A DNA stretch of 64,000 bases from an uncultured Acidimicrobiales bacterium. GTDB taxonomy: Bacteria > Actinomycetota > Acidimicrobiia > Acidimicrobiales > Bin134. The translations under genes and the position numbers were made by a program. This document shows positions 1 through 64,000 of the stretch, one piece after another (positions within the stretch are counted from its first letter, which is position 1; each line of letters starts with the position of its first letter). The stretch covers positions 2,447,076 through 2,511,075 of the forward strand of contig OX638344.1 in assembly GCA_951813555.1 (NCBI GenBank), given 5' to 3'. Under the pieces are notes generated by a model. That model saw only the letters and a list, made by a program, of their open reading frames with translations. It ran no database searches and was not told the DNA's origin.

Positions 1-2
1 CC

Positions 3-68
3 AACGCCAGCGACCTCTTCCGCCACCCCGTCCCCGACTCCGTCGTCGCCGATCCTGACAGCTTCTAG
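3..68 (+). CDS. 3' end of an unidentified CDS
   Basis: Only the last 21 codons are inside the window. The third frame reads through without a stop to TAG at 66-68, ending in VADPDSF. The other two frames look less protein-like, and one has an early stop. Too little remains to assign a family. It is followed after 78 nt by a small membrane protein gene on the same strand. Confidence 0.4.
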   Translation, partial: NASDLFRHPVPDSVVADPDSF

Positions 69-146
69 GACCGCTCGCTGGCAAGAATACTGCTATCCTG
101 GCTGCATTCACTTCCCCCTCTTCAACCCTCTTTGAGGGAGTTTTGA

Positions 147-506
147 ATGAACACCGCCATCACCACCACGTTGATCAGCGTCTTGGGCGCCGGTCTGTTC
201 GGCATGCTCTTCATGTTGTACAGAAGCCTTTTCATGATGCTCAAGAACCTGAGCGACGCGGTGGCCAATGGATTCGCCTCGGTGGACGCCCGATTCGCCT
301 CGGTGGACGCCCGGTTCGGCCGGCTGGAGGACAGGCTCGGCCGACTTGAGAACAGGGTTGACAACCTCACCCGCGAGGTCCATGCCCTGGACATCAAGTT
401 CACCGACGAGATCCGCAGGCTGGAATCCAGATTCACCGACAAGCTCGTCAGCGAGATCCGCAGGCTGGAATCCAGATTCACCGGCGAGCTCAGGACCCAC
501 GATTGA
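147..506 (+). CDS. Small membrane-anchored coiled-coil protein, possibly truncated by an in-frame TGA
   Basis: 119 aa with an N-terminal membrane segment (about residues 5-32) followed by a coiled coil rich in Leu, Arg, Asp and Glu. Two internal duplications are visible: a 21-nt repeat at 273-314 coding FASVDAR twice, exactly one heptad, and a segment coding EIRRLESRFT repeated 45 nt apart (408 and 453). The ATG at 147 follows a GAGGGAG ribosome site at 134-140. That site lies in the 3' arm of a small hairpin (CCCTC-TTT-GAGGG, 126-138), which could limit ribosome access. After the TGA at 504-506 the same frame stays open as RLARIEAKLEPN and ends at TAG 561-563. The TGA may therefore be a nonsense change of CGA, or the true end. 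Function unknown. Confidence 0.6.
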   Translation: MNTAITTTLISVLGAGLFGMLFMLYRSLFMMLKNLSDAVANGFASVDARFASVDARFGRLEDRLGRLENRVDNLTREVHALDIKFTDEIRRLESRFTDKLVSEIRRLESRFTGELRTHD

Positions 507-563
507 CGCTTGGCCCGCATCGAGGCCAAGCTGGAGCCCAATCCCCCTGCCGAAGCCGCCTAG

Positions 564-887
564 CACCAGCGCGTCGGTTTGACGCTGGTTGCTGCTGGAA
601 TGCTGTTGTCGCCTGCTGGTGGGCTCGGTAGGATGCCCTCGGTGGAGCTGGGGGGGGATCGAGCCCCAGCGGTGAGGTGTCAAGTCTGCACCGCCCTGAC
701 CGACCGGGCAGCCCCAAGAGGAGAAAGCAGTGCTCTCTCCAAGGGCCGCACCGGGCCTGTGCACAAGACCCGGTGCGGCCTTTATCATTGCACGGATAGA
801 TAGTAGAATTGCTAAAAAGACTGCTAATATAGTGAACTAGACTGAAAGCAGGTAATCCCGCTGAATGACCTAGCCGCTGATCCTGAG
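564..887 (+). other. Non-coding region with a chain of hairpins and AT-rich promoter DNA
   Basis: No convincing gene lies between the coiled-coil gene and the acyl-CoA synthetase. Consecutive inverted repeats occur at 647-670 (GCTGGGG / CCCCAGC), 669-694 (GCGGTG / CACCGC), 720-740 (a 9-bp stem with one mismatch) and 744-780. The first two share two bases, so they would be alternative or stacked structures. This density of stems ending in a terminator suggests a small structured RNA or a leader. I recognise no Rfam family. From 781 to 850 the DNA becomes AT-rich (TAATAT at about 825) and probably carries the promoter of the downstream gene. Confidence 0.4.
744..783 (+). terminator. Strong rho-independent terminator hairpin
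   Basis: Perfect 12-bp GC-rich stem, GGCCGCACCGGG (744-755) and CCCGGTGCGGCC (769-780), with a 13-nt loop, followed by TTT and AT-rich sequence. It would end transcription coming from the left before the acyl-CoA synthetase gene. Confidence 0.75.
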
Positions 888-2555
888 GTGGCGGCTGCCT
901 ATGTGGCTGCCGGTTGGTGGGGGCACGACACGCCCACCGACCTGATCCGGCGCAACGCGGCCGAGCGGCCCGATGACACTGCGTACATCACGTGGAGCCG
1001 ACCGAAAGATGAGGCCGAGGATGCGACGGGGAGCATCGACCGGACCTCCTGGGCCGGCTACGACCGGCTGTCCGACCGGGTAGCTGCTGCGCTATTGGCT
1101 GCGGGGCTGGATCGGGACGACCGGGTGGCGGTGATCTTGCCTGACGGCGCCGCGGTCCACGCTGCTTTTGCCGGGGCCGACAAGGCTGGAGTTGTGGTCA
1201 TGGGCATCGGCCATCGGGCCGGGCCTGCGGAGATCGCCCACCTGGTGGAGAAGTCCGGGGCTCGGGCCATCATCACCGGTTCCGAGCTCCGAGGACGTCC
1301 AGCAGGCGACGCGCTGGCCGAGTTCCGGCGTGAACTGGCCGGCCTCGAGCATCACATCACCATCGACGAACCCGGTCAGGATGCGACCATCAGCCTCGAC
1401 GGCCAGCCCGCCCCGCTCCCGGAGTCGGTTCTGAGATTCGCCGAAGCCGTCGAAATCCGCCGCCTGGGAGCATCGGAGCTGTGCCTGTTGAACTCCACCT
1501 CGGGCACCACGGGGCTGCCCAAGTGCGTGATGCAGACCCATAATCGCTGGTTCTACTTCCACCAGAAAGCCGTGGAGTACAGCGGCCTGGGCGCTGACGA
1601 TGTGTTCTGCGTGCCGGTGCCGGCTCCGTTCGGCTTCGGGCTGTGGACCGCCCACTACTCCCCCACCATCTTGGGGGTGCCCACCGTGGTGATGGCCGAC
1701 TTCGACGCCGATGCCCTGATCCGGCTCATCGAGGCCGAGCGGGTGACCGTGCTGGGCGCGGTGACCACCCAGTTCATCATGATGCTCAACTCTCCGGTGT
1801 TCGACCGCCATGATCTGTCGTCGCTGCGGCTGATGTTCACCGGCGGCGAGGCCATCCCCTATCAGCGGGCCGCCGAGTTCGAGGACCGCACCGGCTGCAC
1901 CGTGTTGAACTTCTACGGCTCCAACGAGACCGGGATGCTGAGCGGCACCCGCCTGAGCGATCCCCGGTGGGCCCGGCTGCGCTCCGGCGGGAAGTGTGAG
2001 CCTGAGATGGACTGCGCCCTGTACGACCCCGACGACGGCCACCGGCTTCCCGAGCTGCGGGGCCGGGGCCAGCCCGCCTGTCGGGGACCGGCCACCGCGC
2101 TGGGCTACTACGACGACCCGAGGGCCAACGCCGAGCTGATGACCGACGACGGCCGGATGCTGATGGGCGACATCGTGGAGATCGACGAAGACGGCTACCT
2201 GCGGGTGGTGGGCCGCACCTCGGAATTCATCATCCGGGGCGGCAAGAACATCAGCGGCCCCGCGGTGGAAGACGAGGTGATGACCCACCCGGCGGTGGCC
2301 ATGGTGGCCGCAGTGGCCGCCCCCGACCCGGTGTTCGGCGAGCGGGTGGCCGCCTACGTGGAGCTAGTGCCCGGCACCAGCGTGGATTTGGACGAACTCC
2401 GGGAGCATCTGGCTGCCCGAGGCGTGTCCCGAGAGTGGTGGCCCGAGCACCTGTTCGTGGTGGACGCCCTGCCCCGCTCCTCGGGGGGGAAGGTGGCCAA
2501 GGGCCAGCTCAAAAAGGACGCCGCCGATCGGTTGGGCGGGGAAACCGGCCATTAG
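888..2555 (+). CDS. Acyl-CoA synthetase, AMP-forming (ANL superfamily)
   Basis: 555 aa. Activates a carboxylic acid to its acyl-CoA through an acyl-adenylate, using ATP and CoA in the cytoplasm. Core motifs are present: the phosphate-binding loop STSGTTGLPK (about residue 203), the YGSNETG motif (about 344), the GDIVEIDEDGY/GRTSEFI hinge, RGGKN, and the C-terminal LPRSSGGKV loop with the catalytic lysine. The substrate cannot be read from sequence; medium-chain or cyclic acids are plausible. The start is uncertain. GTG 888 is the first standard codon, but the frame is open back to the TGA at 843, and the nine upstream codons from CTG 861 (LNDLAADPE) look protein-like. Its stop overlaps by 3 nt that of the convergent gene at 2552-3034. 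The nearby EtfBA fusion hints at acyl-CoA oxidation. Confidence 0.93.
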   Translation: MAAAYVAAGWWGHDTPTDLIRRNAAERPDDTAYITWSRPKDEAEDATGSIDRTSWAGYDRLSDRVAAALLAAGLDRDDRVAVILPDGAAVHAAFAGADKAGVVVMGIGHRAGPAEIAHLVEKSGARAIITGSELRGRPAGDALAEFRRELAGLEHHITIDEPGQDATISLDGQPAPLPESVLRFAEAVEIRRLGASELCLLNSTSGTTGLPKCVMQTHNRWFYFHQKAVEYSGLGADDVFCVPVPAPFGFGLWTAHYSPTILGVPTVVMADFDADALIRLIEAERVTVLGAVTTQFIMMLNSPVFDRHDLSSLRLMFTGGEAIPYQRAAEFEDRTGCTVLNFYGSNETGMLSGTRLSDPRWARLRSGGKCEPEMDCALYDPDDGHRLPELRGRGQPACRGPATALGYYDDPRANAELMTDDGRMLMGDIVEIDEDGYLRVVGRTSEFIIRGGKNISGPAVEDEVMTHPAVAMVAAVAAPDPVFGERVAAYVELVPGTSVDLDELREHLAARGVSREWWPEHLFVVDALPRSSGGKVAKGQLKKDAADRLGGETGH

Positions 2556-3034
2556 CGCTGGGTCAGGACCATCGCCTGCCAGCGTCCGCTGAGCGGGAAC
2601 TCGACGAGCTGGGCCATGGCGTCCACCAAGAACTCCAGGGCCACCCTCGGGTCTTGGCCCTCGGGCAGCTCGTACACCAAGCCCCGCTTGATGTGGTCTT
2701 GACGCCGATTCCACCCCGACGGCTCGGCTAGCCCCCGCTCCTCCAGCAGCTTTGAAGCATGCCGCCCGCCGGCGTGCTGCAAGCCCACCGAAGCCGGCTG
2801 CCATTTGTCCCGGTAGTGGTGGCCCGGCACCCAGGTGCCCAACGGGATGGCCGGCCCCTTGGCGGTGAACAGCTTGAACAGCGGCGATTCGGGGGGCCGG
2901 TGTTCGTCGGCCACCACCGGCTGCACGTTCATCCACCCCTTGCCGTCGCCCCGAGCAGCCAGGGTCAGCATCTCGTGGACCACCTCGTCGGTGGCCAACC
3001 GTTCGAACCGGATGGGCCGCTTGTCGAGCGCCAT
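2552..3034 (-). CDS. Hypothetical protein, 160 aa
   Basis: Starts at the ATG at 3034 (MALDKRPIRFERL). The frame extends further upstream but that part reads as low-complexity antisense sequence. Soluble, with no signal peptide or membrane segment, and with several Trp/His-containing stretches (GTWVPGHHYRDKW, GLAEPSGWNRRQDH). I recognise no family. It is convergent with the acyl-CoA synthetase (stops overlapping) and divergent from the EtfBA fusion gene, so the 108 nt upstream should hold both promoters. Confidence 0.7.
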   Translation of the reverse strand: MALDKRPIRFERLATDEVVHEMLTLAARGDGKGWMNVQPVVADEHRPPESPLFKLFTAKGPAIPLGTWVPGHHYRDKWQPASVGLQHAGGRHASKLLEERGLAEPSGWNRRQDHIKRGLVYELPEGQDPRVALEFLVDAMAQLVEFPLSGRWQAMVLTQR

Positions 3035-3142
3035 CGCTAGCGGCCCGCCGTCAACGCCATCTGTCCACCGTAGCCACCCGCTGGGCCGGTGGACACCGCC
3101 CAACCCGAGATGAGGCCGCCGCGCTGGGTAGCCTCGAAGCAG

Positions 3143-4981
3143 ATGGTTGACCCTCCTGCCGACGTCATCGCCCCAAACCGGCCCCTGCGGGTGGTCGTTT
3201 TGGTCAAGCAGATCCCGGTGTTCGAGGACATGGTTCTGGGTCCCGACGGCCGCATGGTGCGAGACGGCATCGACCTGCACATGAACGACTACTGCCGCCG
3301 GGCGGTGGCCAAGGGCACCGAGGCGGCCCGGGCCAGCGGGGGCACGGTGACCGTGCTCACCCTGGGGCCGCCGTCGGCCGAGAACGTGTGCCGGGAGGCC
3401 ATCCTGTACGGGGTGGACGGCGGCATCCACGTGTGCGACGAGGAGTTCGCCGGCTCCGACACCTGGGCCACCGCCAAGGCCCTGGCCGCCGCGCTGGAGC
3501 GGTTCGGGCCGTTCGATCTGGTGATGATGGGGCGCAACTCGGTGGACGCCGACACCGGCCAGGTGCCGCCCCAGCTTGCCGAGCTATTGGGGCTGCCGTT
3601 CGCCACCGGGGTCCGCCATTTCTCCCTGCACGGCGACCGCCTGGAGCTCCGGTTGGAGCATGACGACGAGTGGGTGGACGCCACCGTGGAGCTGCCCGCG
3701 GTGGTGTCGTGCGCCGAGCGGCTGTGCGATCCGTGCAAGATCAAGGATCCGGCGGCCTGGGCCACGGTGGACGGCTCGCTCATCCAAACGGTGAGCGCCG
3801 CCGAGCTGGGCCCCGGCCCCTGGGGGCAGGCGGCCAGCCCCACCTCGGTCGGCCCCGTTCACATGATCGACGTGCAGCGCTCTCGTTTGATGCTGACCGG
3901 CACGCTGGAAGAGCAGGTCGACCAGGCCATGGCCACTCTGGCCGAAAGGGGGGCATTGGCCAGCGGCTCTGCTCCCGAGCCGGCATTGGTTCCCAGCCGC
4001 TCGGCAGCCGGTGATCACGGTGCCGCCGTCGCCGTGCTGGTGGAGCCCGGCCGAGAACGGGTGACTAGAGAGCTCTTGGGGGCGGCGGCCGAGCTGGCCG
4101 CTGACATGGGCGGATGGGTGGGTGCCCTGGGCCCCGGCCTCGACGATCCCGACGAGGATCTCGGCCCGTGGGGAGCCGACCAGCAGATCGACATCGCCAA
4201 AACCCCACGCGGGAGCGTTCCGGCGGAGGAGGACTTGGCCGCGGCCCTCACCGCCTGGGCGGCCGAAGCCCAGCCGTGGGCCGTGTTGGCGCCGGGAACG
4301 GCCTGGGGCCGGGAGGTGGCCTCCCGGATGGCCGCATCCCTGGGGGCCGGGCTCACCGGCGACGCCGTCGGGCTGCAAATAGACGACCAGGGCAAGATGA
4401 TCGCCATGAAGCCGGCCTTCGGCGGGTGGCTGGTGGCCGAGATCGGCTGCTCGTCTCCGGTGCAGATGGCCACCGTGCGCCCCGGCGTGCTCCCCCTCCC
4501 CCGCCCCAATCCCGACCGGCCGCCGGCCCGACGGCGGTCGCTGGCCTCGCTGGGCCGCAGCCGCCTGGAGATCACCCGGCGCTACCGGGACGACGACAGC
4601 GACGAGCTGGCCAACGCCTCGGTGGTGATCGGCGTGGGCCAGGGGGTGGTTCCGGCCGATTATCCCAAGCTGGAGAAGCATCGGGCGGCTATCGGCGCCG
4701 CCTTGTGCGCCACCCGCAAAGTGACCGACTACGGCTGGATGCCCCGGGCCCGCCAGGTGGGCATCACCGGCCACAGCATCAGCCCCCAGCTCTATTTCGC
4801 CATCGGCATGAGCGGGAAGTTCAACCACACCGTGGGAGTGCGCAACGCCGGCACCGTGGTGGGCGTCAACCCCGATCCCGACGCCCCCCTGTGGGATGTG
4901 GTGGACTTCGGCATCCTGGGCGACTGGGCCGACGTGTTCGACGCCCTCATCCCCCGCTTGGCCGAGGCCCGGGGGAGCTGA
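3143..4981 (+). CDS. Electron transfer flavoprotein, beta-alpha fusion
   Basis: One 612-residue chain holds both ETF subunits. Residues about 1-265 are EtfB (VVVLVKQIPVFED start; nucleotide-binding strand DLVMMGRNSVDADTGQV; CKIKDP near its end). After a short Ala/Ser/Gly linker, about residues 290-612 are EtfA, with the C-terminal FAD-binding region RQVGITGHSISP, GMSGKFNHTVG and the NPDPDAPLWDV-DFGILGD block. ETFs carry electrons from acyl-CoA and related dehydrogenases to the respiratory chain. They are normally two separate proteins, so the fusion is unusual. Start: ATG 3143 gives the normal EtfB N-terminus; an in-frame GTG at 3089 would add 18 residues. It ends 19 nt before the stop of the convergent pepQ. 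Confidence 0.92.
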   Translation: MVDPPADVIAPNRPLRVVVLVKQIPVFEDMVLGPDGRMVRDGIDLHMNDYCRRAVAKGTEAARASGGTVTVLTLGPPSAENVCREAILYGVDGGIHVCDEEFAGSDTWATAKALAAALERFGPFDLVMMGRNSVDADTGQVPPQLAELLGLPFATGVRHFSLHGDRLELRLEHDDEWVDATVELPAVVSCAERLCDPCKIKDPAAWATVDGSLIQTVSAAELGPGPWGQAASPTSVGPVHMIDVQRSRLMLTGTLEEQVDQAMATLAERGALASGSAPEPALVPSRSAAGDHGAAVAVLVEPGRERVTRELLGAAAELAADMGGWVGALGPGLDDPDEDLGPWGADQQIDIAKTPRGSVPAEEDLAAALTAWAAEAQPWAVLAPGTAWGREVASRMAASLGAGLTGDAVGLQIDDQGKMIAMKPAFGGWLVAEIGCSSPVQMATVRPGVLPLPRPNPDRPPARRRSLASLGRSRLEITRRYRDDDSDELANASVVIGVGQGVVPADYPKLEKHRAAIGAALCATRKVTDYGWMPRARQVGITGHSISPQLYFAIGMSGKFNHTVGVRNAGTVVGVNPDPDAPLWDVVDFGILGDWADVFDALIPRLAEARGS

Positions 4982-5000
4982 CGCCCCACCAGGGGACGGC

Positions 5001-6107
5001 TCAGGCCACCACCAGCTCTTTGGGCGAGCGGGTTAGCCGCCGGGGGCCGTCGTCGGACACCAGCACGGTGTCTTCCACTCGGGCGCCGCAGAAGCCGGGA
5101 AGGTACACGCCGGGCTCCACGGTGATGACATGGCCGGTTTGCAGGGACTCGTCGGCGCTGGCCCGCACCCACGGCTGCTCGTGGATGTCGAGGCCCACGC
5201 CGTGGCCGGTGCCGTGGACGAAGGCGTCGGCCCAGCCGTCGGCGGCGATGCGGTCGCGGCAGGCCTTGTCCACCTCGGAAATGGGGGTGCCGGCAGCCGC
5301 CTGGGCCACGCCGAGCCGCTGGGCGTCCCGCACGGTGTCGAACACCCTTTGGGCCTCAGCATCGGGTTGTCCCACCGCCATTGTCCGGGTCATGTCGGAG
5401 CGGTAGCCGTCCACCACCGCGCCCATGTCCACGATCACCAGCTCTCCCTTGCCGATTGAACGGCCGGTGGGCCGCTTGTGGGGCAGGGCCGCGTTGGGGC
5501 CCGAGGCCACGATGGTGGTGAACGCGCTCCCGTCGGCCCCCATGCGGCGAAAGGCGGTGTCCAAGGCCAAGGCCACCTCTGCCTCGGTGGGGCCATCGGC
5601 CAGCATTGGGCGGACTTCGGCCAGCGCGTCGTCGGCGATGGCCGCGGCCTTGGCGATGCGGTCGGTCTCGCCGTCGTCTTTGATCTGGCGGCAGCGCTCC
5701 ACCACCCCGGTGGTAGGAACCAGCTCGGCAGAGTCGAGCCACTCGGCGTATCGGCGCTGATCGGCCCAGCTCACCGAGGCCGCCTCCAGGCCGATGCGGC
5801 TCAACCCGGCGGCGGCTGCGGCCAGAATCCCCTTGGGAGCATCGTTGGTGATCTCGATTCGCACGTCCGCCCCGGCTTGGCTGGTCTCAGCCTCCGATTG
5901 CTCGCCATAGCGCCGGTCGGTGATCAGCACCAGCTCATCGGGCCCCAGCCAGGCCAGTCCGGCCGAGCCGGTGAACCCGGTGAGATAGCGCACGTTGACC
6001 CTGTTGACCACCACCAGGGCGTCGCAGCCCGCGGCTGCGGCCTCGGCCCGCCCCCGGTCGGCCCGCCCCGCCACATCCATGGCGACGAGGTCTCGAGCCG
6101 CGGTCAT
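5001..6107 (-). CDS. pepQ: Xaa-Pro aminopeptidase, M24 family
   Basis: 368 aa. Cytoplasmic metallopeptidase that removes residues next to proline. Creatinase-type N-terminal domain, then the pita-bread domain with the five metal ligands: two Asp (VDMGAVVDGYRSD), His (HGTGHGVGLD), Glu (TVEPGVY) and Glu (ARVEDTV). The ATG at 6107 overlaps the aroQ stop by 4 nt (ATGA), so it is the last gene of the aroK-aroB-aroQ run and is probably translationally coupled. In many actinobacteria efp follows here; instead a convergent ETF gene is found. Confidence 0.92.
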   Translation of the reverse strand: MTAARDLVAMDVAGRADRGRAEAAAAGCDALVVVNRVNVRYLTGFTGSAGLAWLGPDELVLITDRRYGEQSEAETSQAGADVRIEITNDAPKGILAAAAAGLSRIGLEAASVSWADQRRYAEWLDSAELVPTTGVVERCRQIKDDGETDRIAKAAAIADDALAEVRPMLADGPTEAEVALALDTAFRRMGADGSAFTTIVASGPNAALPHKRPTGRSIGKGELVIVDMGAVVDGYRSDMTRTMAVGQPDAEAQRVFDTVRDAQRLGVAQAAAGTPISEVDKACRDRIAADGWADAFVHGTGHGVGLDIHEQPWVRASADESLQTGHVITVEPGVYLPGFCGARVEDTVLVSDDGPRRLTRSPKELVVA

Positions 6108-6544
6108 CCTGTGAGCAGCCGGGCCACCGCCTCGACGGCCAGTTCGTAGCCGTGGCCTCCGAAGCCCACGATGGTGCCGGTGGCCACCGGGCTGACCACC
6201 GAGGTGTGGCGCCACGGCTCCCGGGCGTTGGGGTTGGACAGGTGCAGCTCCACCACCGGCCCGTCGAAGGCGGCCAGGGCGTCGTGGATGGCCCAGGAGT
6301 AGTGGGTGAAGGCGCCGGGGTTGATGATGATGGCCGCACACCGGCGCCGGGCCTGGTGGATGTGGTCGATGAGGACGGCCTCGTCGTTGGACTGGTGGTG
6401 CTCGACCTCCAGCCCATGGCGCTCGGCGGTCGTTGCCGCGGTGGCCACATGGTCGTCCAAGGTGTCGGTGCCGTACACCTCGGGCTCCCGGTCGCCCAGC
6501 AGGTTGAGGTTGGGCCCCGACAGCAGAAGGATCGGTGAGCTCAT
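6104..6544 (-). CDS. aroQ: Type II 3-dehydroquinate dehydratase
   Basis: 146 aa, the usual length. Converts 3-dehydroquinate to 3-dehydroshikimate, step 3 of the shikimate pathway. Type II signatures are present: GPNLNLLGDREP with the following YG (catalytic Tyr), the INPGAFTHYS loop and HLSNPNARE (catalytic His). ATG 6544 overlaps the aroB stop by 4 nt, and its own stop overlaps the pepQ start by 4 nt, consistent with one coupled transcript. Confidence 0.96.
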   Translation of the reverse strand: MSSPILLLSGPNLNLLGDREPEVYGTDTLDDHVATAATTAERHGLEVEHHQSNDEAVLIDHIHQARRRCAAIIINPGAFTHYSWAIHDALAAFDGPVVELHLSNPNAREPWRHTSVVSPVATGTIVGFGGHGYELAVEAVARLLTG

Positions 6545-7578
6545 CGGATGGCCTCCAGGGATTCGAGCACGAGGTCGGGGTCGAGACCGGTTACCGGCTC
6601 GATGCCGTCGGGGCCGTCCAGCATGAAGGTGACCCCCCCGACCGCCTTCTTGTCCCGGCTGAACAGTCGGACCAGGCCGTCGGCGTCGGCGCCGGCGGGC
6701 AGCGAGGCGGGCAGGTCGTAGCCGCCCACCACCTGGCGGTGCTCGTCCACCCGGCGGGCCTCGATGCGCCCGGCGCGGTGGGCCAGCTCGGCGGCGTACA
6801 CCAGGCCGATGGCCACCGCTTCGCCGTGGCGGAGGTGGTAGCCACCGTGGGCTTCGAGGGCGTGGGCCAGAGTATGGCCGTAGTTGAGCACCGCCCGGCG
6901 GCCGGACTCGCGCTCGTCGGCCGCCACCACCTCGGCTTTGATGGCCACGCAGCGGGCGATGCGCTCGGGCAGCGGCAGCGAGTCGAGGCCGGCGTCGGCG
7001 ATGAAGTGGTACTTGGCCATCTCCCCCAAACCCGACCGCATCTCCTCGGGGGGCAGGGTGTCGAGCGCCTCGGTGTCGCACAGCACCGCCGACGGCTGCC
7101 AGAAGGCGCCCACCAGGTTCTTGCCCTCGGGGAGGTTGACGCCGGTCTTGCCCCCCACCGAGGCGTCGATCTGGCCCAGCAGCGTGGTGGCCACGTACAC
7201 CACTGGGATGCCCCGGTGGTAGACGGCGGCGGTGAACCCGGCCAGGTCGGTGACCGCGCCCCCGCCCACGGCCACCACCGCGTCGCGGCGGGTGAGCCCC
7301 CATTGGGCGAACTCTCGGCACAGCTCCTCCACCGTCCCCAGCGCTTTGATGTGCTCGTCGTTGTCGGTGATGAACACCCGGTGCTCGACGCCGGGGTCAA
7401 CGGTGATGCCCGCATCGGCCACCGCTGCCTGGGTGACCACCGCCACCCGGCCCACACCGCCAGGAACGACCTCGGCCAGCCGATGGCGGACGCCGGGGCC
7501 GACCCAGACGTGGTAAGACCGCTCTCCCAACTCGACCGGCACCCGGAGCACTTCCTCCAAGGATGGTGCAACCGTCAT
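6541..7578 (-). CDS. aroB: 3-dehydroquinate synthase
   Basis: 345 aa. NAD- and metal-dependent cyclisation of DAHP to 3-dehydroquinate. Visible signatures are the GGGAVTDLAGFTAAVYHRG glycine-rich NAD region, the DASVGGKTGVNL motif, and the GEMAKY and NYGHTLAHALE metal/substrate motifs. Starts at ATG 7578, 31 nt after the aroK stop, and overlaps aroQ by 4 nt. Confidence 0.96.
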   Translation of the reverse strand: MTVAPSLEEVLRVPVELGERSYHVWVGPGVRHRLAEVVPGGVGRVAVVTQAAVADAGITVDPGVEHRVFITDNDEHIKALGTVEELCREFAQWGLTRRDAVVAVGGGAVTDLAGFTAAVYHRGIPVVYVATTLLGQIDASVGGKTGVNLPEGKNLVGAFWQPSAVLCDTEALDTLPPEEMRSGLGEMAKYHFIADAGLDSLPLPERIARCVAIKAEVVAADERESGRRAVLNYGHTLAHALEAHGGYHLRHGEAVAIGLVYAAELAHRAGRIEARRVDEHRQVVGGYDLPASLPAGADADGLVRLFSRDKKAVGGVTFMLDGPDGIEPVTGLDPDLVLESLEAIR

Positions 7579-7609
7579 CGCAGCGCCTCAACGGGGCCGA
7601 TGGCGGGCG

Positions 7610-8140
7610 TCATCGGGCCGCGGACTGCCGGGGCCGGATGCGCTTGATCCGCTCCGCAACCTGGTTGGCCTCCAGGCCGTCAATGTCGATCACCCGATGG
7701 GCGGTCTCGGCGTACAGCCCGGCCCGGGCATCGCATATCTGGATCAGATCGGCAACGGGGTCTTCGCCCAGGAGGGGGCGACTGTCACCGGAGCGCACCC
7801 GCTGGGTCAGCGTCTCGATGGAGGCCCGGAGCCAGCACACCCATGCCCGCTTCCGCAGCAGAGCCCGATTCCCGGCCCGCAGCACCGACCCTCCGCCGCA
7901 GGACACCACCAGCGGCTGTTCCGATGTCAGGCACTCGGCCAGCTCCGACTGCTCCATGTCGCGAAAGCGCGTTTCGCCGTCGGTCTGGAAGATCTCCGGC
8001 ACCGACCGGCCGTGGCGCTCCTCGATGGCCGCGTCCAAGTCCACGAACCGCAGCCCCTCCGACTGCGCCAGCCAGAATCCCACCGTCGATTTACCCGACC
8101 CCATCATCCCGATCAGGGCCACATGAGGTCGAGTGTCCAC
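7610..8140 (-). CDS. aroK: Shikimate kinase
   Basis: 176 aa. Phosphorylates shikimate with ATP. P-loop GMMGSGKST near the N-terminus, the VDLD/DAAIEERHG shikimate-binding segment, the CGGGSVL motif and an RPLL lid region. GTG start at 8140. Ordered aroK-aroB-aroQ-pepQ on the minus strand, 16 nt downstream of the prepilin peptidase gene. Confidence 0.96.
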   Translation of the reverse strand: MDTRPHVALIGMMGSGKSTVGFWLAQSEGLRFVDLDAAIEERHGRSVPEIFQTDGETRFRDMEQSELAECLTSEQPLVVSCGGGSVLRAGNRALLRKRAWVCWLRASIETLTQRVRSGDSRPLLGEDPVADLIQICDARAGLYAETAHRVIDIDGLEANQVAERIKRIRPRQSAAR

Positions 8141-8156
8141 AGGCAGATACTACCTG

Positions 8157-8855
8157 TCACCCGATTGCGGGCACCGCAAGGGTTATGACCGCGGCGGCGG
8201 TGGCCAGCGAGGGGGCGAAGGGGAAGACGGTGGGGCGGGGCTTGGCGGGGTCGGCCAGGGGATCGGGCAAAACCTCATTGCCCCACTTCCGCATGCCCCA
8301 CACCACCAGGCCCATGGTCGCTCCCAAGAATGAGGCCAGCACAAAGGCCAAGAACACCGCCAGCAGCGACTGGCCGTAGCCCGATGCCACCCAGCCGAGG
8401 GCCAGACCGACCGGCAAGGCCAGCTTCACGTCGCCCAGCCCGAGGCTGCCGCGCGAGATCACATAGAGCACCGACATGATCGCTCCGTAGAAGCCGGCGG
8501 CCGCGATCGCTTGCCCGATGGCCCCCGGTCGATCCCGCAGGAGCGAGATAAGGGTCATCACGATCAGCAGCACCGCGGCCGTGGGGAACACGATGCCGTT
8601 GGGTATGCGGTAGTGGTACAGATCCACGGTGGTGACCCCGGACAGGCCGATGAACAGCACCCATACCGGGAGTACATCCCAGGTGGTGCCCAATACGCCG
8701 CCCGCAGTCCCCAAGGCGATTGCGGTGAACGACGGGACCAGCACCCGCAGCGAGCGGCTGTCGCGCACGCCGAAGTGCCACACCAGCCGCAGCAGGTAGC
8801 GGCCGGCGACGGTTCCCACCGCCAGCCCGGCGATCACCATGGCCACCCGGCTCAC
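8157..8855 (-). CDS. Prepilin peptidase, A24 family
   Basis: 232 aa, almost entirely hydrophobic with about six to seven membrane segments. Both catalytic aspartates of the type IV leader peptidase family are visible, in VDLYHYRIPN and in GLGDVKLALP (GxGDxK). It would cut leader peptides of type IV pilin-like or Tad/Flp pilins at the membrane. The N-terminal methylase domain of PilD is absent. It lies inside the aro cluster between aroE and aroK, an arrangement seen in other actinobacteria. GTG start. No pilin gene is visible in this window. Confidence 0.88.
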   Translation of the reverse strand: MSRVAMVIAGLAVGTVAGRYLLRLVWHFGVRDSRSLRVLVPSFTAIALGTAGGVLGTTWDVLPVWVLFIGLSGVTTVDLYHYRIPNGIVFPTAAVLLIVMTLISLLRDRPGAIGQAIAAAGFYGAIMSVLYVISRGSLGLGDVKLALPVGLALGWVASGYGQSLLAVFLAFVLASFLGATMGLVVWGMRKWGNEVLPDPLADPAKPRPTVFPFAPSLATAAAVITLAVPAIG

Positions 8856-8886
8856 GGCCCTCCCCTCTGACCGGGAGCAATCCGTT

Positions 8887-9738
8887 TCATCTCCGGTGCA
8901 GCGCGGCGGTGGCCGCCGCGGTCATGGCGGCGACCGGCGGCTCGGCCCCGGTCCAGATCCGAACGGCGTGGGCTGCTTGGTGTACCAGCATCCCCACCCC
9001 GGTGGATGAGGGCACGCCCCGGCGCTGGCATTCGGCCAGCAGCGGGGTGTGGAGCGGGTTGTAGACCAGCTCGGCCACGTGCTGGCCCGCATGGATGAGG
9101 TCGGGATCGAGGGGCAGGCTGCCGGCGCCCTCGGTTTGGGCCATCCCCACCGGGGTGGCGTTCACCACCAAGCGGTACCGGCCGACATCGGCGGGACCGG
9201 CCACATTTCCGGCCGAGCCGGCCAGCTCCGCGGCCGCCGCCGCCCGTTCCGGCCGGCGGGCGATCACCGCCACTTCGTCTGCTCCCCGGCGGGCCAGCTC
9301 GGCCACCACCGCCCGGGCCGCCCCGCCGGCGCCCAGAACGGCGCAGGCGATCCCGGCGAGCTCCACCCCCTCGGCCCGCAGAGCGTCGCAGAATCCGGGG
9401 CCGTCGGTGTTGTGGCCGATGAGGCGGTCGCCGTCGCGGCCCACGCAGTTCACCACCCCCAAGACTGCGGCCGCAGGACTGAGCTCGTCTGCCGCGGCGG
9501 CTACGTCGGCCTTGTGGGGCATGGTCACCGACAGCCCGGCCATGCCCCGGTTTCGCATGTGATCGAGCGCCCGGCCAGCCTCTCCGGGCGCTACCTCGAA
9601 CGCGGCGTAGATCCAATCCAGACCCAACTCGTCGAACGCGGCCTGGCAGATGGCCGGCGACAGGGAGTGGCGCACGGGATAGCCGATCACCCCGGCGGCG
9701 ACCTCGGTGTCGGCGGCCATCCCGATGGGAGTCAGCAC
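8887..9738 (-). CDS. aroE: Shikimate dehydrogenase
   Basis: 283 aa from GTG 9738; ATG 9720 is an equally good start and gives the usual N-terminus before VIGYPVRHSLSP. NADP-dependent reduction of 3-dehydroshikimate. Motifs: SLSP, SVTMPHK (catalytic Lys), NTDGPGF, the Rossmann loop LGAGGAARAV, NATPVGM, and the C-terminal GVGMLVHQAA. The upstream mltG stop is 31 nt away. Confidence 0.94.
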   Translation of the reverse strand: MLTPIGMAADTEVAAGVIGYPVRHSLSPAICQAAFDELGLDWIYAAFEVAPGEAGRALDHMRNRGMAGLSVTMPHKADVAAAADELSPAAAVLGVVNCVGRDGDRLIGHNTDGPGFCDALRAEGVELAGIACAVLGAGGAARAVVAELARRGADEVAVIARRPERAAAAAELAGSAGNVAGPADVGRYRLVVNATPVGMAQTEGAGSLPLDPDLIHAGQHVAELVYNPLHTPLLAECQRRGVPSSTGVGMLVHQAAHAVRIWTGAEPPVAAMTAAATAALHRR

Positions 9739-9769
9739 CCCGGGCTCCGATCTCGGCCGATGCAGGCGG

Positions 9770-10867
9770 TCAGCACCCCAGGTTCCTCTCCCGGCAGACG
9801 GCCACTGCGGCCTCGTGCTCGTCGATGTTCACGCTGAAAGTGTGCGCGCCGACTACCGGATCATCGGTGCGGGCGTAGAACAGCCAGAAGCCGTCGGCGG
9901 GGTTCAGCGCGGCTTCCAGCGACGCTCGCCCGGGAGCGGCAATGGGGCCGGGGGGCAGGCCGGTTCGGTTGTACACGTTGTAGGGATTGTCCACTCTCAG
10001 GTCCGACAAGGTCAGCGGCTCGGAGGGCTTGTTCACCGCGTAGCGCACCGCGGCGTCGATCTGGAGGGGCCAGCCGGAGCCCAATCGGTTGTAGATCACT
10101 CGGGCGATCTTGGCCCGGTCCTCGCTGATGAGGGCCTCCTTCTCGATCAGCGAGGCCACGATGACCACTTCGTAGGGGGTGATCCCCACCGTGTCGGGAG
10201 CGGCGGCCAAGCCGACCTCGGAGGCCACCGTGTCGAACTGGTCGACCAGGCGCACGACGAGGGCGGCCTCGTCTTCTGCGGTGGCCGAATCGAGCAGGTA
10301 GGTGTCGGGGAACAGCATCCCCTCCAGCGTGCTGTTGGCCGGCTGGTAGTCGGACCGCACCGGCGGGAAGGCCAGGGCTCGGGCCAAGTCCTCGGGGTTG
10401 AAGGTGGGGAGCTGGGCCAGCAGCTCGGATTGGACCTGGGCCAGCGTGAGTCCCTCGGGCAGCACCACTCTGAGGGCGTCGTCGGCCGGGCCGGAGGCGG
10501 GGCCGGCCAGCAGCACGTCTTTGGCTCGCCATACCGACATGTTCTCGTTCAACACGTAGTTGCCGGCCTGGAAGTCGCCGGCGTCCTTGTAGCGCAGGTA
10601 ATAGCGGAACACCGTGGAGTTGGCCACCACGCCGTCCTCCTCGAGGATGCGGGCGATGTCGTTGATGGACGCGCCCTGGGGGACGTTGACCACCAGCTCT
10701 GGGCCCTCGTCACCGGGCGGGTCGAGGCGATCGTCGATCCAGCCCTTGATCAACAGCGCGGCGATCAGCACCACGACGCCCAGAGAGGCCAAGATGATGG
10801 CCATCCGGGTGAGGGTGGAGGTCCGTCGGGGCAGCCAGTCCCAGTCTTGGGGGTCTTCGTCGGTCAT
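9770..10867 (-). CDS. mltG: Endolytic peptidoglycan transglycosylase MltG (YceG-like)
   Basis: 365 aa. A single N-terminal membrane segment (about 23-42) anchors a periplasmic YceG domain that cleaves nascent glycan strands. Signatures: LEGMLFPDTYLL, ASLIEKEA with the likely catalytic Glu, IARVIYNRL, and YNVYNRTGLPPGPI near the C-terminus. Its ATG overlaps the ruvX stop by 4 nt. The ruvX-mltG-aroE order is typical of the phylum. Confidence 0.94.
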   Translation of the reverse strand: MTDEDPQDWDWLPRRTSTLTRMAIILASLGVVVLIAALLIKGWIDDRLDPPGDEGPELVVNVPQGASINDIARILEEDGVVANSTVFRYYLRYKDAGDFQAGNYVLNENMSVWRAKDVLLAGPASGPADDALRVVLPEGLTLAQVQSELLAQLPTFNPEDLARALAFPPVRSDYQPANSTLEGMLFPDTYLLDSATAEDEAALVVRLVDQFDTVASEVGLAAAPDTVGITPYEVVIVASLIEKEALISEDRAKIARVIYNRLGSGWPLQIDAAVRYAVNKPSEPLTLSDLRVDNPYNVYNRTGLPPGPIAAPGRASLEAALNPADGFWLFYARTDDPVVGAHTFSVNIDEHEAAVAVCRERNLGC

Positions 10868-11298
10868 GGCGGTGAATCCTGTCGGTTCACATCCAGCCAG
10901 CCCTGGAGGATGACCGAGGCAGCCACCATGTCGACCCGTTTGCGGCGAGCCCTTTCGCTGAGGCCCGATTCGGCCAGGGCCCGCTCGGCGATGACGGTGG
11001 TCAGCCGCTCGTCATGGGTCAACACCGGGACATCCAGCGCGGTCTCGAGCTGCTGGACTTCGCTCTCGGCGCCGCGGGCGGCCGGACCGGCAGTGCCGTC
11101 CAGCGACAGGGGCAGGCCCACCACCACCACCCCGGCCTCGTATTCGGCCACCAGGTCGGCGATCTGGCGATGGTCTCCCTTGGTGCTGCCGGAGCGCTCG
11201 ATCACGGTCAGCGGGGTGGCCAGCCGGCCCTCGCCGTCGGAGACCGCCACGCCGATGCGGCGCTCTCCGAGGTCGATGCCCAGTGCCCTCGCCGCCAT
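10864..11298 (-). CDS. ruvX: Putative pre-16S rRNA nuclease / Holliday junction resolvase-like protein YqgF (RuvX)
   Basis: 144 aa, RNase H-like fold. Motifs GIDLGERRIGVAVSD (first catalytic Asp), VVVGLPLSLDG, and THDERLTT, with a late Asp in KRVDMVAA. The family matures the 5' end of 16S rRNA in E. coli. The ATG at 11298 overlaps the alaS stop as TGATG, and the stop overlaps mltG as ATGA. Confidence 0.93.
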   Translation of the reverse strand: MAARALGIDLGERRIGVAVSDGEGRLATPLTVIERSGSTKGDHRQIADLVAEYEAGVVVVGLPLSLDGTAGPAARGAESEVQQLETALDVPVLTHDERLTTVIAERALAESGLSERARRKRVDMVAASVILQGWLDVNRQDSPP

Positions 11299-13874
11299 CA
11301 GCTCCCGATGCCAGCAGCCGCTCGCACCTGGCTCAGGGCCTCCTCCAAGCGCGACGGATCCCGGCCCCCGGCGATGGCCAGCTTGGCGTCTCGGCCGCCG
11401 CCGCCGCCGATGGTGGCGGCCGCCTCGGCGATCAGCTCGCCGGCGTGCAGGTCGGTATCGGGGGTGGCGGCGGCCACCAGGGCCGCGCCGCCGCCTTCGG
11501 GGGCCGCGCCCAGCACCACCGCGGCTACGCCGGGCCGATCTCGGGTGGCGATGGCCAGATCGCGCAGCTGACCCCGGTCGACGCCCTCTACCAGCGCCAC
11601 CACAACCCCGTCGACCGCCTGCTGGGCCAGCACCGCCGACTGGTCGGACGATGCCGCTTGGCGCAGCTCGGCCAGCTCGGCTCGGAGGCTCTTGATCTCG
11701 GCCATGCGCTTGTCGGCCCCGGCCAGCAGCTGATCGGCGGGGACGCCCAAGCGCTCGGCGGTCTGGGCCACCACCTGCTCCTGCTCGGTGAGCAGCTCGA
11801 CCGGCCGGGTGCCGGTCACCGCCTCGATGCGGCGGATGTTGGCCCCGATGGAGCCCTCTGACACGATCTTCACCGGGCCGATGTCGCCCAGGGACCGCAC
11901 ATGGGTGCCGCCGCACAACTCGACAGAGTGCGGGCCGGCCTCCAGCACCCTCACCCTCTCGCCGTACTTGTCGCCGAAGAAGGCGATGGCTCCGGCCTCG
12001 GTGGCCTCGGCCATGGACGTCTCGTAGTGGCGGGTCGGAGGGTTGTCCAGGATGTCGGCGTTGGCCAGCCGCTCGATCTCTGCCATCTGGTCGGCGGTGA
12101 CGGCTTCGAAGTGGGTGAAGTCGAAGCGCAGGCGATCGTCGGCCACCAGTGAGCCCTGCTGCTTGACGTGGTCGCCCAGCACCTCCTTCAGCGCCCAGTG
12201 CAGCAGATGGGTGGCGGTGTGGTTGCGCCGGATGGCGGCCCGGCGGTCGGCGTCGATGGCCGCGATCACCGTCTGGCCCACGGTGATCTGACCGTTGACG
12301 GCGTCGGTGTGATGCAGGTGCAGCTCGGGAACCACATAGGTGGTGTCGGCGACCCGGGCCGAGCCGGTGGGCGAGGTGATGGTGCCGGTGTCGCCCACCT
12401 GGCCACCGGATTCAGCGTAGAACGGGGTCCGGTCCAAGATGATCCCGTCATCGGTGACGGCCAGCACCACGGCTTCGGCGGTGTCGAATTCGCGGCCGGT
12501 GAAATCGGTGGGGCCGTGCTCGGAGGCCAATGCGAAATAGGCCGAGACGTCGGCCGAGGTTGCGTGGCGGGCATCGAAGTCCTCCCGGGCCCGGGCGCGC
12601 TGGCCTCCCATGAGATGGTCGAAGCCGGCCCGGTCCACCGCCACGTCTTGCTCGCGGGCCGTCTCCTCGGTGACCTCGAACGGGAAGCCGTAGGTGTCGT
12701 GCAAAAGGAAGGCCAGATCCCCAGACAGCGCCTCGCCCTCGCCGAGTCGGTCGATGGCGTCGTCGAGGATCTGCGATCCCTGGGCCAGAGTCGACCGGAA
12801 CCCCTCCTCTTCCCGGGCCACCACGTCCCGGACGAAGCTGTGGTTGGCGGCGATGTCGGGGTAGTCGGAGCCCATGATGTCGACCACTGTGTCGACCAGC
12901 TTGGGGGTGACCACCTCGGTGACCCCGAGCAGGTAGGCCCGGCGGATGGCCCGGCGCATGATGCGGCGCAGAACGTAGCCCCGTTCCTCGTTGGAGGGGA
13001 ACACCCCGTCGGAGATGAGGAAGGTCATGGTGCGGGCGTGCTCAGCCAGGATCCGCAGGGTGAGGTCGCTGTGGTCGGCCGCGCCCAGTTTCACCCCGGT
13101 CACCGCGCTGGCCTCCCCCACCAGCTCGGCCATCTCGTCGATGTCGAACACCGAATCCACCCCCTGGATCAGGGTGAGGATCCGCTCCAGCCCGGCCCCG
13201 GTGTCGATGCTGGGCTTGGGCAGCGGGACCAGGCCGTCGGGCTGTTGGTCGAACTGCATGAACACCAGGTTCCAGAACTCCAGGAACCGCTCGTCGCCGC
13301 CGTGGGCCGGACCGCCGTCGGCGCCGAACTCCGGCCCCTTGTCGAAGAAGATCTCCGAGCAGGGGCCGCACGGGCCGGTGTCGGCCATGCGCCAGTAGTT
13401 GTCCTCGTCCATCCGCTGGATGCGGTCGGGGGCCACCCCGGCGGCGTCCCGCCAGATCTCGGCGGCCTCGTCGTCGGAGAGGTGGACGGTGATCCACAGC
13501 CGGTCGGGGTCGAAGCCCAGGCCCTCGGTGACGAACTCCCAGGCCCAGCCGATGGCCTCGGCCTTGAAATAGTCGCCGAAGCTGAAGTTGCCCAGCATCT
13601 CGAAGAACGTGAGATGGCGGCGGGTGCGCCCGATCTCGTCGAGGTCGTTGTGCTTGCCCCCGGCCCGCACGCATTTCTGGACGGTGACCGCCCGGCGATG
13701 GGGGGCGGCCTCCTCGCCCAAGAAATAGGGCTTGAACGGCACCATGCCGGCCACGGTGAACAAAACGGTGGGATCGCGGGGGATCAGGCTGGCCGACGGC
13801 ACCACGGCATGGTCCCGCTCGCCGAAGAAGGAGGTGAACGCGCTGCGGATCTCCTGGGCTCGCTTGGGGGTCAC
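11298..13874 (-). CDS. alaS: Alanine-tRNA ligase
   Basis: 858 aa from GTG 13874, giving the normal N-terminus TPKRAQEIRSAF. The open frame continues upstream but that sequence overlaps the next gene and does not resemble the family. Class II catalytic domain (VVPSASLIPRDPTVLFT, ENYWRM-TGPCGPCSEI), editing domain with HTATHLLHWAL and CGGTHVRSLGDIG metal ligands, and a C-terminal DHHA1-type domain ending in a Gly-rich GGGGGRDAKLA motif. It lies 10 nt after the small membrane protein gene and runs into ruvX. Confidence 0.96.
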   Translation of the reverse strand: MTPKRAQEIRSAFTSFFGERDHAVVPSASLIPRDPTVLFTVAGMVPFKPYFLGEEAAPHRRAVTVQKCVRAGGKHNDLDEIGRTRRHLTFFEMLGNFSFGDYFKAEAIGWAWEFVTEGLGFDPDRLWITVHLSDDEAAEIWRDAAGVAPDRIQRMDEDNYWRMADTGPCGPCSEIFFDKGPEFGADGGPAHGGDERFLEFWNLVFMQFDQQPDGLVPLPKPSIDTGAGLERILTLIQGVDSVFDIDEMAELVGEASAVTGVKLGAADHSDLTLRILAEHARTMTFLISDGVFPSNEERGYVLRRIMRRAIRRAYLLGVTEVVTPKLVDTVVDIMGSDYPDIAANHSFVRDVVAREEEGFRSTLAQGSQILDDAIDRLGEGEALSGDLAFLLHDTYGFPFEVTEETAREQDVAVDRAGFDHLMGGQRARAREDFDARHATSADVSAYFALASEHGPTDFTGREFDTAEAVVLAVTDDGIILDRTPFYAESGGQVGDTGTITSPTGSARVADTTYVVPELHLHHTDAVNGQITVGQTVIAAIDADRRAAIRRNHTATHLLHWALKEVLGDHVKQQGSLVADDRLRFDFTHFEAVTADQMAEIERLANADILDNPPTRHYETSMAEATEAGAIAFFGDKYGERVRVLEAGPHSVELCGGTHVRSLGDIGPVKIVSEGSIGANIRRIEAVTGTRPVELLTEQEQVVAQTAERLGVPADQLLAGADKRMAEIKSLRAELAELRQAASSDQSAVLAQQAVDGVVVALVEGVDRGQLRDLAIATRDRPGVAAVVLGAAPEGGGAALVAAATPDTDLHAGELIAEAAATIGGGGGRDAKLAIAGGRDPSRLEEALSQVRAAAGIGS

Positions 13875-13884
13875 ACTGCCGCCT

Positions 13885-14133
13885 TCACCGGCCAGGGGGA
13901 TCCTCGAGGGCCCGGCGGGCGATTTCGGCCCGGTAGCGCCGGACCGCGGCGGTGCCCTCGGCCAGCGCCGCCCGGGCCTCGGAAACGGCCGCTCTGGCCC
14001 GGGCGCCGACATCGGTGCCCGGTCTGGCGGGGGCCGGTCGCCGGGTGGCCTGGCGCAGCTTGCGGCGCACGTAGGAGGCCCCGGTGGCGCCGGCGCCCAC
14101 CCCGGCGGCGAACCACACGAGTCGCTTGGCCAT
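13885..14133 (-). CDS. Small membrane protein of unknown function
   Basis: 82 aa with one N-terminal membrane segment (LVWFAAGVGAGATGASYV) and an Arg/Ala-rich, probably helical, cytoplasmic tail. A small gene of this kind often sits between rarA and alaS in actinobacteria. It overlaps the rarA stop by 1 nt (TGATG). No function can be assigned. Confidence 0.75.
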   Translation of the reverse strand: MAKRLVWFAAGVGAGATGASYVRRKLRQATRRPAPARPGTDVGARARAAVSEARAALAEGTAAVRRYRAEIARRALEDPPGR

Positions 14134-15449
14134 CAGCCGGTCTCGCTCTCGGTTTCGTCGTCTCGACGGCCCATCATTTGCTGGCGGATCTCCTTTTCGG
14201 CACCGTGTTCAGAGGGATGGTAATAGCGGCGATCCTCAAAATGGTCGGGGCGATATTGCTGGCTCACCCAGCCCTGGGGATCATCATGAGGATACACGTA
14301 GCCCGCGCCGTGCCCTAGGCCGGCCGCCCCCGAATAGTGGGCGTCGCGGAGGTGGGCGGGCACTTCGCCGCTGCCTTCGCCGGCGTCGGCCCGGGCCCTG
14401 CCCAGCGCGGTGGTGACCGTGTTGGACTTGGGGGCGGTGGCCAGGTACACCACGGCATGGGCCAGGTTGAGCTGCGCCTCGGGCAGGCCCACGTATTCCA
14501 CCGCTCGGGCGGCGGCGTCGGCCACCACCAGGGCCTGGGAGTCGGCCATGCCGATGTCCTCGGAGGCCAGGATCACCATGCGGCGGGCGATGAACCGGGG
14601 ATCCTCCCCCGCCTCCAGCATTCGGGACAGCCAGTAGAGCCCGGCGTCGGGATCGGAGCCCCGCAGGCTCTTGATGAAGGCGCTGATGACGTCGTAGTGC
14701 TCGTCGCGGCCATAGCGGACCGCGCTGGCCCCCAGGGCACTTTCGGCATCGGCCAGGGTGAGGTGGGGCGGGGTGTCGGGGCGGGCCGTCGCCAGGGCCA
14801 CGGCCACCTCCAGGCTGGTCAGGGCCTGGCGGCCGTCGCCGGCGGCCTGGGTGGCCAGATGGGCCAAGGCGTCGGCGTCGGCCACCGCGTCCTCGGCCCG
14901 CAGCCCCCGGGCCAGCAGCTCGTGGAGGGCATCGGCGTCGAGGGGCTCGAGGCGGAACAGTGTGGAGCGGGACCGCAGCGGCGGGTTGACCTCGAAGTAG
15001 GGGTTCTCGGTGGTCGCCCCGATCAGGGTGATGAGCCCGGACTCCACTGCGGGCAAAAGGGCGTCCTGCTGGGCCCGGTTGAACCGGTGGACCTCGTCGA
15101 GGAACAAGATGGTGCCCTGATCGCGCTGGCCCAGGCGGTCGCGGGCCTGGGCGATCACCTCCCGCACGTCTTTGACCGTGGCCGTCACCGCTGAGAGCTG
15201 GATGTAGGCCCGGGCGGTGGTGTTGGCCACCAGCCGGGCGATGGTGGTCTTGCCGGTGCCCGGCGGCCCCCACAAGATGGCCGATGACAGGCGGTCGGAC
15301 TCGATGAGGCTGCGGAGCGGCTTGCCGGGGCCGAGCAGGTGCTCTTGGCCGACCAGCTCATCCAGGGTGCGGGGACGGAGGCGGTCGGCCAGCGGGGCCG
15401 TCTTGGCCAGGCGCTCCGCCGCGGCCGCGGCAAACAGGTCGTCGCTCAT
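14133..15449 (-). CDS. rarA: Replication-associated recombination protein A (AAA+ ATPase)
   Basis: 438 aa. Clamp-loader-like AAA+ protein acting at stalled forks. Walker [15 protein letters not shown], Walker [11 protein letters not shown], sensor 1 [12 protein letters not shown], then the tetramerisation domain with [21 protein letters not shown] and the conserved C-terminal region [19 protein letters not shown]. Starts 78 nt downstream of aspS. The last 20 residues are charged and low in complexity. Confidence 0.94.
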
Positions 15450-15527
15450 CGGGAACCCGCTGGACCGCTTACTCGGTACTCACTTCGGCTGCCGGTGCCC
15501 ATGGTCATCGCTCACGGCGGCAACTGC

Positions 15528-17273
15528 CTACCCTTCGGCGGGGGGCGGGAGGACGCGCAGGCCGAGCTCGTCGAGGTGGCGGTGGGCAATCGGGGTGGGC
15601 GAGTTGGACAGCGGATCAGCGCCCGACTGGGTCTTGGGGAAGGCGATCACCTCTCGGATGTTCTCCTCGCCGGCCAAGATGGCCACCAGCCGGTCGATGC
15701 CGAAGGCGAACCCGGCGTGGGGCGGGGCCCCGTAGCGGAAGGCGTCCAACAGAAAGCCGAATCGCTCCTCGGCCTCGGTGTCGCTGATGCCCAGAGTTCG
15801 GAACACGGCCCGCTGGATGTCGGGGCGGTGGATCCGCACGCTGCCCGAGCCCAGCTCCCAGCCGTTGAGCACCAGGTCGTAGGCCTGAGAGCGCACCGCC
15901 AGCAGCTCCTCGCCGGCGCCGTCCAGCAGCCCCACGTCGTCGGGGTGGGGCATGGTGAACGGGTGGTGGGCCGATATCGGCCGGCCCTGGTCGTCGATGG
16001 CCTCGAACAGCGGGAAGTCGGTGACCCATACGAAGTGCAGGCCGCCCTCGGTGACCGGCGGTCGGCCCAGCTCCAACCGGAGCAGGCCCAAGACGTCGCG
16101 CACCTTCTGGCGGCGGTCGGCGATCAACAGCAGCAGGTCGCCGGGCTCGGCGCCCAGGGCCGGGCCCAGCGCGGCCTGCTCGGCGTCGGACATGAACTTG
16201 GTCAAAGCGCCGTCGAGGGCCCCGTCGTCGCCCACCCGGAACCAGGCCAGGCCCTTGGCCCCCCACTGCTGGCACTTGCGGGTGAGCTCGTCGATGGCGT
16301 TGCGGCCCAGGCTCTCGCTGCCCCCCTTGCAGTTGATGCCCTTCACGCACTCCACCTGGAAGACCTTGGCCTCGGTACCGTCGAACAGCCCGGTCAGCTC
16401 GACCAGCTCCATGGCGAAGCGCACGTCGGGCTTGTCGGATCCGTAGCGCTCCATAGCGTCGGTCCAGGTCATGGTGATCGGGTCGTCGGGGCGGGCGCCG
16501 GTGACCGCCTCCACCGCGGCGGCCACCGCCTCGGTGATGAAGGCCATCACCTCGTCTTGGCCCGCGAAGCTGGCCTCGGCGTCGAGCTGCATGAACTCGA
16601 ACTGCCGGTCGGCCCGGAGGTCTTCGTCGCGCAGGCAGCGGGCGATCTGGTAGTAGCGGTCGAAGCCGCCCACCATGCAAAGCTGCTTGAAGATCTGGGG
16701 CGACTGGGGCAAAGCGTAGAACCGGCCGGGGTGCAGGCGCGACGGCACCACGAAGTCGCGGGCCCCCTCGGGGGTGGAGGCCACCAGCATCGGGGTCTCG
16801 ATCTCGGTGAAGCGCTGGGCCTCCATAGAGCGGCGGATGGCGCTGTTCACCTTCGCCCGCAGCTCGAGGTTGCGCTGGAGCCGCTCGCCTCGCAGGTCGA
16901 CGTAGCGGTAGCGCAGGCGCACGCTCTCGTCCACCTCGGTGCGGGAGTGGAGCGGGAACGGCGGGGGCTCCGCGGCCGACAGCACCTCCACCTGGCAGTC
17001 GCCCACTTCGACCTCCCCGGTGGCCAGCTTGGGGTTGGCGGTGTCTTCGGGGCGGGCCCGCACGGTGCCGGTGACCCGCACCACATACTCCGAGCGCAGA
17101 TCGTGGCGCTCGTCGACCACGCACTGGATCACGCCGGTGCGATCCCGCAGGTCGATGAACGCCAAGTGCTCCCCGTGCTCTCGGCGCCGGTCCACCCAGC
17201 CGCACACCGACACCTCCCGGCCAATGTCACCGGCGCGCAGCTCGCCGCAGTAGTCAGTCCTCATTTTGGTCAT
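15528..17273 (-). CDS. aspS: Aspartate-tRNA ligase
   Basis: 581 aa, bacterial-type length. N-terminal OB-fold anticodon domain (VSVCGWVDRRREHG), class II motif 1 region, motif 2 FRDEDLRADRQFEF, the bacterial GAD insertion domain, and motif 3 GFAFGIDRLVAIL. Whether it also charges tRNA-Asn cannot be decided here. Start ATG 17273; a second ATG three codons later is equally possible. Downstream of hisS by 53 nt. Confidence 0.96.
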   Translation of the reverse strand: MTKMRTDYCGELRAGDIGREVSVCGWVDRRREHGEHLAFIDLRDRTGVIQCVVDERHDLRSEYVVRVTGTVRARPEDTANPKLATGEVEVGDCQVEVLSAAEPPPFPLHSRTEVDESVRLRYRYVDLRGERLQRNLELRAKVNSAIRRSMEAQRFTEIETPMLVASTPEGARDFVVPSRLHPGRFYALPQSPQIFKQLCMVGGFDRYYQIARCLRDEDLRADRQFEFMQLDAEASFAGQDEVMAFITEAVAAAVEAVTGARPDDPITMTWTDAMERYGSDKPDVRFAMELVELTGLFDGTEAKVFQVECVKGINCKGGSESLGRNAIDELTRKCQQWGAKGLAWFRVGDDGALDGALTKFMSDAEQAALGPALGAEPGDLLLLIADRRQKVRDVLGLLRLELGRPPVTEGGLHFVWVTDFPLFEAIDDQGRPISAHHPFTMPHPDDVGLLDGAGEELLAVRSQAYDLVLNGWELGSGSVRIHRPDIQRAVFRTLGISDTEAEERFGFLLDAFRYGAPPHAGFAFGIDRLVAILAGEENIREVIAFPKTQSGADPLSNSPTPIAHRHLDELGLRVLPPPAEG

Positions 17274-17326
17274 CGTCAGCTTTCAGCAGATCTTGCAGAC
17301 ATCTTGGTCACAATAGGCAGCCAGAC

Positions 17327-18601
17327 TCACTGGGCCGCTTCGTTTTCGGCCAGCTTCTGGGCCACCTCGGCCACCATGTCGGCCCGGGGCAGCGCGCTCT
17401 GGCCTCCGCCCGAGCGCAGGTCGCGCAGCGTGACGACGCCCGACTCCAGCTCGTCCTCGCCGACCAGCAGGGCCAGCCGGGCGCCTGAGCGGTCGGCCAC
17501 CTTCATCTGGGCCTTCATCGATCGGGCGTCGAAGGCCCGGTCGGCCGAGATGCCGTTGCGGCGCAGCTCGAAGGTGAGATCGCGCCCGGCGTCGCCGCCG
17601 GTCACATCCACCACGAACACGTCCACCCCTCCTGCGGTCTCGGTGAGGGCCTCCTCGGCGTCGGCGGCCAGCAAGATGCGCTCGATGCCCGCGCCGAACC
17701 CGACGCCGGGGGCGGGTTTGCCGCCCAGCGATTCGGCCAAACCGTCGTAGCGCCCCCCGCCGCCCACCGCGTTCTGAGCCGAGGTCAAAGCGCCGGCGGC
17801 GAACTCCCAGGTGGAGTGGGTGTAGTAGTCCAGCCCTCGCACCAGCCGGGGATCGATCTCGTAGGCCACCCCGAGGGCGTCCAGCCCGGCCTGCACCCGC
17901 ACGAAGTGGGCGGCGGCCTCCTCGGAGAGGCAATCGGTTATCAGGGGAGCATCGGCCACTACAGCCATGGTGCGCTCCCGCTTGGAGTCCAGCACCCGCA
18001 GCGGATGGTCGGCGGCGTTGGCCCGATCGGCCTCGTCCAGCTCCCCCACCCGCTGGCCCAGCCATCCGGCCAACTGCGCGGCGTAGGCCTGTCGGTCGCC
18101 GGGGCTGCCCATGGAGTTCAGCCGCAGCGACAATTGGCTCAATCCGAGCGCCCGATAGAAGTCGTGCTGGAGGGCGATGACCTCCACGTCGAGGTCGGGA
18201 TCAGCCGAGCCGATGGCCTCGGCCCCCACCTGGTGGTGCTGGCGGAACCGCCCGGCCTGGGGCTCCTCGTAGCGAAAGCACGGGGTGAGGTACCACACCT
18301 TCCACAGCACGGTGGGCCGATGCTGGTTGAACGCCCGCACCACCGGCGCAGTGCCCTCGGGACGCAGGGCCAGATGGCGGTCGCCCTTGTCGAAGAAGTC
18401 GTACATCTCCTTGCGGACCACCTCGGTGCCCTCGCCCAAGCGCTGGAACACCCCGATGTCCTCGAACATGGGGCTCTGCACCAGCCCATAGCCGGCCCGC
18501 CCAAACACCTCGGCAAACACCGCCACCAGCGCCTGCCATCGGTCCGACTCCGGCGGCAGAATGTCCCGCGTCCCCTTCGGCGCTTGAAACAGATCAGCCA
18601 C
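17327..18601 (-). CDS. hisS: Histidine-tRNA ligase
   Basis: 424 aa from GTG 18601 (VADLFQAPKGTRDILPPE), the family-typical start; an upstream in-frame start at 18640 would add 13 residues. Class II motifs: RPEGTAPVVRA, CFRYEEPQAGRFRQHHQ (motif 2), GLDYYTHSTWEF (histidine-binding), GGGRYDGL and GFGAGIERI (motif 3), with a C-terminal anticodon domain. Upstream on the same strand lies an accessory toxin-antitoxin pair, so hisS probably has its own promoter in the 61-nt gap or shares theirs. Confidence 0.95.
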   Translation of the reverse strand: MADLFQAPKGTRDILPPESDRWQALVAVFAEVFGRAGYGLVQSPMFEDIGVFQRLGEGTEVVRKEMYDFFDKGDRHLALRPEGTAPVVRAFNQHRPTVLWKVWYLTPCFRYEEPQAGRFRQHHQVGAEAIGSADPDLDVEVIALQHDFYRALGLSQLSLRLNSMGSPGDRQAYAAQLAGWLGQRVGELDEADRANAADHPLRVLDSKRERTMAVVADAPLITDCLSEEAAAHFVRVQAGLDALGVAYEIDPRLVRGLDYYTHSTWEFAAGALTSAQNAVGGGGRYDGLAESLGGKPAPGVGFGAGIERILLAADAEEALTETAGGVDVFVVDVTGGDAGRDLTFELRRNGISADRAFDARSMKAQMKVADRSGARLALLVGEDELESGVVTLRDLRSGGGQSALPRADMVAEVAQKLAENEAAQ

Positions 18602-18662
18602 GACCCCCGATGCTACCGGCGCACTGCGACGGTTCCCCATCCCCGACAGTCCACTGATCGGG

Positions 18663-19064
18663 TCATGTGCCGATCACCGCTAGTCCCATGGACCTCGCGG
18701 CTTGGGCTTGGCGGTTGTCGAATGTCAACAGGGTGGTCGAGAGTCCGGCACGGTGTGCGGCGGCAAGGTGGAGGGCGTCAAGCGATCGACACCGCGTCTG
18801 CTCGGCAATTCTGGCCGCTTCGTTGCATGTGGCCGCATCCAGACTCACGAGTGCGAATGAATCCAGATCGTTGAGAAATTGCCGCTTGGAAGCGGAGGCA
18901 TCAGCAGTGTTCAGCAGTCGAGAGAGATTCCGCCTGACCTCGACCTCGGTGAGTCTCGAGGTCACCAGTACCGGATCGGTCGCCATCAACTGCTCGGCGG
19001 CATCAGAGTCGTGCTCTGCCACATAGCGCTTCAACAGCGCGCTGGAGTCCACATACAGGGTCAC
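18663..19064 (-). CDS. vapC: PIN-domain toxin, VapC-like
   Basis: 133 aa ribonuclease of the PIN fold. The acidic metal ligands are all visible: Asp6 (YVDSSALLK), Glu40/42 (TEVEVRRN), Asp96 (SLDALHLAA) and Asp116 (TFDNRQ). VapC toxins cleave tRNA or rRNA when their antitoxin is lost. It overlaps the antitoxin gene by 4 nt, the usual coupled arrangement. The pair is an accessory insertion between hisS and relA. Confidence 0.9.
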   Translation of the reverse strand: MTLYVDSSALLKRYVAEHDSDAAEQLMATDPVLVTSRLTEVEVRRNLSRLLNTADASASKRQFLNDLDSFALVSLDAATCNEAARIAEQTRCRSLDALHLAAAHRAGLSTTLLTFDNRQAQAARSMGLAVIGT

Positions 19065-19315
19065 CCGCGGTCCTTGTCAAGGACATCGAGAACCGACTGC
19101 TCGGCCCGAAAGCGCCGAGCCGGGGCCAGCCCCACACGCTTGGGGGGCTCGATCCAGCCCTCGTCGATTCCCCGCTCCACCGCCGAATAGCCAGTCAAGG
19201 CCCCGAGTTGAGCCACCGGGCGCCCCCGATCAGTGACAATGACCGACTCTCCCTTCGCAGCCCGTGCGATGAACTCCGACAGCTTGGCCTTCAATTCCCG
19301 CACGCCGACTTCCAT
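19061..19315 (-). CDS. Antitoxin of the Phd/YefM family
   Basis: 84 aa from ATG 19315 (MEVGVRELKAKLSEFIARAA); an upstream in-frame ATG at 19330 overlaps the -10 box and is less likely. The N-terminal Phd/YefM DNA-binding fold shows VRELKAKLSEF and GESVIVTDRGRPVAQL. The C-terminal half (RRFRAEQSVLDVLDKDRG) should wrap around the VapC toxin. An inverted repeat that begins at its start codon suggests autorepression. Phd-type antitoxins paired with PIN toxins are common in actinobacteria. Confidence 0.88.
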   Translation of the reverse strand: MEVGVRELKAKLSEFIARAAKGESVIVTDRGRPVAQLGALTGYSAVERGIDEGWIEPPKRVGLAPARRFRAEQSVLDVLDKDRG

Positions 19316-19346
19316 GTAGTCACCATACAATATAGATGTGACTACA
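19315..19346 (-). promoter_or_regulatory. Promoter and autoregulatory operator of the toxin-antitoxin pair
   Basis: A perfect 9-bp inverted repeat, TGTAGTCAC (19315-19323) and GTGACTACA (19338-19346), with a 14-bp spacer. A minus-strand -10 box TATATT (19334-19329) lies between the arms, and the start codon lies in the downstream arm. Bound antitoxin would therefore block RNA polymerase directly. The predicted leader is only a few nucleotides long. Confidence 0.65.
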
Positions 19347-19398
19347 ACAATCCCGTGCAGGCTCGACGAATGGTTTGCAGTCTTGATGTCGGCTGGAG

Positions 19399-21099
19399 CT
19401 ACCGGCGCACTGGAACATAGCGACGAGCACGAGTGTTGCCCTCGGCGCGTACGAGGCCAGCGCTCGTGAGGTCATTGAGAAGCTGACGTGCTGATTGACG
19501 TTCTTCACCCAGCAAGTGGGCTGCTTCAGCGGTTGACAGGCTGCCCCGGCTTGCGAGCTCTTCCAGCACCAGCTCGCGGCGCCGCTTGGCCACCGAGACC
19601 TGGCTTGTACCCGCTCGCCTGACCACTGCATCGGATAGCCGATATTGGGTTCCACCAGCTAGCCCGACGCGCGCGAGCAGTCCATGAGAGAGCAGGTGAG
19701 CGAGCGCGGCATCTATGTCGACATCACCCAACACTTCGGCAAAGTGCCGCTTGGCCGCTTCGCCCCTTCGTCTGACTTCTACGAGCATCCGCCGATGGGC
19801 GGCCCCACCAGCCCAGCCACCGAGCATTTGCAGCCATGCCTGTTCCTCGACGTCTACCAGGAATTGATTGCGCAGCGTCACCTTTACTGACACATCGTTC
19901 GATTCGAATTCGGGAGGTAGCATCAATCGCTCTTCCATTTCGTGGAACATGCGGTCTACGCCTTCGCCGAATTCCTCCACGAGTCCCATGTCGCGCAGAA
20001 CTCTCATCATCCGGCGATTCCGACTGAAGTGCTCGTCCCTCATGTTGTCCACCGTGATGTGTCCCGGCAGCGAACCTGGGCTGCGGACTTCAATCCGGTC
20101 GTCCCACACGGTGATGTCAACTGTGGTGCCTTCAAGCCCATAGTTGCGATGAGCGAGGGCATTTAGGACTGCCTCGCGCACGACCGCGGTGGGATATTCC
20201 GGAATGGTGTCGCGGAACATTCCTGTCACAACCTCATAACTTCCCGTGTGCTGGCGGACGAACGCATCGCAGCACTCGACGACTTTGACAAGCGGACCGA
20301 AGCACTCCTGGTCGTCCGCCACGGGACTGGGATCGGGACCAACCCCGGAGCGGCGGCGCAGACGCACTGAGGCCGCAGGCACATAACGGCGGGGATCGCG
20401 CGCGAATAGCACTGCTGCCGCGGTGAGCACGACGGGGTTGTCGCCGCTTACGCTGTCGGGCGCGAATTCAGCTACTTGGAGATCAACCAGTGTCCGCGCC
20501 AATCCGGCGCAATCAGTTTCAGGCCTCCCTAGACGAGCCAGCAGGCTGTTGACTGCGTCGAGATCAAACTCGGATGGATTGAATGGGTGATCCAACGGCA
20601 TTTCTTCAGCAGATGGACCGCGGCGATCCAACACAAACATTGCCAAAGCGTCGCCCTGCAAGGGCTGCGAATCGCCCCCGACACGGCGCAGCAGTCGACC
20701 GTCGGGAGTGGTCACGATCCGGTCGGAGACCTCGGGCACTTCCACGGCAATCAACTCGGACTCGTTGACCATGAAGGATTTGAGCTTGACTTGAATGTCG
20801 CACGCGTTGGCGTAGCGCGTGATGCGGTTTTGCGTCTTTTGGGTCAGGGGACACCCCACGATCTCGCGTTGATCGTCGTCGTCGCTCACCCCGAGGATTG
20901 CGATTCCGCCGTCGGTCATCGCCATCGCCGGTAGCAACTCCTTGAAACTGTCGTTGGGTCCACCCTTGAAATCGAGCGTCTCATGCTCGACCGTGCCGAC
21001 AAGTTGCCAAAATGCCTCGACTGAAAGGTGATCTGGGAAGTCGGCGAGGCGCAACTGCGAGCGGGCCATGTGGTGGATTTCGGGCCGTCGCGTCTTCAT
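19399..21099 (-). CDS. AlbA_2 / HATPase_c_4 regulator (Schlafen AlbA_2-type DNA-binding protein)
   Basis: 566 aa. N-terminal AlbA_2 domain (about 35-150: HETLDFKGGPNDSFKELLPA, GIAILGVSDD, GGDSQPL), a middle region, then an ATPase-like HATPase_c_4 segment (EYPTAVVREAVLNALAHRNYG; IEVRSPGSLPGHI; GEGVDRMFHEME) and two C-terminal winged-helix segments (about 440-560; LSTAEAAHLLGEERQSARQLLNDLTSAGLV). Such proteins are usually annotated as ATP-binding transcriptional regulators; some occur in defence islands. The target is unknown. A near-perfect palindrome overlaps its -10 box 40-70 nt upstream, suggesting autoregulation. Together with the VapC pair it forms an accessory insertion. A second start, MARSQLRLADF, lies 10 codons in. 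Confidence 0.82.
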   Translation of the reverse strand: MKTRRPEIHHMARSQLRLADFPDHLSVEAFWQLVGTVEHETLDFKGGPNDSFKELLPAMAMTDGGIAILGVSDDDDQREIVGCPLTQKTQNRITRYANACDIQVKLKSFMVNESELIAVEVPEVSDRIVTTPDGRLLRRVGGDSQPLQGDALAMFVLDRRGPSAEEMPLDHPFNPSEFDLDAVNSLLARLGRPETDCAGLARTLVDLQVAEFAPDSVSGDNPVVLTAAAVLFARDPRRYVPAASVRLRRRSGVGPDPSPVADDQECFGPLVKVVECCDAFVRQHTGSYEVVTGMFRDTIPEYPTAVVREAVLNALAHRNYGLEGTTVDITVWDDRIEVRSPGSLPGHITVDNMRDEHFSRNRRMMRVLRDMGLVEEFGEGVDRMFHEMEERLMLPPEFESNDVSVKVTLRNQFLVDVEEQAWLQMLGGWAGGAAHRRMLVEVRRRGEAAKRHFAEVLGDVDIDAALAHLLSHGLLARVGLAGGTQYRLSDAVVRRAGTSQVSVAKRRRELVLEELASRGSLSTAEAAHLLGEERQSARQLLNDLTSAGLVRAEGNTRARRYVPVRR

Positions 21100-21141
21100 T
21101 CGCTAATCTTATCAACATAATGACAATAATACAGCATTTGG

Positions 21142-21167
21142 TAGAGAAGATTATACAATCTTCTCTA
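21142..21167 (-). promoter_or_regulatory. Palindromic operator over a consensus -10 box
   Basis: Perfect 11-bp inverted repeat TAGAGAAGATT (21142-21152) / AATCTTCTCTA (21157-21167) with a 4-bp centre. On the minus strand the centre contains TATAAT (21155-21150), so the operator sits on the -10 box of the AlbA_2 gene, about 44 nt of leader from its ATG. The flanks (21105-21235) are AT-rich in an otherwise GC-rich region. Confidence 0.65.
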
Positions 21168-21255
21168 ACGGATGGCATTTGTTCACCATTCTTCCATAAG
21201 ATTATCGAATCAAAACTGTCGGCGGTGCTCCGGGGCGGCAGCACCCCGCCTCCGG

Positions 21256-23466
21256 CTAGCCAGAAGCGGCGGGGAGGACTCGGTAGGCGTTGTAGACGGA
21301 TTCGATGCCTCGGATGGTGCGGAGGAGGGCGTTGAGGTGGGTGCTGTCGATCAGCTCGAAGTCGAACCGCATAATGGAGATCTGGTCGGCGCCGGTGCGG
21401 GTTTCGCAGGCCAGGATGTTCACCGAGCCGGTGGACAGGGCGTTGGCCACGTCTCGCAGCAGACGGGTGCGGTCGAATGCCTTGACCTCGATGGTCACGC
21501 AGTAGGCGCCGGTGCGCTCGGCGCTCCAGTCCACGTCGATGAGGCGGTTGCCCTGCTCGAACGACAGCGACACGGCGTTGGCACACTCCGTCCGGTGGAC
21601 CGACACCCCCCGGCCCCGGGTGACGAAGCCGATGATCTCGTCGGGGGGAACCGGCTTGCAGCAGCGGGCCAGGTTGACCAGCACATCGTCGAGGCCCTCC
21701 ACCTCCACCGGCTGATCGGTGCGGCGGGGCAGCGCCGCCGGTGCGGGGGCGACGACCACATCGCCCTCCAGGTCCTCGTCCGCGGTGGGCTCCACCCGCA
21801 AGCCCGCCACCCGCTCGGCCACCGCCTGGGCCGACACGTGGCGCTCCCCCACCGCGGCGAACAGGGCGTCGAGGTCGCGGTAGTTCATGTCCTGGGCCGC
21901 TTGCACCAGCTCGTCGCCCGACAGGATCTTGGCCACCGGGAGGCGCTCGCGTCGCAGGGCGGCGGCCACCGCGTCGCGGCCGGCCTTGATGGCGTCCTCC
22001 CGGCGGGCCTGGGCGAACCACTGTCGGATCTTGTTGCGGGCCCGGTGGGAGGCCACCAGGCCGAGCCAGTCGCGCGACGGCCCCTTGTCGGCCACCTTGG
22101 AGGTGAAGATCTCCACCATGTCGCCGGGCCGCAGCTCGCGGTCCAGCGGGACGAGCTGGCCGTTGACCCGGGCGCCGATGCAGGCGTGGCCCACTTCGGT
22201 GTGGATGGAGTAGGCGAAGTCGATGGGGATCGCCCCCATGGGCAGCGACACCACTTCCCCCTTGGGGGTGAACACCTGCACCTCGTCGTGGTCGAGGTCG
22301 GTCTTGAGGTTGCTCAAGAACTCGGCGGCGTCGGAGGTTTCCTGCTGCCAGTCGATGATGCGGCTCAGCCAGGCCAGATCGTCGGTGGTGGCCCCCTCCT
22401 TGTAGTCCCAGTGCGCGGCCACTCCCTGCTCGGCCCGGGCGTGCATCTCGTTGGTGCGGAGCTGGACCTCCAGCGACTTGCCCCCCGGCCCGACCACCGT
22501 GGTGTGCAGCGACTGGTAGAGGTTGAACTTGGGCATGGCGATGTAGTCCTTGAACCGCCCCTGCACCGGCTTCCAGGTGGCGTGGATGGAGCCCAGCGCG
22601 GCGTAGCAGTCCCGCACCGAGTCGACGATCACCCGGATGCCCACCAAGTCGAAGATCTCGTCGAAGCTGCGCTCTTTGACCATCATCTTCTCGTAGATGC
22701 TCCAAAGGTGCTTGGGCCGGCCGGTGACCTGGGCTTGGATGCCCAGCTCGGCCAGGCGGGCGTCCACGCTGGACAGCACCTGGGTGAGATACAGGTCGCG
22801 CTCGGGGGCCCGGGTGGCCACCATGCGGTCGATCTCGGCGTAGCGCTTGGGGTGTAAGGCGGCGAAGGCCAGGTCTTCGAGCTGGAGTTTCATGTCCTGC
22901 ATGCCCAGGCGGTTGGCCAGCGGGGCGTAGATGTCCATCGTCTCGCGGGCCACCCGGTGCTGCTTCTCCAGCGGCAGCGCGGCCAGCGTGCGCATGTTGT
23001 GCAGCCGGTCGGACAGCTTCACCACCAGCACCCGCAGATCCTTGGCGATGGCCACCAGCATCTTGCGCATGGAGGCGGCCTGCTCCTCCTCCTGGGTGTT
23101 GAACTTGAGCCGGTCCAGCCGGGTGACGCTGTCGACGATCGAAGCCACCTCGCCGCCGAAGTGCTGCTCGACATCGGCCAAGTCCATGGCGGTGTCCTCG
23201 ATGGCGTCGTGCAGCAGCGCGGCGATGACCGACACGTCGTCCAGCCCCAGCTCGACCACGATGTGGGCCACGGCCAGGGGGTGGGACACATAGGGCTCGC
23301 CCGATTTGCGGACCTGCCCGGCGTGGGCCTCCTCGGCCAGGCGATAGGCCGTTTCGACGCGTTCCGCGGTGTCGTTGGGATGGCGCTCGAGATAGGCGTC
23401 GAGCAGCAGGGCGACATCCTGGTCGGGCTGCTCCAACCAGGGCAGCGCCTGATCGGCCAGCGTCAC
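21256..23466 (-). CDS. relA: Bifunctional (p)ppGpp synthetase/hydrolase, RelA/SpoT (Rel)
   Basis: 736 aa. Controls the stringent response by making and degrading (p)ppGpp at the ribosome. An intact hydrolase HD domain (HAGQVRKSGEPYVSHPLAV; ALLHDAIEDT) is followed by the synthetase domain (FDEIFDLVGIRVIVDS; MPKFNLYQSLHTTVVGPGG), a TGS domain (VFTPKGEVVSLPMGAIPIDFAY), and a C-terminal zinc-finger/ACT region (LARCCKPVPPDEIIGF). GTG start at 23466, 30 nt after apt. apt-relA order is typical. Confidence 0.96.
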   Translation of the reverse strand: MTLADQALPWLEQPDQDVALLLDAYLERHPNDTAERVETAYRLAEEAHAGQVRKSGEPYVSHPLAVAHIVVELGLDDVSVIAALLHDAIEDTAMDLADVEQHFGGEVASIVDSVTRLDRLKFNTQEEEQAASMRKMLVAIAKDLRVLVVKLSDRLHNMRTLAALPLEKQHRVARETMDIYAPLANRLGMQDMKLQLEDLAFAALHPKRYAEIDRMVATRAPERDLYLTQVLSSVDARLAELGIQAQVTGRPKHLWSIYEKMMVKERSFDEIFDLVGIRVIVDSVRDCYAALGSIHATWKPVQGRFKDYIAMPKFNLYQSLHTTVVGPGGKSLEVQLRTNEMHARAEQGVAAHWDYKEGATTDDLAWLSRIIDWQQETSDAAEFLSNLKTDLDHDEVQVFTPKGEVVSLPMGAIPIDFAYSIHTEVGHACIGARVNGQLVPLDRELRPGDMVEIFTSKVADKGPSRDWLGLVASHRARNKIRQWFAQARREDAIKAGRDAVAAALRRERLPVAKILSGDELVQAAQDMNYRDLDALFAAVGERHVSAQAVAERVAGLRVEPTADEDLEGDVVVAPAPAALPRRTDQPVEVEGLDDVLVNLARCCKPVPPDEIIGFVTRGRGVSVHRTECANAVSLSFEQGNRLIDVDWSAERTGAYCVTIEVKAFDRTRLLRDVANALSTGSVNILACETRTGADQISIMRFDFELIDSTHLNALLRTIRGIESVYNAYRVLPAASG

Positions 23467-23496
23467 CGGCCACCCCCATCGTTGAGCAATGCCCGC

Positions 23497-24042
23497 TCAG
23501 CTGGGGCCATCTGAACCCCCGTAGCAGAACAGCGAGGTAACCGGACAGCCGTTGCCCAGCCTGGCCCGGCCGCCGAGAAAACCCAACTCGATGAGGAAGC
23601 CCGCCCCAACCACCTCGGCGTCGCCCGAATTGACCAGTTCGACCGCGGCCGCCGCCGTGCCCCCCGTGGCCAAGACGTCGTCCACGATGAGCACCCGTTG
23701 GCCGGAGGACAGGGCATCGGTGTGAGCCTCCAGGGAAGCCGTGCCGTACTCAAGCTGATAGTCGACCGACAGGGTGCTGTAGGGGAGTTTGCCCGGCTTG
23801 CGGAAGGGCACGAAGCCCAAGCCCAGCCGGTAGGCCACTGCCGCCCCCAGGATGAACCCCCGGGCCTCGACGCCCACCACCCGGTCGGCCGGCGTGCCGG
23901 AGAAGCGGTCGGCCAGCGCGTCAGCCGCCCACCGGAGGGCATCGCCGTCGTCGAGCAGCGGGGTGATGTCTTTGAAGATGATCCCCTCGGTGGGAAAGTC
24001 GGGGACATCCCTGATAAGGCCCTCAGGCCAGGCAGACTCCAC
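23497..24042 (-). CDS. apt: Adenine phosphoribosyltransferase
   Basis: 181 aa from GTG 24042 (VESAWPEGLIRDVPDFP). Salvages adenine to AMP with PRPP. Motifs: DVPDFPTEGIIFKDITPLL, VGVEARGFILGAAVAY, RKPGKLP, and the PRPP loop VLIVDDVLATGGTA. The frame is open for 23 more codons upstream, but those do not match the family. A TAGAAT -10 box (24056-24051, minus strand) lies just ahead of the GTG, so the message may be nearly leaderless. Confidence 0.92.
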   Translation of the reverse strand: MESAWPEGLIRDVPDFPTEGIIFKDITPLLDDGDALRWAADALADRFSGTPADRVVGVEARGFILGAAVAYRLGLGFVPFRKPGKLPYSTLSVDYQLEYGTASLEAHTDALSSGQRVLIVDDVLATGGTAAAAVELVNSGDAEVVGAGFLIELGFLGGRARLGNGCPVTSLFCYGGSDGPS

Positions 24043-24347
24043 TGCGCCCCATTCTACCTGGTCTTCAATTTCCCATCGAAGGCTCGAAGCAGTGTCGGCT
24101 CGGCGGGGCAAGCCGAGCGGGCCGTCGGCCGGCGCTGGAAACGTTGGTAGACGAATGCTGAATTGCCTCCTGAGGGAAAATTCCAGTGGTTATGAGTGGC
24201 CATGGGCAATGTCCACAAGGGGTGGGACCGCGACCCCGAGGGAGGTGGCAGAAGAAGCTGGGGTGAGCAGCAAATGTCTACACGAAACGAGGGGATCCTC
24301 ACAGCCTGGATTCCGCGCCCCTATGGGCTGTCATCTACGTTTGCGCG
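24043..24347. other. Divergent intergenic region, left edge of the large accessory insertion
   Basis: About 305 nt between apt (minus) and the methyltransferase gene (plus). I see the apt -10 box at its left end but no tRNA, repeat, attachment site or convincing small gene. It marks the transition from the conserved apt-relA block into the accessory segment that separates apt from secF. Confidence 0.5.
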
Positions 24348-25337
24348 ATGAAGTTTGGGCCCATTCATATCATTCGCGACAGGACTTACTCCTCGCTGCT
24401 GCACCAGATCGAAGCAACCAAACCAACCAACGAGACTCAGCGGCTGCATGAGGCCCTTGACCGGGCCCGTCAAGAACTTCAACGCCTGGGGCTAGACGTC
24501 GACGCTGATGACCGCTTCGGAGCTGAAATACCGAAACAACTCCACTTGACGCCTCGGCTGAGCGGTGAGGGCCACGAGTACGCAGAACCCCCCACACCGG
24601 CTCCTTCGCCGCTTGCCTCCTTCAATGTTCTCGATGGGTGGGTCAGCCAGTTTGAGATCAATGGAGAGAAAGTCGGAGGGGCGGTTGGCCTGTCCACTGA
24701 CGAGCGCATCGAGTGGCTGATGGATTCCATCGGGGGGGTCAAGCGCAAAAGGCTGCTGGAGCTCGGACCGCTCGAGGGAGCCCACACGAAGATGCTCTGC
24801 GATGCGGGCGCAGCGTCGGTGGTGGCAGTCGAGGGATTTCGGGCATCATGGCTTCATTGCCTGGTGATCAAGGAGATCTTCAACCTCGAGCGGGCTCGGT
24901 TCATATACGGGGACTTCAACCACTATGTCGCCGACTACGACGGCCCCCCATTCGACGCAGTGCTGGCCTGCGGAGTCCTCTACCACCAACTAGACCCTCC
25001 AGCGCTTATCGCTGGACTCAGCAAACTCACCAAAACCGCAATGGTGTGGACCCATGTCGCAGACGAGGCCTACCCGCCCGACGCAGTCCCCGCCGAAGTC
25101 GACGGCTACCGAGGCCGACGGATGGACTACGGCGATGCCCGCAACGCGTATCGGAACTACTGCGGCGGCGTTGCCCAAGAGGCCATCTGGCTCTACCACG
25201 ACGAACTGATCCGCTGCTTCACAGAAAACGGCTTCAACCACATCGAATCCCGCGGCGTAACCCCAACACCCGCTGGACCAGCCGTGCTGTTCACCGCTAC
25301 CCGCCGATCACCTCCCCGAGCCGACGCAACAACCTGA
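24348..25337 (+). CDS. SAM-dependent class I methyltransferase of unknown substrate
   Basis: 329 aa. After an N-terminal helical region (IEATKPTNETQRLHEALDRA) and a linker, a Rossmann-type methyltransferase fold spans about 120-270: motif I LLELGPLEGAHT, acidic strand end VVAVEGF, motif II region FIYGDFNHYV, and motif IV FDAVLACGVLYHQLDPP. The C-terminal part (AIWLYHDELIRCFTENGFN) resembles CmoB/DUF1698-like enzymes. No signal peptide. It is the first gene of the accessory segment and precedes a membrane glycosyltransferase-like gene, so a role in cell-surface glycan modification is possible but not shown. Confidence 0.75.
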   Translation: MKFGPIHIIRDRTYSSLLHQIEATKPTNETQRLHEALDRARQELQRLGLDVDADDRFGAEIPKQLHLTPRLSGEGHEYAEPPTPAPSPLASFNVLDGWVSQFEINGEKVGGAVGLSTDERIEWLMDSIGGVKRKRLLELGPLEGAHTKMLCDAGAASVVAVEGFRASWLHCLVIKEIFNLERARFIYGDFNHYVADYDGPPFDAVLACGVLYHQLDPPALIAGLSKLTKTAMVWTHVADEAYPPDAVPAEVDGYRGRRMDYGDARNAYRNYCGGVAQEAIWLYHDELIRCFTENGFNHIESRGVTPTPAGPAVLFTATRRSPPRADATT

Positions 25338-25493
25338 GCCTCCCCCCTCAGTGGCCAGATGGCGCCTAGCCTGCTCGAAGCGACTGATCCTGTTCCCCTG
25401 GATTTGCCTCACTCGGCACTGGGGGTCCCGTCGACGGTTTGTGGCGCGAACTGAATCACCCGGTATTTTGGTCTGTACCAATCCCGGCGTGAT

Positions 25494-25917
25494 TCATGGC
25501 ATGACTCTTCTTATGGTGGAAGTCTCCACATAAGGGGGGAACCTCAGCCGGTTCAGGTGCTTGTAGAACGTCGACGGGGCAACGTCCAGCGCCCGACACG
25601 ACACCGCGTGAGGCACGCCGTGGCTGGTCCTTTGGGCCGCGATGAACTCTGCGGTCACCGCGGGTCGCCTCGTTCACCCAACCGACCACCGATCGTTTGA
25701 GCACATCACGCTCTATCTCCAGCTCCTCGACACGGCGGCGGGCGGGCGGCCGCTCTGTGTTGCGTCTGATTTCGCGCGACAGATTCTGAGCTTCTTCAAG
25801 CAGCATCGGGGACGCGGCCAGCACCGCAGCCAGCGTCGCCCGGTCCCAACTCGAAGGAGACCCCTGCCAAGCGTAGACCCCGGCAATGCCAGTCATTGAC
25901 CAGACACCGGGTGGCAC
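25494..25917 (-). mobile_element. IS3-family transposase remnant (orfA 3' part and orfB 5' part)
   Basis: On the minus strand, one frame encodes the end of an OrfA-like protein (about 25860-25650; coiled-coil EELEIERDVLKRSVVGWVNEATR). A second frame from GTG 25658 to the TGA at 25494 encodes the start of OrfB (TAEFIAAQRTSHGVPHAV, then DVAPSTFYKHL). This two-frame layout is the IS3 signature. Both parts are truncated and the DDE catalytic region is missing. An imperfect hairpin (25510-25534) follows, but I cannot define the IS ends. A second fragment of the same orfA lies at 27840-27890. Confidence 0.75.
25760..25810 (-). repeat. 51-bp IS3 orfA fragment, copy 1
   Basis: Part of the IS3 remnant, encoding EEAQNLSREIRR on the minus strand. 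48 of 51 bases match 27840-27890. The two copies are in direct orientation and flank the membrane glycosyltransferase-like gene. Confidence 0.8.
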
Positions 25918-27830
25918 TTGTGCTACGCATTCTTGCGGTGAGCAGCGTCCTGGATTCGTTCAATGGCGTGGTTGGCAGACTCAGACCCTTCTGGAAGGCC
26001 GATCGGGTCGTCCTGATCGGTGTGGTGGCGGTGGTGGTGGGGATTGTGGTTCTGCAGGTGAGGGATCATCCGAAGTTCTCCCGGGTGGATGAGCTTCAGC
26101 ATTTTGACTATGTGTTGAAGTCGCCTTCGGCCGGCGTTCGCATCGGCGAGCAGTATGGGTTGGAGGCCGTGCGGGTGGTGGCCTGCCGGGGAATCGACCT
26201 GCCGGGGTGGGAACCCGGGACTCCGAAGCTGTCTGAGTGCGGCGACCCTCTGCCTGATCCGAGCTTGTCGCATTCCAATGGCTACAACACGGCGTATCTG
26301 CACACGCCGGTGTACTACTCGGCGACTGCGCTGGCTGGTTCCGCGGTGTTGCGCCTTCCCGGGGTGGACAGCTGGTTGGTGGCCTATCGGCTGGTGGGGG
26401 CGGTGTGGCTGGCCGCCGGTTTGGCGTTGGTGTGGTATGCGCTGGGTTTGGTGAATGTGGGGGTTTGGGGTCGGGCGGCGGTGGTGGGGTTGTTGGGGGT
26501 GTCTCCGGTGGTGGTTCATGCCTCGGCGCTGTTGAACCCCGATGCCACGGCGCTTTTGGGGGGCGCAGCGGTGCTGGTGGCGCTGCTGAAGTGGGAGTCG
26601 GGGCGGTGGCCGTGGTGGACGGTGCCCGCGGTTTCGGCGGTGGCCGTTTGGCTGAGGTTGACGAACTCCGCGGCGGTGGGCGTCGTCGCCGTGTATGTGG
26701 TGCTGCGGGTGTGGCAGAAGCGGGACAGGGTGCGGGAGCGGCTGTTGGTTGCGGGGACGTCGTTTGCTGTCGCAGTTTTGTCGGTGCTGGCGTGGCGGTT
26801 GTGGCAGAGGTATCGCCAGTTGGACGAGGAGCAGGACCTGCCTCTGTATGTGGCCGAGCGCTTTGGATATTTTCGCTGGACCTCGGTGGACGACCAGCTC
26901 CGTGCGGTGCTCACGCCGTTTCGGGATCAGTGGGTTCCCGAGGTTCTGCCCAGAAACGTGCTGGTGCCGTTGGGCGGGGTTGCCGATGTAGGGCTGCTTG
27001 TCCTTTTGGGGGCGGCGGTGGCGTTCACTGCGGCCCGATCGGCCCATCGCGCGCTTGTAGGCGGGGTGCTCGCGGCGATGGTTGGCATGGGCGTTTTGAC
27101 GATGGTCACAAATTATTGGACTCTGTCTCGCGATTCGCTTGCGCCGGGGCGGTATGGGCTGGCTATTCTGCCGTTCGCCGCGGCGGCGGTCGCGCCGGTG
27201 CTGCGCCGCCGTGCGTTGGCTGGTGTGCTGGTGGGGGCGCTGGCGTGCGCAACTGGGGGGGCGATGCTCTACGGCGTGCTGTCCTACGGCCCCAAGGCCG
27301 CCATCGCAGCGTCACCGGACAGCGAGACCACGATAGGGGTGTGGTGCTCCACCACCTCAACGTCTTCTTTGTGGCGGTGGAACGAAGTGCCCGGCGCCAC
27401 CTCGTATCACGTGAGCTTCGACGGGTGGTCATGGCAAGAGCATGAGGGCACAACCTTGACCTTGACCGGCCAGCCGGCCGACACCGAAGCGGTGCTGCAT
27501 GTCCAGGCCGGCAACGCCGATGCGTGGGACAGCGGCCCATCGGGAAGCAGAGTCTGTCGAACTGCCCCACAAGGCAGGCCGAACGTGTCGTGCACCACGA
27601 CCTCCTCGTCCTACACCTGGACATGGGATCCGGTAGAGGGGGCAACTCGGTACCGCGTCCGCAACCAAACCGCCCATCCGTGGTTTTCGCACGCCGGTAC
27701 TGTCAAGACGATCGGCGGCGCGAAGCCGGATAGAGAAGCGGTCTTGTACGTCCAGGCGGGCAACGCCGACGGGTGGAATATCGCAGGCACGGGAGAAGCG
27801 GCTTGCCGAACAAACCATGACAAGGGCTAG
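25896..27830 (+). CDS. GT-C-like polytopic membrane protein with two C-terminal FnIII-like domains
   Basis: 644 aa. The first membrane helix (about 38-55) is followed by an extracytoplasmic loop with FSRVDELQHFDYV, the acidic DE-type motif expected of GT-C glycosyltransferases, which use lipid-linked sugars. About ten further hydrophobic segments run to residue 475. The C-terminal 165 residues form two similar Cys-bounded domains (CSTTSTSSLWRWNEVPGATSY and CTTTSSSYTWTWDPVEGATRY, each followed by EAVLHVQAGNADAW or EAVLYVQAGNADGW). They resemble the FnIII-type domains of the long array copies downstream. The start is uncertain: TTG 25896 or GTG 25911, both without a clear ribosome site. The 5' end overlaps IS3 debris, so the N-terminus may have been replaced. 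The substrate is unknown. Confidence 0.7.
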   Translation: MTRHRVALVLRILAVSSVLDSFNGVVGRLRPFWKADRVVLIGVVAVVVGIVVLQVRDHPKFSRVDELQHFDYVLKSPSAGVRIGEQYGLEAVRVVACRGIDLPGWEPGTPKLSECGDPLPDPSLSHSNGYNTAYLHTPVYYSATALAGSAVLRLPGVDSWLVAYRLVGAVWLAAGLALVWYALGLVNVGVWGRAAVVGLLGVSPVVVHASALLNPDATALLGGAAVLVALLKWESGRWPWWTVPAVSAVAVWLRLTNSAAVGVVAVYVVLRVWQKRDRVRERLLVAGTSFAVAVLSVLAWRLWQRYRQLDEEQDLPLYVAERFGYFRWTSVDDQLRAVLTPFRDQWVPEVLPRNVLVPLGGVADVGLLVLLGAAVAFTAARSAHRALVGGVLAAMVGMGVLTMVTNYWTLSRDSLAPGRYGLAILPFAAAAVAPVLRRRALAGVLVGALACATGGAMLYGVLSYGPKAAIAASPDSETTIGVWCSTTSTSSLWRWNEVPGATSYHVSFDGWSWQEHEGTTLTLTGQPADTEAVLHVQAGNADAWDSGPSGSRVCRTAPQGRPNVSCTTTSSSYTWTWDPVEGATRYRVRNQTAHPWFSHAGTVKTIGGAKPDREAVLYVQAGNADGWNIAGTGEAACRTNHDKG

Positions 27831-27839
27831 ATGGTTGTT

Positions 27840-27890
27840 TTGCGTCTGATTTCGCGCGACGGATTCTGAGTTTCTTCAAACAGCATCGGG
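27840..27890 (-). repeat. 51-bp IS3 orfA fragment, copy 2
   Basis: Matches 25760-25810 at 48 of 51 positions. It supplies the stop codon of the truncated last array copy, so the junction at about 27890 records an IS-associated deletion that cut the 3' end of the array. Confidence 0.8.
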
Positions 27891-28076
27891 CACCTCACAC
27901 GACTCCGGCACAGCCCCGCCCGAACTGCCCGACCCGCACCCCCCCAACACCAACCCCACAACCACCACCGCCGCAATCCAGCCGCTATCCGGCCGCTGCC
28001 GATCTGGCCGCCCCGCGAAGCCCCGGACCGCGCTAAGCACGGCCAGCGGCTTTGCCATAGGCAGTTGCCACCTCAC
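27876..28076 (-). pseudogene. Array copy 15: truncated remnant (signal peptide only)
   Basis: 66 codons: leader MRWQLPMAKP, Arg-containing stretch, hydrophobic core, lipobox VLGGC (Cys47) and the first residues of the mature protein (VPESCEVPDAV), then a stop formed by fused IS3 sequence. The beta-helix and C-terminal parts are missing. GTG start 9 nt after the stop of copy 14, the same spacing as intact neighbours. It marks the downstream end of the array. Confidence 0.85.
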
Positions 28077-28085
28077 CCGCGGCCC

Positions 28086-29306
28086 TCAACCAAAGTCGAG
28101 CCCAGACCGCCCAGAACGCCGAATCCGCCACCCCAGCACAACAAGCAACAACAACCCCGCAAAAGCCCAAACCCAAACCCAAGAAAAACCGCCAGAACCC
28201 GCACACCCTCCAGGACCACCATAATTTGGGACTGAGTGCACCCAGAGGTCACCGCAAACTTCTCCGCCGCCCACATTCGTTTGGCCGGAGATTCGCCCGT
28301 CCTGGTGAACCCTGGCTGGGCCGAACACGTGTGACCCGCCCCACACTCTCGCCCGGCCATAGACAACAGCATCGCCGAACACAGCAGTAGGCCGATACTT
28401 AGTTATGCGAATGTCGTCATCCCACTTGTCTTGGATTTGCAGATCAACGGTTTCCAACAAATCGTCAAGTGCTTCCTCAACTGAACTCAAAGGCAGAGTC
28501 CACTGCACAGGAACTTGAACACCTGGGTTATTCTTATAAGGTATCGTGACTAGTGAGTTCGTCCAGAGTTTGCGGGCGAGGTCGACGTTGTCGAACACAG
28601 GCCGTTTGAGGACATTGCTGTCGGCGCTTTCTCCGGTCAAGTGCTGCGAGTGGGACGAGTCGAACACCATTGCCTGGCCGCTCACTTGTGCCCGTCCGTA
28701 GATCCGCGCCGAGTCGAACACCTGCGCCTCGCCGCCCACCACAGCGGTGCCATAGACCTCAGCGTCGCCGAACACCGCCGCGTTTCCGGACACCAACGCG
28801 TCGCCCGACACTGCGGCGTCGCCGAATACCCGGGCGTCTCCGCCGACCCATGCGCCGCCCTCGTGGGCGAGGTTGTGTCCGGTTTGTATCCAGCCGCCCA
28901 CATCGCCCCGCTTGGCCCTCAGTACTTTCTCTCCGTCGGGCAGCTCCGCGACCACGTCGCGCAGCGCCACAACCCGGCACAGCCCCGCCCGGCCGCCGTG
29001 AACACACCCCACACCGCCCCCCGCAACCCCGCCGTCTGATACCGGCGCGGCCACGCTGCGGGCCGCATCGACGCAGTACTTCACATCAACAACACCGTCG
29101 GGAACCACACACGACTCCGGCACAACCCCGCCCGAACCACCCGACCCGCAACCCCCCAACACCAACCCCACAACCACCACCGCCAAAACCGGCCCAAAGC
29201 CCGGCCGCCGCCGAAAACAGCCCCCGCCGCCCGGCCACCGCCGAACCGGCACCCCCGCCGAACCTCGGACCGCGCTAAGCACGGCCAGCGGCTTTGCCAT
29301 AGGCAT
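28086..29306 (-). CDS. Array copy 14: short hexapeptide beta-helix lipoprotein, insert class C
   Basis: 406 aa. Lipobox VLGGC (Cys53) after a long Arg-containing leader; Cys-rich segment 66-110; RGDVGGWIQTGHNLAHEGGAWV at 133-154, written here in two parts (RGDVGGWIQ and NLAHEGGAWV), which matches the entry motif of YdcK/phage-type hexapeptide proteins; ten V-x-G-x-A-x hexapeptides at 154-213; non-helical insert at about 214-303 (EEALDDLLETVD, class C); six further rungs at 304-340; cap with two Cys (VCGDLWVHS...C); membrane helix 375-393; basic tail RIRRSGR. The first upstream start is out of frame because of an extra A in the leader DNA, so ATG 29306 is used. 23 nt after copy 13. Surface exposure is inferred. 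Confidence 0.85.
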   Translation of the reverse strand: MPMAKPLAVLSAVRGSAGVPVRRWPGGGGCFRRRPGFGPVLAVVVVGLVLGGCGSGGSGGVVPESCVVPDGVVDVKYCVDAARSVAAPVSDGGVAGGGVGCVHGGRAGLCRVVALRDVVAELPDGEKVLRAKRGDVGGWIQTGHNLAHEGGAWVGGDARVFGDAAVSGDALVSGNAAVFGDAEVYGTAVVGGEAQVFDSARIYGRAQVSGQAMVFDSSHSQHLTGESADSNVLKRPVFDNVDLARKLWTNSLVTIPYKNNPGVQVPVQWTLPLSSVEEALDDLLETVDLQIQDKWDDDIRITKYRPTAVFGDAVVYGRARVWGGSHVFGPARVHQDGRISGQTNVGGGEVCGDLWVHSVPNYGGPGGCAGSGGFSWVWVWAFAGLLLLVVLGWRIRRSGRSGLDFG

Positions 29307-29329
29307 TTGCCACCTTCACCCCGCGGCCA

Positions 29330-30502
29330 TCAACCAAAGCCGAGCCCAGACCGCCTAGAACGCCGAAGCCGCCACCCCGCCACAACTACCAGCAACAACC
29401 CCGCAAAAACCCAAACCCAAACCCAAGAAAAGCCGCCAGAATCCGCACACTTTATAGAACCGCCATAACCTAGGGATGAGTGTAACCAGGCATCACTGCA
29501 CACTCTTCCGCCGCCCAAATTCGTTTGGCCGGACACGCGCCCGTCCTGGTGAACTTCGGCTCCGCCGAACACGTGTGATCCGCCCCATACTTTTGCCTGT
29601 CCGTGGATTACGGCATCGCCGAACACAGCAGTAGGCCGATACGAAGTCGCCAAAACGTCGTCACTCCACTCTTCCCGGCTCGCCGGAACAAGCATTTCCA
29701 ACTCCGACAACCTGAGTGAATCCTCAAGGCTTCTCAAATGCCGAACCCACGTCACAGTATCTGGAGCACCTGGGTTATTCTCGTCAGGTACTGTGACTCG
29801 TGAGTCTGTCCAGAGTTTGCGGGCGGGGTCGTCTTGTTCGAACACCTGCATGTACGCGGGGTTGCCCTCAGGGCTTTCTCCGTTCCAGTGCTGCGAGTGG
29901 GACGAGTCGAACACCATGGCCTGGCCGCTTACTTGTGCCCGTCCGTAGATCCGCGCCGCGTCGAACACCTGCGCCTCGCCGGACACCTCAGCGGTGCCAT
30001 AGACCTCAGCGTCGCCGAACACCGCCGCGTTTCCGGACACCAACGCGTCGCCGGACACTGCGGCGCCGTCGAACACCCGGGCGTCGCCGCCGACCCATGC
30101 GCCGCCCTCGTGGGCGAGGTTGCGCCCGGTTTGTATCCAGCCGCCCACATCGCCGCGCTCGGCCCTCACTACTTCCCCTCCGTCGGGCAGCTCCGCAACC
30201 ACGTCGCGCAGCGCCACAACCCGGCACAGCCCCGCCCGGCCCCCGTGAACACACCCGAAACCGCCCCCCGCAACCCCGGCGTCTGTTACCGGCGCGGCCA
30301 CGCTGCGGGCCACGTCGACGCAGTACTTCGCGTCCGCAACACCCTCGGGCACCGCACACGACTCCGGCACAGCCCCGCCCGAACCGCCCGACCCGCAACC
30401 CCCCAACACCAACCCAACAACCACCACCACCGCCAAAACCCGGCCGCCACCCGGCCACCGCCGATCTGGCCGCCCCGCGAAAGCCCGGACCGCGCTAAGC
30501 AC
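29330..30502 (-). CDS. Array copy 13: short hexapeptide beta-helix lipoprotein, insert class B
   Basis: 390 aa, the shortest intact copy. The usual start is lost: the ATG after the leader CCT codon is ATA here, so GTG 30502 (MLSAVRAFAGR) is the first usable codon and lipobox Cys is residue 36. Ten hexapeptides at about 137-196, insert with SLRLSELEMLVPAS (class B, 209-289), second helix segment 290-330, cap variant RVCSDAWLHSSLGYGGSIKC, membrane helix and tail RLRRSRR. The gap to copy 12 is 47 nt, longer than most because of the shifted start. Confidence 0.82.
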   Translation of the reverse strand: MLSAVRAFAGRPDRRWPGGGRVLAVVVVVGLVLGGCGSGGSGGAVPESCAVPEGVADAKYCVDVARSVAAPVTDAGVAGGGFGCVHGGRAGLCRVVALRDVVAELPDGGEVVRAERGDVGGWIQTGRNLAHEGGAWVGGDARVFDGAAVSGDALVSGNAAVFGDAEVYGTAEVSGEAQVFDAARIYGRAQVSGQAMVFDSSHSQHWNGESPEGNPAYMQVFEQDDPARKLWTDSRVTVPDENNPGAPDTVTWVRHLRSLEDSLRLSELEMLVPASREEWSDDVLATSYRPTAVFGDAVIHGQAKVWGGSHVFGGAEVHQDGRVSGQTNLGGGRVCSDAWLHSSLGYGGSIKCADSGGFSWVWVWVFAGLLLVVVAGWRLRRSRRSGLGFG

Positions 30503-30549
30503 GGCCAGCGGCTTTGCTATAAGCCGTTGCCACCTTCACCCCGCGGCCA

Positions 30550-31776
30550 TCAACCAAAGCCGAGCCCAGAACGCCCAGAACGCCGAAACCGCCACCCCGC
30601 CACAACAACCAGCAACAACCCCGCAAAACCCCAAACCCAAACCCAAGAAAAGCCGCCAGAATCCGCACACTTTATAGAACCACCATAAGCTTGGACTGAG
30701 TGCACCCAGGCATCACTGCATACTTCTCCCCCACCCACATTTGAATGGGCGGATATGCGCCCGTCCTGGTGAACCCTGGCTGGGCCGAACACGTATGACC
30801 CGCCCCACACTCTTGCCCGCCCGTGGACAACAGCATCGCCGTACACAGCAGTAGGCCGATACGAAGCCGCCAAAACGTCGTCACCCCACTCGTCCCGGCT
30901 CGCCGGAACAAGCATTTCCAACTCCGACAACCTGAGTGAATCCTCAAGGCTGCTCAAATGCCGAGCCCAAAGCACAGGAACTTGAACACCTGGGTTATTC
31001 TCATAAGGTATTGTGACTAGTGAGTCTGTCCACAGTTTGCGGGCGGGGTCGTCTTGTTCGAACACCGACCGGTACACGGGATCGCCTTCAGCGCTTTCTC
31101 CGTTCCAGTGCTGCGAGTGGGAGGAGTCGAACACCATGGCCTGGCCGCGCACTTGTGCCCGTCCGTAGATCCGCGCCGCGTCGAACACCTGCGCTTCGCC
31201 GCCCACCTCAGCGGTGCCATAGACCTCAGCGTCGCCGAACACCGCCGCGTTTCCGGACACCAACGCGTCGCCGGACACTGCGGCGTCGCCGAACACCCGG
31301 GCGTCGCCGCCGACCCATGCGCCGCCCTCGTGGGCGAGGTTGCGCCCGGTTTGTATCCAGCCGCCCACATCGCCGCGCTCGGCCCTCACTACCTCCCCTC
31401 CGTCGGGCAGCTCCGCGACCACGTCGCCCAGCGCCACAACCCGGCACAGCCCCGCCCGGCCCCCGTGAACACACCCCACACCGCCCCCCACAACCCCGGC
31501 CCCGCTGTCTGTTACCGGCGCGGCCACGCTGCGGGCCACATCGACGCAGTACTTCGCATCCACAACACCGTCGGGCACCGCACACGACTCCGGCACAACC
31601 CCACCCGAACCACCCGACCCGCAACCCCCCAACACCAACCCCACAACCACCACAACCGCCAAAACCCGGCCGCCACCCGGCCACCGCCGAACCGGAACCC
31701 CCGCCCAACAGCCCGCGAAGCCTCGGACCGCGCTACGCACGGCCAGCGGCATTGCCATAGGCAGTCGCCACCTCAC
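30550..31776 (-). CDS. Array copy 12: short hexapeptide beta-helix lipoprotein, insert class B
   Basis: 408 aa. GTG 31776 begins the full leader MRWRLPMAMP; lipobox Cys52. Ten hexapeptides, then insert class B (SLRLSELEMLVPASRDEW) preceded by the segment VTIPYENNPGVQVPVLW, so two insert halves seen separately elsewhere are combined. The cap is SDAWVHSVQAYGGSIKC. 9 nt after the stop of copy 11 without a Shine-Dalgarno sequence, so termination-reinitiation is likely. Its leader-coding region belongs to the block that is identical at 38.1-38.9 kb. Confidence 0.85.
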   Translation of the reverse strand: MRWRLPMAMPLAVRSAVRGFAGCWAGVPVRRWPGGGRVLAVVVVVGLVLGGCGSGGSGGVVPESCAVPDGVVDAKYCVDVARSVAAPVTDSGAGVVGGGVGCVHGGRAGLCRVVALGDVVAELPDGGEVVRAERGDVGGWIQTGRNLAHEGGAWVGGDARVFGDAAVSGDALVSGNAAVFGDAEVYGTAEVGGEAQVFDAARIYGRAQVRGQAMVFDSSHSQHWNGESAEGDPVYRSVFEQDDPARKLWTDSLVTIPYENNPGVQVPVLWARHLSSLEDSLRLSELEMLVPASRDEWGDDVLAASYRPTAVYGDAVVHGRARVWGGSYVFGPARVHQDGRISAHSNVGGGEVCSDAWVHSVQAYGGSIKCADSGGFSWVWVWGFAGLLLVVVAGWRFRRSGRSGLGFG

Positions 31777-32446
31777 CCGCGGCCCTCAACCAAATCCGAG
31801 CCCAGACCGCCCAGAACGCCGAATCCGCCACCCCAGCACAACAAGCAACAACAACCCCGCAAAAACCCAAACCCAAACCCAAGAAAAACCACCAGAACCC
31901 GCACACTTTGCAAAACCAACATAAGCTCCGAGTGAGTGCACCCAGAGATCACCGCACACGTCTCCGCCGCCCATATTCGTTTGGCCAGATATGCGCCCGT
32001 CCTGGTGAACCCTGGCTGGGCCGAACACGTGTGACCCGCCCCACACTCTTGCCCGCCCGTGGACAACAGCATCGCCGTACACAGCAGTAGGCCGATACGA
32101 AGTCGCCAGAACGTCGTCACCCCACTCGTTTTGGAATTGCGGATCAACTATTTCCAACAACTCGTCAACTGCTTCCTCAATTCTACTCAGACTCCTATGC
32201 CACAGCACAGGAACTTGAACACCTGGGTTGTTTTCATCAGGTATCAAGACTCGTGAGTCTGTCCACAGTTTGCGGGCGGGATCGTCTTGTTCGAACACCG
32301 ACCGGTACGCGGGGTTGCCTTCTGGGCTTTCTCCGTTCCAGTGCTGCGAGTGGGAGGAGTCGAACACCATGGCCTGGCCGCGCACTTGTGCCCGGTCGTA
32401 GATCCGCGCCGCGTCGAACACCTGCGCCTCGCCGCCCACCACAGCG
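31655..32446. repeat. 792-bp exact repeat, left copy (partner 38138-38929)
   Basis: By direct reading, 31655-32446 and 38138-38929 are the same sequence at a constant offset of 6483 bp, with scattered mismatches on the left and a clear divergence from base 32447 on. The block runs from the leader of copies 12 and 8 into the middle of copies 11 and 7. Sharp edges inside genes indicate gene conversion or a recent segmental duplication. Confidence 0.85.
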
Positions 32447-32979
32447 GTGCCATAGACCTCAGCGTCGCCGAACACCGCCGAGTCGCCGCCTACTACTGCG
32501 TCGCCGGACACTGCGGCGCCGCCGAACACCCGGGCGTCGCCGCCGACCCACGCGCCGCCCTCGTGGGCGAGGTTGCGCCCGGTTTGTATCCAGCCGCCCA
32601 CATCGCCGCGCTCGGCCCTCACTACCTCCCCTCCGTCGGGCAGCTCCGCAACCACGTCGCGCAGCGCCACAACCCGGCACAGCCCCGCCCGGCCGCCGTG
32701 AACACACCCCACACCGCCCCCCGCAACCCCGCTCCCGCCCGGCGCGGCCACGCTGCGGGCCACGTCGACGCAGTACTTCGCGTCCGCAACACCGTCGGGC
32801 ACCACACACGACTCCGGCACAGCCCCGCCCGACCCGCCCGACCCGCAACCCCCCAACACCAACCCCACAACCACCACCGCCAAAACCCGGCCGCCACCCG
32901 GCCACCGCCGAACCGGAACCCCCGCCCAACAGCCCGCGAAGCCCCGGATCGCGCTAAGCACGGCCAGCGGCCTTGCCAT
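31786..32979 (-). CDS. Array copy 11: short hexapeptide beta-helix lipoprotein, insert class A
   Basis: 397 aa from ATG 32979 (MARPLAVLSAI); lipobox Cys45. Ten hexapeptides with the variant pair VSGDAV-VGGDSA. Insert class A (SRIEEAVDELLEIVDPQF), second helix segment with VFGPARVHQDGRIS, cap VCGDLWVHSLGAYVGFAKC, membrane helix, tail RIRRSGR. Its 3' two-thirds are base-for-base identical to copy 7 (see the 6483-bp-spaced repeat), which points to recent gene conversion. 29 nt after copy 10. Confidence 0.85.
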   Translation of the reverse strand: MARPLAVLSAIRGFAGCWAGVPVRRWPGGGRVLAVVVVGLVLGGCGSGGSGGAVPESCVVPDGVADAKYCVDVARSVAAPGGSGVAGGGVGCVHGGRAGLCRVVALRDVVAELPDGGEVVRAERGDVGGWIQTGRNLAHEGGAWVGGDARVFGGAAVSGDAVVGGDSAVFGDAEVYGTAVVGGEAQVFDAARIYDRAQVRGQAMVFDSSHSQHWNGESPEGNPAYRSVFEQDDPARKLWTDSRVLIPDENNPGVQVPVLWHRSLSRIEEAVDELLEIVDPQFQNEWGDDVLATSYRPTAVYGDAVVHGRARVWGGSHVFGPARVHQDGRISGQTNMGGGDVCGDLWVHSLGAYVGFAKCAGSGGFSWVWVWVFAGLLLLVVLGWRIRRSGRSGLGFG

Positions 32980-33008
32980 AGGCAGTTGCCACCTTCACCC
33001 CGCGGCCA

Positions 33009-34199
33009 TCAACCAAATCCGAGCCCAGACCGCCCAGAGCGCCGAATCCGCCACCCCAGCACAACGAGCAACAACAACCCCGCAAAAACCCAAACCCAAA
33101 CCCAAGAAAAACCACCAGAACCCGCACACCCTCCAGGACCACCATAAGCTCGGACTGAGTGCACCCAGAGATCACCGCACACGTCTCCGCCGCCTATATT
33201 CGTTTGGCCAGATATGCGCCCGTCCTGGTGAACCCTGGCTAGGCCGAACACGTGTGACCCGCCCCACACTTTTGCCTGGCCATAGACAACAGCATCGTCG
33301 AACACAGCAGTAGGCCGATACGGAGTTTTTGAAAAGTCGTCACCCCACTCGTTTTGGAATTGCGGATCAACTATTTCCAACAACTCGTCAACTGCTTCCT
33401 CAATTCTACTCAGACTCCTATGCCATTCCATATCATCAGGATAATCTGGAGATCTTTGATCGGGTATGATAACTCGTGAGTTTGTCCACAGTACGCGGGC
33501 GGGATCGTCTTGTTCAAACACCGACCGGTACACGGAGTTTCCCTCAGCTCCCTCTCCAACCCAATACTGCGAGTGGGACGAGTCGAACACCATGGCCTGG
33601 CCGCGCACTTGTGCCCGTCCGTAGATCCGCGCCGAGTCGAACACCTGCGCGTCGCCGGACACCCGAGCGCTGCCGGACACCTCAGCGCTGCCGAACACCG
33701 CCGCATCGCCCGACACCAACGCGTCGCCCGACACTACTGCGCTGTCGAACACCCGGGCGTTGCCGCTGACCCACGCGCCGCCCTCGTGGGCGAGGTTGCG
33801 CCCGGTTTGTATCCAGCCGCCCACATCGCCCCTCTTGGCCCTCACTACTTCCCCACCGTCGGGCAGCTCCGCAACCACGTCGCGCAGCGCCACAACCCGG
33901 CACAGCCCCGCCCGGCCGCCGTGAACACACCCGACACCGCCCCCCGCAACCCCGGCCCCGCTATCTGAGACCGGCGCGGCCACGCTGCGGGCCACATCGA
34001 CGCAGTACTTCGCATCCACAACACCGTCGGGAACCACACACGACTCCGGCACAACCCCGCCCGAACCACCCGACCCGCAACCCCCCAACACCAACCCCAG
34101 AACCACCACCGCCAAAACCCGGCCGCCACCCGGCCACCGCTGATCTGACCGCCCCGCGAAGCCCCGGACCGCGCTAAGCACGGCCGGCGGCTTTGCCAT
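33009..34199 (-). CDS. Array copy 10: short hexapeptide beta-helix lipoprotein, insert class A
   Basis: 396 aa from ATG 34199 (MAKPPAVLSAV); lipobox Cys41. The codon matching the usual start (34217) is ACG instead of ATG, so the internal ATG is taken; an upstream ATG at 34268 would overlap copy 9 further. The hexapeptide block is the most diverged among short copies (VSGNAR, VFDSAV, VSGSAR, VSGDAQ) but still has ten rungs. The segment before the insert is unique (IIPDQRSPDYPDDMEW), followed by class A. Cap VCGDLWVHSVRAYGGPGGC; tail RIRRSGR. Its start lies inside the 3' end of copy 9. Confidence 0.82.
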   Translation of the reverse strand: MAKPPAVLSAVRGFAGRSDQRWPGGGRVLAVVVLGLVLGGCGSGGSGGVVPESCVVPDGVVDAKYCVDVARSVAAPVSDSGAGVAGGGVGCVHGGRAGLCRVVALRDVVAELPDGGEVVRAKRGDVGGWIQTGRNLAHEGGAWVSGNARVFDSAVVSGDALVSGDAAVFGSAEVSGSARVSGDAQVFDSARIYGRAQVRGQAMVFDSSHSQYWVGEGAEGNSVYRSVFEQDDPARVLWTNSRVIIPDQRSPDYPDDMEWHRSLSRIEEAVDELLEIVDPQFQNEWGDDFSKTPYRPTAVFDDAVVYGQAKVWGGSHVFGLARVHQDGRISGQTNIGGGDVCGDLWVHSVRAYGGPGGCAGSGGFSWVWVWVFAGLLLLVVLGWRIRRSGRSGLGFG

Positions 34200-37025
34200 A
34201 GGCAGATGCCACTTCGTAGGCGAAACAAGCCGCGCTAATAGTGAAGCCAATGGCGCTAGAGAAGCCAAGGGCGCCGAAAGGGACTACCGACGGGGCGAAA
34301 CATGCCAGTGAATTCCAGGGGAAATCTCCAGATCCCACACAATTTTGAACACCAACATAATTATTGATTGAGTGCACCCAGAGATCACTGCACACTTCTC
34401 CACCGCTCATCGTCGTGTAGGCGGATATGCGCCCGTGCTGGTGCACTTCGGCTCCGCCAAGAACGATTGAACCGCCCCACACTCTCGCTTGGCCATAGAC
34501 AACTGCATCGCCGAACACAGCAGTAGGCCGATACTTAGTCATGCGAATGTCGTCATCCCATGTGCCTTGGGGCGAATCCACGGTTTCCAACAAATCGTCA
34601 AGTGCTTCCTCAACTAGGCTCAAAGGCCAATGCCACAGCACAGTTTCTTGAACACCTGGGTTGTTCTCATAAGGTACTGTGACTAGTGAGTTTGTCCACA
34701 GTACGCGGGCGGGGTCGTTGTCTTCGAATACATCCCGTTTGAGGGTATTGCCGTCGGCGTCTTCTCCAATCCAATACTCCGAGTTGGAAAAGTCGAACAC
34801 CATGGCCTGACCGTACACTTCGGCGTTGCCGTACACTTCGGCGCCGTCGAACACTTGCGCGTTGCCGTGGATTTTGGTTTCTTCGCCGAAGATTTTGGCC
34901 GAGCCGAACACTTTGGCGTGTCCGGTTACCGTGGCTGTTTCGTACACCTCGGCGTCGCCGAATACCCGGGCGTTCTCGGACACGGTGGCATTGTCAGACA
35001 CTTTGGCATCGCCGTAGACCCGCGGAGAGTAGTGGAACACGGCGTTGGCATCGCGAGGGGCGGCGGCGACCACTTTGGCCCGCTGCGACACGCGGGCATT
35101 TCCGTACACTTTGGTGCGGTCGGCACGGTTGTCGGGGAAGTGGGTGCCCTCCACCACCGCTCCGTCTTTGACGATGGCGTCGCCGCATACCAGGGCTGCA
35201 CCCGCAATCACGACTCCGTAGTAGTCGGCCAAAAAGTCGTCGTCGTCGCTGTTCTCGGCCAGGGCATTGAGCGTGCTGCCGTCGCTGAACGCCTTGGCAT
35301 CGTCGTACACCTTGGCCGAGCTGGTCACCAGCGTGTTATCGGTCACCCTGGCGCGCTCATACACTTGGGCGTCGAGCTCCACCACCGCGTTTCCGCCCAC
35401 CCGGGCATCGTCGTACACCTTGGCGCGGTCGCGGACCTCGGCTGTGCCGCTCACCTGGGCGTCGTCGTACACCCACGCCTCGTCGCCATACACCTTGGCC
35501 TGGCCGGTCACCGTGGCCCGGTCGTACACCTTCGCCTGCTGCGACACCCAGGGCCCGCCGCGGGGCTTTTCCTCGCTGCAAACTTTGGCGTCGCCGTGCA
35601 CCTCGACCTCTTCGCCGCTCACCACAGCCCCGCCGCACACCTCGGCGTTGCCGTACACCTTGGCCTGCTCCGACACCCGGGCGTCGCCGAACACCTTCGC
35701 CCTGTCGTACACCTTCGCCTGCCCCGACACCCGGGCGCGGCCGTACACCTCGGCGTTGCCCGACACCTCGGCGTTGCCCGACACCCAGGCGTTGCCGTAC
35801 ACCTCGGCCCGCTCATCGCGATTCTTCGGCAGCCGGCCCAGCGTCGGCGGGAACGCCGCATCCCCATAATAGGTAAAATCGTAGGTCTCGGTGTCGCCGG
35901 ACACCACAGCCCCCTCGCCGTCCACGAAGGCCTCGCCGTACACCGAGCCCGTGACGGTGACCCCGCCGGAGACCCTGGCGTGGCCGTACACGAAGGCGTT
36001 GCCCTCCACCACGGCGTCGCCGAACACCCAAGCGTTGCCGTAGACAAAAGCGTTGCCCCCCACAACGGCATTTCCGGCCCCCCAGGCGTCGCCGGCCCCC
36101 CAGGCGTCGCCGGCCAAGCTGGCCGAATCGGCCATCCCGCCGCCCGGGTCGCCCTTTCTCACCAGGACCAAGTTCCCCTCGTGGTCCACCTTGACCCGGT
36201 CGCGGTCAGAATAGACGCGCATCACCTGGGGGAGAAGTACTGCTTTGCCCCCACGCCGTCTACGGGCACATCCATCAGCTCGTCTTCGGCAAGGCAAAAC
36301 GTCAAGCCTTCGGGCACAACACACGAATCGGGCAACGGCAACGGCTCAACCGTCTCGCAAACCCGAGTCACCCCAGCAGACCACCCCTTGGCGCCACCCG
36401 CCTGAACCTCGACCTCTTTTTGAACCTCGACGGTGTACGCAGTGCTGTAAGCCAGACCGCCGAAAACAGCCAAAGCGCCATCGATCTCGTCCCAAGTTGT
36501 CCAATCGCCAACCCCGGGACTCATATTGCGCCGGATCCGGTATCTCGACGTGTCCTCCAACTCACCCCACACAGCAACAAACGTGCTGGTGCCCACAACG
36601 CAATCCAACGCCAAACCAACCCCGCCAGCAGTGGCACAGGTCTCAACCGCGGCGTCACCCCAACGGGAGCCATCACCAGCTTGAACCCTGACCTCATACG
36701 AGGTGGAGGCACTCAGACCTTCGAAGGTGAATTCAGTGCCGACAACGACAGCCCGCTCGCCGCCGAGCAACACCTGATAATGCTTTGCCCCCTCCACTTC
36801 CTCCCACGACACAGTGATGCTGGTCGACGTCACCACACACGACACCGGCACAACCCCGCCCGAACTACCCGACCCGCACCCCCCCAACACCAACCCCACA
36901 ACCACCACCGCCAAAACCGGCCCAAAACCCGACCGCCGAACCGGCAGCCCCGCCGAGGAGCCCGCGAAGCCCCGGACCACGCTAAGCACGACCGGGGGCT
37001 TTGCTATAGGCAGTCGCCACCTCAC
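34174..37025 (-). pseudogene. Array copy 9: long FnIII + hexapeptide beta-helix lipoprotein, frameshifted
   Basis: About 950 codons if the frame is restored. The 5' part (37025 to about 36230) encodes leader, lipobox Cys50, two Cys-bounded FnIII-type domains (CVVTSTSITVSWEEVEGA; CVVGTSTFVAVWGELEDTS) and a Cys-Pro linker ending YFSP. The 3' part continues in another frame (RVYSDRDRVKVDHEGN) with about 70 hexapeptide-like rungs, the variable insert (class C), cap and a hydrophobic tail (ACFAYEVASAYGKAAGRA). The frames meet at a run of five G on the plus strand (36228-36232); copy 6 has six G at the same place (41524-41529). One lost base therefore explains the break. Phase variation or sequencing error are alternatives. 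GTG start overlaps copy 8 by 44 nt. Confidence 0.8.
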
Positions 37026-38259
37026 CCCGCGGCCGCCAACCCAAAACGAGCCCAGACCGCCCAGAACGCCGAAACCGCCACCCCGCCACAACAACCAACA
37101 ACAACCCCCCAAAAACCCAAACCCAAACCCAAGAAAAGCCGCCAGAACCCGCACACCCTTCAGGGCCACCATAATTTTGGGCTGAGTGTAACCACATATC
37201 ACTACACACCTCTCCAGCATCAATAGTTGTATGGCCGGACACGCGCCCATCCTGGTGAATCTCGGCTCGGCCGAACACATATGACCCGCCCCACACTCTC
37301 GCCTGGCCATAGACAGCAGCATCGTCAAAGACAGCGGTAGGCCGATAAGGAAATGCAACAACGCCGTCATCCCACTCGTCCCGACTCGCCGGAACAAGCG
37401 GCTCGCCTAGCTCGTCAAGTCTTTTCACTACCCTGCTAAACGATGAAACCCACTCCATTTCATCTGGAGCACTTTGGGGATTTTCATCAGGTACAAAAAC
37501 TTGTGAGTCTGTCCACAATTTGCGGGCGGGATCGTCTTGTTCGAACACCGACCGGTACGCGGGGTTGCCTTCTGGGCTTTCTCCGTTCCAGTGCTGCGAG
37601 TGGGAGGAGTCGAACACCATGGCCTGGCCGCGCACTTGTGCCCGGTCGTAGATCCGCGCCGCGTCGAACACCTGCGCTTCGCCGCCCACCACAGCGGTGC
37701 CATAGACCTCAGCGTCGCCGAACACCGCCGAGTCGCCGCCTACTACTGCGTCGCCCGACACTGTGGCGTCGTCGTATACCCGGGCGTCGCCTCCGACCCA
37801 CGCGCCGCCCTCGTGGGCGAGGTTGCGCCCGGTTTGTATCCAGCCGCCCACATCGCCGCGCTCGGCCCTCACTACCTCCCCTCCGTCGGGCAGCTCCGCG
37901 ACCACGTCGCGCAGCGCCACAACCCGGCACAGCCCCGCCCGGCTGCCGTGAACACACCCGACACCGCCCCCCGCAACCCCGGCCCCGCTGTCTGTTACCG
38001 GCGCGGCCACGCTGCGGGCCACATCGACGCAGTACTTCGCATCCACAACACCGTCGGGCACCGCACACGACTCCGGCACAACCCCACCCGAACCACCCGA
38101 CCCGCACCCCCCCAATACCAACCCCACAACCACAACCACCGCCAAAACCCGGCCGCCACCCGGCCACCGCCGAACCGGAACCCCCGCCCAACAGCCCGCG
38201 AAGCCTCGGACCGCGCTACGCACGGCCAGCGGCATTGCCATAGGCAGTCGCCACCTCAC
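36982..38259 (-). CDS. Array copy 8: short hexapeptide beta-helix lipoprotein with extended C-terminus, insert class D
   Basis: 425 aa. GTG 38259, leader nearly identical to copy 12, lipobox Cys52. Ten hexapeptides including VYDDAT and VGGDSA. The insert is unique (RVVKRLDELGEPLVPAS, class D), preceded by FVPDENPQSAPDEMEW. The second segment includes VFDDAA and VSGHTT. After the membrane helix and RFRRSGR the frame does not stop but reads on through the leader-coding DNA of copy 9 (GEVATAYSKAPGRA), ending at 36982, a 44-nt overlap. It thus joins a short-type membrane segment to a long-type tail. Confidence 0.83.
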   Translation of the reverse strand: MRWRLPMAMPLAVRSAVRGFAGCWAGVPVRRWPGGGRVLAVVVVVGLVLGGCGSGGSGGVVPESCAVPDGVVDAKYCVDVARSVAAPVTDSGAGVAGGGVGCVHGSRAGLCRVVALRDVVAELPDGGEVVRAERGDVGGWIQTGRNLAHEGGAWVGGDARVYDDATVSGDAVVGGDSAVFGDAEVYGTAVVGGEAQVFDAARIYDRAQVRGQAMVFDSSHSQHWNGESPEGNPAYRSVFEQDDPARKLWTDSQVFVPDENPQSAPDEMEWVSSFSRVVKRLDELGEPLVPASRDEWDDGVVAFPYRPTAVFDDAAVYGQARVWGGSYVFGRAEIHQDGRVSGHTTIDAGEVCSDMWLHSAQNYGGPEGCAGSGGFSWVWVWVFGGLLLVVVAGWRFRRSGRSGLVLGWRPRGEVATAYSKAPGRA

Positions 38260-38929
38260 CCGCGGCCCTCAACCAAATCCGAGCCCAGACCGCCCAGAAC
38301 GCCGAATCCGCCACCCCAGCACAACAAGCAACAACAACCCCGCAAAAACCCAAACCCAAACCCAAGAAAAACCACCAGAACCCGCACACTTTGCAAAACC
38401 AACATAAGCTCCGAGTGAGTGCACCCAGAGATCACCGCACACGTCTCCGCCGCCCATATTCGTTTGGCCAGATATGCGCCCGTCCTGGTGAACCCTGGCT
38501 GGGCCGAACACGTGTGACCCGCCCCACACTCTTGCCCGCCCGTGGACAACAGCATCGCCGTACACAGCAGTAGGCCGATACGAAGTCGCCAGAACGTCGT
38601 CACCCCACTCGTTTTGGAATTGCGGATCAACTATTTCCAACAACTCGTCAACTGCTTCCTCAATTCTACTCAGACTCCTATGCCACAGCACAGGAACTTG
38701 AACACCTGGGTTGTTTTCATCAGGTATCAAGACTCGTGAGTCTGTCCACAGTTTGCGGGCGGGATCGTCTTGTTCGAACACCGACCGGTACGCGGGGTTG
38801 CCTTCTGGGCTTTCTCCGTTCCAGTGCTGCGAGTGGGAGGAGTCGAACACCATGGCCTGGCCGCGCACTTGTGCCCGGTCGTAGATCCGCGCCGCGTCGA
38901 ACACCTGCGCCTCGCCGCCCACCACAGCG
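38138..38929. repeat. 792-bp exact repeat, right copy (partner 31655-32446)
   Basis: Identical to 31655-32446 by direct reading. It covers the 5' end of copy 8 and the 3' two-thirds of copy 7. At 38930 the base differs (C instead of G), and beyond that the hexapeptide codons differ (GVAVDG-type against VVGGDS-type rungs). Confidence 0.85.
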
Positions 38930-39471
38930 CTGCCATAGACCTCAGCGTCGCCGAACACCGCGGCGTTGCCGTCTACTACTGCGTCGCCGGACACTGCGGC
39001 GCCGCCGAACACCCGGGCGTCGCCGCCGACCCACGCGCCGCCCTCGTGGGCGAGGTTGCGCCCGGTTTGTATCCAGCCGCCCACATCGCCCCGCTCGGCC
39101 CTCACTACCTCCCCTCCGTCGGGCAGCTCCGCAACCACGTCGCGCAGCGCCACAACCCGGCACAGCCCCGCCCGGCCGCCGTGAACACACCCCACACCGC
39201 CCCCCGCAACCCCGCTCCCGCCCGGCGCGGCCACGCTGCGGGCCACATCGACGCAGTACTTCGCATCAACAACACCGTCGGGCACCACACACGACTCCGG
39301 CACAGCCCCGCCCGAACCACCCGACCCGCAACCCCCCAACACCAACCCCACAACCACCGCCGCCACCGCAACCCGGCCACCACCCGGCCACCGCCGAAAC
39401 GGCAGCCCCGGCGAACCTCGGACCGCGCTAAGCACGACCGGGGGCTTTGCTGTAGGCAGTTGCCACCTCAT
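38269..39471 (-). CDS. Array copy 7: short hexapeptide beta-helix lipoprotein, insert class A
   Basis: 400 aa from ATG 39471, which follows CTCAT on the plus strand and overlaps the 3' end of copy 6 by 44 nt. Leader MRWQLPTAKPPVVLSAV, core VAVAAVVVGLVLGGC with Cys48. Ten hexapeptides with VSGDAV-VDGNAA. From the middle onward it is identical to copy 11, including the class A insert, cap and tail. The frame is open further upstream but that is coding sequence of copy 6. Confidence 0.84.
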   Translation of the reverse strand: MRWQLPTAKPPVVLSAVRGSPGLPFRRWPGGGRVAVAAVVVGLVLGGCGSGGSGGAVPESCVVPDGVVDAKYCVDVARSVAAPGGSGVAGGGVGCVHGGRAGLCRVVALRDVVAELPDGGEVVRAERGDVGGWIQTGRNLAHEGGAWVGGDARVFGGAAVSGDAVVDGNAAVFGDAEVYGSAVVGGEAQVFDAARIYDRAQVRGQAMVFDSSHSQHWNGESPEGNPAYRSVFEQDDPARKLWTDSRVLIPDENNPGVQVPVLWHRSLSRIEEAVDELLEIVDPQFQNEWGDDVLATSYRPTAVYGDAVVHGRARVWGGSHVFGPARVHQDGRISGQTNMGGGDVCGDLWVHSLGAYVGFAKCAGSGGFSWVWVWVFAGLLLLVVLGWRIRRSGRSGLGFG

Positions 39472-42244
39472 AGGCAAAGCAAGCCGTACCAGCAGCGAAA
39501 GCAATGCCGCTGATAATCGGATTCCCGACAACAGCAGCAATTGCCTGCGGGGAGAAACATGCCAGCGAATTCCAGGGAAAACCGCCAGAACCCGCACAAT
39601 TTTGAACACCACTATAACTTGTGATTGAGTGCACCCAGAGATCACTGCACACCTCTCCGCTGTCTATATTGGTATGAGCAGATATGCGCCCGCTTTGGTG
39701 CACCTCGGCTACACCGAACACATATGAACCGCCCCACACTCTTGCCTGACCACGGACAATAGCATCGCCGAATACAGCGGTCGGTTGATACTTAGTTATT
39801 TGAATGTCGCCATCCCATTCGTCTTGGATCGGCGGATTAACGGTCTCCAACAAATCGTCAACTGCATCCTCAATTCTACTCACACTCCTATGCCACAGCA
39901 CAGGAACTTGAACACCTGGGTTGTTCTCATAAGGTACTGTGACTAGTGAGTTTGTCCAGAGTTTGCGGGCGGGGTCGTCGTTGTCGAATACATCCCGTTT
40001 GAGGGTATTGCCGTCGGGGTCTTCTCCAATCCAATACTGCGAGTTGGAAAAGTCGAACACCATCGCCCAACCGTATACTTCGGCGTTGCCGTATATCTGG
40101 GCGCCGTCGAAGACCTGTGCTCGACCGTGGACTTTGGCTTTTTCGCCGAAGACTTTGGCCGAGCCGAACACCTTGGCGAATCCGGTTACCGTGGCTGTTC
40201 CGTACACTTCTGCTTCGCCGAACACCTCGGCGTTCTCGGACACGGTGGCATTGCCAGACACTTTGGCGTGGCCGTAGACCAGCGGACCGTCATGATAGGA
40301 GCCGTTGGCGACCACTATGGCCTGCTTCGACACGCGGGCATCGCCGTACACCCTGGTGACGCCCTGATGGATGCTGGGATAGTGGGTGCCCTGCACCACT
40401 GCTCCGTCTTGGACGATGGCGTCGCCGTATACCCGGGCTGCACCCCAAATCAAGACCCCGTAGTAGTCGGCCAAAAAGTCGTCGTCGCTGTCCTCGGCCA
40501 GGGCATTGAGCGTGCGGCCGTTGCTGAACACCATGGCGTCGTCGTACACGCGGGCCGTGCCGGTCACCAGCGTGTTAGAGCCCACCTTGGCATCGTCGTA
40601 CACTTGGGCGTCGCGCTCCACCACCGCGTTTGAGCTCACCCAGGCGTCGTCGTACACCCTGGCGCTATGGCGGACCTCGGCTGTGCCGCTCACCGTCGCG
40701 TCGTCGTACACCCACGCCTCGTCGCCGTGCACCTTGGCCTGGCCGGTCACCGTGGCCCGGTGGTACACCTTGGCCTTGCCGTACACCTTGGCCTTGTCTA
40801 GCACCCTGGGCCCGCGGCCGCGCTTTTCCTCGCTGCAAACCTCGGCGTCGTCGTACACCCACGCCTCGTCGCCGCTCACCACAGCCCCGCCGCACACCTC
40901 GGCGTCGTCGTACACCTTGGCCTTGCCCGACACTTGGGCTTTGCCGTACACCTTGGCCTTGCCCGACACTTGGGCCTGCCCCGATACCCTGGCGTCGTCG
41001 TACACCTCGGCCTTGCCCGACACTTGGGCCTGCCCCCATACCCAGGCGTCGTCGTACACCTTGGCCTTGCCCGACACTTGGGCCTGCCCCGATACCCAGG
41101 CGTTGCCGTACACCTTGGCCCGCTCATCGCGATTCGTCGGCACCGAGAACGACAGATCCAAATAATAGGTATATTCATCGGTTTCGGTGTCGCCGGACAC
41201 GACGGCCCCCTCGCCGTCCACGAAGGCCTCGCCGTACACCGAGCCCGTGACGGTGGCGCGGCCGGTGACCAAGGCGTGGTCGTAGACAAAGGCGTTGCCC
41301 TCCACGGTGGCGTCGCCGAACACCCCAGCGTTGCCGTAGACAAAAGCGTTGCCCCCCACGACGGCATTTCCGGCCACCCAGGCGTCGTCGGCCACCCAGG
41401 CGTCGCCGGCCAAGCTGGCCGAATCGGCCATCCCGCCGCCCGGTTCGCCCTTGCTCACCATGACCAAGTTCCCATCGTGGTCCACCTTGACCCGGTCGCG
41501 GTCAGAATAGATGCGCTTCACCTGGGGGGAGAAGTACTGCTTGGTCCCGATGCCGCCGCCGGGCGCGTCCCCCGCGCCGCTTTCGGGCACATTCATCAGC
41601 TCGTTTTTGGCAACGCAAAACGTCAAGCCTTCGGGCACATCACACGAATCGGGCAACGCCAACGGCTCAACCGTCTCGCACACCCGAACCACCCCAGCAG
41701 ACCACCCCTTGGCGCCCCCCGCCTGAACCTCGACCTCTTTTTGAACCTCCACGGTGTACGCAGTGCTGTAAGCCAGACCGCCGAAAACAGCCACAGCGCC
41801 ATCGATCTCGTCCCAAGCCGTCCAATCGCCAACCCCGGGACTCACATTGCGCCGGACCCGGTGCCTCGACGTGTCCTCCAACTCACCCCACACAGCAACA
41901 ACAGTGCTCGTGCCCACAACGCAATCCAACACCAAGCCAACCCCGCCGGCGGTGGCACAGGTCTCAACCGCGGTTTCACCCCAATGGGAGCCATCGCCAG
42001 CTTGAACCTCGACCTCATATGAAGTCGAGGCGCCCAGACCCCCGAAGGTGAATTCGGTGCCGACGACGACAGCCCGCTTACCGCCAAGCCACACCTGGTA
42101 CCGCGTTGCCCCCTCCACCTCCCCCCACGACACAGTAATGCTGTCGGCAGTGGCCGAACACGAGACAACCGGCGCGCCGAACCGAACCAACGACGCGCAA
42201 TACACCCCCGCCCACTCCTGGGACACACCGCCCACAGTGGACAA
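39428..42244 (-). pseudogene. Array copy 6: long FnIII + hexapeptide beta-helix protein, 5'-truncated
   Basis: About 938 codons open, but there is no signal peptide. The frame enters in the middle of an FnIII domain (SQEWAGVYCASL, equivalent to QQWAGVTCSTL of copy 1), and the best start is TTG 42244. Upstream, the usual leader DNA begins (ATG GCA AAG) but soon stops out of frame, so a deletion fused leader to FnIII. What follows is intact: two Cys-bounded FnIII-type domains nearly identical in DNA to copy 1, RIYSDRDRVKVDHDGN, a very long hexapeptide region with a tandem 18-residue unit (VSGQAQ-VSGKAK-VYDDAW type), insert (class C-like), cap and hydrophobic tail. Without a signal it would not be exported. 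Confidence 0.78.
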
Positions 42245-42322
42245 AACAACCTCTCCACGATTAGGGGGAAGCTCAACCAGGGGACTTTGCCATAGGCAGT
42301 CGCCACCTTCACCCCGCGGCCC

Positions 42323-43528
42323 TCAACCAAAGCCGAGCCCAGACCGCCCAGAACGCCGAAACCGCCACCCCAGCACCACAACTACCAACAACAACCCCCC
42401 AAAAACCCAAACCCAAACCCAAGAAAAACCGCCAGAACCCGCACATTGTTCATTACCGGCATAGTCTATGTATGAGTGTACCCAGAGATCGCTGCACACC
42501 TCTCCATCACCCATACCTGTATAAGCGGATATGCGCCCGCTTTGATGCACCTCGGCTCCGCCGAACACGTGTGATCCGCCCCACACTTTTGCCTGTCCGT
42601 GGACTACGGCATCGCCGAACACAGCAGTAGGCCGATACGGAGCTATCAACACAGTATCATCCCATTCATCTTGTAGTGGCGGAGCAACGGTCCCCAACAA
42701 CTCGTCAACTGCTTCCTCAACTGAACTCAAACTCCGAGTCCACGTCACAACAACTGGAACACCTGGGGTGCTTTCGTCAGGTATTGTGACTCGTGAGTTT
42801 GTCCACAGTTTGCGGGCGAGGTCGTTGTTGTCAAATACGGGGCTGTAGAGGGCATTGCTGTCGGCGCTTTCTCCGTTCCAGTGCTGCGAGTGGGACGAGT
42901 CGAACACCATGGCCTGGCCGCGCACTTGTGCCCGTCCGTAGATCCGCGCCGAGTCGAACACCTGCGCCTCGCCGCCCACCTCAGCAGCGCCGGACACCTC
43001 AGCGTTGCCGAACACTACTGCGTTGCCGTCTACTACTGCGTCGCCGGACACTGCGGCGTCGTCGAACACCCGGGCGTCGCCGCCGACCCACGCGGCGCCC
43101 TCGTGGGCGAGGTTGCGCCCGGCTCGTATCCAGCCGCCCACATCGCCCCGCTCGGCCCTCACTACTTCCCCTCCGTCGGGCAGCTCCGCGACCACGTCGC
43201 GCAGCGCCACAACCCGGCACAGCCCCGCCCGGCCGCCGTGAACACACCCCACACCGCCCCCCACAACCCCGCCGTCTGAAACCGGCGCGGCCACGCTGCG
43301 GGCCACATCGACGCAGTACTTCGCATCAACAACACCGTCGGGCACCGCACACGACTCCGGCACAACCCCGCCCGAACCACCCGACCCGCAACCCCCCAAC
43401 ACCAACCCCACAACCACCACCACGGCAATCCAGCCGCTACTCGGCCCCTGCCGATCTGGCCGCCCCGCGAAACCCCGGACCGCGCTAAGCACGGCCAGGG
43501 GCTTTGCCATAGGCAGTTGCCACCTCAC
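42323..43528 (-). CDS. Array copy 5: short hexapeptide beta-helix lipoprotein, insert class C-like
   Basis: 401 aa, GTG 43528, lipobox Cys47; the leader matches that of the remnant copy 15 (RPDRQ-P-SGWIA). Ten hexapeptides with VFGNAE-VSGAAE. Insert EEAVDELLGTVAPPLQDEW preceded by VTIPDESTPGVPVVVTW, a combination seen only here. Cap VCSDLWVHSYIDYAGNEQC; membrane helix; tail RFRRSGRSGLGFG. 9 nt after copy 4; 78 nt before the truncated start of copy 6. Confidence 0.84.
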   Translation of the reverse strand: MRWQLPMAKPLAVLSAVRGFAGRPDRQGPSSGWIAVVVVVGLVLGGCGSGGSGGVVPESCAVPDGVVDAKYCVDVARSVAAPVSDGGVVGGGVGCVHGGRAGLCRVVALRDVVAELPDGGEVVRAERGDVGGWIRAGRNLAHEGAAWVGGDARVFDDAAVSGDAVVDGNAVVFGNAEVSGAAEVGGEAQVFDSARIYGRAQVRGQAMVFDSSHSQHWNGESADSNALYSPVFDNNDLARKLWTNSRVTIPDESTPGVPVVVTWTRSLSSVEEAVDELLGTVAPPLQDEWDDTVLIAPYRPTAVFGDAVVHGQAKVWGGSHVFGGAEVHQSGRISAYTGMGDGEVCSDLWVHSYIDYAGNEQCAGSGGFSWVWVWVFGGLLLVVVVLGWRFRRSGRSGLGFG

Positions 43529-43537
43529 CCGCGGCCA

Positions 43538-44803
43538 TCAACCAAAGCCGAGCCCAGACCGCCTAGAACGCCGAATCCGCCACCCCAGCACAACAAGCAA
43601 CAACAACCCCGCAAAAACCCAAACCCAAACCCAAGAAAAACCGCCAGAACCCGCACACTTTGCAAAACCAACATAAGCTCCGAGTGAGTGCACCCAGAGA
43701 TCACCGCACACGTCTCCGCCGCCCATATTCGTTTGGCCAGATATACGCCCGTCCTGGTGAACCCTGGCTGGGCCGAACACGTGTGACCCGCCCCACACCC
43801 TCGCCCGGCCATAGACAACAGCATCGCCGTACACAGCAGTAGGCCGATACGGAGTTATTGAAAAGTCGTCATCCCACTCGTTTTGGAATTGCGGATCAAC
43901 TATTTCCAACAAATCGTCAACTGCTTCCTCAATTCTACTCAAACTCCTATGCCACGTCAAAGTGATTTTCTCACCTGGGGTATACTCATAAGGTATCAAG
44001 ACCAGGGAGTTTGTCCACAGTTTGCGGGCGGGGTCGTCGTTGTCGAATACGGGGCGGTAGAGGGTATTGCCGTCGGCGTCTTCTCCGTTCCAGTGCTGCG
44101 AGTGGGAGGAGTCGAACACCATGGCTTGGCCGCTCACTTGTGCCCGTCCGTAGATCCGCGCCGAGTCGAACACCTGCGCCTCGCCACCCACCTCAGCGGT
44201 GCCATAGACCTCAGCGCTGCCGAACACCGCCGCGTTGCCGTCTACTACTGCGTCGCCGGACACTGCGGCGTCGTCGAACACCGCCGCGTTTCCGGACACC
44301 AACGCGTCGCCCGACACTGCGGCGTCGTCGAACACCCGGGCGTCGCCGCCGACCCATGCGCCGCCCTCGTGGGCGAGGTTGCGCCCGGTTTGTATCCAGC
44401 CGCCCACATCGCCCCGCTCGGCCCTCAGTACTTTCCCTCCGTCGGGCAGCTCCGCAACCACGTCGCGCAGCGCCACAACCCGGCACAGCCCCGCCCGGCC
44501 GCCGTGAACACACCCGACACCGCCCCCCGCAACCCCGGCCCCGCTGTCTGTTACCGGAGCGGCCACGCTGCGGGCCACATCGACGCAGTACTTCGCATCA
44601 ACAACACCGTCGGGCACCGCACACGACTCCGGCACAGCCCCGTCCGAACCACCCGACCCGCAACCCCCCAACACCAACCCAACAACCACCACCACCGCCA
44701 AAACCCGGCCGCCACCCGGCCACCGCCGATCTGGCCGCCCCGCGAAACCCCGGACCGCGCTAAGCACGGCCAGGGGCTTTGCTGTAGGCAGTTGCCACCT
44801 CAC
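43538..44803 (-). CDS. Array copy 4: short hexapeptide beta-helix lipoprotein with one extra coil, insert class A
   Basis: 421 aa, GTG 44803, lipobox Cys48. The first hexapeptide block has 13 rungs, not 10: the unit VFDDAA-VSGDAL-VSGNAA is followed by VFDDAA-VSGDAV-VDGNAA. Three rungs (18 residues, 54 nt) equal one full turn of a left-handed beta-helix, and the two units correspond to alternative rungs found singly in other copies. Insert class A-like (EEAVDDLLEIVDPQF) after LIPYEYTPGEKITLTW. Cap and tail as in copy 7. Confidence 0.85.
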   Translation of the reverse strand: MRWQLPTAKPLAVLSAVRGFAGRPDRRWPGGGRVLAVVVVVGLVLGGCGSGGSDGAVPESCAVPDGVVDAKYCVDVARSVAAPVTDSGAGVAGGGVGCVHGGRAGLCRVVALRDVVAELPDGGKVLRAERGDVGGWIQTGRNLAHEGGAWVGGDARVFDDAAVSGDALVSGNAAVFDDAAVSGDAVVDGNAAVFGSAEVYGTAEVGGEAQVFDSARIYGRAQVSGQAMVFDSSHSQHWNGEDADGNTLYRPVFDNDDPARKLWTNSLVLIPYEYTPGEKITLTWHRSLSRIEEAVDDLLEIVDPQFQNEWDDDFSITPYRPTAVYGDAVVYGRARVWGGSHVFGPARVHQDGRISGQTNMGGGDVCGDLWVHSLGAYVGFAKCAGSGGFSWVWVWVFAGLLLLVVLGWRIRRSRRSGLGFG

Positions 44804-44812
44804 CCGCGGCCA

Positions 44813-46045
44813 TCAACCAAAGCCGAGCCCAGACCGCCCAGAACGCCGAAGCCGCCACCCCGCCACAACAACCAGCAACAACCCCGCAATAACCCAAACC
44901 CAAACCCAAGAAAAACCGCCAGAACCCGCACACTTTATAGAACCGCCATAACCTAGGGATGAGTGTAACCAGGCATCACTGCACACTCTTCCGCCGCCCA
45001 ATATTGTTTGCCCGGAGATTCGCCCGTCCTGGTGAACCCTGGCTGGGCCGAACACGTATGACCCGCCCCACACTCTCGCCCGCCCGTAGACAACAGCATC
45101 GCCGTACACAGCAGTAGGCCGATACGGGGCTGCCGAAACGTCGTCATCCCACTCTTCCCGGCTCGCCGGAACAAGCATCTCCAACTCCGACAACCTGAGT
45201 GAATCCTCAAGGCTGCTCAAATGCCGAGCCCACGTCCAAGTGATTTTCTCACCTGGGGTATACTCATAAGGTATAAAGACCATGGAGTTTGTCCACAGTT
45301 TGCGGGCGGGGTCGTCTTGTTCGAACACCGACCGGTACACGGGATCGCCTTCAGCGCTTTCTCCGTTCCAGTGCTGCGAGTGGGACGAGTCGAACACCAT
45401 TGCCTGGCCGCTCACTTGTGCCCGTCCGTAGATCCGCGCCGAGTCGAACACCTGCGCGTCGCCGCCCACCCGAGCGGTGCCATAGACCTCAGCGTCGCCG
45501 AACACCGCCGCGTTGCCGTCTACTACTGCGTCGTCCGACACTGCGGCGTCGTCGAATACCCGGGCGTTGCCGCCGACCCATGCGGCGCCCTCGTGGGCGA
45601 GGTTGTGTCCGGTTTGTATCCAGCCGCCCACATCGCCGCGCTCGGCCCTCACTACTTCCCCTCCGTCGGGCAGCTCCGCAACCACGTCGCGCAGCGCCAC
45701 AACCCGGCACAGCCCCGCCCGGCCCCCGTGAACACACCCCACACCGCCCCCCGCAACCCCGCCGCCTGATACCGGCGCGGCCACGCTGCGGGCCACATCG
45801 ACGCAGTACTTCGCGTCCGCAACACCGTCGGGCACCACACACGACTCCGGCACAACCCCGCCCGAACCACCCGACCCGCACCCCCCCAACACCAAACCCA
45901 CAACCACCACCGCCAAAACCGGCCCAAAGCCCGGCCCCCGCCGAAAACAGCCCCCGCCGCCCGGCCGCCCCGCCCAACAGCCCGCGAAGCCCCGGACTGC
46001 GCTAAGCACGGCCGGCGGCTTTGCCATAGGCAGTTGCCACCTCAC
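44813..46045 (-). CDS. Array copy 3: short hexapeptide beta-helix lipoprotein, insert class B
   Basis: 410 aa, GTG 46045, lipobox Cys56, with a Gly-rich leader like that of copy 14 (GGGGCFRR). Ten hexapeptides (VGGNAR, VFDDAA, VSDDAV, VDGNAA, ...). The insert joins FIPYEYTPGEKITWTW, as in copy 4, to class B (SLRLSELEMLVPASREEW), as in copies 12 and 13. Cap SDAWLHSSLGYGGSIKC as in copy 13. 9-nt gaps on both sides. Confidence 0.85.
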   Translation of the reverse strand: MRWQLPMAKPPAVLSAVRGFAGCWAGRPGGGGCFRRGPGFGPVLAVVVVGLVLGGCGSGGSGGVVPESCVVPDGVADAKYCVDVARSVAAPVSGGGVAGGGVGCVHGGRAGLCRVVALRDVVAELPDGGEVVRAERGDVGGWIQTGHNLAHEGAAWVGGNARVFDDAAVSDDAVVDGNAAVFGDAEVYGTARVGGDAQVFDSARIYGRAQVSGQAMVFDSSHSQHWNGESAEGDPVYRSVFEQDDPARKLWTNSMVFIPYEYTPGEKITWTWARHLSSLEDSLRLSELEMLVPASREEWDDDVSAAPYRPTAVYGDAVVYGRARVWGGSYVFGPARVHQDGRISGQTILGGGRVCSDAWLHSSLGYGGSIKCAGSGGFSWVWVWVIAGLLLVVVAGWRLRRSGRSGLGFG

Positions 46046-46054
46046 CCGCGGCCA

Positions 46055-47299
46055 TCAACCAAAGCCGAGCCCAGACCGCCCAGAACGCCGAAGCCGCCAC
46101 CCCGCCACCACAACCAGCAACAACCCCGCAAAAACCCAAACCCAAACCCAAGAAAAACCGCCAGAACCCGCACACCTTACAGAACCGCCATAACCTAGGA
46201 CTGAGTGTAACCATGCATCACTGCACACTCTTCCGCCGCCCAAATTCGTTTGCCCGGAGATTCGCCCGTCCTGGTGAACCCTGGCTGGGCCGAACACGTA
46301 TGACCCGCCCCACACTCTCGCCCGCCCGTAGACAACAGCATCGCCGTACACAGCAGTAGGCCGATACGGGGCTGCCGAAATGTCGTCGTCCCACTCGTCC
46401 CGACTCGCCGGAACAAGCATTTCCAACTCCGACAACTTGAGTGATTCCTCAAGGCTGCTCAAAGGCCAAGACCACGTCCAAGTGATTTCATCATCTGGGG
46501 TATACTCATAAGGTACCAAGACCAGGGAGTTTGTCCACAGTACGCGGGCGGGGTCGTCGTCTTCGAACACGGGCCGGTAAAGGGAATTGCCGTCGGTGTC
46601 TTCTCCGTTCCAGTGCTGCGAGTGGGACGAGTCGAACACCATGGCCTGGCCGCTTACTTGTGCCCGTCCGTAGATCCGCGCCGAGTCGAACACCTGCGCC
46701 TCGCCGCCCACCACAGCGGTGCCATAGACCTCAGCGCTGCCGAACACCGCCGCGTTTCCGGACACCAACGCGTCGCCCGACACTGCGGCGTCGCCGAACA
46801 CCCGGGCGTCGCCGCCGACCCACGCGCCGCCCTCGTGGGCGAGGTTGCGCCCGGCTTGTATCCAGCCGCCCACATCGCCCCGCTCGGCCCTCACAACTTC
46901 CCCCCCGTCGGGCAGCTCCGCAACCACGTCGCGCAGCGCCACAACCCGGCACAGCCCCGACCGGCCCCCGTGAACACACCCCACACCGCCCCCCGCAACC
47001 CCGCCATCTGTTACCGGCGCGGCCACGCTGCGGGCCGCATCGACGCAGTACTTCGCATCCACAACACCGTCGGGCACCACACACGACTCCGGCACAGCCC
47101 CACTCGAACCACCCGACCCGCAACCCCCCAACACCAAACCCACAACCACCACCACGGCAATCCGGCCACCGCCCGGCCACCGCCGAAAACAGCCGCCGCC
47201 TGGCCGCCGCCGAACCGGGACCCCCGCCGGACAGCCAGCGAAGCCCGTGACCGCGCTAAGCACGGCCAGGGGCTTTGCTGTAGGCAGTTGCCACCTCAT
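46055..47299 (-). CDS. Array copy 2: short hexapeptide beta-helix lipoprotein, insert class B
   Basis: 414 aa from ATG 47299 (MRWQLPTAKPLAV); another in-frame ATG is at 47308. Lipobox Cys60 after a longer leader. Ten hexapeptides. The pre-insert segment (ARVLWTNSLVLVPYEYTPDD...ITWTWSWPL) is the same as in giant copy 1, but the insert that follows is class B (SLEESLKLSELEMLVPAS), so sequence has been exchanged between a long and a short copy. Tail RLRRSGR. Its start lies in the last 44 nt of copy 1, in another frame. Confidence 0.85.
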   Translation of the reverse strand: MRWQLPTAKPLAVLSAVTGFAGCPAGVPVRRRPGGGCFRRWPGGGRIAVVVVVGLVLGGCGSGGSSGAVPESCVVPDGVVDAKYCVDAARSVAAPVTDGGVAGGGVGCVHGGRSGLCRVVALRDVVAELPDGGEVVRAERGDVGGWIQAGRNLAHEGGAWVGGDARVFGDAAVSGDALVSGNAAVFGSAEVYGTAVVGGEAQVFDSARIYGRAQVSGQAMVFDSSHSQHWNGEDTDGNSLYRPVFEDDDPARVLWTNSLVLVPYEYTPDDEITWTWSWPLSSLEESLKLSELEMLVPASRDEWDDDISAAPYRPTAVYGDAVVYGRARVWGGSYVFGPARVHQDGRISGQTNLGGGRVCSDAWLHSVLGYGGSVRCAGSGGFSWVWVWVFAGLLLVVVAGWRLRRSGRSGLGFG

Positions 47300-50200
47300 A
47301 GGCCTCATAGGCGAAACAAGCCGCGCCAATAGTGAAGCCAATAGTGAAGCCAATGGCGCTAGTGAAGCCAATGGCGCCGGAAAGGACTGCCGGCGCGGCG
47401 AAACATGCCAGCGAATTCCAGGGGAAGCCACCAGAACCAGCACATTTATGAGGGACAGCATAAGCTGTATTTGAGTGTATCCAGAGATCTTCACACACTT
47501 CTCCGCTGTTCATATTCGTGTGGGCGGATATGCGTCCGCTTTGGTACACCTTTCCGCCGAACACGTATGATCCGCCCCACACTTTTGCCTGTCCTTGGAC
47601 TACGGCATCGCCGAACACGGCGGTAGGCCGATAATCAGCTATCGAAAAGTCGTCATCCCAATCGTCTTGGAACTGGGGATCAACAGTGTCCAACAAATCG
47701 TCAAGTGCTTCTTCAACTAGGCTCAAAGGCCAAGACCACGTCCAAGTGATTTCATCATCTGGGGTATACTCATAAGGTACCAAGACCAGGGAGTTTGTCC
47801 ACAGTACGCGGGCGGGGTCGTCTTCTTCGAATACATCCCGTTTGAGGCTATTGCCGTTGGCGTCTTCTCCAATCCAATACTGCGAGTTGGAAAAGTCGAA
47901 TACCATGGCCTGACCGTACACTTCGGCGTTGCCGTACACTTCGGCGGCGTCGAACACTTGCGCGTTGCCGTGGATTTTGGTTTCTTCGCCGAAGATTTTG
48001 GCCGAGCCGAACACTTTGGCGTGTCCGGTTACCGTGGCTGTGCCGTACACTTCTGCTTTGCCGAACACCCGGGCGTTCTCGGTCACGGTGGCATTGCCAG
48101 ATATTTTGGCGTCGCCGTAGACCCGCGGAGAGTAAGGGTAAACGGTGTTGCGATCGCGAGGGGCGAAGGCGACCACTTTGGCCTGCTCCGACACGCGGGC
48201 ATTTCCGTACACGCTAGTGCGGTCGTCACGGTCTTCGGGGAAGTAGGTGCCCTCCACCACTGCTCCGTCTTTGACGATGGCGTCGTCGTACACCAGGGCT
48301 GCACCCGCAATCACGACCCCGTAGTAGCTGGCCAAGAAGTCGTCTTCGTCGCTGTCCTCGGCCAGTGCATTGAGCGTGCGGCCGTCGCTGAACACCTTGG
48401 CATCGTCGTACACCTCGGCCGAGCTGGTCACCAGCGTGTTAGAGCCCACCCTGGCATCGTCGTACACTTGGGCGTCGCGCTCCACCACCGCGTTTGAGCT
48501 CACCCAGGCGTCGTCGTACACCTTGGCATGGTGGCGGACCTCGGCTGTGCCGCTCACCGTCGCGTCGTTGTACACCCACGCCTCGTCGCCGTGCACCTTG
48601 GCCTGGCCGGTCACCGTGGCCCGGTGGTACACCTTGGCCTTGCGGTACACCTTCGCCTTCTGCGACACCCAGGGCCCGCGGCCGGGCTTCTCCTTGCTGC
48701 AAACCTTGGCGTCGTCGTACACCTCGACCTCTTCGCCGCTCACCACAGCCCCGCCGCACACCTCGGCTTTGTCGTACACCTTGGCCTTGCCCGACACCCA
48801 GGCGTTGCCGTACACCTTGGCCCGCTCATCCAGATTCAACGGCAGCTGCGGCGAGGCCAACTGCAACGGATACCCTATCAGCTCCAGCAAATACGGGTGC
48901 GGGCTATAGGTTTCGGTGTCGCCGGACACGACGGCTTCCTCGCCGAACACTCTGGCATCGCCGTACACCGAGCCCGTAACGGTGGCGCGGCCGTACACCA
49001 AGGCCTGGTCGTAGACAAGAGCGTTGCCCTCCACGGTGGCGTTGCCGAACACCCCAGCGCTGCCATAGACAAAAGCGTTGCCCCCCACGACGGCATTTCC
49101 GGCCACCCAAGCGCTGTCGGCCACCCAGGCGTCGTCGGCCAAGCTGTCCGAATCGGCCACCCAGCCGCCCCGGTCTCCCTTGCTCACCATGACCAAGTTC
49201 CCCTCGTGGTCCATCTTGAGCCGGTCGCGGTCAGAATAGATGCGCATCATCGGGGGTGAATAGAAACCCTTGGTCCCGATGCCGCCGCCGGGCGCGTCCC
49301 CCGCGCCGCTTTCGGGCACATTCATCAGCTCGTTTTTGGCAACGCAAAACGTCAAGCCATCGGGCACAACACACGAATCGGGCAACGCCAACGGCTCAAC
49401 CGTCTCGCAAACCCGGGCCACCCCAGCAGACCACCCCATGGCGCCACCCGCCTGAACCTCGACCTCTTTTTGAACCTCGACGGTGTACGCAGTGCTGTAA
49501 GCCAGACCGCCGAAAACAGCCACAGCGCCATCGATCTCGTCCCAAGCCGTCCAATCGCCAACCCCGGGACCCACACTGCGCCGGACCCGGTGCCTCGACG
49601 TGTCCTCCAACTCACCCCACACAGCAACAACAGTGCTCGTGCCCACAACGCAATCCAACGCCAAGCCAACCCCGCCGGCGGTGGCACAGGTCTCAACCGC
49701 GGTTTCACCCCAATGGGAGCCATCGCCAGCTTGAACCTCAACCTCATATGAAGTCGAGGCGCCCAAACCCCCGAAGGTGAATTCGGTGCCGACGACGACA
49801 GCCCGCTTACCGCCAAGCAACACCTGGTACCGCGTTGCCCCCTCCACCTCCCCCCACGACACAGTAATGCTGTCGGCAGTGGCCGAACACGAGACAACCG
49901 GCGCGCCGAACGGAGGCAACGTCGTGCAGGTCGCTCCTGCTGAGCCTTGCGGTTCGCCGTCTACGTTGGCGTGGACGCTGAGGTAGTAGGCGGTGTCGGC
50001 CGCCAGGCCCGAGAACGTCACCGACGTGGCCGTCGTGGTCTGCTCGGTCTGGTCGCTGCCCGCCACGGCCAGCTGGACTTTGGCGGTGTAGCCCGTGGCC
50101 CCCGTCACCTCGTTCCACGAGAACTCGATGCTGGTCGTCGTCGCCGAGCACGCCAACCCGTCCGGCGGCGCCAGCAGCGTCGAGCAGGTCACCCCCGCCG

Positions 50201-53200
50201 AGCCCTGCGCGGCGGCGTCCACGTTGGCGTGGACGCTCACGTAGTAGGCGGTGCCCGCCGCCAGCTCCGAGAACGTCACCGACGTGGACGAAACGCCCGT
50301 CGTGGTCTGCTCGGTCTGGTCGCTGCCCGCCACGGCCAGCTGGACTTTGGCGGTGTAGCCCGTGGCCCCCGTCACCTCGTTCCACGAGAACTCGATGCTG
50401 GTCGTCGTCGCCGAGCACGCCAACCCGTCCGGCGGCGCCAGCAGCGTCGAGCAGGTCACCCCCGCCGAGCCCTGCGCGGCGGCGTCCACGTTGGCGTGGA
50501 CGCTCACGTAGTAGGCGGTGCCCGCCGCCAGCTCCGAGAACGTCACCGACGTGGACGAAACGCCCGTCGTGGTCTGCTCGGTCTGGTCGCTGCCCGCCAC
50601 GGCCAGCTGGACTTTGGCGGTGTAGCCCGTGGCCCCCGTCACCTCGTTCCACGAGAACTCGATGCTGGTCGTCGTCGCCGAGCACGCCAACCCGTCCGGC
50701 GGCGCCAGCAGCGTCGAGCAGGTCACCCCCGCCGAGCCCTGCGCGGCGGCGTCCACGTTGGCGTGGACGCTCACGTAGTAGGCGGTGCCCGCCGCCAGCT
50801 CCGAGAACGTCACCGACGTGGACGAAACGCCCGTCGTGGTCTGCTCGGTCTGGTCGCTGCCCGCCACGGCCAGCTGGACTTTGGCGGTGTAGCCCGTGGC
50901 CCCCGTCACCTCGTTCCACGAGAACTCGATGCTGGTCGTCGTCGCCGAGCACGCCAACCCGTCCGGCGGCGCCAGCAGCGTCGAGCAGGTCACCCCCGCC
51001 CAGCCCTGCGGTTCGCTGCCCACGTTGGCGTGGACGCTCACGTAGTAGGCGGTGCCCGCCGCCAGCTCCGAGAACGTCACCGACGTGGACGAAACGCCCG
51101 TCGTGGTCTGCTCGGTCTGGTCGCTGCCCGCCACCGCCAGCTGGACTTTGGCGGTGTAGCCCGTGGCCCCCGTCACCTCGTTCCACGAGAACTCGATGCT
51201 GGTCGTCGTCGCCGAGCACGCCAACCCGTCCGGCGGCGCCAGCAGCGTCGAGCAGGTCACCCCCGCCCAGCCCTGCGCGGCGGCGTCCACGTTGGCGTGG
51301 ACGCTCACGTAGTAGGCGGTGCCCGCCGCCAGCTCCGAGAACGTCACCGACGTGGACGAAACGCCCGTCGTGGTCTGCTCGGTCTGGTCGCTGCCCGCCA
51401 CGGCCAGCTGGACTTTGGCGGTGTAGCCCGTGGCCCCCGTCACCTCGTTCCACGAGAACTCGATGCTGGTCGTCGTCGCCGAGCACGCCAACCCGTCCGG
51501 CGGCGCCAGCAGCGTCGAGCAGGTCACCCCCGCCGAGCCCTGCGCGGCGGCGTCCACGTTGGCGTGGACGCTCACGTAGTAGGCGGTGCCCGCCGCCAGC
51601 TCCGAGAACGTCACCGACGTGGACGAAACGCCCGTCGTGGTCTGCTCGGTCTGGTCGCTGCCCGCCACGGCCAGCTGGACTTTGGCGGTGTAGCCCGTGG
51701 CCCCCGTCACCTCGTTCCACGAGAACTCGATGCTGGTCGTCGTCGCCGAGCACGCCAACCCGTCCGGCGGCGCCAGCAGCGTCGAGCAGGTCACCCCCGC
51801 CGAGCCCTGCGCGGCGGCGTCCACGTTGGCGTGGACGCTCACGTAGTAGGCGGTGCCCGCCGCCAGCTCCGAGAACGTCACCGACGTGGACGAAACGCCC
51901 GTCGTGGTCTGCTCGGTCTGGTCGCTGCCCGCCACGGCCAGCTGGACTTTGGCGGTGTAGCCCGTGGCCCCCGTCACCTCGTTCCACGAGAACTCGATGC
52001 TGGTCGTCGTCGCCGAGCACGCCAACCCGTCCGGCGGCGCCAGCAGCGTCGAGCAGGTCACCCCCGCCCAGCCCTGCGGTTCGCTGCCCACGTTGGCGTG
52101 GACGCTCACGTAGTAGGCGGTGCCCGCCGCCAGCCCCGAGAACGTCACCGACGTGGACGAAACGCCCGTCGTGGTCTGCTCGGTCTGGTCGCTGCCCGCC
52201 ACCGCCAGCTGGACTTTGGCGGTGTAGCCCGTGGCCCCCGTCACCTCGTTCCACGAGAACTCGATGCTGGTCGTCGTCGCCGAGCACGCCAACCCGTCCG
52301 GCGGCGCCAGCAGCGTCGAGCAGGTCACCCCCGCCCAGCCCTGCGGTTCGCTGCCCACGTTGGCGTGGACGCTCACGTAGTAGGCGGTGCCCGCCGCCAG
52401 GCCCGAGAACGTCACCGACGTGGACGAAACGCCCGTCGTGGTCTGCTCGGTCTGGTCGCTGCCCGCCACCGCCAGCTGGACTTTGGCGGTGTAGCCCGTG
52501 GCCCCCGTCACCTCGTTCCACGAGAACTCGATGCTGGTCGTCGTCGCCGAGCACGCCAACCCGTCCGGCGGCGCCAGCAGCGTCGAGCAGGTCACCCCCG
52601 CCCAGCCCTGCGCGACGCTGCCCACGTTGGCGTGGACGCTCACGTAGTAGGCGGTGCCCGCCGCCAGGCCCGAGAACGTCACCGACGTGGACGAAACGCC
52701 CGTCGTGGTCTGCTCGGTCTGGTCGCTGCCCGCCACCGCCAGCTGGACTTTGGCGGTGTAGCCCGTGGCCCCCGTCACCTCGTTCCACGAGAACTCGATG
52801 CTGGTCGTCGTCGCCGAGCACGCCAACCCGTCCGGCGGCGCCAGCAGCGTCGAGCAGGTCACCCCCGCCCAGCCCTGCGCGACGCTGCCCACGTTGGCGT
52901 GGACGCTCACGTAGTAGGCGGTGCCCGCCGCCAGGCCCGAGAACGTCACCGACGTGGACGAAACGCCCGTCGTGGTCTGCTCGGTCTGCGCGCTGCCCGC
53001 CACCGCCAACTGCACCTTGGCGGTGTAGCCCGTGGCCCCCGTCACCTCGTTCCACGAGAACTCGATGCTGGTCGTCGTCGCCGAGCACGCCAACCCGTCC
53101 GGCGGCGCCAGCAGCGTCGAGCAGGTCACCCCCGCCCAGCCCTGCGCGACGCTGCCCACGTTGGCGTGGACGCTCACGTAGTAGGCGGTGCCCGCCGCCA

Positions 53201-55178
53201 GGCCCGAGAACGTCACCGACGTGGACGAAACGCCCGTCGTGGTCTGCTCGGTCTGCGCGCTGCCCGCCACCGCCAACTGCACCTTGGCGGTGTAGCCCGT
53301 GGCCCCCGTCACCTCGTTCCACGAGAACACGATGCTGGTCGTCGTCGCCGAGCACGCCAACCCGTCCGGCGGCGCCAGCAGCGTCGAGCAGGTCACCCCC
53401 GCCCAGCCCTGCGCGACGCTGCCCACGTTGGCGTGGACGCTCACGTAGTAGGCGGTGCCCGCCGCCAGGCCCGAGAACGTCACCGACGTGGACGAAACGC
53501 CCGTCGTGGTCTGCTCGGTCTGCGCGCTGCCCGCCACCGCCAACTGCACCTTGGCGGTGTAGCCCGTGGCCCCCGTCACCTCGTTCCACGAGAACACGAT
53601 GCTGGTCGTCGTCGCCGAGCACGCCAACCCGTCCGGCGGCGCCAGCAGCGTCGAGCAGGTCACCCCCGCCGAGCCCTGCGCGACGCTGCCCACGTTGGCG
53701 TGGACGCTCACGTAGTAGGCGGTGCCCGCCGCCAGGCCCGAGAACGTCACCGACGTGGACGAAACGCCCGTCGTGGTCTGCTCGGTCTGCGCGCTGCCCG
53801 CCACCGCCAACTGCACCTTGGCGGTGTAGCCCGTGGCCCCCGTCACCTCGTTCCACGAGAACACGATGCTGGTCGTCGTCGCCGAGCACGCCAACCCGTC
53901 CGGCGGCGCCAGCAGCGTCGAGCAGGTCACCCCCGCCGAGCCCTGCGCGACGCTGCCCACGTTGGCGTGGACGCTCACGTAGTAGGCGGTGCCCGCCGCC
54001 AGGCCCGAGAACGTCACCGACGTGGACGAAACGCCCGTCGTGGTCTGCTCGGTCTGCGCGCTGCCCGCCACCGCCAACTGCACCTTGGCGGTGTAGCCCG
54101 TGGCCCCCGTCACCTCGTTCCACGAGAACACGATGCTGGTCGTCGTCGCCGAGCACGCCAACCCCGTCGGCGGCGCCAGCAGCGTCGAGCAGGTCACCCC
54201 CGCCCACTGCTGGGCGACGCCGTTTACGTTGGAGTGGACGCTCACGTAGTAGGCGGTGCCCGCCGCCAGCCCCGAGAACGTCACCGACGTGGCCGTCGTG
54301 GTCTGCTCGGTCTGGGCGCTGCCCGCCACCGCCAACTGCACCTTCGCCGTGTAGTTCGTCGCCCCCGTCACCGAGTTCCACGAGAACACGATGCTGGTCG
54401 TCGTCGCCGAACACGCCAACCCCGTCGGCGCCGCTAGCAGCGAAGCCCCACAAAGAAAGCCCGGCAGACACGGCTTCGATCTCCCGGAATCGGGATGCGA
54501 CTGAGGCGGCGGCCCCGCGACTGCTTTGACCGGCACCGGCACCGCGCCGGCACCATCGGGAGCAGGCCCCGCGACTGCTTTGACCGGCACCGGCACTGCG
54601 CCGGCACCATCGGGAGCGCGTCCCGCGACTGCTTTGACCGGCACCGGCACTGCGCCGGCACCATCGGGAGCGCGTCCCGCGACTGCTTTGACCGGCACCG
54701 GCACTGCGCCGGCACCATCGGGAGCGCGTCCCGCGACTGCTTTGACCGGCACCGGCACTGCGCCGGCACCATCGGGAGCGCGTCCCGCGACTGCTTTGAC
54801 CGGCACCGGCACTGCGCCGGCACCATCGGGAGCGCGTCCCGCGACTGCTTTGACCGGCACCGGCACTGCGCCGGCACCATCGGGAGCGCGTCCCGCGACT
54901 GCTTTGACCGGCACCGGCACTGCGCCGGCACCATCGGGAGCGCGTCCCGCGACTGCTTTGACCGGCACCGGCACTGCGCCGGCACCATCGGGAGCGCGTC
55001 CCGCGACTGCTTTGACCGGCACCGGCACTGCGCCGGCACCATCGGGAGCGCGTCCCGCGACTGCTTTGACCGGCACCGGCACTGCGCCGGCACCATCGGG
55101 AGCAGGCCCCGCGACTGCTTTGACCGGCACCGCGCCGGCACCATCGGGAGCGCGTCCCGCGACTGCTTTGACCGGCAC
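47256..55178 (-). CDS. Array copy 1: giant protein with Val/Pro repeats, 17 FnIII domains and hexapeptide beta-helix (main open frame)
   Basis: 2640 codons open from GTG 55178. In order: 13 lysine-containing units of VPVKAVAG-RAPDGAGAVP type (residues 1-230); a short Cys-containing link; 17 tandem FnIII domains of 89 residues, each with Cys at the first and last strand (GLACSATTTSI ... AGVTCSTL), to about residue 1755; two diverged Cys-bounded FnIII-type domains (about 1755-1930); the linker SCVVPDGLTFC; about 65 hexapeptide-like rungs (about 1990-2440); variable insert; second helix segment and cap (CEDLWIHSNTAYAVPHKC); hydrophobic tail. The natural start is the signal-peptide frame at 55520, in the same frame but separated by three TAA codons. 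As it stands the main frame lacks an export signal. Directly downstream of secF. Confidence 0.75.
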   Translation of the reverse strand: MPVKAVAGRAPDGAGAVPVKAVAGPAPDGAGAVPVPVKAVAGRAPDGAGAVPVPVKAVAGRAPDGAGAVPVPVKAVAGRAPDGAGAVPVPVKAVAGRAPDGAGAVPVPVKAVAGRAPDGAGAVPVPVKAVAGRAPDGAGAVPVPVKAVAGRAPDGAGAVPVPVKAVAGRAPDGAGAVPVPVKAVAGRAPDGAGAVPVPVKAVAGPAPDGAGAVPVPVKAVAGPPPQSHPDSGRSKPCLPGFLCGASLLAAPTGLACSATTTSIVFSWNSVTGATNYTAKVQLAVAGSAQTEQTTTATSVTFSGLAAGTAYYVSVHSNVNGVAQQWAGVTCSTLLAPPTGLACSATTTSIVFSWNEVTGATGYTAKVQLAVAGSAQTEQTTTGVSSTSVTFSGLAAGTAYYVSVHANVGSVAQGSAGVTCSTLLAPPDGLACSATTTSIVFSWNEVTGATGYTAKVQLAVAGSAQTEQTTTGVSSTSVTFSGLAAGTAYYVSVHANVGSVAQGSAGVTCSTLLAPPDGLACSATTTSIVFSWNEVTGATGYTAKVQLAVAGSAQTEQTTTGVSSTSVTFSGLAAGTAYYVSVHANVGSVAQGWAGVTCSTLLAPPDGLACSATTTSIVFSWNEVTGATGYTAKVQLAVAGSAQTEQTTTGVSSTSVTFSGLAAGTAYYVSVHANVGSVAQGWAGVTCSTLLAPPDGLACSATTTSIEFSWNEVTGATGYTAKVQLAVAGSAQTEQTTTGVSSTSVTFSGLAAGTAYYVSVHANVGSVAQGWAGVTCSTLLAPPDGLACSATTTSIEFSWNEVTGATGYTAKVQLAVAGSDQTEQTTTGVSSTSVTFSGLAAGTAYYVSVHANVGSVAQGWAGVTCSTLLAPPDGLACSATTTSIEFSWNEVTGATGYTAKVQLAVAGSDQTEQTTTGVSSTSVTFSGLAAGTAYYVSVHANVGSEPQGWAGVTCSTLLAPPDGLACSATTTSIEFSWNEVTGATGYTAKVQLAVAGSDQTEQTTTGVSSTSVTFSGLAAGTAYYVSVHANVGSEPQGWAGVTCSTLLAPPDGLACSATTTSIEFSWNEVTGATGYTAKVQLAVAGSDQTEQTTTGVSSTSVTFSELAAGTAYYVSVHANVDAAAQGSAGVTCSTLLAPPDGLACSATTTSIEFSWNEVTGATGYTAKVQLAVAGSDQTEQTTTGVSSTSVTFSELAAGTAYYVSVHANVDAAAQGSAGVTCSTLLAPPDGLACSATTTSIEFSWNEVTGATGYTAKVQLAVAGSDQTEQTTTGVSSTSVTFSELAAGTAYYVSVHANVDAAAQGWAGVTCSTLLAPPDGLACSATTTSIEFSWNEVTGATGYTAKVQLAVAGSDQTEQTTTGVSSTSVTFSELAAGTAYYVSVHANVGSEPQGWAGVTCSTLLAPPDGLACSATTTSIEFSWNEVTGATGYTAKVQLAVAGSDQTEQTTTGVSSTSVTFSELAAGTAYYVSVHANVDAAAQGSAGVTCSTLLAPPDGLACSATTTSIEFSWNEVTGATGYTAKVQLAVAGSDQTEQTTTGVSSTSVTFSELAAGTAYYVSVHANVDAAAQGSAGVTCSTLLAPPDGLACSATTTSIEFSWNEVTGATGYTAKVQLAVAGSDQTEQTTTGVSSTSVTFSELAAGTAYYVSVHANVDAAAQGSAGVTCSTLLAPPDGLACSATTTSIEFSWNEVTGATGYTAKVQLAVAGSDQTEQTTTATSVTFSGLAADTAYYLSVHANVDGEPQGSAGATCTTLPPFGAPVVSCSATADSITVSWGEVEGATRYQVLLGGKRAVVVGTEFTFGGLGASTSYEVEVQAGDGSHWGETAVETCATAGGVGLALDCVVGTSTVVAVWGELEDTSRHRVRRSVGPGVGDWTAWDEIDGAVAVFGGLAYSTAYTVEVQKEVEVQAGGAMGWSAGVARVCETVEPLALPDSCVVPDGLTFCVAKNELMNVPESGAGDAPGGGIGTKGFYSPPMMRIYSDRDRLKMDHEGNLVMVSKGDRGGWVADSDSLADDAWVADSAWVAGNAVVGGNAFVYGSAGVFGNATVEGNALVYDQALVYGRATVTGSVYGDARVFGEEAVVSGDTETYSPHPYLLELIGYPLQLASPQLPLNLDERAKVYGNAWVSGKAKVYDKAEVCGGAVVSGEEVEVYDDAKVCSKEKPGRGPWVSQKAKVYRKAKVYHRATVTGQAKVHGDEAWVYNDATVSGTAEVRHHAKVYDDAWVSSNAVVERDAQVYDDARVGSNTLVTSSAEVYDDAKVFSDGRTLNALAEDSDEDDFLASYYGVVIAGAALVYDDAIVKDGAVVEGTYFPEDRDDRTSVYGNARVSEQAKVVAFAPRDRNTVYPYSPRVYGDAKISGNATVTENARVFGKAEVYGTATVTGHAKVFGSAKIFGEETKIHGNAQVFDAAEVYGNAEVYGQAMVFDFSNSQYWIGEDANGNSLKRDVFEEDDPARVLWTNSLVLVPYEYTPDDEITWTWSWPLSLVEEALDDLLDTVDPQFQDDWDDDFSIADYRPTAVFGDAVVQGQAKVWGGSYVFGGKVYQSGRISAHTNMNSGEVCEDLWIHSNTAYAVPHKCAGSGGFPWNSLACFAAPAVLSGAIGFTSAIGFTIGFTIGAACFAYEAYEVATAYSKAPGRA
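49925..54465. repeat. 17 tandem 267-bp FnIII-coding repeats
   Basis: Unit of 267 bp (89 codons), nearly identical between neighbours. Sequence types run in blocks: IVFSW with SAQ units at the 5' end of the gene, IEFSW with SDQ units at the 3' end. The loop before AGVTC alternates between three forms (VGSVAQG, VGSEPQG, VDAAAQG). The outermost units are slightly shorter and more diverged. The pattern fits repeated unequal crossing-over. All three forward and several reverse frames lack stops here, a side effect of the repeat. Confidence 0.9.
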
Positions 55179-55335
55179 CGCGCCGGCACCATCGGGAGCG
55201 CGTCCCGCGACTGCTTAGACCGGCACCGCGCCGGCACCATCGGGAGCGCGTCCCGCGACTGCTTAGACCGGCACCGCGCCGGCACCATCGGGAGCGCGTC
55301 CCGCGACTGCTTAGACCGGCACCGGCACCGCGCCG
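54505..55335. repeat. 16 tandem 48/54-bp Val/Pro-repeat units
   Basis: Units encode VPVKAVAGRAPDGAGA (48 bp) or the same with an extra Val-Pro (54 bp). Thirteen units carry an AAA lysine codon. The three nearest the 5' end of the gene (plus-strand TTA at 55215-55217, 55263-55265 and 55311-55313) carry TAA instead and are all in frame. In the protein this would be an extended, proline-rich stalk. Confidence 0.9.
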
Positions 55336-55520
55336 TCTGGCAATCTGCCAGAGGCATTCGAGTACTGGCTGTCAGCAGACGGCGCACCCTGCTCCCCATT
55401 AGCAGGGATTGGCGTGGATTCGCCTGAGCCAACTGTCCCCATTGGCTGCGCCCCTACAGGTACCGCCAAACCAGTCAATACCACAACAAACACAGCTACA
55501 ACAGCTACTACACGTTTCAC
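55311..55520 (-). CDS. Signal-peptide frame of array copy 1, ending at an in-frame TAA
   Basis: 69 codons from GTG 55520, preceded by a good ribosome site (GAGGAA, 7 nt upstream). MKRVVAVVAVFVVVLTGLAV with a cleavage-type site VGA-QP is a standard Sec signal peptide, without the lipobox of other copies. A Ser/Gly/Pro-rich mature start (GESTPIPANGEQGAPSA) follows and then the first Val/Pro unit, interrupted by TAA 55313-55311. It is in the same frame as the 2640-codon sequence, so both are parts of one ancestral gene. It may now be a pseudogene, or the downstream part may be reached by readthrough or restart. Confidence 0.75.
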   Translation of the reverse strand: MKRVVAVVAVFVVVLTGLAVPVGAQPMGTVGSGESTPIPANGEQGAPSADSQYSNASGRLPDGAVPVPV

Positions 55521-55659
55521 GAAGTGTTCCTCAGTATATGAACATCAATTGAGAGTGTATGATTCTCAAATTTAAAAACGCAATTTGCGTGAAAGAGGTC
55601 AAGAGCCTTCAAATCAAGCAGAGGCGCCAGCCTCCCCTCCCCCAGAGGCCCCAATACCG
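55521..55659 (-). promoter_or_regulatory. Leader and probable promoter region of the array, with inverted repeat
   Basis: 139 AT-rich nt between the secF stop and array copy 1. On the minus strand it holds TTGACC (55602-55597), a 13-nt inverted repeat ACGCAA-x-TTGCGT (55578-55590) and a TATACT box (55538-55533). The TTGACC and TATACT boxes are not properly spaced for one promoter, so the exact start is unsure. A weak 5-bp hairpin (55621-55634) after secF lacks a T-run, so read-through from secF into the array is possible. Confidence 0.45.
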
Positions 55660-56763
55660 TCAGCGCCGCTTGCGCTTTCGGGGGCGAGGGGGGATGACCG
55701 TTCCGGTGGGCGGGGGCCGGCGGGTCGCTCCGGGAGCTGGGGGCGCCGCCTGCGGCGAGGGCGGGCCGACGGCCACGTCCTCGACATCGTGCACCGTGGT
55801 GCCGCGGGACTGGGCTCGGGCCTCGAGGCGCTCCCGCTGCTCGGCGAACTCAGGCTGGCGCTCCTTCAACCAGGCCGCGGCCGGCGCGGCCACGAACAGC
55901 GACGAATAGGTTCCCACCAAAAGGCCGATGAGCAGGGCCACGGCGAACTCGGCCAAGGTGACCGCGCCCAGCACCAGCGTGCCGATGACCAGCATCGACA
56001 GCACCGGCAATACCGAGGTGATGGTGGTGTTCACCGACCGCAGGAGCACGGTGTTGAGCGCCGAGTTCATGATCCGGGTGTAGGTGGCCCGCCCGACCAG
56101 GGCCGAGCGGCGCTGGTAGTCGCGGTTCTTGTCGAACACCACCAAGGTGTCGTACAGGGAGTAGCCCATGATGGTGAGGAAGGCGATGACGGTGGCCGGG
56201 GTCACCTCGAACTGGAACAGGGCGTAGATGCCCACCGTGATGACGATGTCGTGGGCTACCGCCACCAGAGCGGCCACCGCCATCCGCCACTCCAGCGTCA
56301 ACGTGATGTAGATGGCCACCACGATGAAGAACACGATCAGCGCCCGGATGGCCTTGTCGGTGATCTCATCGCCCCACGAGGCGCTGATTGAGTTGAAGCT
56401 GATGTCGTCGAGGCTCTGGCCGGTGAGGGTGGCCAGGGCCAGCGACACCTCGGCCACGCTGGAGGCATCGGTGGCGTCCAACTCCGCTCTCACCCGCAGC
56501 ACGTCGCCGCCCACGAACTGGATCTTGGCGTCGGCCTGGCCCACGTCTCGCAGGGCGTCGCGCACATCGGCGGTGGAGACATCGGGCGCCGAGGCCTCCC
56601 ACACCGTGCCGCCCTCGAACTCAATGCCCAGGTTGACGCCCCGTACCAGCATGGCCACCACGCTGATGAGGATCAGGGCGGCCGACACTTTCAGGGTGGT
56701 CTTCCACAACTCGGGGAAGTCCACCCGGGTCTGGTTGCGCAACAGGCGCTGGAGGCGGCTCAT
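55660..56763 (-). CDS. secF: Protein translocase subunit SecF
   Basis: 367 aa from ATG 56763, overlapping the secD stop by 4 nt. Six membrane segments with a periplasmic domain between the first two (LGIEFEGGTVWEA). Conserved ISASWGDEITDKA, FLTIMGYSLYDTLVVFD and SVNTTITSVLPVL. The C-terminal 60 residues are charged, Pro/Arg-rich and end in RPRKRKRR. SecDF uses the proton gradient to pull proteins outward after SecA/YEG. The same-strand array of exported proteins follows directly. Confidence 0.95.
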   Translation of the reverse strand: MSRLQRLLRNQTRVDFPELWKTTLKVSAALILISVVAMLVRGVNLGIEFEGGTVWEASAPDVSTADVRDALRDVGQADAKIQFVGGDVLRVRAELDATDASSVAEVSLALATLTGQSLDDISFNSISASWGDEITDKAIRALIVFFIVVAIYITLTLEWRMAVAALVAVAHDIVITVGIYALFQFEVTPATVIAFLTIMGYSLYDTLVVFDKNRDYQRRSALVGRATYTRIMNSALNTVLLRSVNTTITSVLPVLSMLVIGTLVLGAVTLAEFAVALLIGLLVGTYSSLFVAAPAAAWLKERQPEFAEQRERLEARAQSRGTTVHDVEDVAVGPPSPQAAPPAPGATRRPPPTGTVIPPRPRKRKRR

Positions 56764-58256
56764 GATGCCTCGACTCCCGCAGGCATGGCCTCTTCCCTGG
56801 TGGGCAGGCCGAGGCGGTGGGGATGGGCCATCAGGCCCGGAGACCGAGCCATCAGCTGGGCGCAGGGCCGCAGGAAGAAGTAGGTGGCCACCAGGTCGAG
56901 CACCGAGGCCAGGCCCAGCATGAGGGCGAAGCCCCGAACCGAGCCGGCCGAGAGCCAGTACAAGATGACCGCGGCAATGAGCGAGGCGAAGTTGGCCCTG
57001 AAGATGGTCCGGAACGCCGCCGCAAAGGACTGCTCCAGCGACGACCGCAGCATGCGGCCGGTGGCCACGTCTTCTTTCAGGTGCTCGAAGTAGACCACGT
57101 TGGAGTCGAGCGACACGCCGATGGCCACGATGAGGCCGGTGACCCCGGCCAGCGTCAGCGCCAGATCCTGGGTTTCGCCCAGCCAGGCCACGATCACCCA
57201 AAGCAGGGTGGCCGACACCCCCAGGCTCAGCATGGCGACCACGCCCAAGAGCCGGTACATGACCACCATGTACAAGAACACCAGGGCCAGCCCGACGATG
57301 CCGGCAATGACCCCCGCCCGTAGGGAGTCGCCCCCGATGGTGGCCGAAACCGCCCGGCTGGTGCTGTCGCTCTGGGGGTCGGTGGGGTCTTGGAACTCGA
57401 TGGGCAGGGCGCCGTAGCGCAGCACCAGGGCCAGGTCTTCGGCCTCCTGCTCGGAGAAGTTGCCGGAGATGATTCCGCTGCCCCCGAAACGGGCTTCGTT
57501 CACTACCGGGGCCGACTCCACCGTGCCGTCTACCACGATGGCAATCTGGGCGGTGCGGCAGAAGTCGGAGGGCGGGTTGCACGCGGCGGCGATCTCATCG
57601 AATTTGTCGGCGCCCTCGTCGCCCCCCTTCAGGTTGAATTCGACCACATACTCGTTGGTGAACCGGCTGTCGGCGCTGGAGAGGCCCGCGCCGGTGAGCG
57701 AGGACGGGCCGAGCAGGTAGCGCTCCAGGCGGTCTCGGTGGGGCAGGACCACGAAGCGGTCGAGGAGATCATCGGCTGAGCTGGTGGTGGGCAGGGCCGT
57801 GACGTCGATCCCCGTGGGGCACGGGGCCAAGCCCCGGTTGTCCAGCTCGGGGGTGGGCAGCTCTTGGGTCGGGGGCGGATCGGCCTCGGGGTCGAGCAGC
57901 GAGCACACCGGGCGGAAGCGCAGCTCGGCAGTTTGGCCCACGATGTCGATGGCCCTCTGCTGATCGCTGATGCCGGGGAGCTGGACCACCACCCGGTTGC
58001 CCTGGCGGGTCACGTCGGGCTCGGCCACGCCCAGGCCGTCGATGCGGTCGCGGATGATCTCGACCGCGATGTCCAGATCGCCCTCGGTTATGGCCACCGG
58101 GCGGTCGGGGTCGTCGGCCGGCACCAGCACCACCTCGACCCCGCCCTTGAGGTCGAGCCCGAGAAGGGGCCGGTTGCCCACGGCCAGCGAGGCCGCCAAC
58201 AGCCCCGCGGCCGCGGCCACGATGAGGGCAAGGGAAACCAGCGATCGGCGGCTCAT
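56760..58256 (-). CDS. secD: Protein translocase subunit SecD
   Basis: 498 aa. First membrane segment, LGLDLKGGVEVVLVP motif, large periplasmic P1 domain, then five membrane segments (IVGLALVFLYMVVMYR; IGVSLDSNVVYFEHLKED; the last near 440-470). Partner of SecF, overlapping it by ATGA. 18 nt downstream of yajC. Confidence 0.95.
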   Translation of the reverse strand: MSRRSLVSLALIVAAAAGLLAASLAVGNRPLLGLDLKGGVEVVLVPADDPDRPVAITEGDLDIAVEIIRDRIDGLGVAEPDVTRQGNRVVVQLPGISDQQRAIDIVGQTAELRFRPVCSLLDPEADPPPTQELPTPELDNRGLAPCPTGIDVTALPTTSSADDLLDRFVVLPHRDRLERYLLGPSSLTGAGLSSADSRFTNEYVVEFNLKGGDEGADKFDEIAAACNPPSDFCRTAQIAIVVDGTVESAPVVNEARFGGSGIISGNFSEQEAEDLALVLRYGALPIEFQDPTDPQSDSTSRAVSATIGGDSLRAGVIAGIVGLALVFLYMVVMYRLLGVVAMLSLGVSATLLWVIVAWLGETQDLALTLAGVTGLIVAIGVSLDSNVVYFEHLKEDVATGRMLRSSLEQSFAAAFRTIFRANFASLIAAVILYWLSAGSVRGFALMLGLASVLDLVATYFFLRPCAQLMARSPGLMAHPHRLGLPTREEAMPAGVEAS

Positions 58257-58274
58257 TGACGCTGGATATGGGGG

Positions 58275-58562
58275 CTAGGCGCCAGCGTCGTCGCCATCGA
58301 CGTCGATGTCGGAATACACGATCTTGTTGGCGATGGTCTCGCGGCTGATCTTGATCTCGACACCATCAGATATCTCAATGAACACGGTGCCGCCGTCGAA
58401 ATCGGTGATCATCCCGTACAGGCCTGAGGCGGTAATAACCTCGTCGCCCACCTCAAGAGAGTCGAGCAGCGCTCGCTGTTCGCGCGCTTTGCGCTGCTGG
58501 GGGCGCACCATGAAGAAGTACATGGCGACGAACATCAAGAGCAGAAGCGGAAGGATCTCCAA
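58275..58562 (-). CDS. yajC: Preprotein translocase subunit YajC
   Basis: About 95 aa. A single N-terminal membrane segment (LEILPLLLLMFVAMYFFMV) followed by RPQQRK, the YajC signature, then VGDEVITASGLYGMI and an acidic tail. The frame is open far upstream but there it overlaps tgt and is not YajC-like. TTG 58562 gives the expected length. It works with SecDF. Confidence 0.88.
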   Translation of the reverse strand: MEILPLLLLMFVAMYFFMVRPQQRKAREQRALLDSLEVGDEVITASGLYGMITDFDGGTVFIEISDGVEIKISRETIANKIVYSDIDVDGDDAGA

Positions 58563-58617
58563 GGCTCTGAACTCTACCGGAAGTCCTAGCTGGGAGACGA
58601 CTCGGCGGGGCGGGCCA

Positions 58618-59757
58618 TCACCGGGCTGGCTGCTCGTTCTCGGGGAGGCGGGCCCACGCCTCAGCCACCCGTCGGCGAAGCCGGTCCAGCGTGCCGGCGG
58701 CGATGGCGCCTTGGGCGGTGTCCATGAGGGCCAGCAGCCAGGCCACGTTGTGGAGGGTGAGCAGCCGGGCGGCCGACGGCTCGTCCACGTTGAACAGGTG
58801 GCGGATATAGGCCCGGGAGTAGCGGGCGATCGGGCTGGCTGGGAACTGGGGGTCGACGGGGTGGTCATCGGCGGCGAACGACGCGTTGGTGATGTTGAGG
58901 CGGCCCTCGCCGGTGAGGGCAGTGCCGTGGCGGGCCAGCCGGGTGGGGAGCACGCAATCGAACATGTCCACTCCCATCGCCACGCATTCCACCAGTCCGA
59001 CCGGATCGCCCAGTCCCATGAAGTAGCGGGGCTGATCGGCGGGCAGTTGAGGGGTGGTGGCCGACAGCGCGGCCATCATCTGGTCTGGGGGCTCCCCCAC
59101 CGACAGCCCGCCCACCGCGTAGCCCTCGAAGCCCACCTCGATGGTCCGCGCTGCGCTCTCGGCCCGCAAGTCGGGGTCCAAACCGCCTTGGACGATGCCG
59201 AATTGGCTGGCGCCGGCCTGGTGTCCGCCCTGCTCCAGGAAGCGGCGGCGGGCCCGGGCCGCCCAGGCGGCGGTGCGGTCCACGGCCTGGCGCTGGACGG
59301 GCGCGGGGGCATCGGCTGGCGGGCACACGTCGAAGGCCATCTGGATGTCCGATCCGAGCTGGAGCTGCACGTCTACCACCCGCTCGGCGGTGAAGCGATG
59401 GGTAGAGCCGTCGTAAGTGGATTGGAACGTGGCGCCGCCGTCATCCACCTTGGGATCGAGGGAGAACACCTGGTAGCCCCCCGAGTCGGTAAGCACGTGG
59501 CCCGACCAGCCGGTGAATCCGTGGACGCCGCCCATGCGCTGCACCACCTCGGGGCCGGGCCTCATCATCAGGTGGTAGGTGTTGGCCAGGACCACCGCAG
59601 GCTTGAGGGCTTCGAGGTCGGCGGTGTCGAGGGTGCGGACTGCGGCCCGGGTGCCCACCGGCATGAAGCACGGGGTGGTGAACGAGCCCCTCGGGGTGGT
59701 GATGCGGCCCTTGCGGGCCTGCCCGTGTCGGGCTAGCACCTCGAATTGGAGGGTCAC
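58618..59757 (-). CDS. tgt: tRNA-guanine transglycosylase
   Basis: 379 aa from GTG 59757 (TLQFEVLARHGQARKGRI). Exchanges G34 for preQ1 in tRNAs with GUN anticodons. Signatures: FMPVGTRAAVRTL, LTDSGGYQVFSL (catalytic Asp region), GIVQGGLD, GGLSVGEP, and the DMFDCVLPTRLARHGTAL nucleophile region. The usual zinc ligands are degraded: the expected CxCxxC segment (between SFAADDHPVDPQFPASPIARYSRAYIR, given here as ADDHPVDPQ and SRAYIRHL) has no cysteines. Start overlaps the queA stop by 4 nt (GTGA). Confidence 0.9.
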   Translation of the reverse strand: MTLQFEVLARHGQARKGRITTPRGSFTTPCFMPVGTRAAVRTLDTADLEALKPAVVLANTYHLMMRPGPEVVQRMGGVHGFTGWSGHVLTDSGGYQVFSLDPKVDDGGATFQSTYDGSTHRFTAERVVDVQLQLGSDIQMAFDVCPPADAPAPVQRQAVDRTAAWAARARRRFLEQGGHQAGASQFGIVQGGLDPDLRAESAARTIEVGFEGYAVGGLSVGEPPDQMMAALSATTPQLPADQPRYFMGLGDPVGLVECVAMGVDMFDCVLPTRLARHGTALTGEGRLNITNASFAADDHPVDPQFPASPIARYSRAYIRHLFNVDEPSAARLLTLHNVAWLLALMDTAQGAIAAGTLDRLRRRVAEAWARLPENEQPAR

Positions 59758-60794
59758 TGGCCGGGGTACTTGGTGCAGAACATGGCATCTCCCAACGACA
59801 AGAAACGGTAGCCCTCGGCCAGCGCGGCGGTGTAGAGGTCTCGCCAGCGGGGACCGATGAACGCGGCCAACAGGGCCAAGAGGCTGGACCGGGGCAGGTG
59901 GAAGTTGGTGAGCAGCGCGTCCACCACCGCGAACCGGTGCCCCGGCCTGATGAACAGATCGGTCTGGGCCCACGCCGATCCGGTGGCCGCGGCCGACTCC
60001 AGGGCCCGTACCACCGTGGTTCCCACCGCCACCACCCGCTCAGCCCGGACGCAGGCGGCCAGCGTGGCCTCGGGAATCTGATACGACTCGGTGTGCATGA
60101 CGTGGTCGTCGAGGTTGTCCGCTGTGACCGGGGTGAACGTGGCCGTGCCCACGGCCAGCTCCAGCTCGCACACCGCAGCACCGGCCGCCCGGCAGCGGTC
60201 CAGCACTGCCCGGGTGAGGTGGAGCCCGGCGGTAGGGGCGGCGGTCGACACCGGCCGATCGGCATACACCGTCTGATAGCGCTCGAGGTCGGAAAGCTCC
60301 TCGGTTACATAGGGGGGCAGGGGCACTTCTCCGGCTTGGTCCATGAGAGCGCGGGGATCGCCGGTGGGCCTCACCCAGCGCCGCCCGTCGTCGCCGATCC
60401 GCTCCCCCACCTCCATCACCGGCTGGTCGTCAACCTCGCCAGACTTGTCAGAATCCCCTGGCCCCACAAACCACAGCTCGGTGCCCGGCGGCACCCGGCG
60501 GCCGGGACGCACCAGCCCACTCCACCAGCCGTCGTCGCCCGGTTCCAGTAGCAGCACCTCGACCCGGCCCCCGGTGGCCTTTCGGAGCCGCAGCCGGGCG
60601 GGCATGACCCGGCTGTTGTTCACCACCAGCACGTCGCCGGGACCCAAGAGCTCGGGCAGGTCCCGGGTCAGGCGGTGCTCGGGCGGGGCGGCAGCCCCCC
60701 GGTCCACCAGCAGCCGAGAGCTGTCCCGGGGCTCGGCCGGCTGCTGGGCGATAGCGGCTTCGGGCAGCCCATAGTCCAACTCCGCGGTCCGCAC
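59754..60794 (-). CDS. queA: S-adenosylmethionine:tRNA ribosyltransferase-isomerase
   Basis: 346 aa. Makes epoxyqueuosine in tRNA after Tgt. Motifs: LDYGLPEAAIAQQPAEPRDSSRL, VVNNSRVMPARL, RPVSTAAPTAGLHLT, HTESYQIPEATL and NFHLPRSSLLALLAAFIG. GTG start at 60794. Divergent from ruvC with a 68-nt gap. Overlaps tgt, so the two queuosine genes are coupled. Confidence 0.95.
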   Translation of the reverse strand: MRTAELDYGLPEAAIAQQPAEPRDSSRLLVDRGAAAPPEHRLTRDLPELLGPGDVLVVNNSRVMPARLRLRKATGGRVEVLLLEPGDDGWWSGLVRPGRRVPPGTELWFVGPGDSDKSGEVDDQPVMEVGERIGDDGRRWVRPTGDPRALMDQAGEVPLPPYVTEELSDLERYQTVYADRPVSTAAPTAGLHLTRAVLDRCRAAGAAVCELELAVGTATFTPVTADNLDDHVMHTESYQIPEATLAACVRAERVVAVGTTVVRALESAAATGSAWAQTDLFIRPGHRFAVVDALLTNFHLPRSSLLALLAAFIGPRWRDLYTAALAEGYRFLSLGDAMFCTKYPGQ

Positions 60795-60862
60795 GCCTTG
60801 TTTCTACCCGACTGGGGCGCTTATCCCGAAAACTGTCACCCCTGCCCGGTAGTTTGGGGCTG

Positions 60863-61360
60863 ATGCTGGTGATGGGGATCGACCCCGGCTTGTCTCGCTG
60901 CGGCTATGGCGTGGTCCGCCAGAAGGGCCGCGTCACCGAGGCGGTGGCCGCCGGGATCATCCGCACCGACAAAGACGACCCCGTCCCCCAGCGGCTCTAT
61001 GAGCTCCAGGTCGAGCTGGCCGATCTGATCGACGCCCATCGTCCCGAGGCGGTGGCCATCGAGCGGGTGCTGTTCCAGGTGAATGTGCGCACCGCCATGG
61101 GGGTGGGCCAGGCCAGCGGGGTGGCCATGGCCGCCGCAGCCGGGGCCGGCGCCGAGGTGTTCGAGTACTCCCCCACCCAGATCAAGAAGGCGGTTGCCGG
61201 CTGGGGCGGCGCCGACAAAGAGCAGATAGGGCAGATGGTGCAGACCCTGCTGAGCCTCCCCCAGCCCCTGAAGCCAGTGGACGCCGCCGACGCGGTGGCG
61301 GTGGCCCTCTGCCATCTGGCCCACCGTCCTGCCGCCTCCCGGATCCAGGCCGCGATGTGA
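60863..61360 (+). CDS. ruvC: Holliday junction endonuclease RuvC
   Basis: 165 aa from ATG 60863; MGIDPGLSRCGYG carries the first catalytic Asp. Further acidic residues in AIERVLFQVN and DAADAVAVALCH. An upstream TTG at 60854 adds three residues. The stop overlaps ruvA as GTGA. RuvC resolves junctions moved by RuvAB. Confidence 0.95.
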   Translation: MLVMGIDPGLSRCGYGVVRQKGRVTEAVAAGIIRTDKDDPVPQRLYELQVELADLIDAHRPEAVAIERVLFQVNVRTAMGVGQASGVAMAAAAGAGAEVFEYSPTQIKKAVAGWGGADKEQIGQMVQTLLSLPQPLKPVDAADAVAVALCHLAHRPAASRIQAAM

Positions 61361-61959
61361 TCGGGCTGCTTCGGGGCACGCTGGCCTTACGGGACCCCGA
61401 CGAGGTGATCGTGGAGACCGCCGGCGTCGGCTATCGAGTGGCTGTCTCGCCGGACACGTCGGCCGCGCTGGGAGAGCTGGGCCATGAGGTGCTGCTGCAC
61501 ATCCACCACCACATCCGCGAAGACGCCCAGACCCTCTACGGGTTCGACACCGCCGAGAAACGCCGGGTTTTCGAGGGGCTCATCTCGGCTCACGGCGTGG
61601 GGCCGGCAATGGGCATGGCCATCATGTCGGTATTCGGGCCGGCGGAGCTGGCCGGGATTCTGGCCACCGACGACATCAACGCCTTGTGCCTGGTGCCCGG
61701 AGTGGGCAAGAAGACCGCGGCCCGGCTTCTGGTGGAGCTCAAATCCCGACTCGACATCGGCGACGTGACCTCTGCGGTGGCATCTGACCAACCGGCGGGC
61801 GAGCAGCAGGCCGATGCCCGCAGCGTGGTCCGCCAGGCTCTGGCCGAGCTGGGCTACAGCGCCGAGGAGATCCGCGGCGCCATCGCCGCCCTGCCCCCGG
61901 GTGAAGACTCGTCGGCCCTGCTCAAAGCGGCCCTCCGCAATCTGGCCTCCGGGGTGTGA
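61357..61959 (+). CDS. ruvA: Holliday junction branch migration protein RuvA
   Basis: 200 aa, GTG 61357. N-terminal OB fold ([31 protein letters not shown]), central helix-hairpin-helix pairs ([17 protein letters not shown]), flexible linker and C-terminal domain III ([19 protein letters not shown]) that contacts RuvB. Confidence 0.95.
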
Positions 61960-61966
61960 GCCGGCC

Positions 61967-63001
61967 ATGAGCAAGAGGGAGGAGCTGCTGGCCGGAACCC
62001 CGCTTCCCGAAGACGCCGCCACCGAGCCGGGGCTGCGGCCGGCCCGGCTGGACGAGTTCGTGGGCCAGTCGGAGCTGAAGGAGCATCTTCACATCATCTT
62101 GGGCGCGGCCCGGGGCCGATCGCAGCCGGCTGACCATCTGCTGTTCGCCGGACCCCCCGGATTGGGCAAGACCACACTGGCTCACATCGTGGCCAAGGAG
62201 ATGGACGCCGGGCTGCACGTCACCTCGGGGCCGGCGCTGGAGCGGGCCGGCGATTTGGCCGCCATCTTGTCCAAGCTGGAGGACGGCGACGTGCTGTTCA
62301 TCGACGAGATCCATCGGCTGCCCCGCATCGTCGAAGAGGTGATGTACCCGGCCATGGAGGACTTCAACGTCGACATCGTGCTGGGCAAGGGGCCGGCAGC
62401 CCAGTCGGTTCGCCTCGATCTGGCCAAGTTCACCCTGGTGGGCGCCACCACCCGTACCGGCCTGATAACCGGGCCACTGCGCGACCGGTTCGGCCTGGTA
62501 TCACGGCTCGACTACTACTCCGCGGCCGACTTGGAGGCCATCGTGGCTCGGGCGGCCGGCATCCTCGACATACGGGTCGACCAGGCCGGGGCAGCCGAGA
62601 TCGCCGGCCGGGCCCGGGGCACCCCCCGCATCGCGAACCGGCTGCTGCGCCGGGTGCGCGACTACGCCGAGGTCAGGGCCGACGGCTTCATCGACCACGC
62701 CACCGCGGCCGCGGGGTTGAAGGTGTTCGGCGTGGACCCCGCCGGTTTGGACAAGATCGACCGGGCCATCTTGTCGGCCCTGTGCGAGCGGTTCGGAGGC
62801 GGCCCGGTGGGCCTGTCCACCCTGGCCATCAGCGTCAGCGAGCCGGCCGAGACGGTAGAAGACGTGTACGAGCCCTTCCTCATCCAACAGGGCCTTTTGA
62901 TGCGCACCCCCCGGGGCCGGGTGGCCACCAGCACGGCGTGGCAGCACTTGGGCTTGGCCCCGCCCGCCAGCGCGGCAGACCAGTCCAACCTGTTCGACTG
63001 A
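61967..63001 (+). CDS. ruvB: Holliday junction branch migration ATPase RuvB
   Basis: 344 aa from ATG 61967 with 7-nt spacing after ruvA. Walker [15 protein letters not shown], Walker [11 protein letters not shown], sensor 1 [11 protein letters not shown], arginine finger region GPLRDRFG, C-terminal winged helix ([16 protein letters not shown]). Convergent with the coiled-coil gene, 5 nt apart. Confidence 0.96.
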
Positions 63002-63006
63002 TCGGC

Positions 63007-63534
63007 CTAGACGAAGAACTGCGCTGCCATCATGGCCCAGACCGTGAACATAAAGCCCGTCAGCGTCACGAAATAGACGCGAGCCTGCTTGGCCATCTCG
63101 GTCCGCAACTCGGCACCCAAGGCTTTGAGGTCTTCTTTGGTGGCAAAGGCCTTCAACTCCTCTTTGGTGGCGAAGGCTTTGAGGTCTTCTTTGGTGGCAA
63201 AGGCCTTCAACTCCTCTTTGGTGGCGAAGGCTTTGAGGTCTTCTTTGGTGGCGAAGGCCTTCAACTCCTCTTTGGTGGCGAAGGCTTTGAGGTCTTCTTT
63301 GGTGGCGAAGGCTTTCAGGTCGTCTTTGGTGGCGAAGGCTTTCAGGTCTTCTTTGGTGGCGAAGACCTTGAAGTCGTCCTTGGTGGCGAAGACCTTGAAG
63401 TCGTGCTTGGTGGCAAGTTGGTCGCGGCCTTCGGGCAGAACACACTTCATCAAGGTCTCTGCGGATCCTTCGCCAATGGTTGCGACCAATTGGTTCACCA
63501 ACTCCGTCCGCTCAATCTCGCTAACCAGTGTCAT
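63007..63534 (-). CDS. Tail-anchored coiled-coil protein with 9-residue tandem repeats (DUF1640-like)
   Basis: 175 aa. N-terminal helical domain (LVNQLVATIGEGSAETLMK), then about eleven tandem copies of ATKEDLKAF / ATKEELKAF / ATKDDFKVF, a coiled-coil neck (LGAELRTEMAKQ) and a C-terminal membrane segment (VYFVTLTGFMFTVWAMMAA). The plan resembles DUF1640/CCDC90-like bacterial proteins. ATG 63534 with a GAGGGA ribosome site. The small gene at 147-506 has the opposite layout, membrane segment first. Function unknown. Confidence 0.78.
   Translation of the reverse strand: MTLVSEIERTELVNQLVATIGEGSAETLMKCVLPEGRDQLATKHDFKVFATKDDFKVFATKEDLKAFATKDDLKAFATKEDLKAFATKEELKAFATKEDLKAFATKEELKAFATKEDLKAFATKEELKAFATKEDLKALGAELRTEMAKQARVYFVTLTGFMFTVWAMMAAQFFV
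63113..63420. repeat. 27-bp tandem repeat in the coiled-coil gene
   Basis: About eleven units of 27 bp (tttggtggcgaaggcttt...), alternating between two main types in a 54-bp higher-order pattern (EDL and EEL units). This is likely to gain or lose units by slippage without shifting the frame. Confidence 0.85.
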
Positions 63535-63670
63535 CAGATTCCCTCTCCATTTTGAATTTGAAAGGGAACCCTTCGACGCCGATCAGCGAAGCCAGTTCCG
63601 ACTGCACTTTGTAACATATCGACTCGGCCGAGAAAAGACAACCACCCTGGCAAACCCTGCCGAAGGCCCC

Positions 63671-64000
63671 TCAGTTGGCGGCGGCTTGGAGGATGTCGTC
63701 GGGGATGTCGAAGTTGGCGTAGACGTCTTGGACGTCGTCGTGGTCGTCGAGGGCGTCGATGAGGCGGAGGACAGCCCGGGCGGCTTCGGCGCTGTCGACG
63801 CCCACCACGGAAGTGGGCAGCATGGTGGAAGACGCTGACATGAAGGCGATTTCCACTTCAGCCAAGGCATCGCGCATGGCCGTTAGGTCGGAGGGGTCGC
63901 AGGTGAGGCGCCAGGTGTCGCCCTCGTCGGCCAAGTCCTCGCCGCCGGCGTCGAGGGCGGCCATCATCAGCTCGTCCTCATCGACGGCGCGGTCCAAGAT
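63671..64000 (-). CDS. yebC: YebC/PmpR-family regulatory protein, C-terminal part (gene continues beyond the window)
   Basis: About 110 codons before the TGA at 63671. C-terminal domains II/III of the family: AALDAGGEDLADEGDTWRL, MLPTSVVGVDSAEAARAV, and the ending LDDHDDVQDVYANFDIPDD. Members are DNA-binding regulators or ribosome-associated factors. It precedes ruvC in most actinobacteria; here the coiled-coil gene and the ruv genes follow. Confidence 0.93.
   Translation of the reverse strand: MLDRAVDEDELMMAALDAGGEDLADEGDTWRLTCDPSDLTAMRDALAEVEIAFMSASSTMLPTSVVGVDSAEAARAVLRLIDALDDHDDVQDVYANFDIPDDILQAAAN

Follow-up and report, generated by a model that had tools for sequence, protein, structure and literature searches.

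A tandem array of genes for YdcK-type solenoid proteins in an uncultured Acidimicrobiales bacterium: a candidate recombining surface-protein family

Described systems closest to the array

YdcK (NF040481; PDB 2F9C and 2PIG; PF18836) has a cap motif followed by V-x-G-x-A-x hexads, a plan that recurs in the products of a tandem array of long (L) and short (S) genes in an uncultured Acidimicrobiales bacterium. The array lies in what we call the window, the whole stretch of 64,000 nucleotides analysed here, which spans bases 2447076-2511075 of a genome assembled as a single contig of 3.81 Mb. Unlike YdcK, the array proteins are by sequence exported and anchored, carry a variable insert and, in the L type, FnIII modules, and are encoded in tandem. 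Hexapeptide proteins of phages (phrog_5070, phrog_7964) have a homologous cap, GDVGGWIESEKNLS, and hexads as well, but they are encoded by single genes, with no export signal seen, a different C-terminal part and no array.

In its organisation, the array resembles the lpl genes of Staphylococcus aureus, paralogous lipoprotein genes that are arranged head to tail on a genomic island, vary in copy number and include mosaic copies. The protein family is unrelated, and we know of neither a solenoid nor a C-terminal membrane helix in lpl proteins. A second likeness is to vls of Borrelia, where antigenic variation proceeds by gene conversion and a variable centre between conserved ends is exchanged among copies. 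The array, too, exchanges a variable centre between copies whose ends are conserved, yet it lacks the single expression site and the silent cassettes of vls. Since each S copy has its own start, signal peptide and stop, we rejected a silent-cassette system of the vls kind.

Taken against these systems, the array is a real and unusual gene family, best placed among the recombining tandem families of surface proteins; it does not belong to the YdcK equivalog family. Such tandem families are already known; what is new is their base in a YdcK-type solenoid, and our literature search found no report of YdcK-type surface arrays.

Fold and build of the array proteins

Scored with the pattern [VIL]-x-x-x-[AST]-x, L proteins contain 51-62 hexads (shuffle mean 1.1) and S proteins 17 (shuffle mean 0.8). 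Profile searches of solved structures returned YdcK as the sole confident relative (2F9C, 2PIG), with E-values of 6e-6 for S and 8.5e-12 for L, and L exceeded the cut-off of PF18836. Runs of hexads and homology to YdcK together identify a YdcK-type hexapeptide solenoid at the superfamily level, so that the hexapeptide repeats proposed in a sequence-only reading of this DNA are borne out, specifically as YdcK-type repeats. Membership in the YdcK family NF040481 was rejected, as S scored 42.5 bits and L 102.2 bits where the equivalog cut-off is 350. Among 396 genomes of the phylum searched with NF040481, matches came from this genome only.

AlphaFold models built on shallow alignments had pLDDT values of 38.9 (S) and 45.6 (L); residues 140-320 of the L model form strands that recur regularly at intervals of six residues, with block pLDDT of 52-74. 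Fold searches with these low-pLDDT models gave no significant match in the PDB; the non-significant matches of L were mostly parallel β-helices. Because of the weak models and the non-significant fold searches, the assignment of a left-handed helix rests on homology rather than on the models, and it is from the homology to YdcK that we infer a left-handed β-helix for both S and L proteins.

An enzymatic or cell-envelope polymer role, in which the proteins would be exported acyltransferase-like enzymes or a bactofilin-like scaffold, could appeal to the PDB label of YdcK as a putative transferase and to matches with bactofilin (PF04519). The latter are weak, however (24.1 and 20.4 bits against a gathering cut-off of 27.9), and we rejected this assignment; acyltransferase families had no match at cut-off, and the variable insert is at odds with a conserved active site. 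We regard such a role as highly improbable.

On the minus strand at 27876-55520, we mapped three L genes, 11 S genes and one truncated copy, in the transcription order L1-SSSS-L2-SS-L3-SSSSS-remnant. The tandem arrangement, the order and the single orientation given by the sequence-only reading are all confirmed by this mapping. Its fifteen genes are indeed present, but it had overlooked lesions in L1, L2 and L3, and the array, while located between the limits it gave, is part of a larger insertion of about 24043-55660. A search of the whole genome with the S protein placed 28 of 28 matches inside the array.

We label the S copies of this genome K and those of G014 (OX638350.1) M, the latter being an uncultured Acidimicrobiales bacterium and the second closed genome of the genus. 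Residue numbers refer to the mature S protein of copy K08 (window:31789-32847), to which the S copies are 78-96% identical. This protein begins at the lipobox cysteine (GLVLGG, then CGSGG) and comprises a Cys linker (residues 1-58), a YdcK-type cap with the motif VVALRDVV..RGDVGGW..NLA (59-94), a first helix of 11-14 hexads (95-163), a variable insert (164-250), a second helix segment of 6 hexads (251-297), a Cys-bounded loop (298-317) and a C-terminal hydrophobic segment with an arginine-rich tail (318-353). The GLVLGGC lipobox is found in 11 S copies of this genome and 12 of G014, and the C-terminal hydrophobicity (KD19) is 1.9-2.5. S proteins thus combine a lipobox signal with a hydrophobic helix and basic tail, as expected of exported lipoproteins with a C-terminal membrane anchor; L1 and L2 deviate from this pattern. 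Of the features named in the sequence-only reading, the VLGGC lipobox applies to the S genes and L3, but not to L1, with its type-I-like signal, nor to L2, which has none. The entry motif RGDxGGW-N-NLA is that of S, whereas L has KGxxGGxxxDSxSLA, and the C-terminal membrane segment was recovered, as a hydrophobic segment, in all genes.

Lipid at the N terminus and a helix at the C terminus would keep the S protein near the membrane and, in a monoderm, beneath the wall. As we picture it, the lipid and the membrane helix would hold the two ends, the helix serving as C-terminal anchor, while the short solenoid would face outward with a protruding insert of ~87 residues and the Cys-bounded loop. 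L proteins would add FnIII stalks to this arrangement.

Following the order of transcription, L1 (47256-55520) precedes K01 (46055-47299, start approximate), K02 (44813-46027, with AGGTGG before its ATG, 27 bp from the preceding stop), K03 (43538-44803, with three additional hexads in helix 1) and K04 (42323-43510). Between L2 (39428-42244) and L3 are K05 (38269-39471), which is near-identical to K08 and has an approximate start, and K06 (36982-38241), which has lost the usual stop and gains an L-type tail by readthrough. After L3 come K07 (33009-34199, its ATG 26 bp inside the 3' end of L3), K08 (31786-32979), K09 (30550-31758), K10 (29330-30502) and K11 (28086-29300), the last with an L-like insert identical to that of the G014 copy M09. 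A truncated S copy of 60 codons (27876-28058), cut by an IS3-like fragment, ends the array.

Most S genes start with an ATG after AGGTGG, 27-29 bp downstream of the preceding stop, a spacing that suggests one polycistronic unit and hence co-expression. A promoter search inside the array found 2 promoters at 2.3 expected, which is no excess, and L1 may head this unit of S genes. At 36982-37063, in K06, the junction is read through into a tail that normally belongs to L genes, so that this gene junction is readable in at least two frames.

The long genes and the insertion

L1 starts with a GTG at 55520, from which the type-I-like signal VKRVVAVVAVFVVVLTGLAVPVGAQ is read. It continues with 16 units of a proline-rich repeat of 16-18 residues (a 54-nt repeat) and with FnIII modules, 17 of which share one type while two diverge from it. 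A Cys linker, a solenoid of ~50 hexads, an insert, a Cys loop and a C-terminal hydrophobic segment follow. The frame of 2755 codons contains in-frame TAA at codons 70, 86 and 102, that is, in repeat units 1-3 (55215-55313), where the other units have AAA; the ~2650 codons beyond these stops are open. The counterpart in G014 is intact and has 2360 residues. Contraction of the repeat in L1 would delete all three identical TAA codons.

L2 combines two FnIII modules with the longest solenoid. It opens within an FnIII remnant and lacks a signal peptide in this genome and in G014 alike, from which it differs by one base in a C tract at 42258-42270. L3 is broken into two parts. The N-terminal part (36222-37025, start approximate) carries a lipobox signal and FnIII modules, and its frame ends by a frameshift in a C5 tract (36228-36232) that is C6 in L2 and in G014; the C-terminal part (34174-36236) continues in the shifted frame with solenoid, insert, Cys loop and hydrophobic tail. 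All three L genes of this genome therefore look damaged or headless. The one-base differences of L2 and L3 are both from C6 to C5. As G/C homopolymers of length 6 are similarly frequent in this genome and in G014 (60 and 59), we rejected a systematic homopolymer error as their source; a local error could still account for them.

These lesions could also be read as phase switching, with the stop-bearing units of L1 and the C-tract lengths of L2 and L3 toggling the long proteins through repeat contraction or slippage while the S proteins are made constitutively. The confinement of the L1 stops to three repeat units, the open codons downstream and the intact copy in G014 would fit such a switch, as would the common C6-to-C5 change at homopolymer counts that speak against a systematic sequencing fault. 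However, C6 is a short tract for slippage, the sample comprises one sequence per species, and the lesions are explained equally well by plain mutational loss of function or by a local error in the consensus. We consider phase switching quite improbable.

The insertion that contains the array (24043-55660) is flanked by secF (55660-56763) and by apt-relA (from 24043 down to 21256). These neighbours are ~30 kb apart in this genome and in G014, whereas in 16 of 20 other congeners the site is empty, secF lying within about 100 bp of apt-relA (of relA in G004 and G016). Among the remaining congeners, G008 has no secF match, and the contig ends of G009 and G011 are too near the site for judgement. 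In G020 (G020:C257), a different sequence directly follows secF, and the site may therefore be a recurrent insertion point.

Beside the array, the insertion contains a methyltransferase-like gene on the plus strand (24348-25337), with weak matches to Methyltransf_23 and CmoB-like proteins, which is 98% identical to its counterpart in G014 (dS 0.047). We rejected it as a partner of the array, as it has relatives in G003, G017 and G019, where the array was not found. IS3-like transposase remnants, recognised by eye, are located at 25494-25853 on the minus strand; a 58-bp piece of them recurs at 27836-27893 (91%), and the truncated S copy adjoins an IS3-like fragment. On the plus strand at 25896-27830, between copies of the 58-bp piece, is the gene of a polytopic membrane protein that by eye resembles GT-C glycosyltransferases. 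The protein has a DELQHFDYV loop and two Cys-type FnIII modules at its end, had no match in Pfam or NCBIfam, and was not seen in the island of G014. In its place, G014 has a secreted Calx-beta-like protein (2267642-2269810, plus strand) with a metalloprotease-like motif, HELGHSVYD, also noted by eye. A prophage or integrative element was rejected, as there was no tRNA, Rfam match or identified integrase, only the IS3-like scraps.

Distribution, exchange among copies and possible role

At the same site, G014 carries an array of the same architecture that differs in copy number, having 2 L and 12 S genes; the comparison of related genomes proposed with the sequence-only reading thus found both the array and the variation in copy number. 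Its presence in an independent closed genome excludes an assembly artefact. When we searched 397 genomes of the order with an S profile, scoring up to five candidates in each genome and with most of the other genomes being fragmented drafts, seven had a match and only these two had the array. Short-read bins are expected to break or miss such arrays, which may therefore be under-reported.

The more distant relatives are single divergent genes, for which no tandem copies were seen. Three of them, in other Acidimicrobiales (G017:C111, G079:C12, G400:C129), encode exported solenoid proteins that resemble L in having FnIII, RCC1 or Calx-beta modules ahead of cap and solenoid. They are possibly a family of their own; a CxYDGxxEY-like motif is found at their C termini. 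The single S-like lipoprotein gene of G008 resembles S in its lipobox, Cys linker, cap, helix, insert and second helix, but is without the C-terminal membrane segment. The earlier statement that the known proteins of this type are single YdcK-like or phage proteins was therefore nearly right, missing these exported, modular single-copy members.

Recombination among the copies, as had been proposed, is strongly supported. In 23 S copies with 320 informative sites, PHI deviated from the permutation mean by z = -25, none of 2000 permutations being as extreme, and the copies are strongly mosaic: the nearest relative of an S copy switches between segments and in many cases comes from the other species. 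The gene ends are homogenised, while the insert and the Cys loop vary. The 28 proteins show 19 combinations of insert sub-blocks, and S and L have insert alleles in common, namely B3 in L1 and its neighbour K01, B5 in K07 and an L of G014, and D4 in K04, M12 and an L of G014. With head-to-tail mosaic paralogues that differ in copy number between related genomes, the array qualifies as a recombining tandem family of putative surface proteins.

Divergence within this genome (K-K), within G014 (M-M) and between the two (K-M) is equal in every segment, with overall pN of 0.115, 0.118 and 0.115, respectively. The mean K-M dS is 0.20, compared to mostly 0.3-0.5 for flanking genes between both genomes. 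Exact K-M runs of at least 100 bp number 42 in 19.6 kb of array and 3 in 31.9 kb of flank. The array count is inflated by the many paralogue pairs, so that we base the argument on the low dS between K and M and on the equality of the divergences. These point to exchange or transfer after the species split; the longest exact tract common to both arrays measures 241 bp. Judged by these sequence comparisons, the array recombines internally and between species.

At a probability of roughly 55%, we read the array as a multigene family that recombines, is located on an island and encodes exported, membrane-anchored solenoid proteins of the YdcK type with a role in surface binding. Against this reading count the damaged or headless look of all three L genes in this genome and the expected position of the S proteins close to the membrane. 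The near-identical 5' leader and cap segments and 3' membrane segments would provide the homology for unequal crossing-over and gene conversion, and recombination would alter the number of copies (S, 11 here and 12 in G014; L, 3 here and 2 in G014) and reshuffle the sub-blocks of the insert, with segments moving between species as well. The solenoid would serve as scaffold, insert and Cys loop being the likely contact surfaces, and the outcome would be a diverse repertoire of surface binding modules. The surface binding proteins that the bacterium displays would thus probably form a changing set. A more elaborate version appears unlikely to us: surface diversification would be combinatorial across species, conserved leaders would let insert sub-blocks pass between S and L genes and from species to species, stop-bearing repeat units would silence L1 reversibly, and the repertoire would tune how the bacterium attaches to an animal host or is recognised by it.

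The substitution rates differ between segments. Linker and cap have dN of 0.03-0.04 and dS of about 0.09-0.12, the insert 0.28-0.30 and about 0.44. The dN/dS of linker, cap and helices is 0.38-0.42, that of the insert 0.65 (bootstrap 0.48-0.89), which makes the insert variable without a clear sign of positive selection. For the Cys loop, we rejected positive selection, as its dN/dS of 1.37 is not significant (interval 0.61-3.23). Variation of insert and Cys loop is compatible with relaxed constraint alone, and dN/dS does not support diversification beyond that.

Duplication and gene conversion might also have inflated the family neutrally or selfishly, with little selected function and an array now in decay. 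The three stops of L1, the missing signal peptide of L2, the frameshift of L3 and the truncated last copy are signs of such decay; the inner FnIII units of L1 are 97-100% identical in DNA, and most congeners lack the array. Yet all 11 S frames are open and retain lipobox and membrane segment, the dN/dS of their linker, cap and helices is 0.38-0.42, L1 keeps its long open stretch past the stops, and the array has been kept in two species, in one of which L1 is intact. We consider neutral amplification unlikely.

Phages could be the driving force if the proteins were phage receptors or decoys and insert recombination were kept for altered phage susceptibility instead of host adhesion. The cap and hexad domain has small homologues on 18 viral contigs, many of them with 50-58% identity across cap and first rungs, which gives this fold a history in common with phages, and variable loops with cross-species exchange are compatible with an arms race. 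The phage relatives, however, are single genes with another C-terminal part and no signal peptide seen, we identified neither phage nor defence genes in the island, and anchoring close to the membrane is not well suited to a phage receptor. To us, this explanation seems improbable.

For the recombining family of surface binding proteins that we favour, we see adhesion to, or recognition of, an animal host as the likeliest role, with a sponge as the most plausible host; both host and binding are our inference. The adhesin function suggested in the sequence-only reading is accordingly plausible. FnIII and other eukaryotic-like repeat proteins are reported to be enriched in sponge symbionts, with a presumed part in host interaction (PMC5524777, PMC9531527), and Acidimicrobiales are named among active sponge bacteria (PMC12398682). 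The presence of the order in sponges and the FnIII enrichment in their symbionts suggest a sponge association. If our reading is true, the YdcK-type fold gains a role as a recombinable display scaffold, and the array would offer a concrete locus for testing surface diversification in an uncultured bacterial lineage.

Elsewhere in the window, at 63119-63416, a tandem repeat of 27/54 nt with 11 copies follows ruvB.
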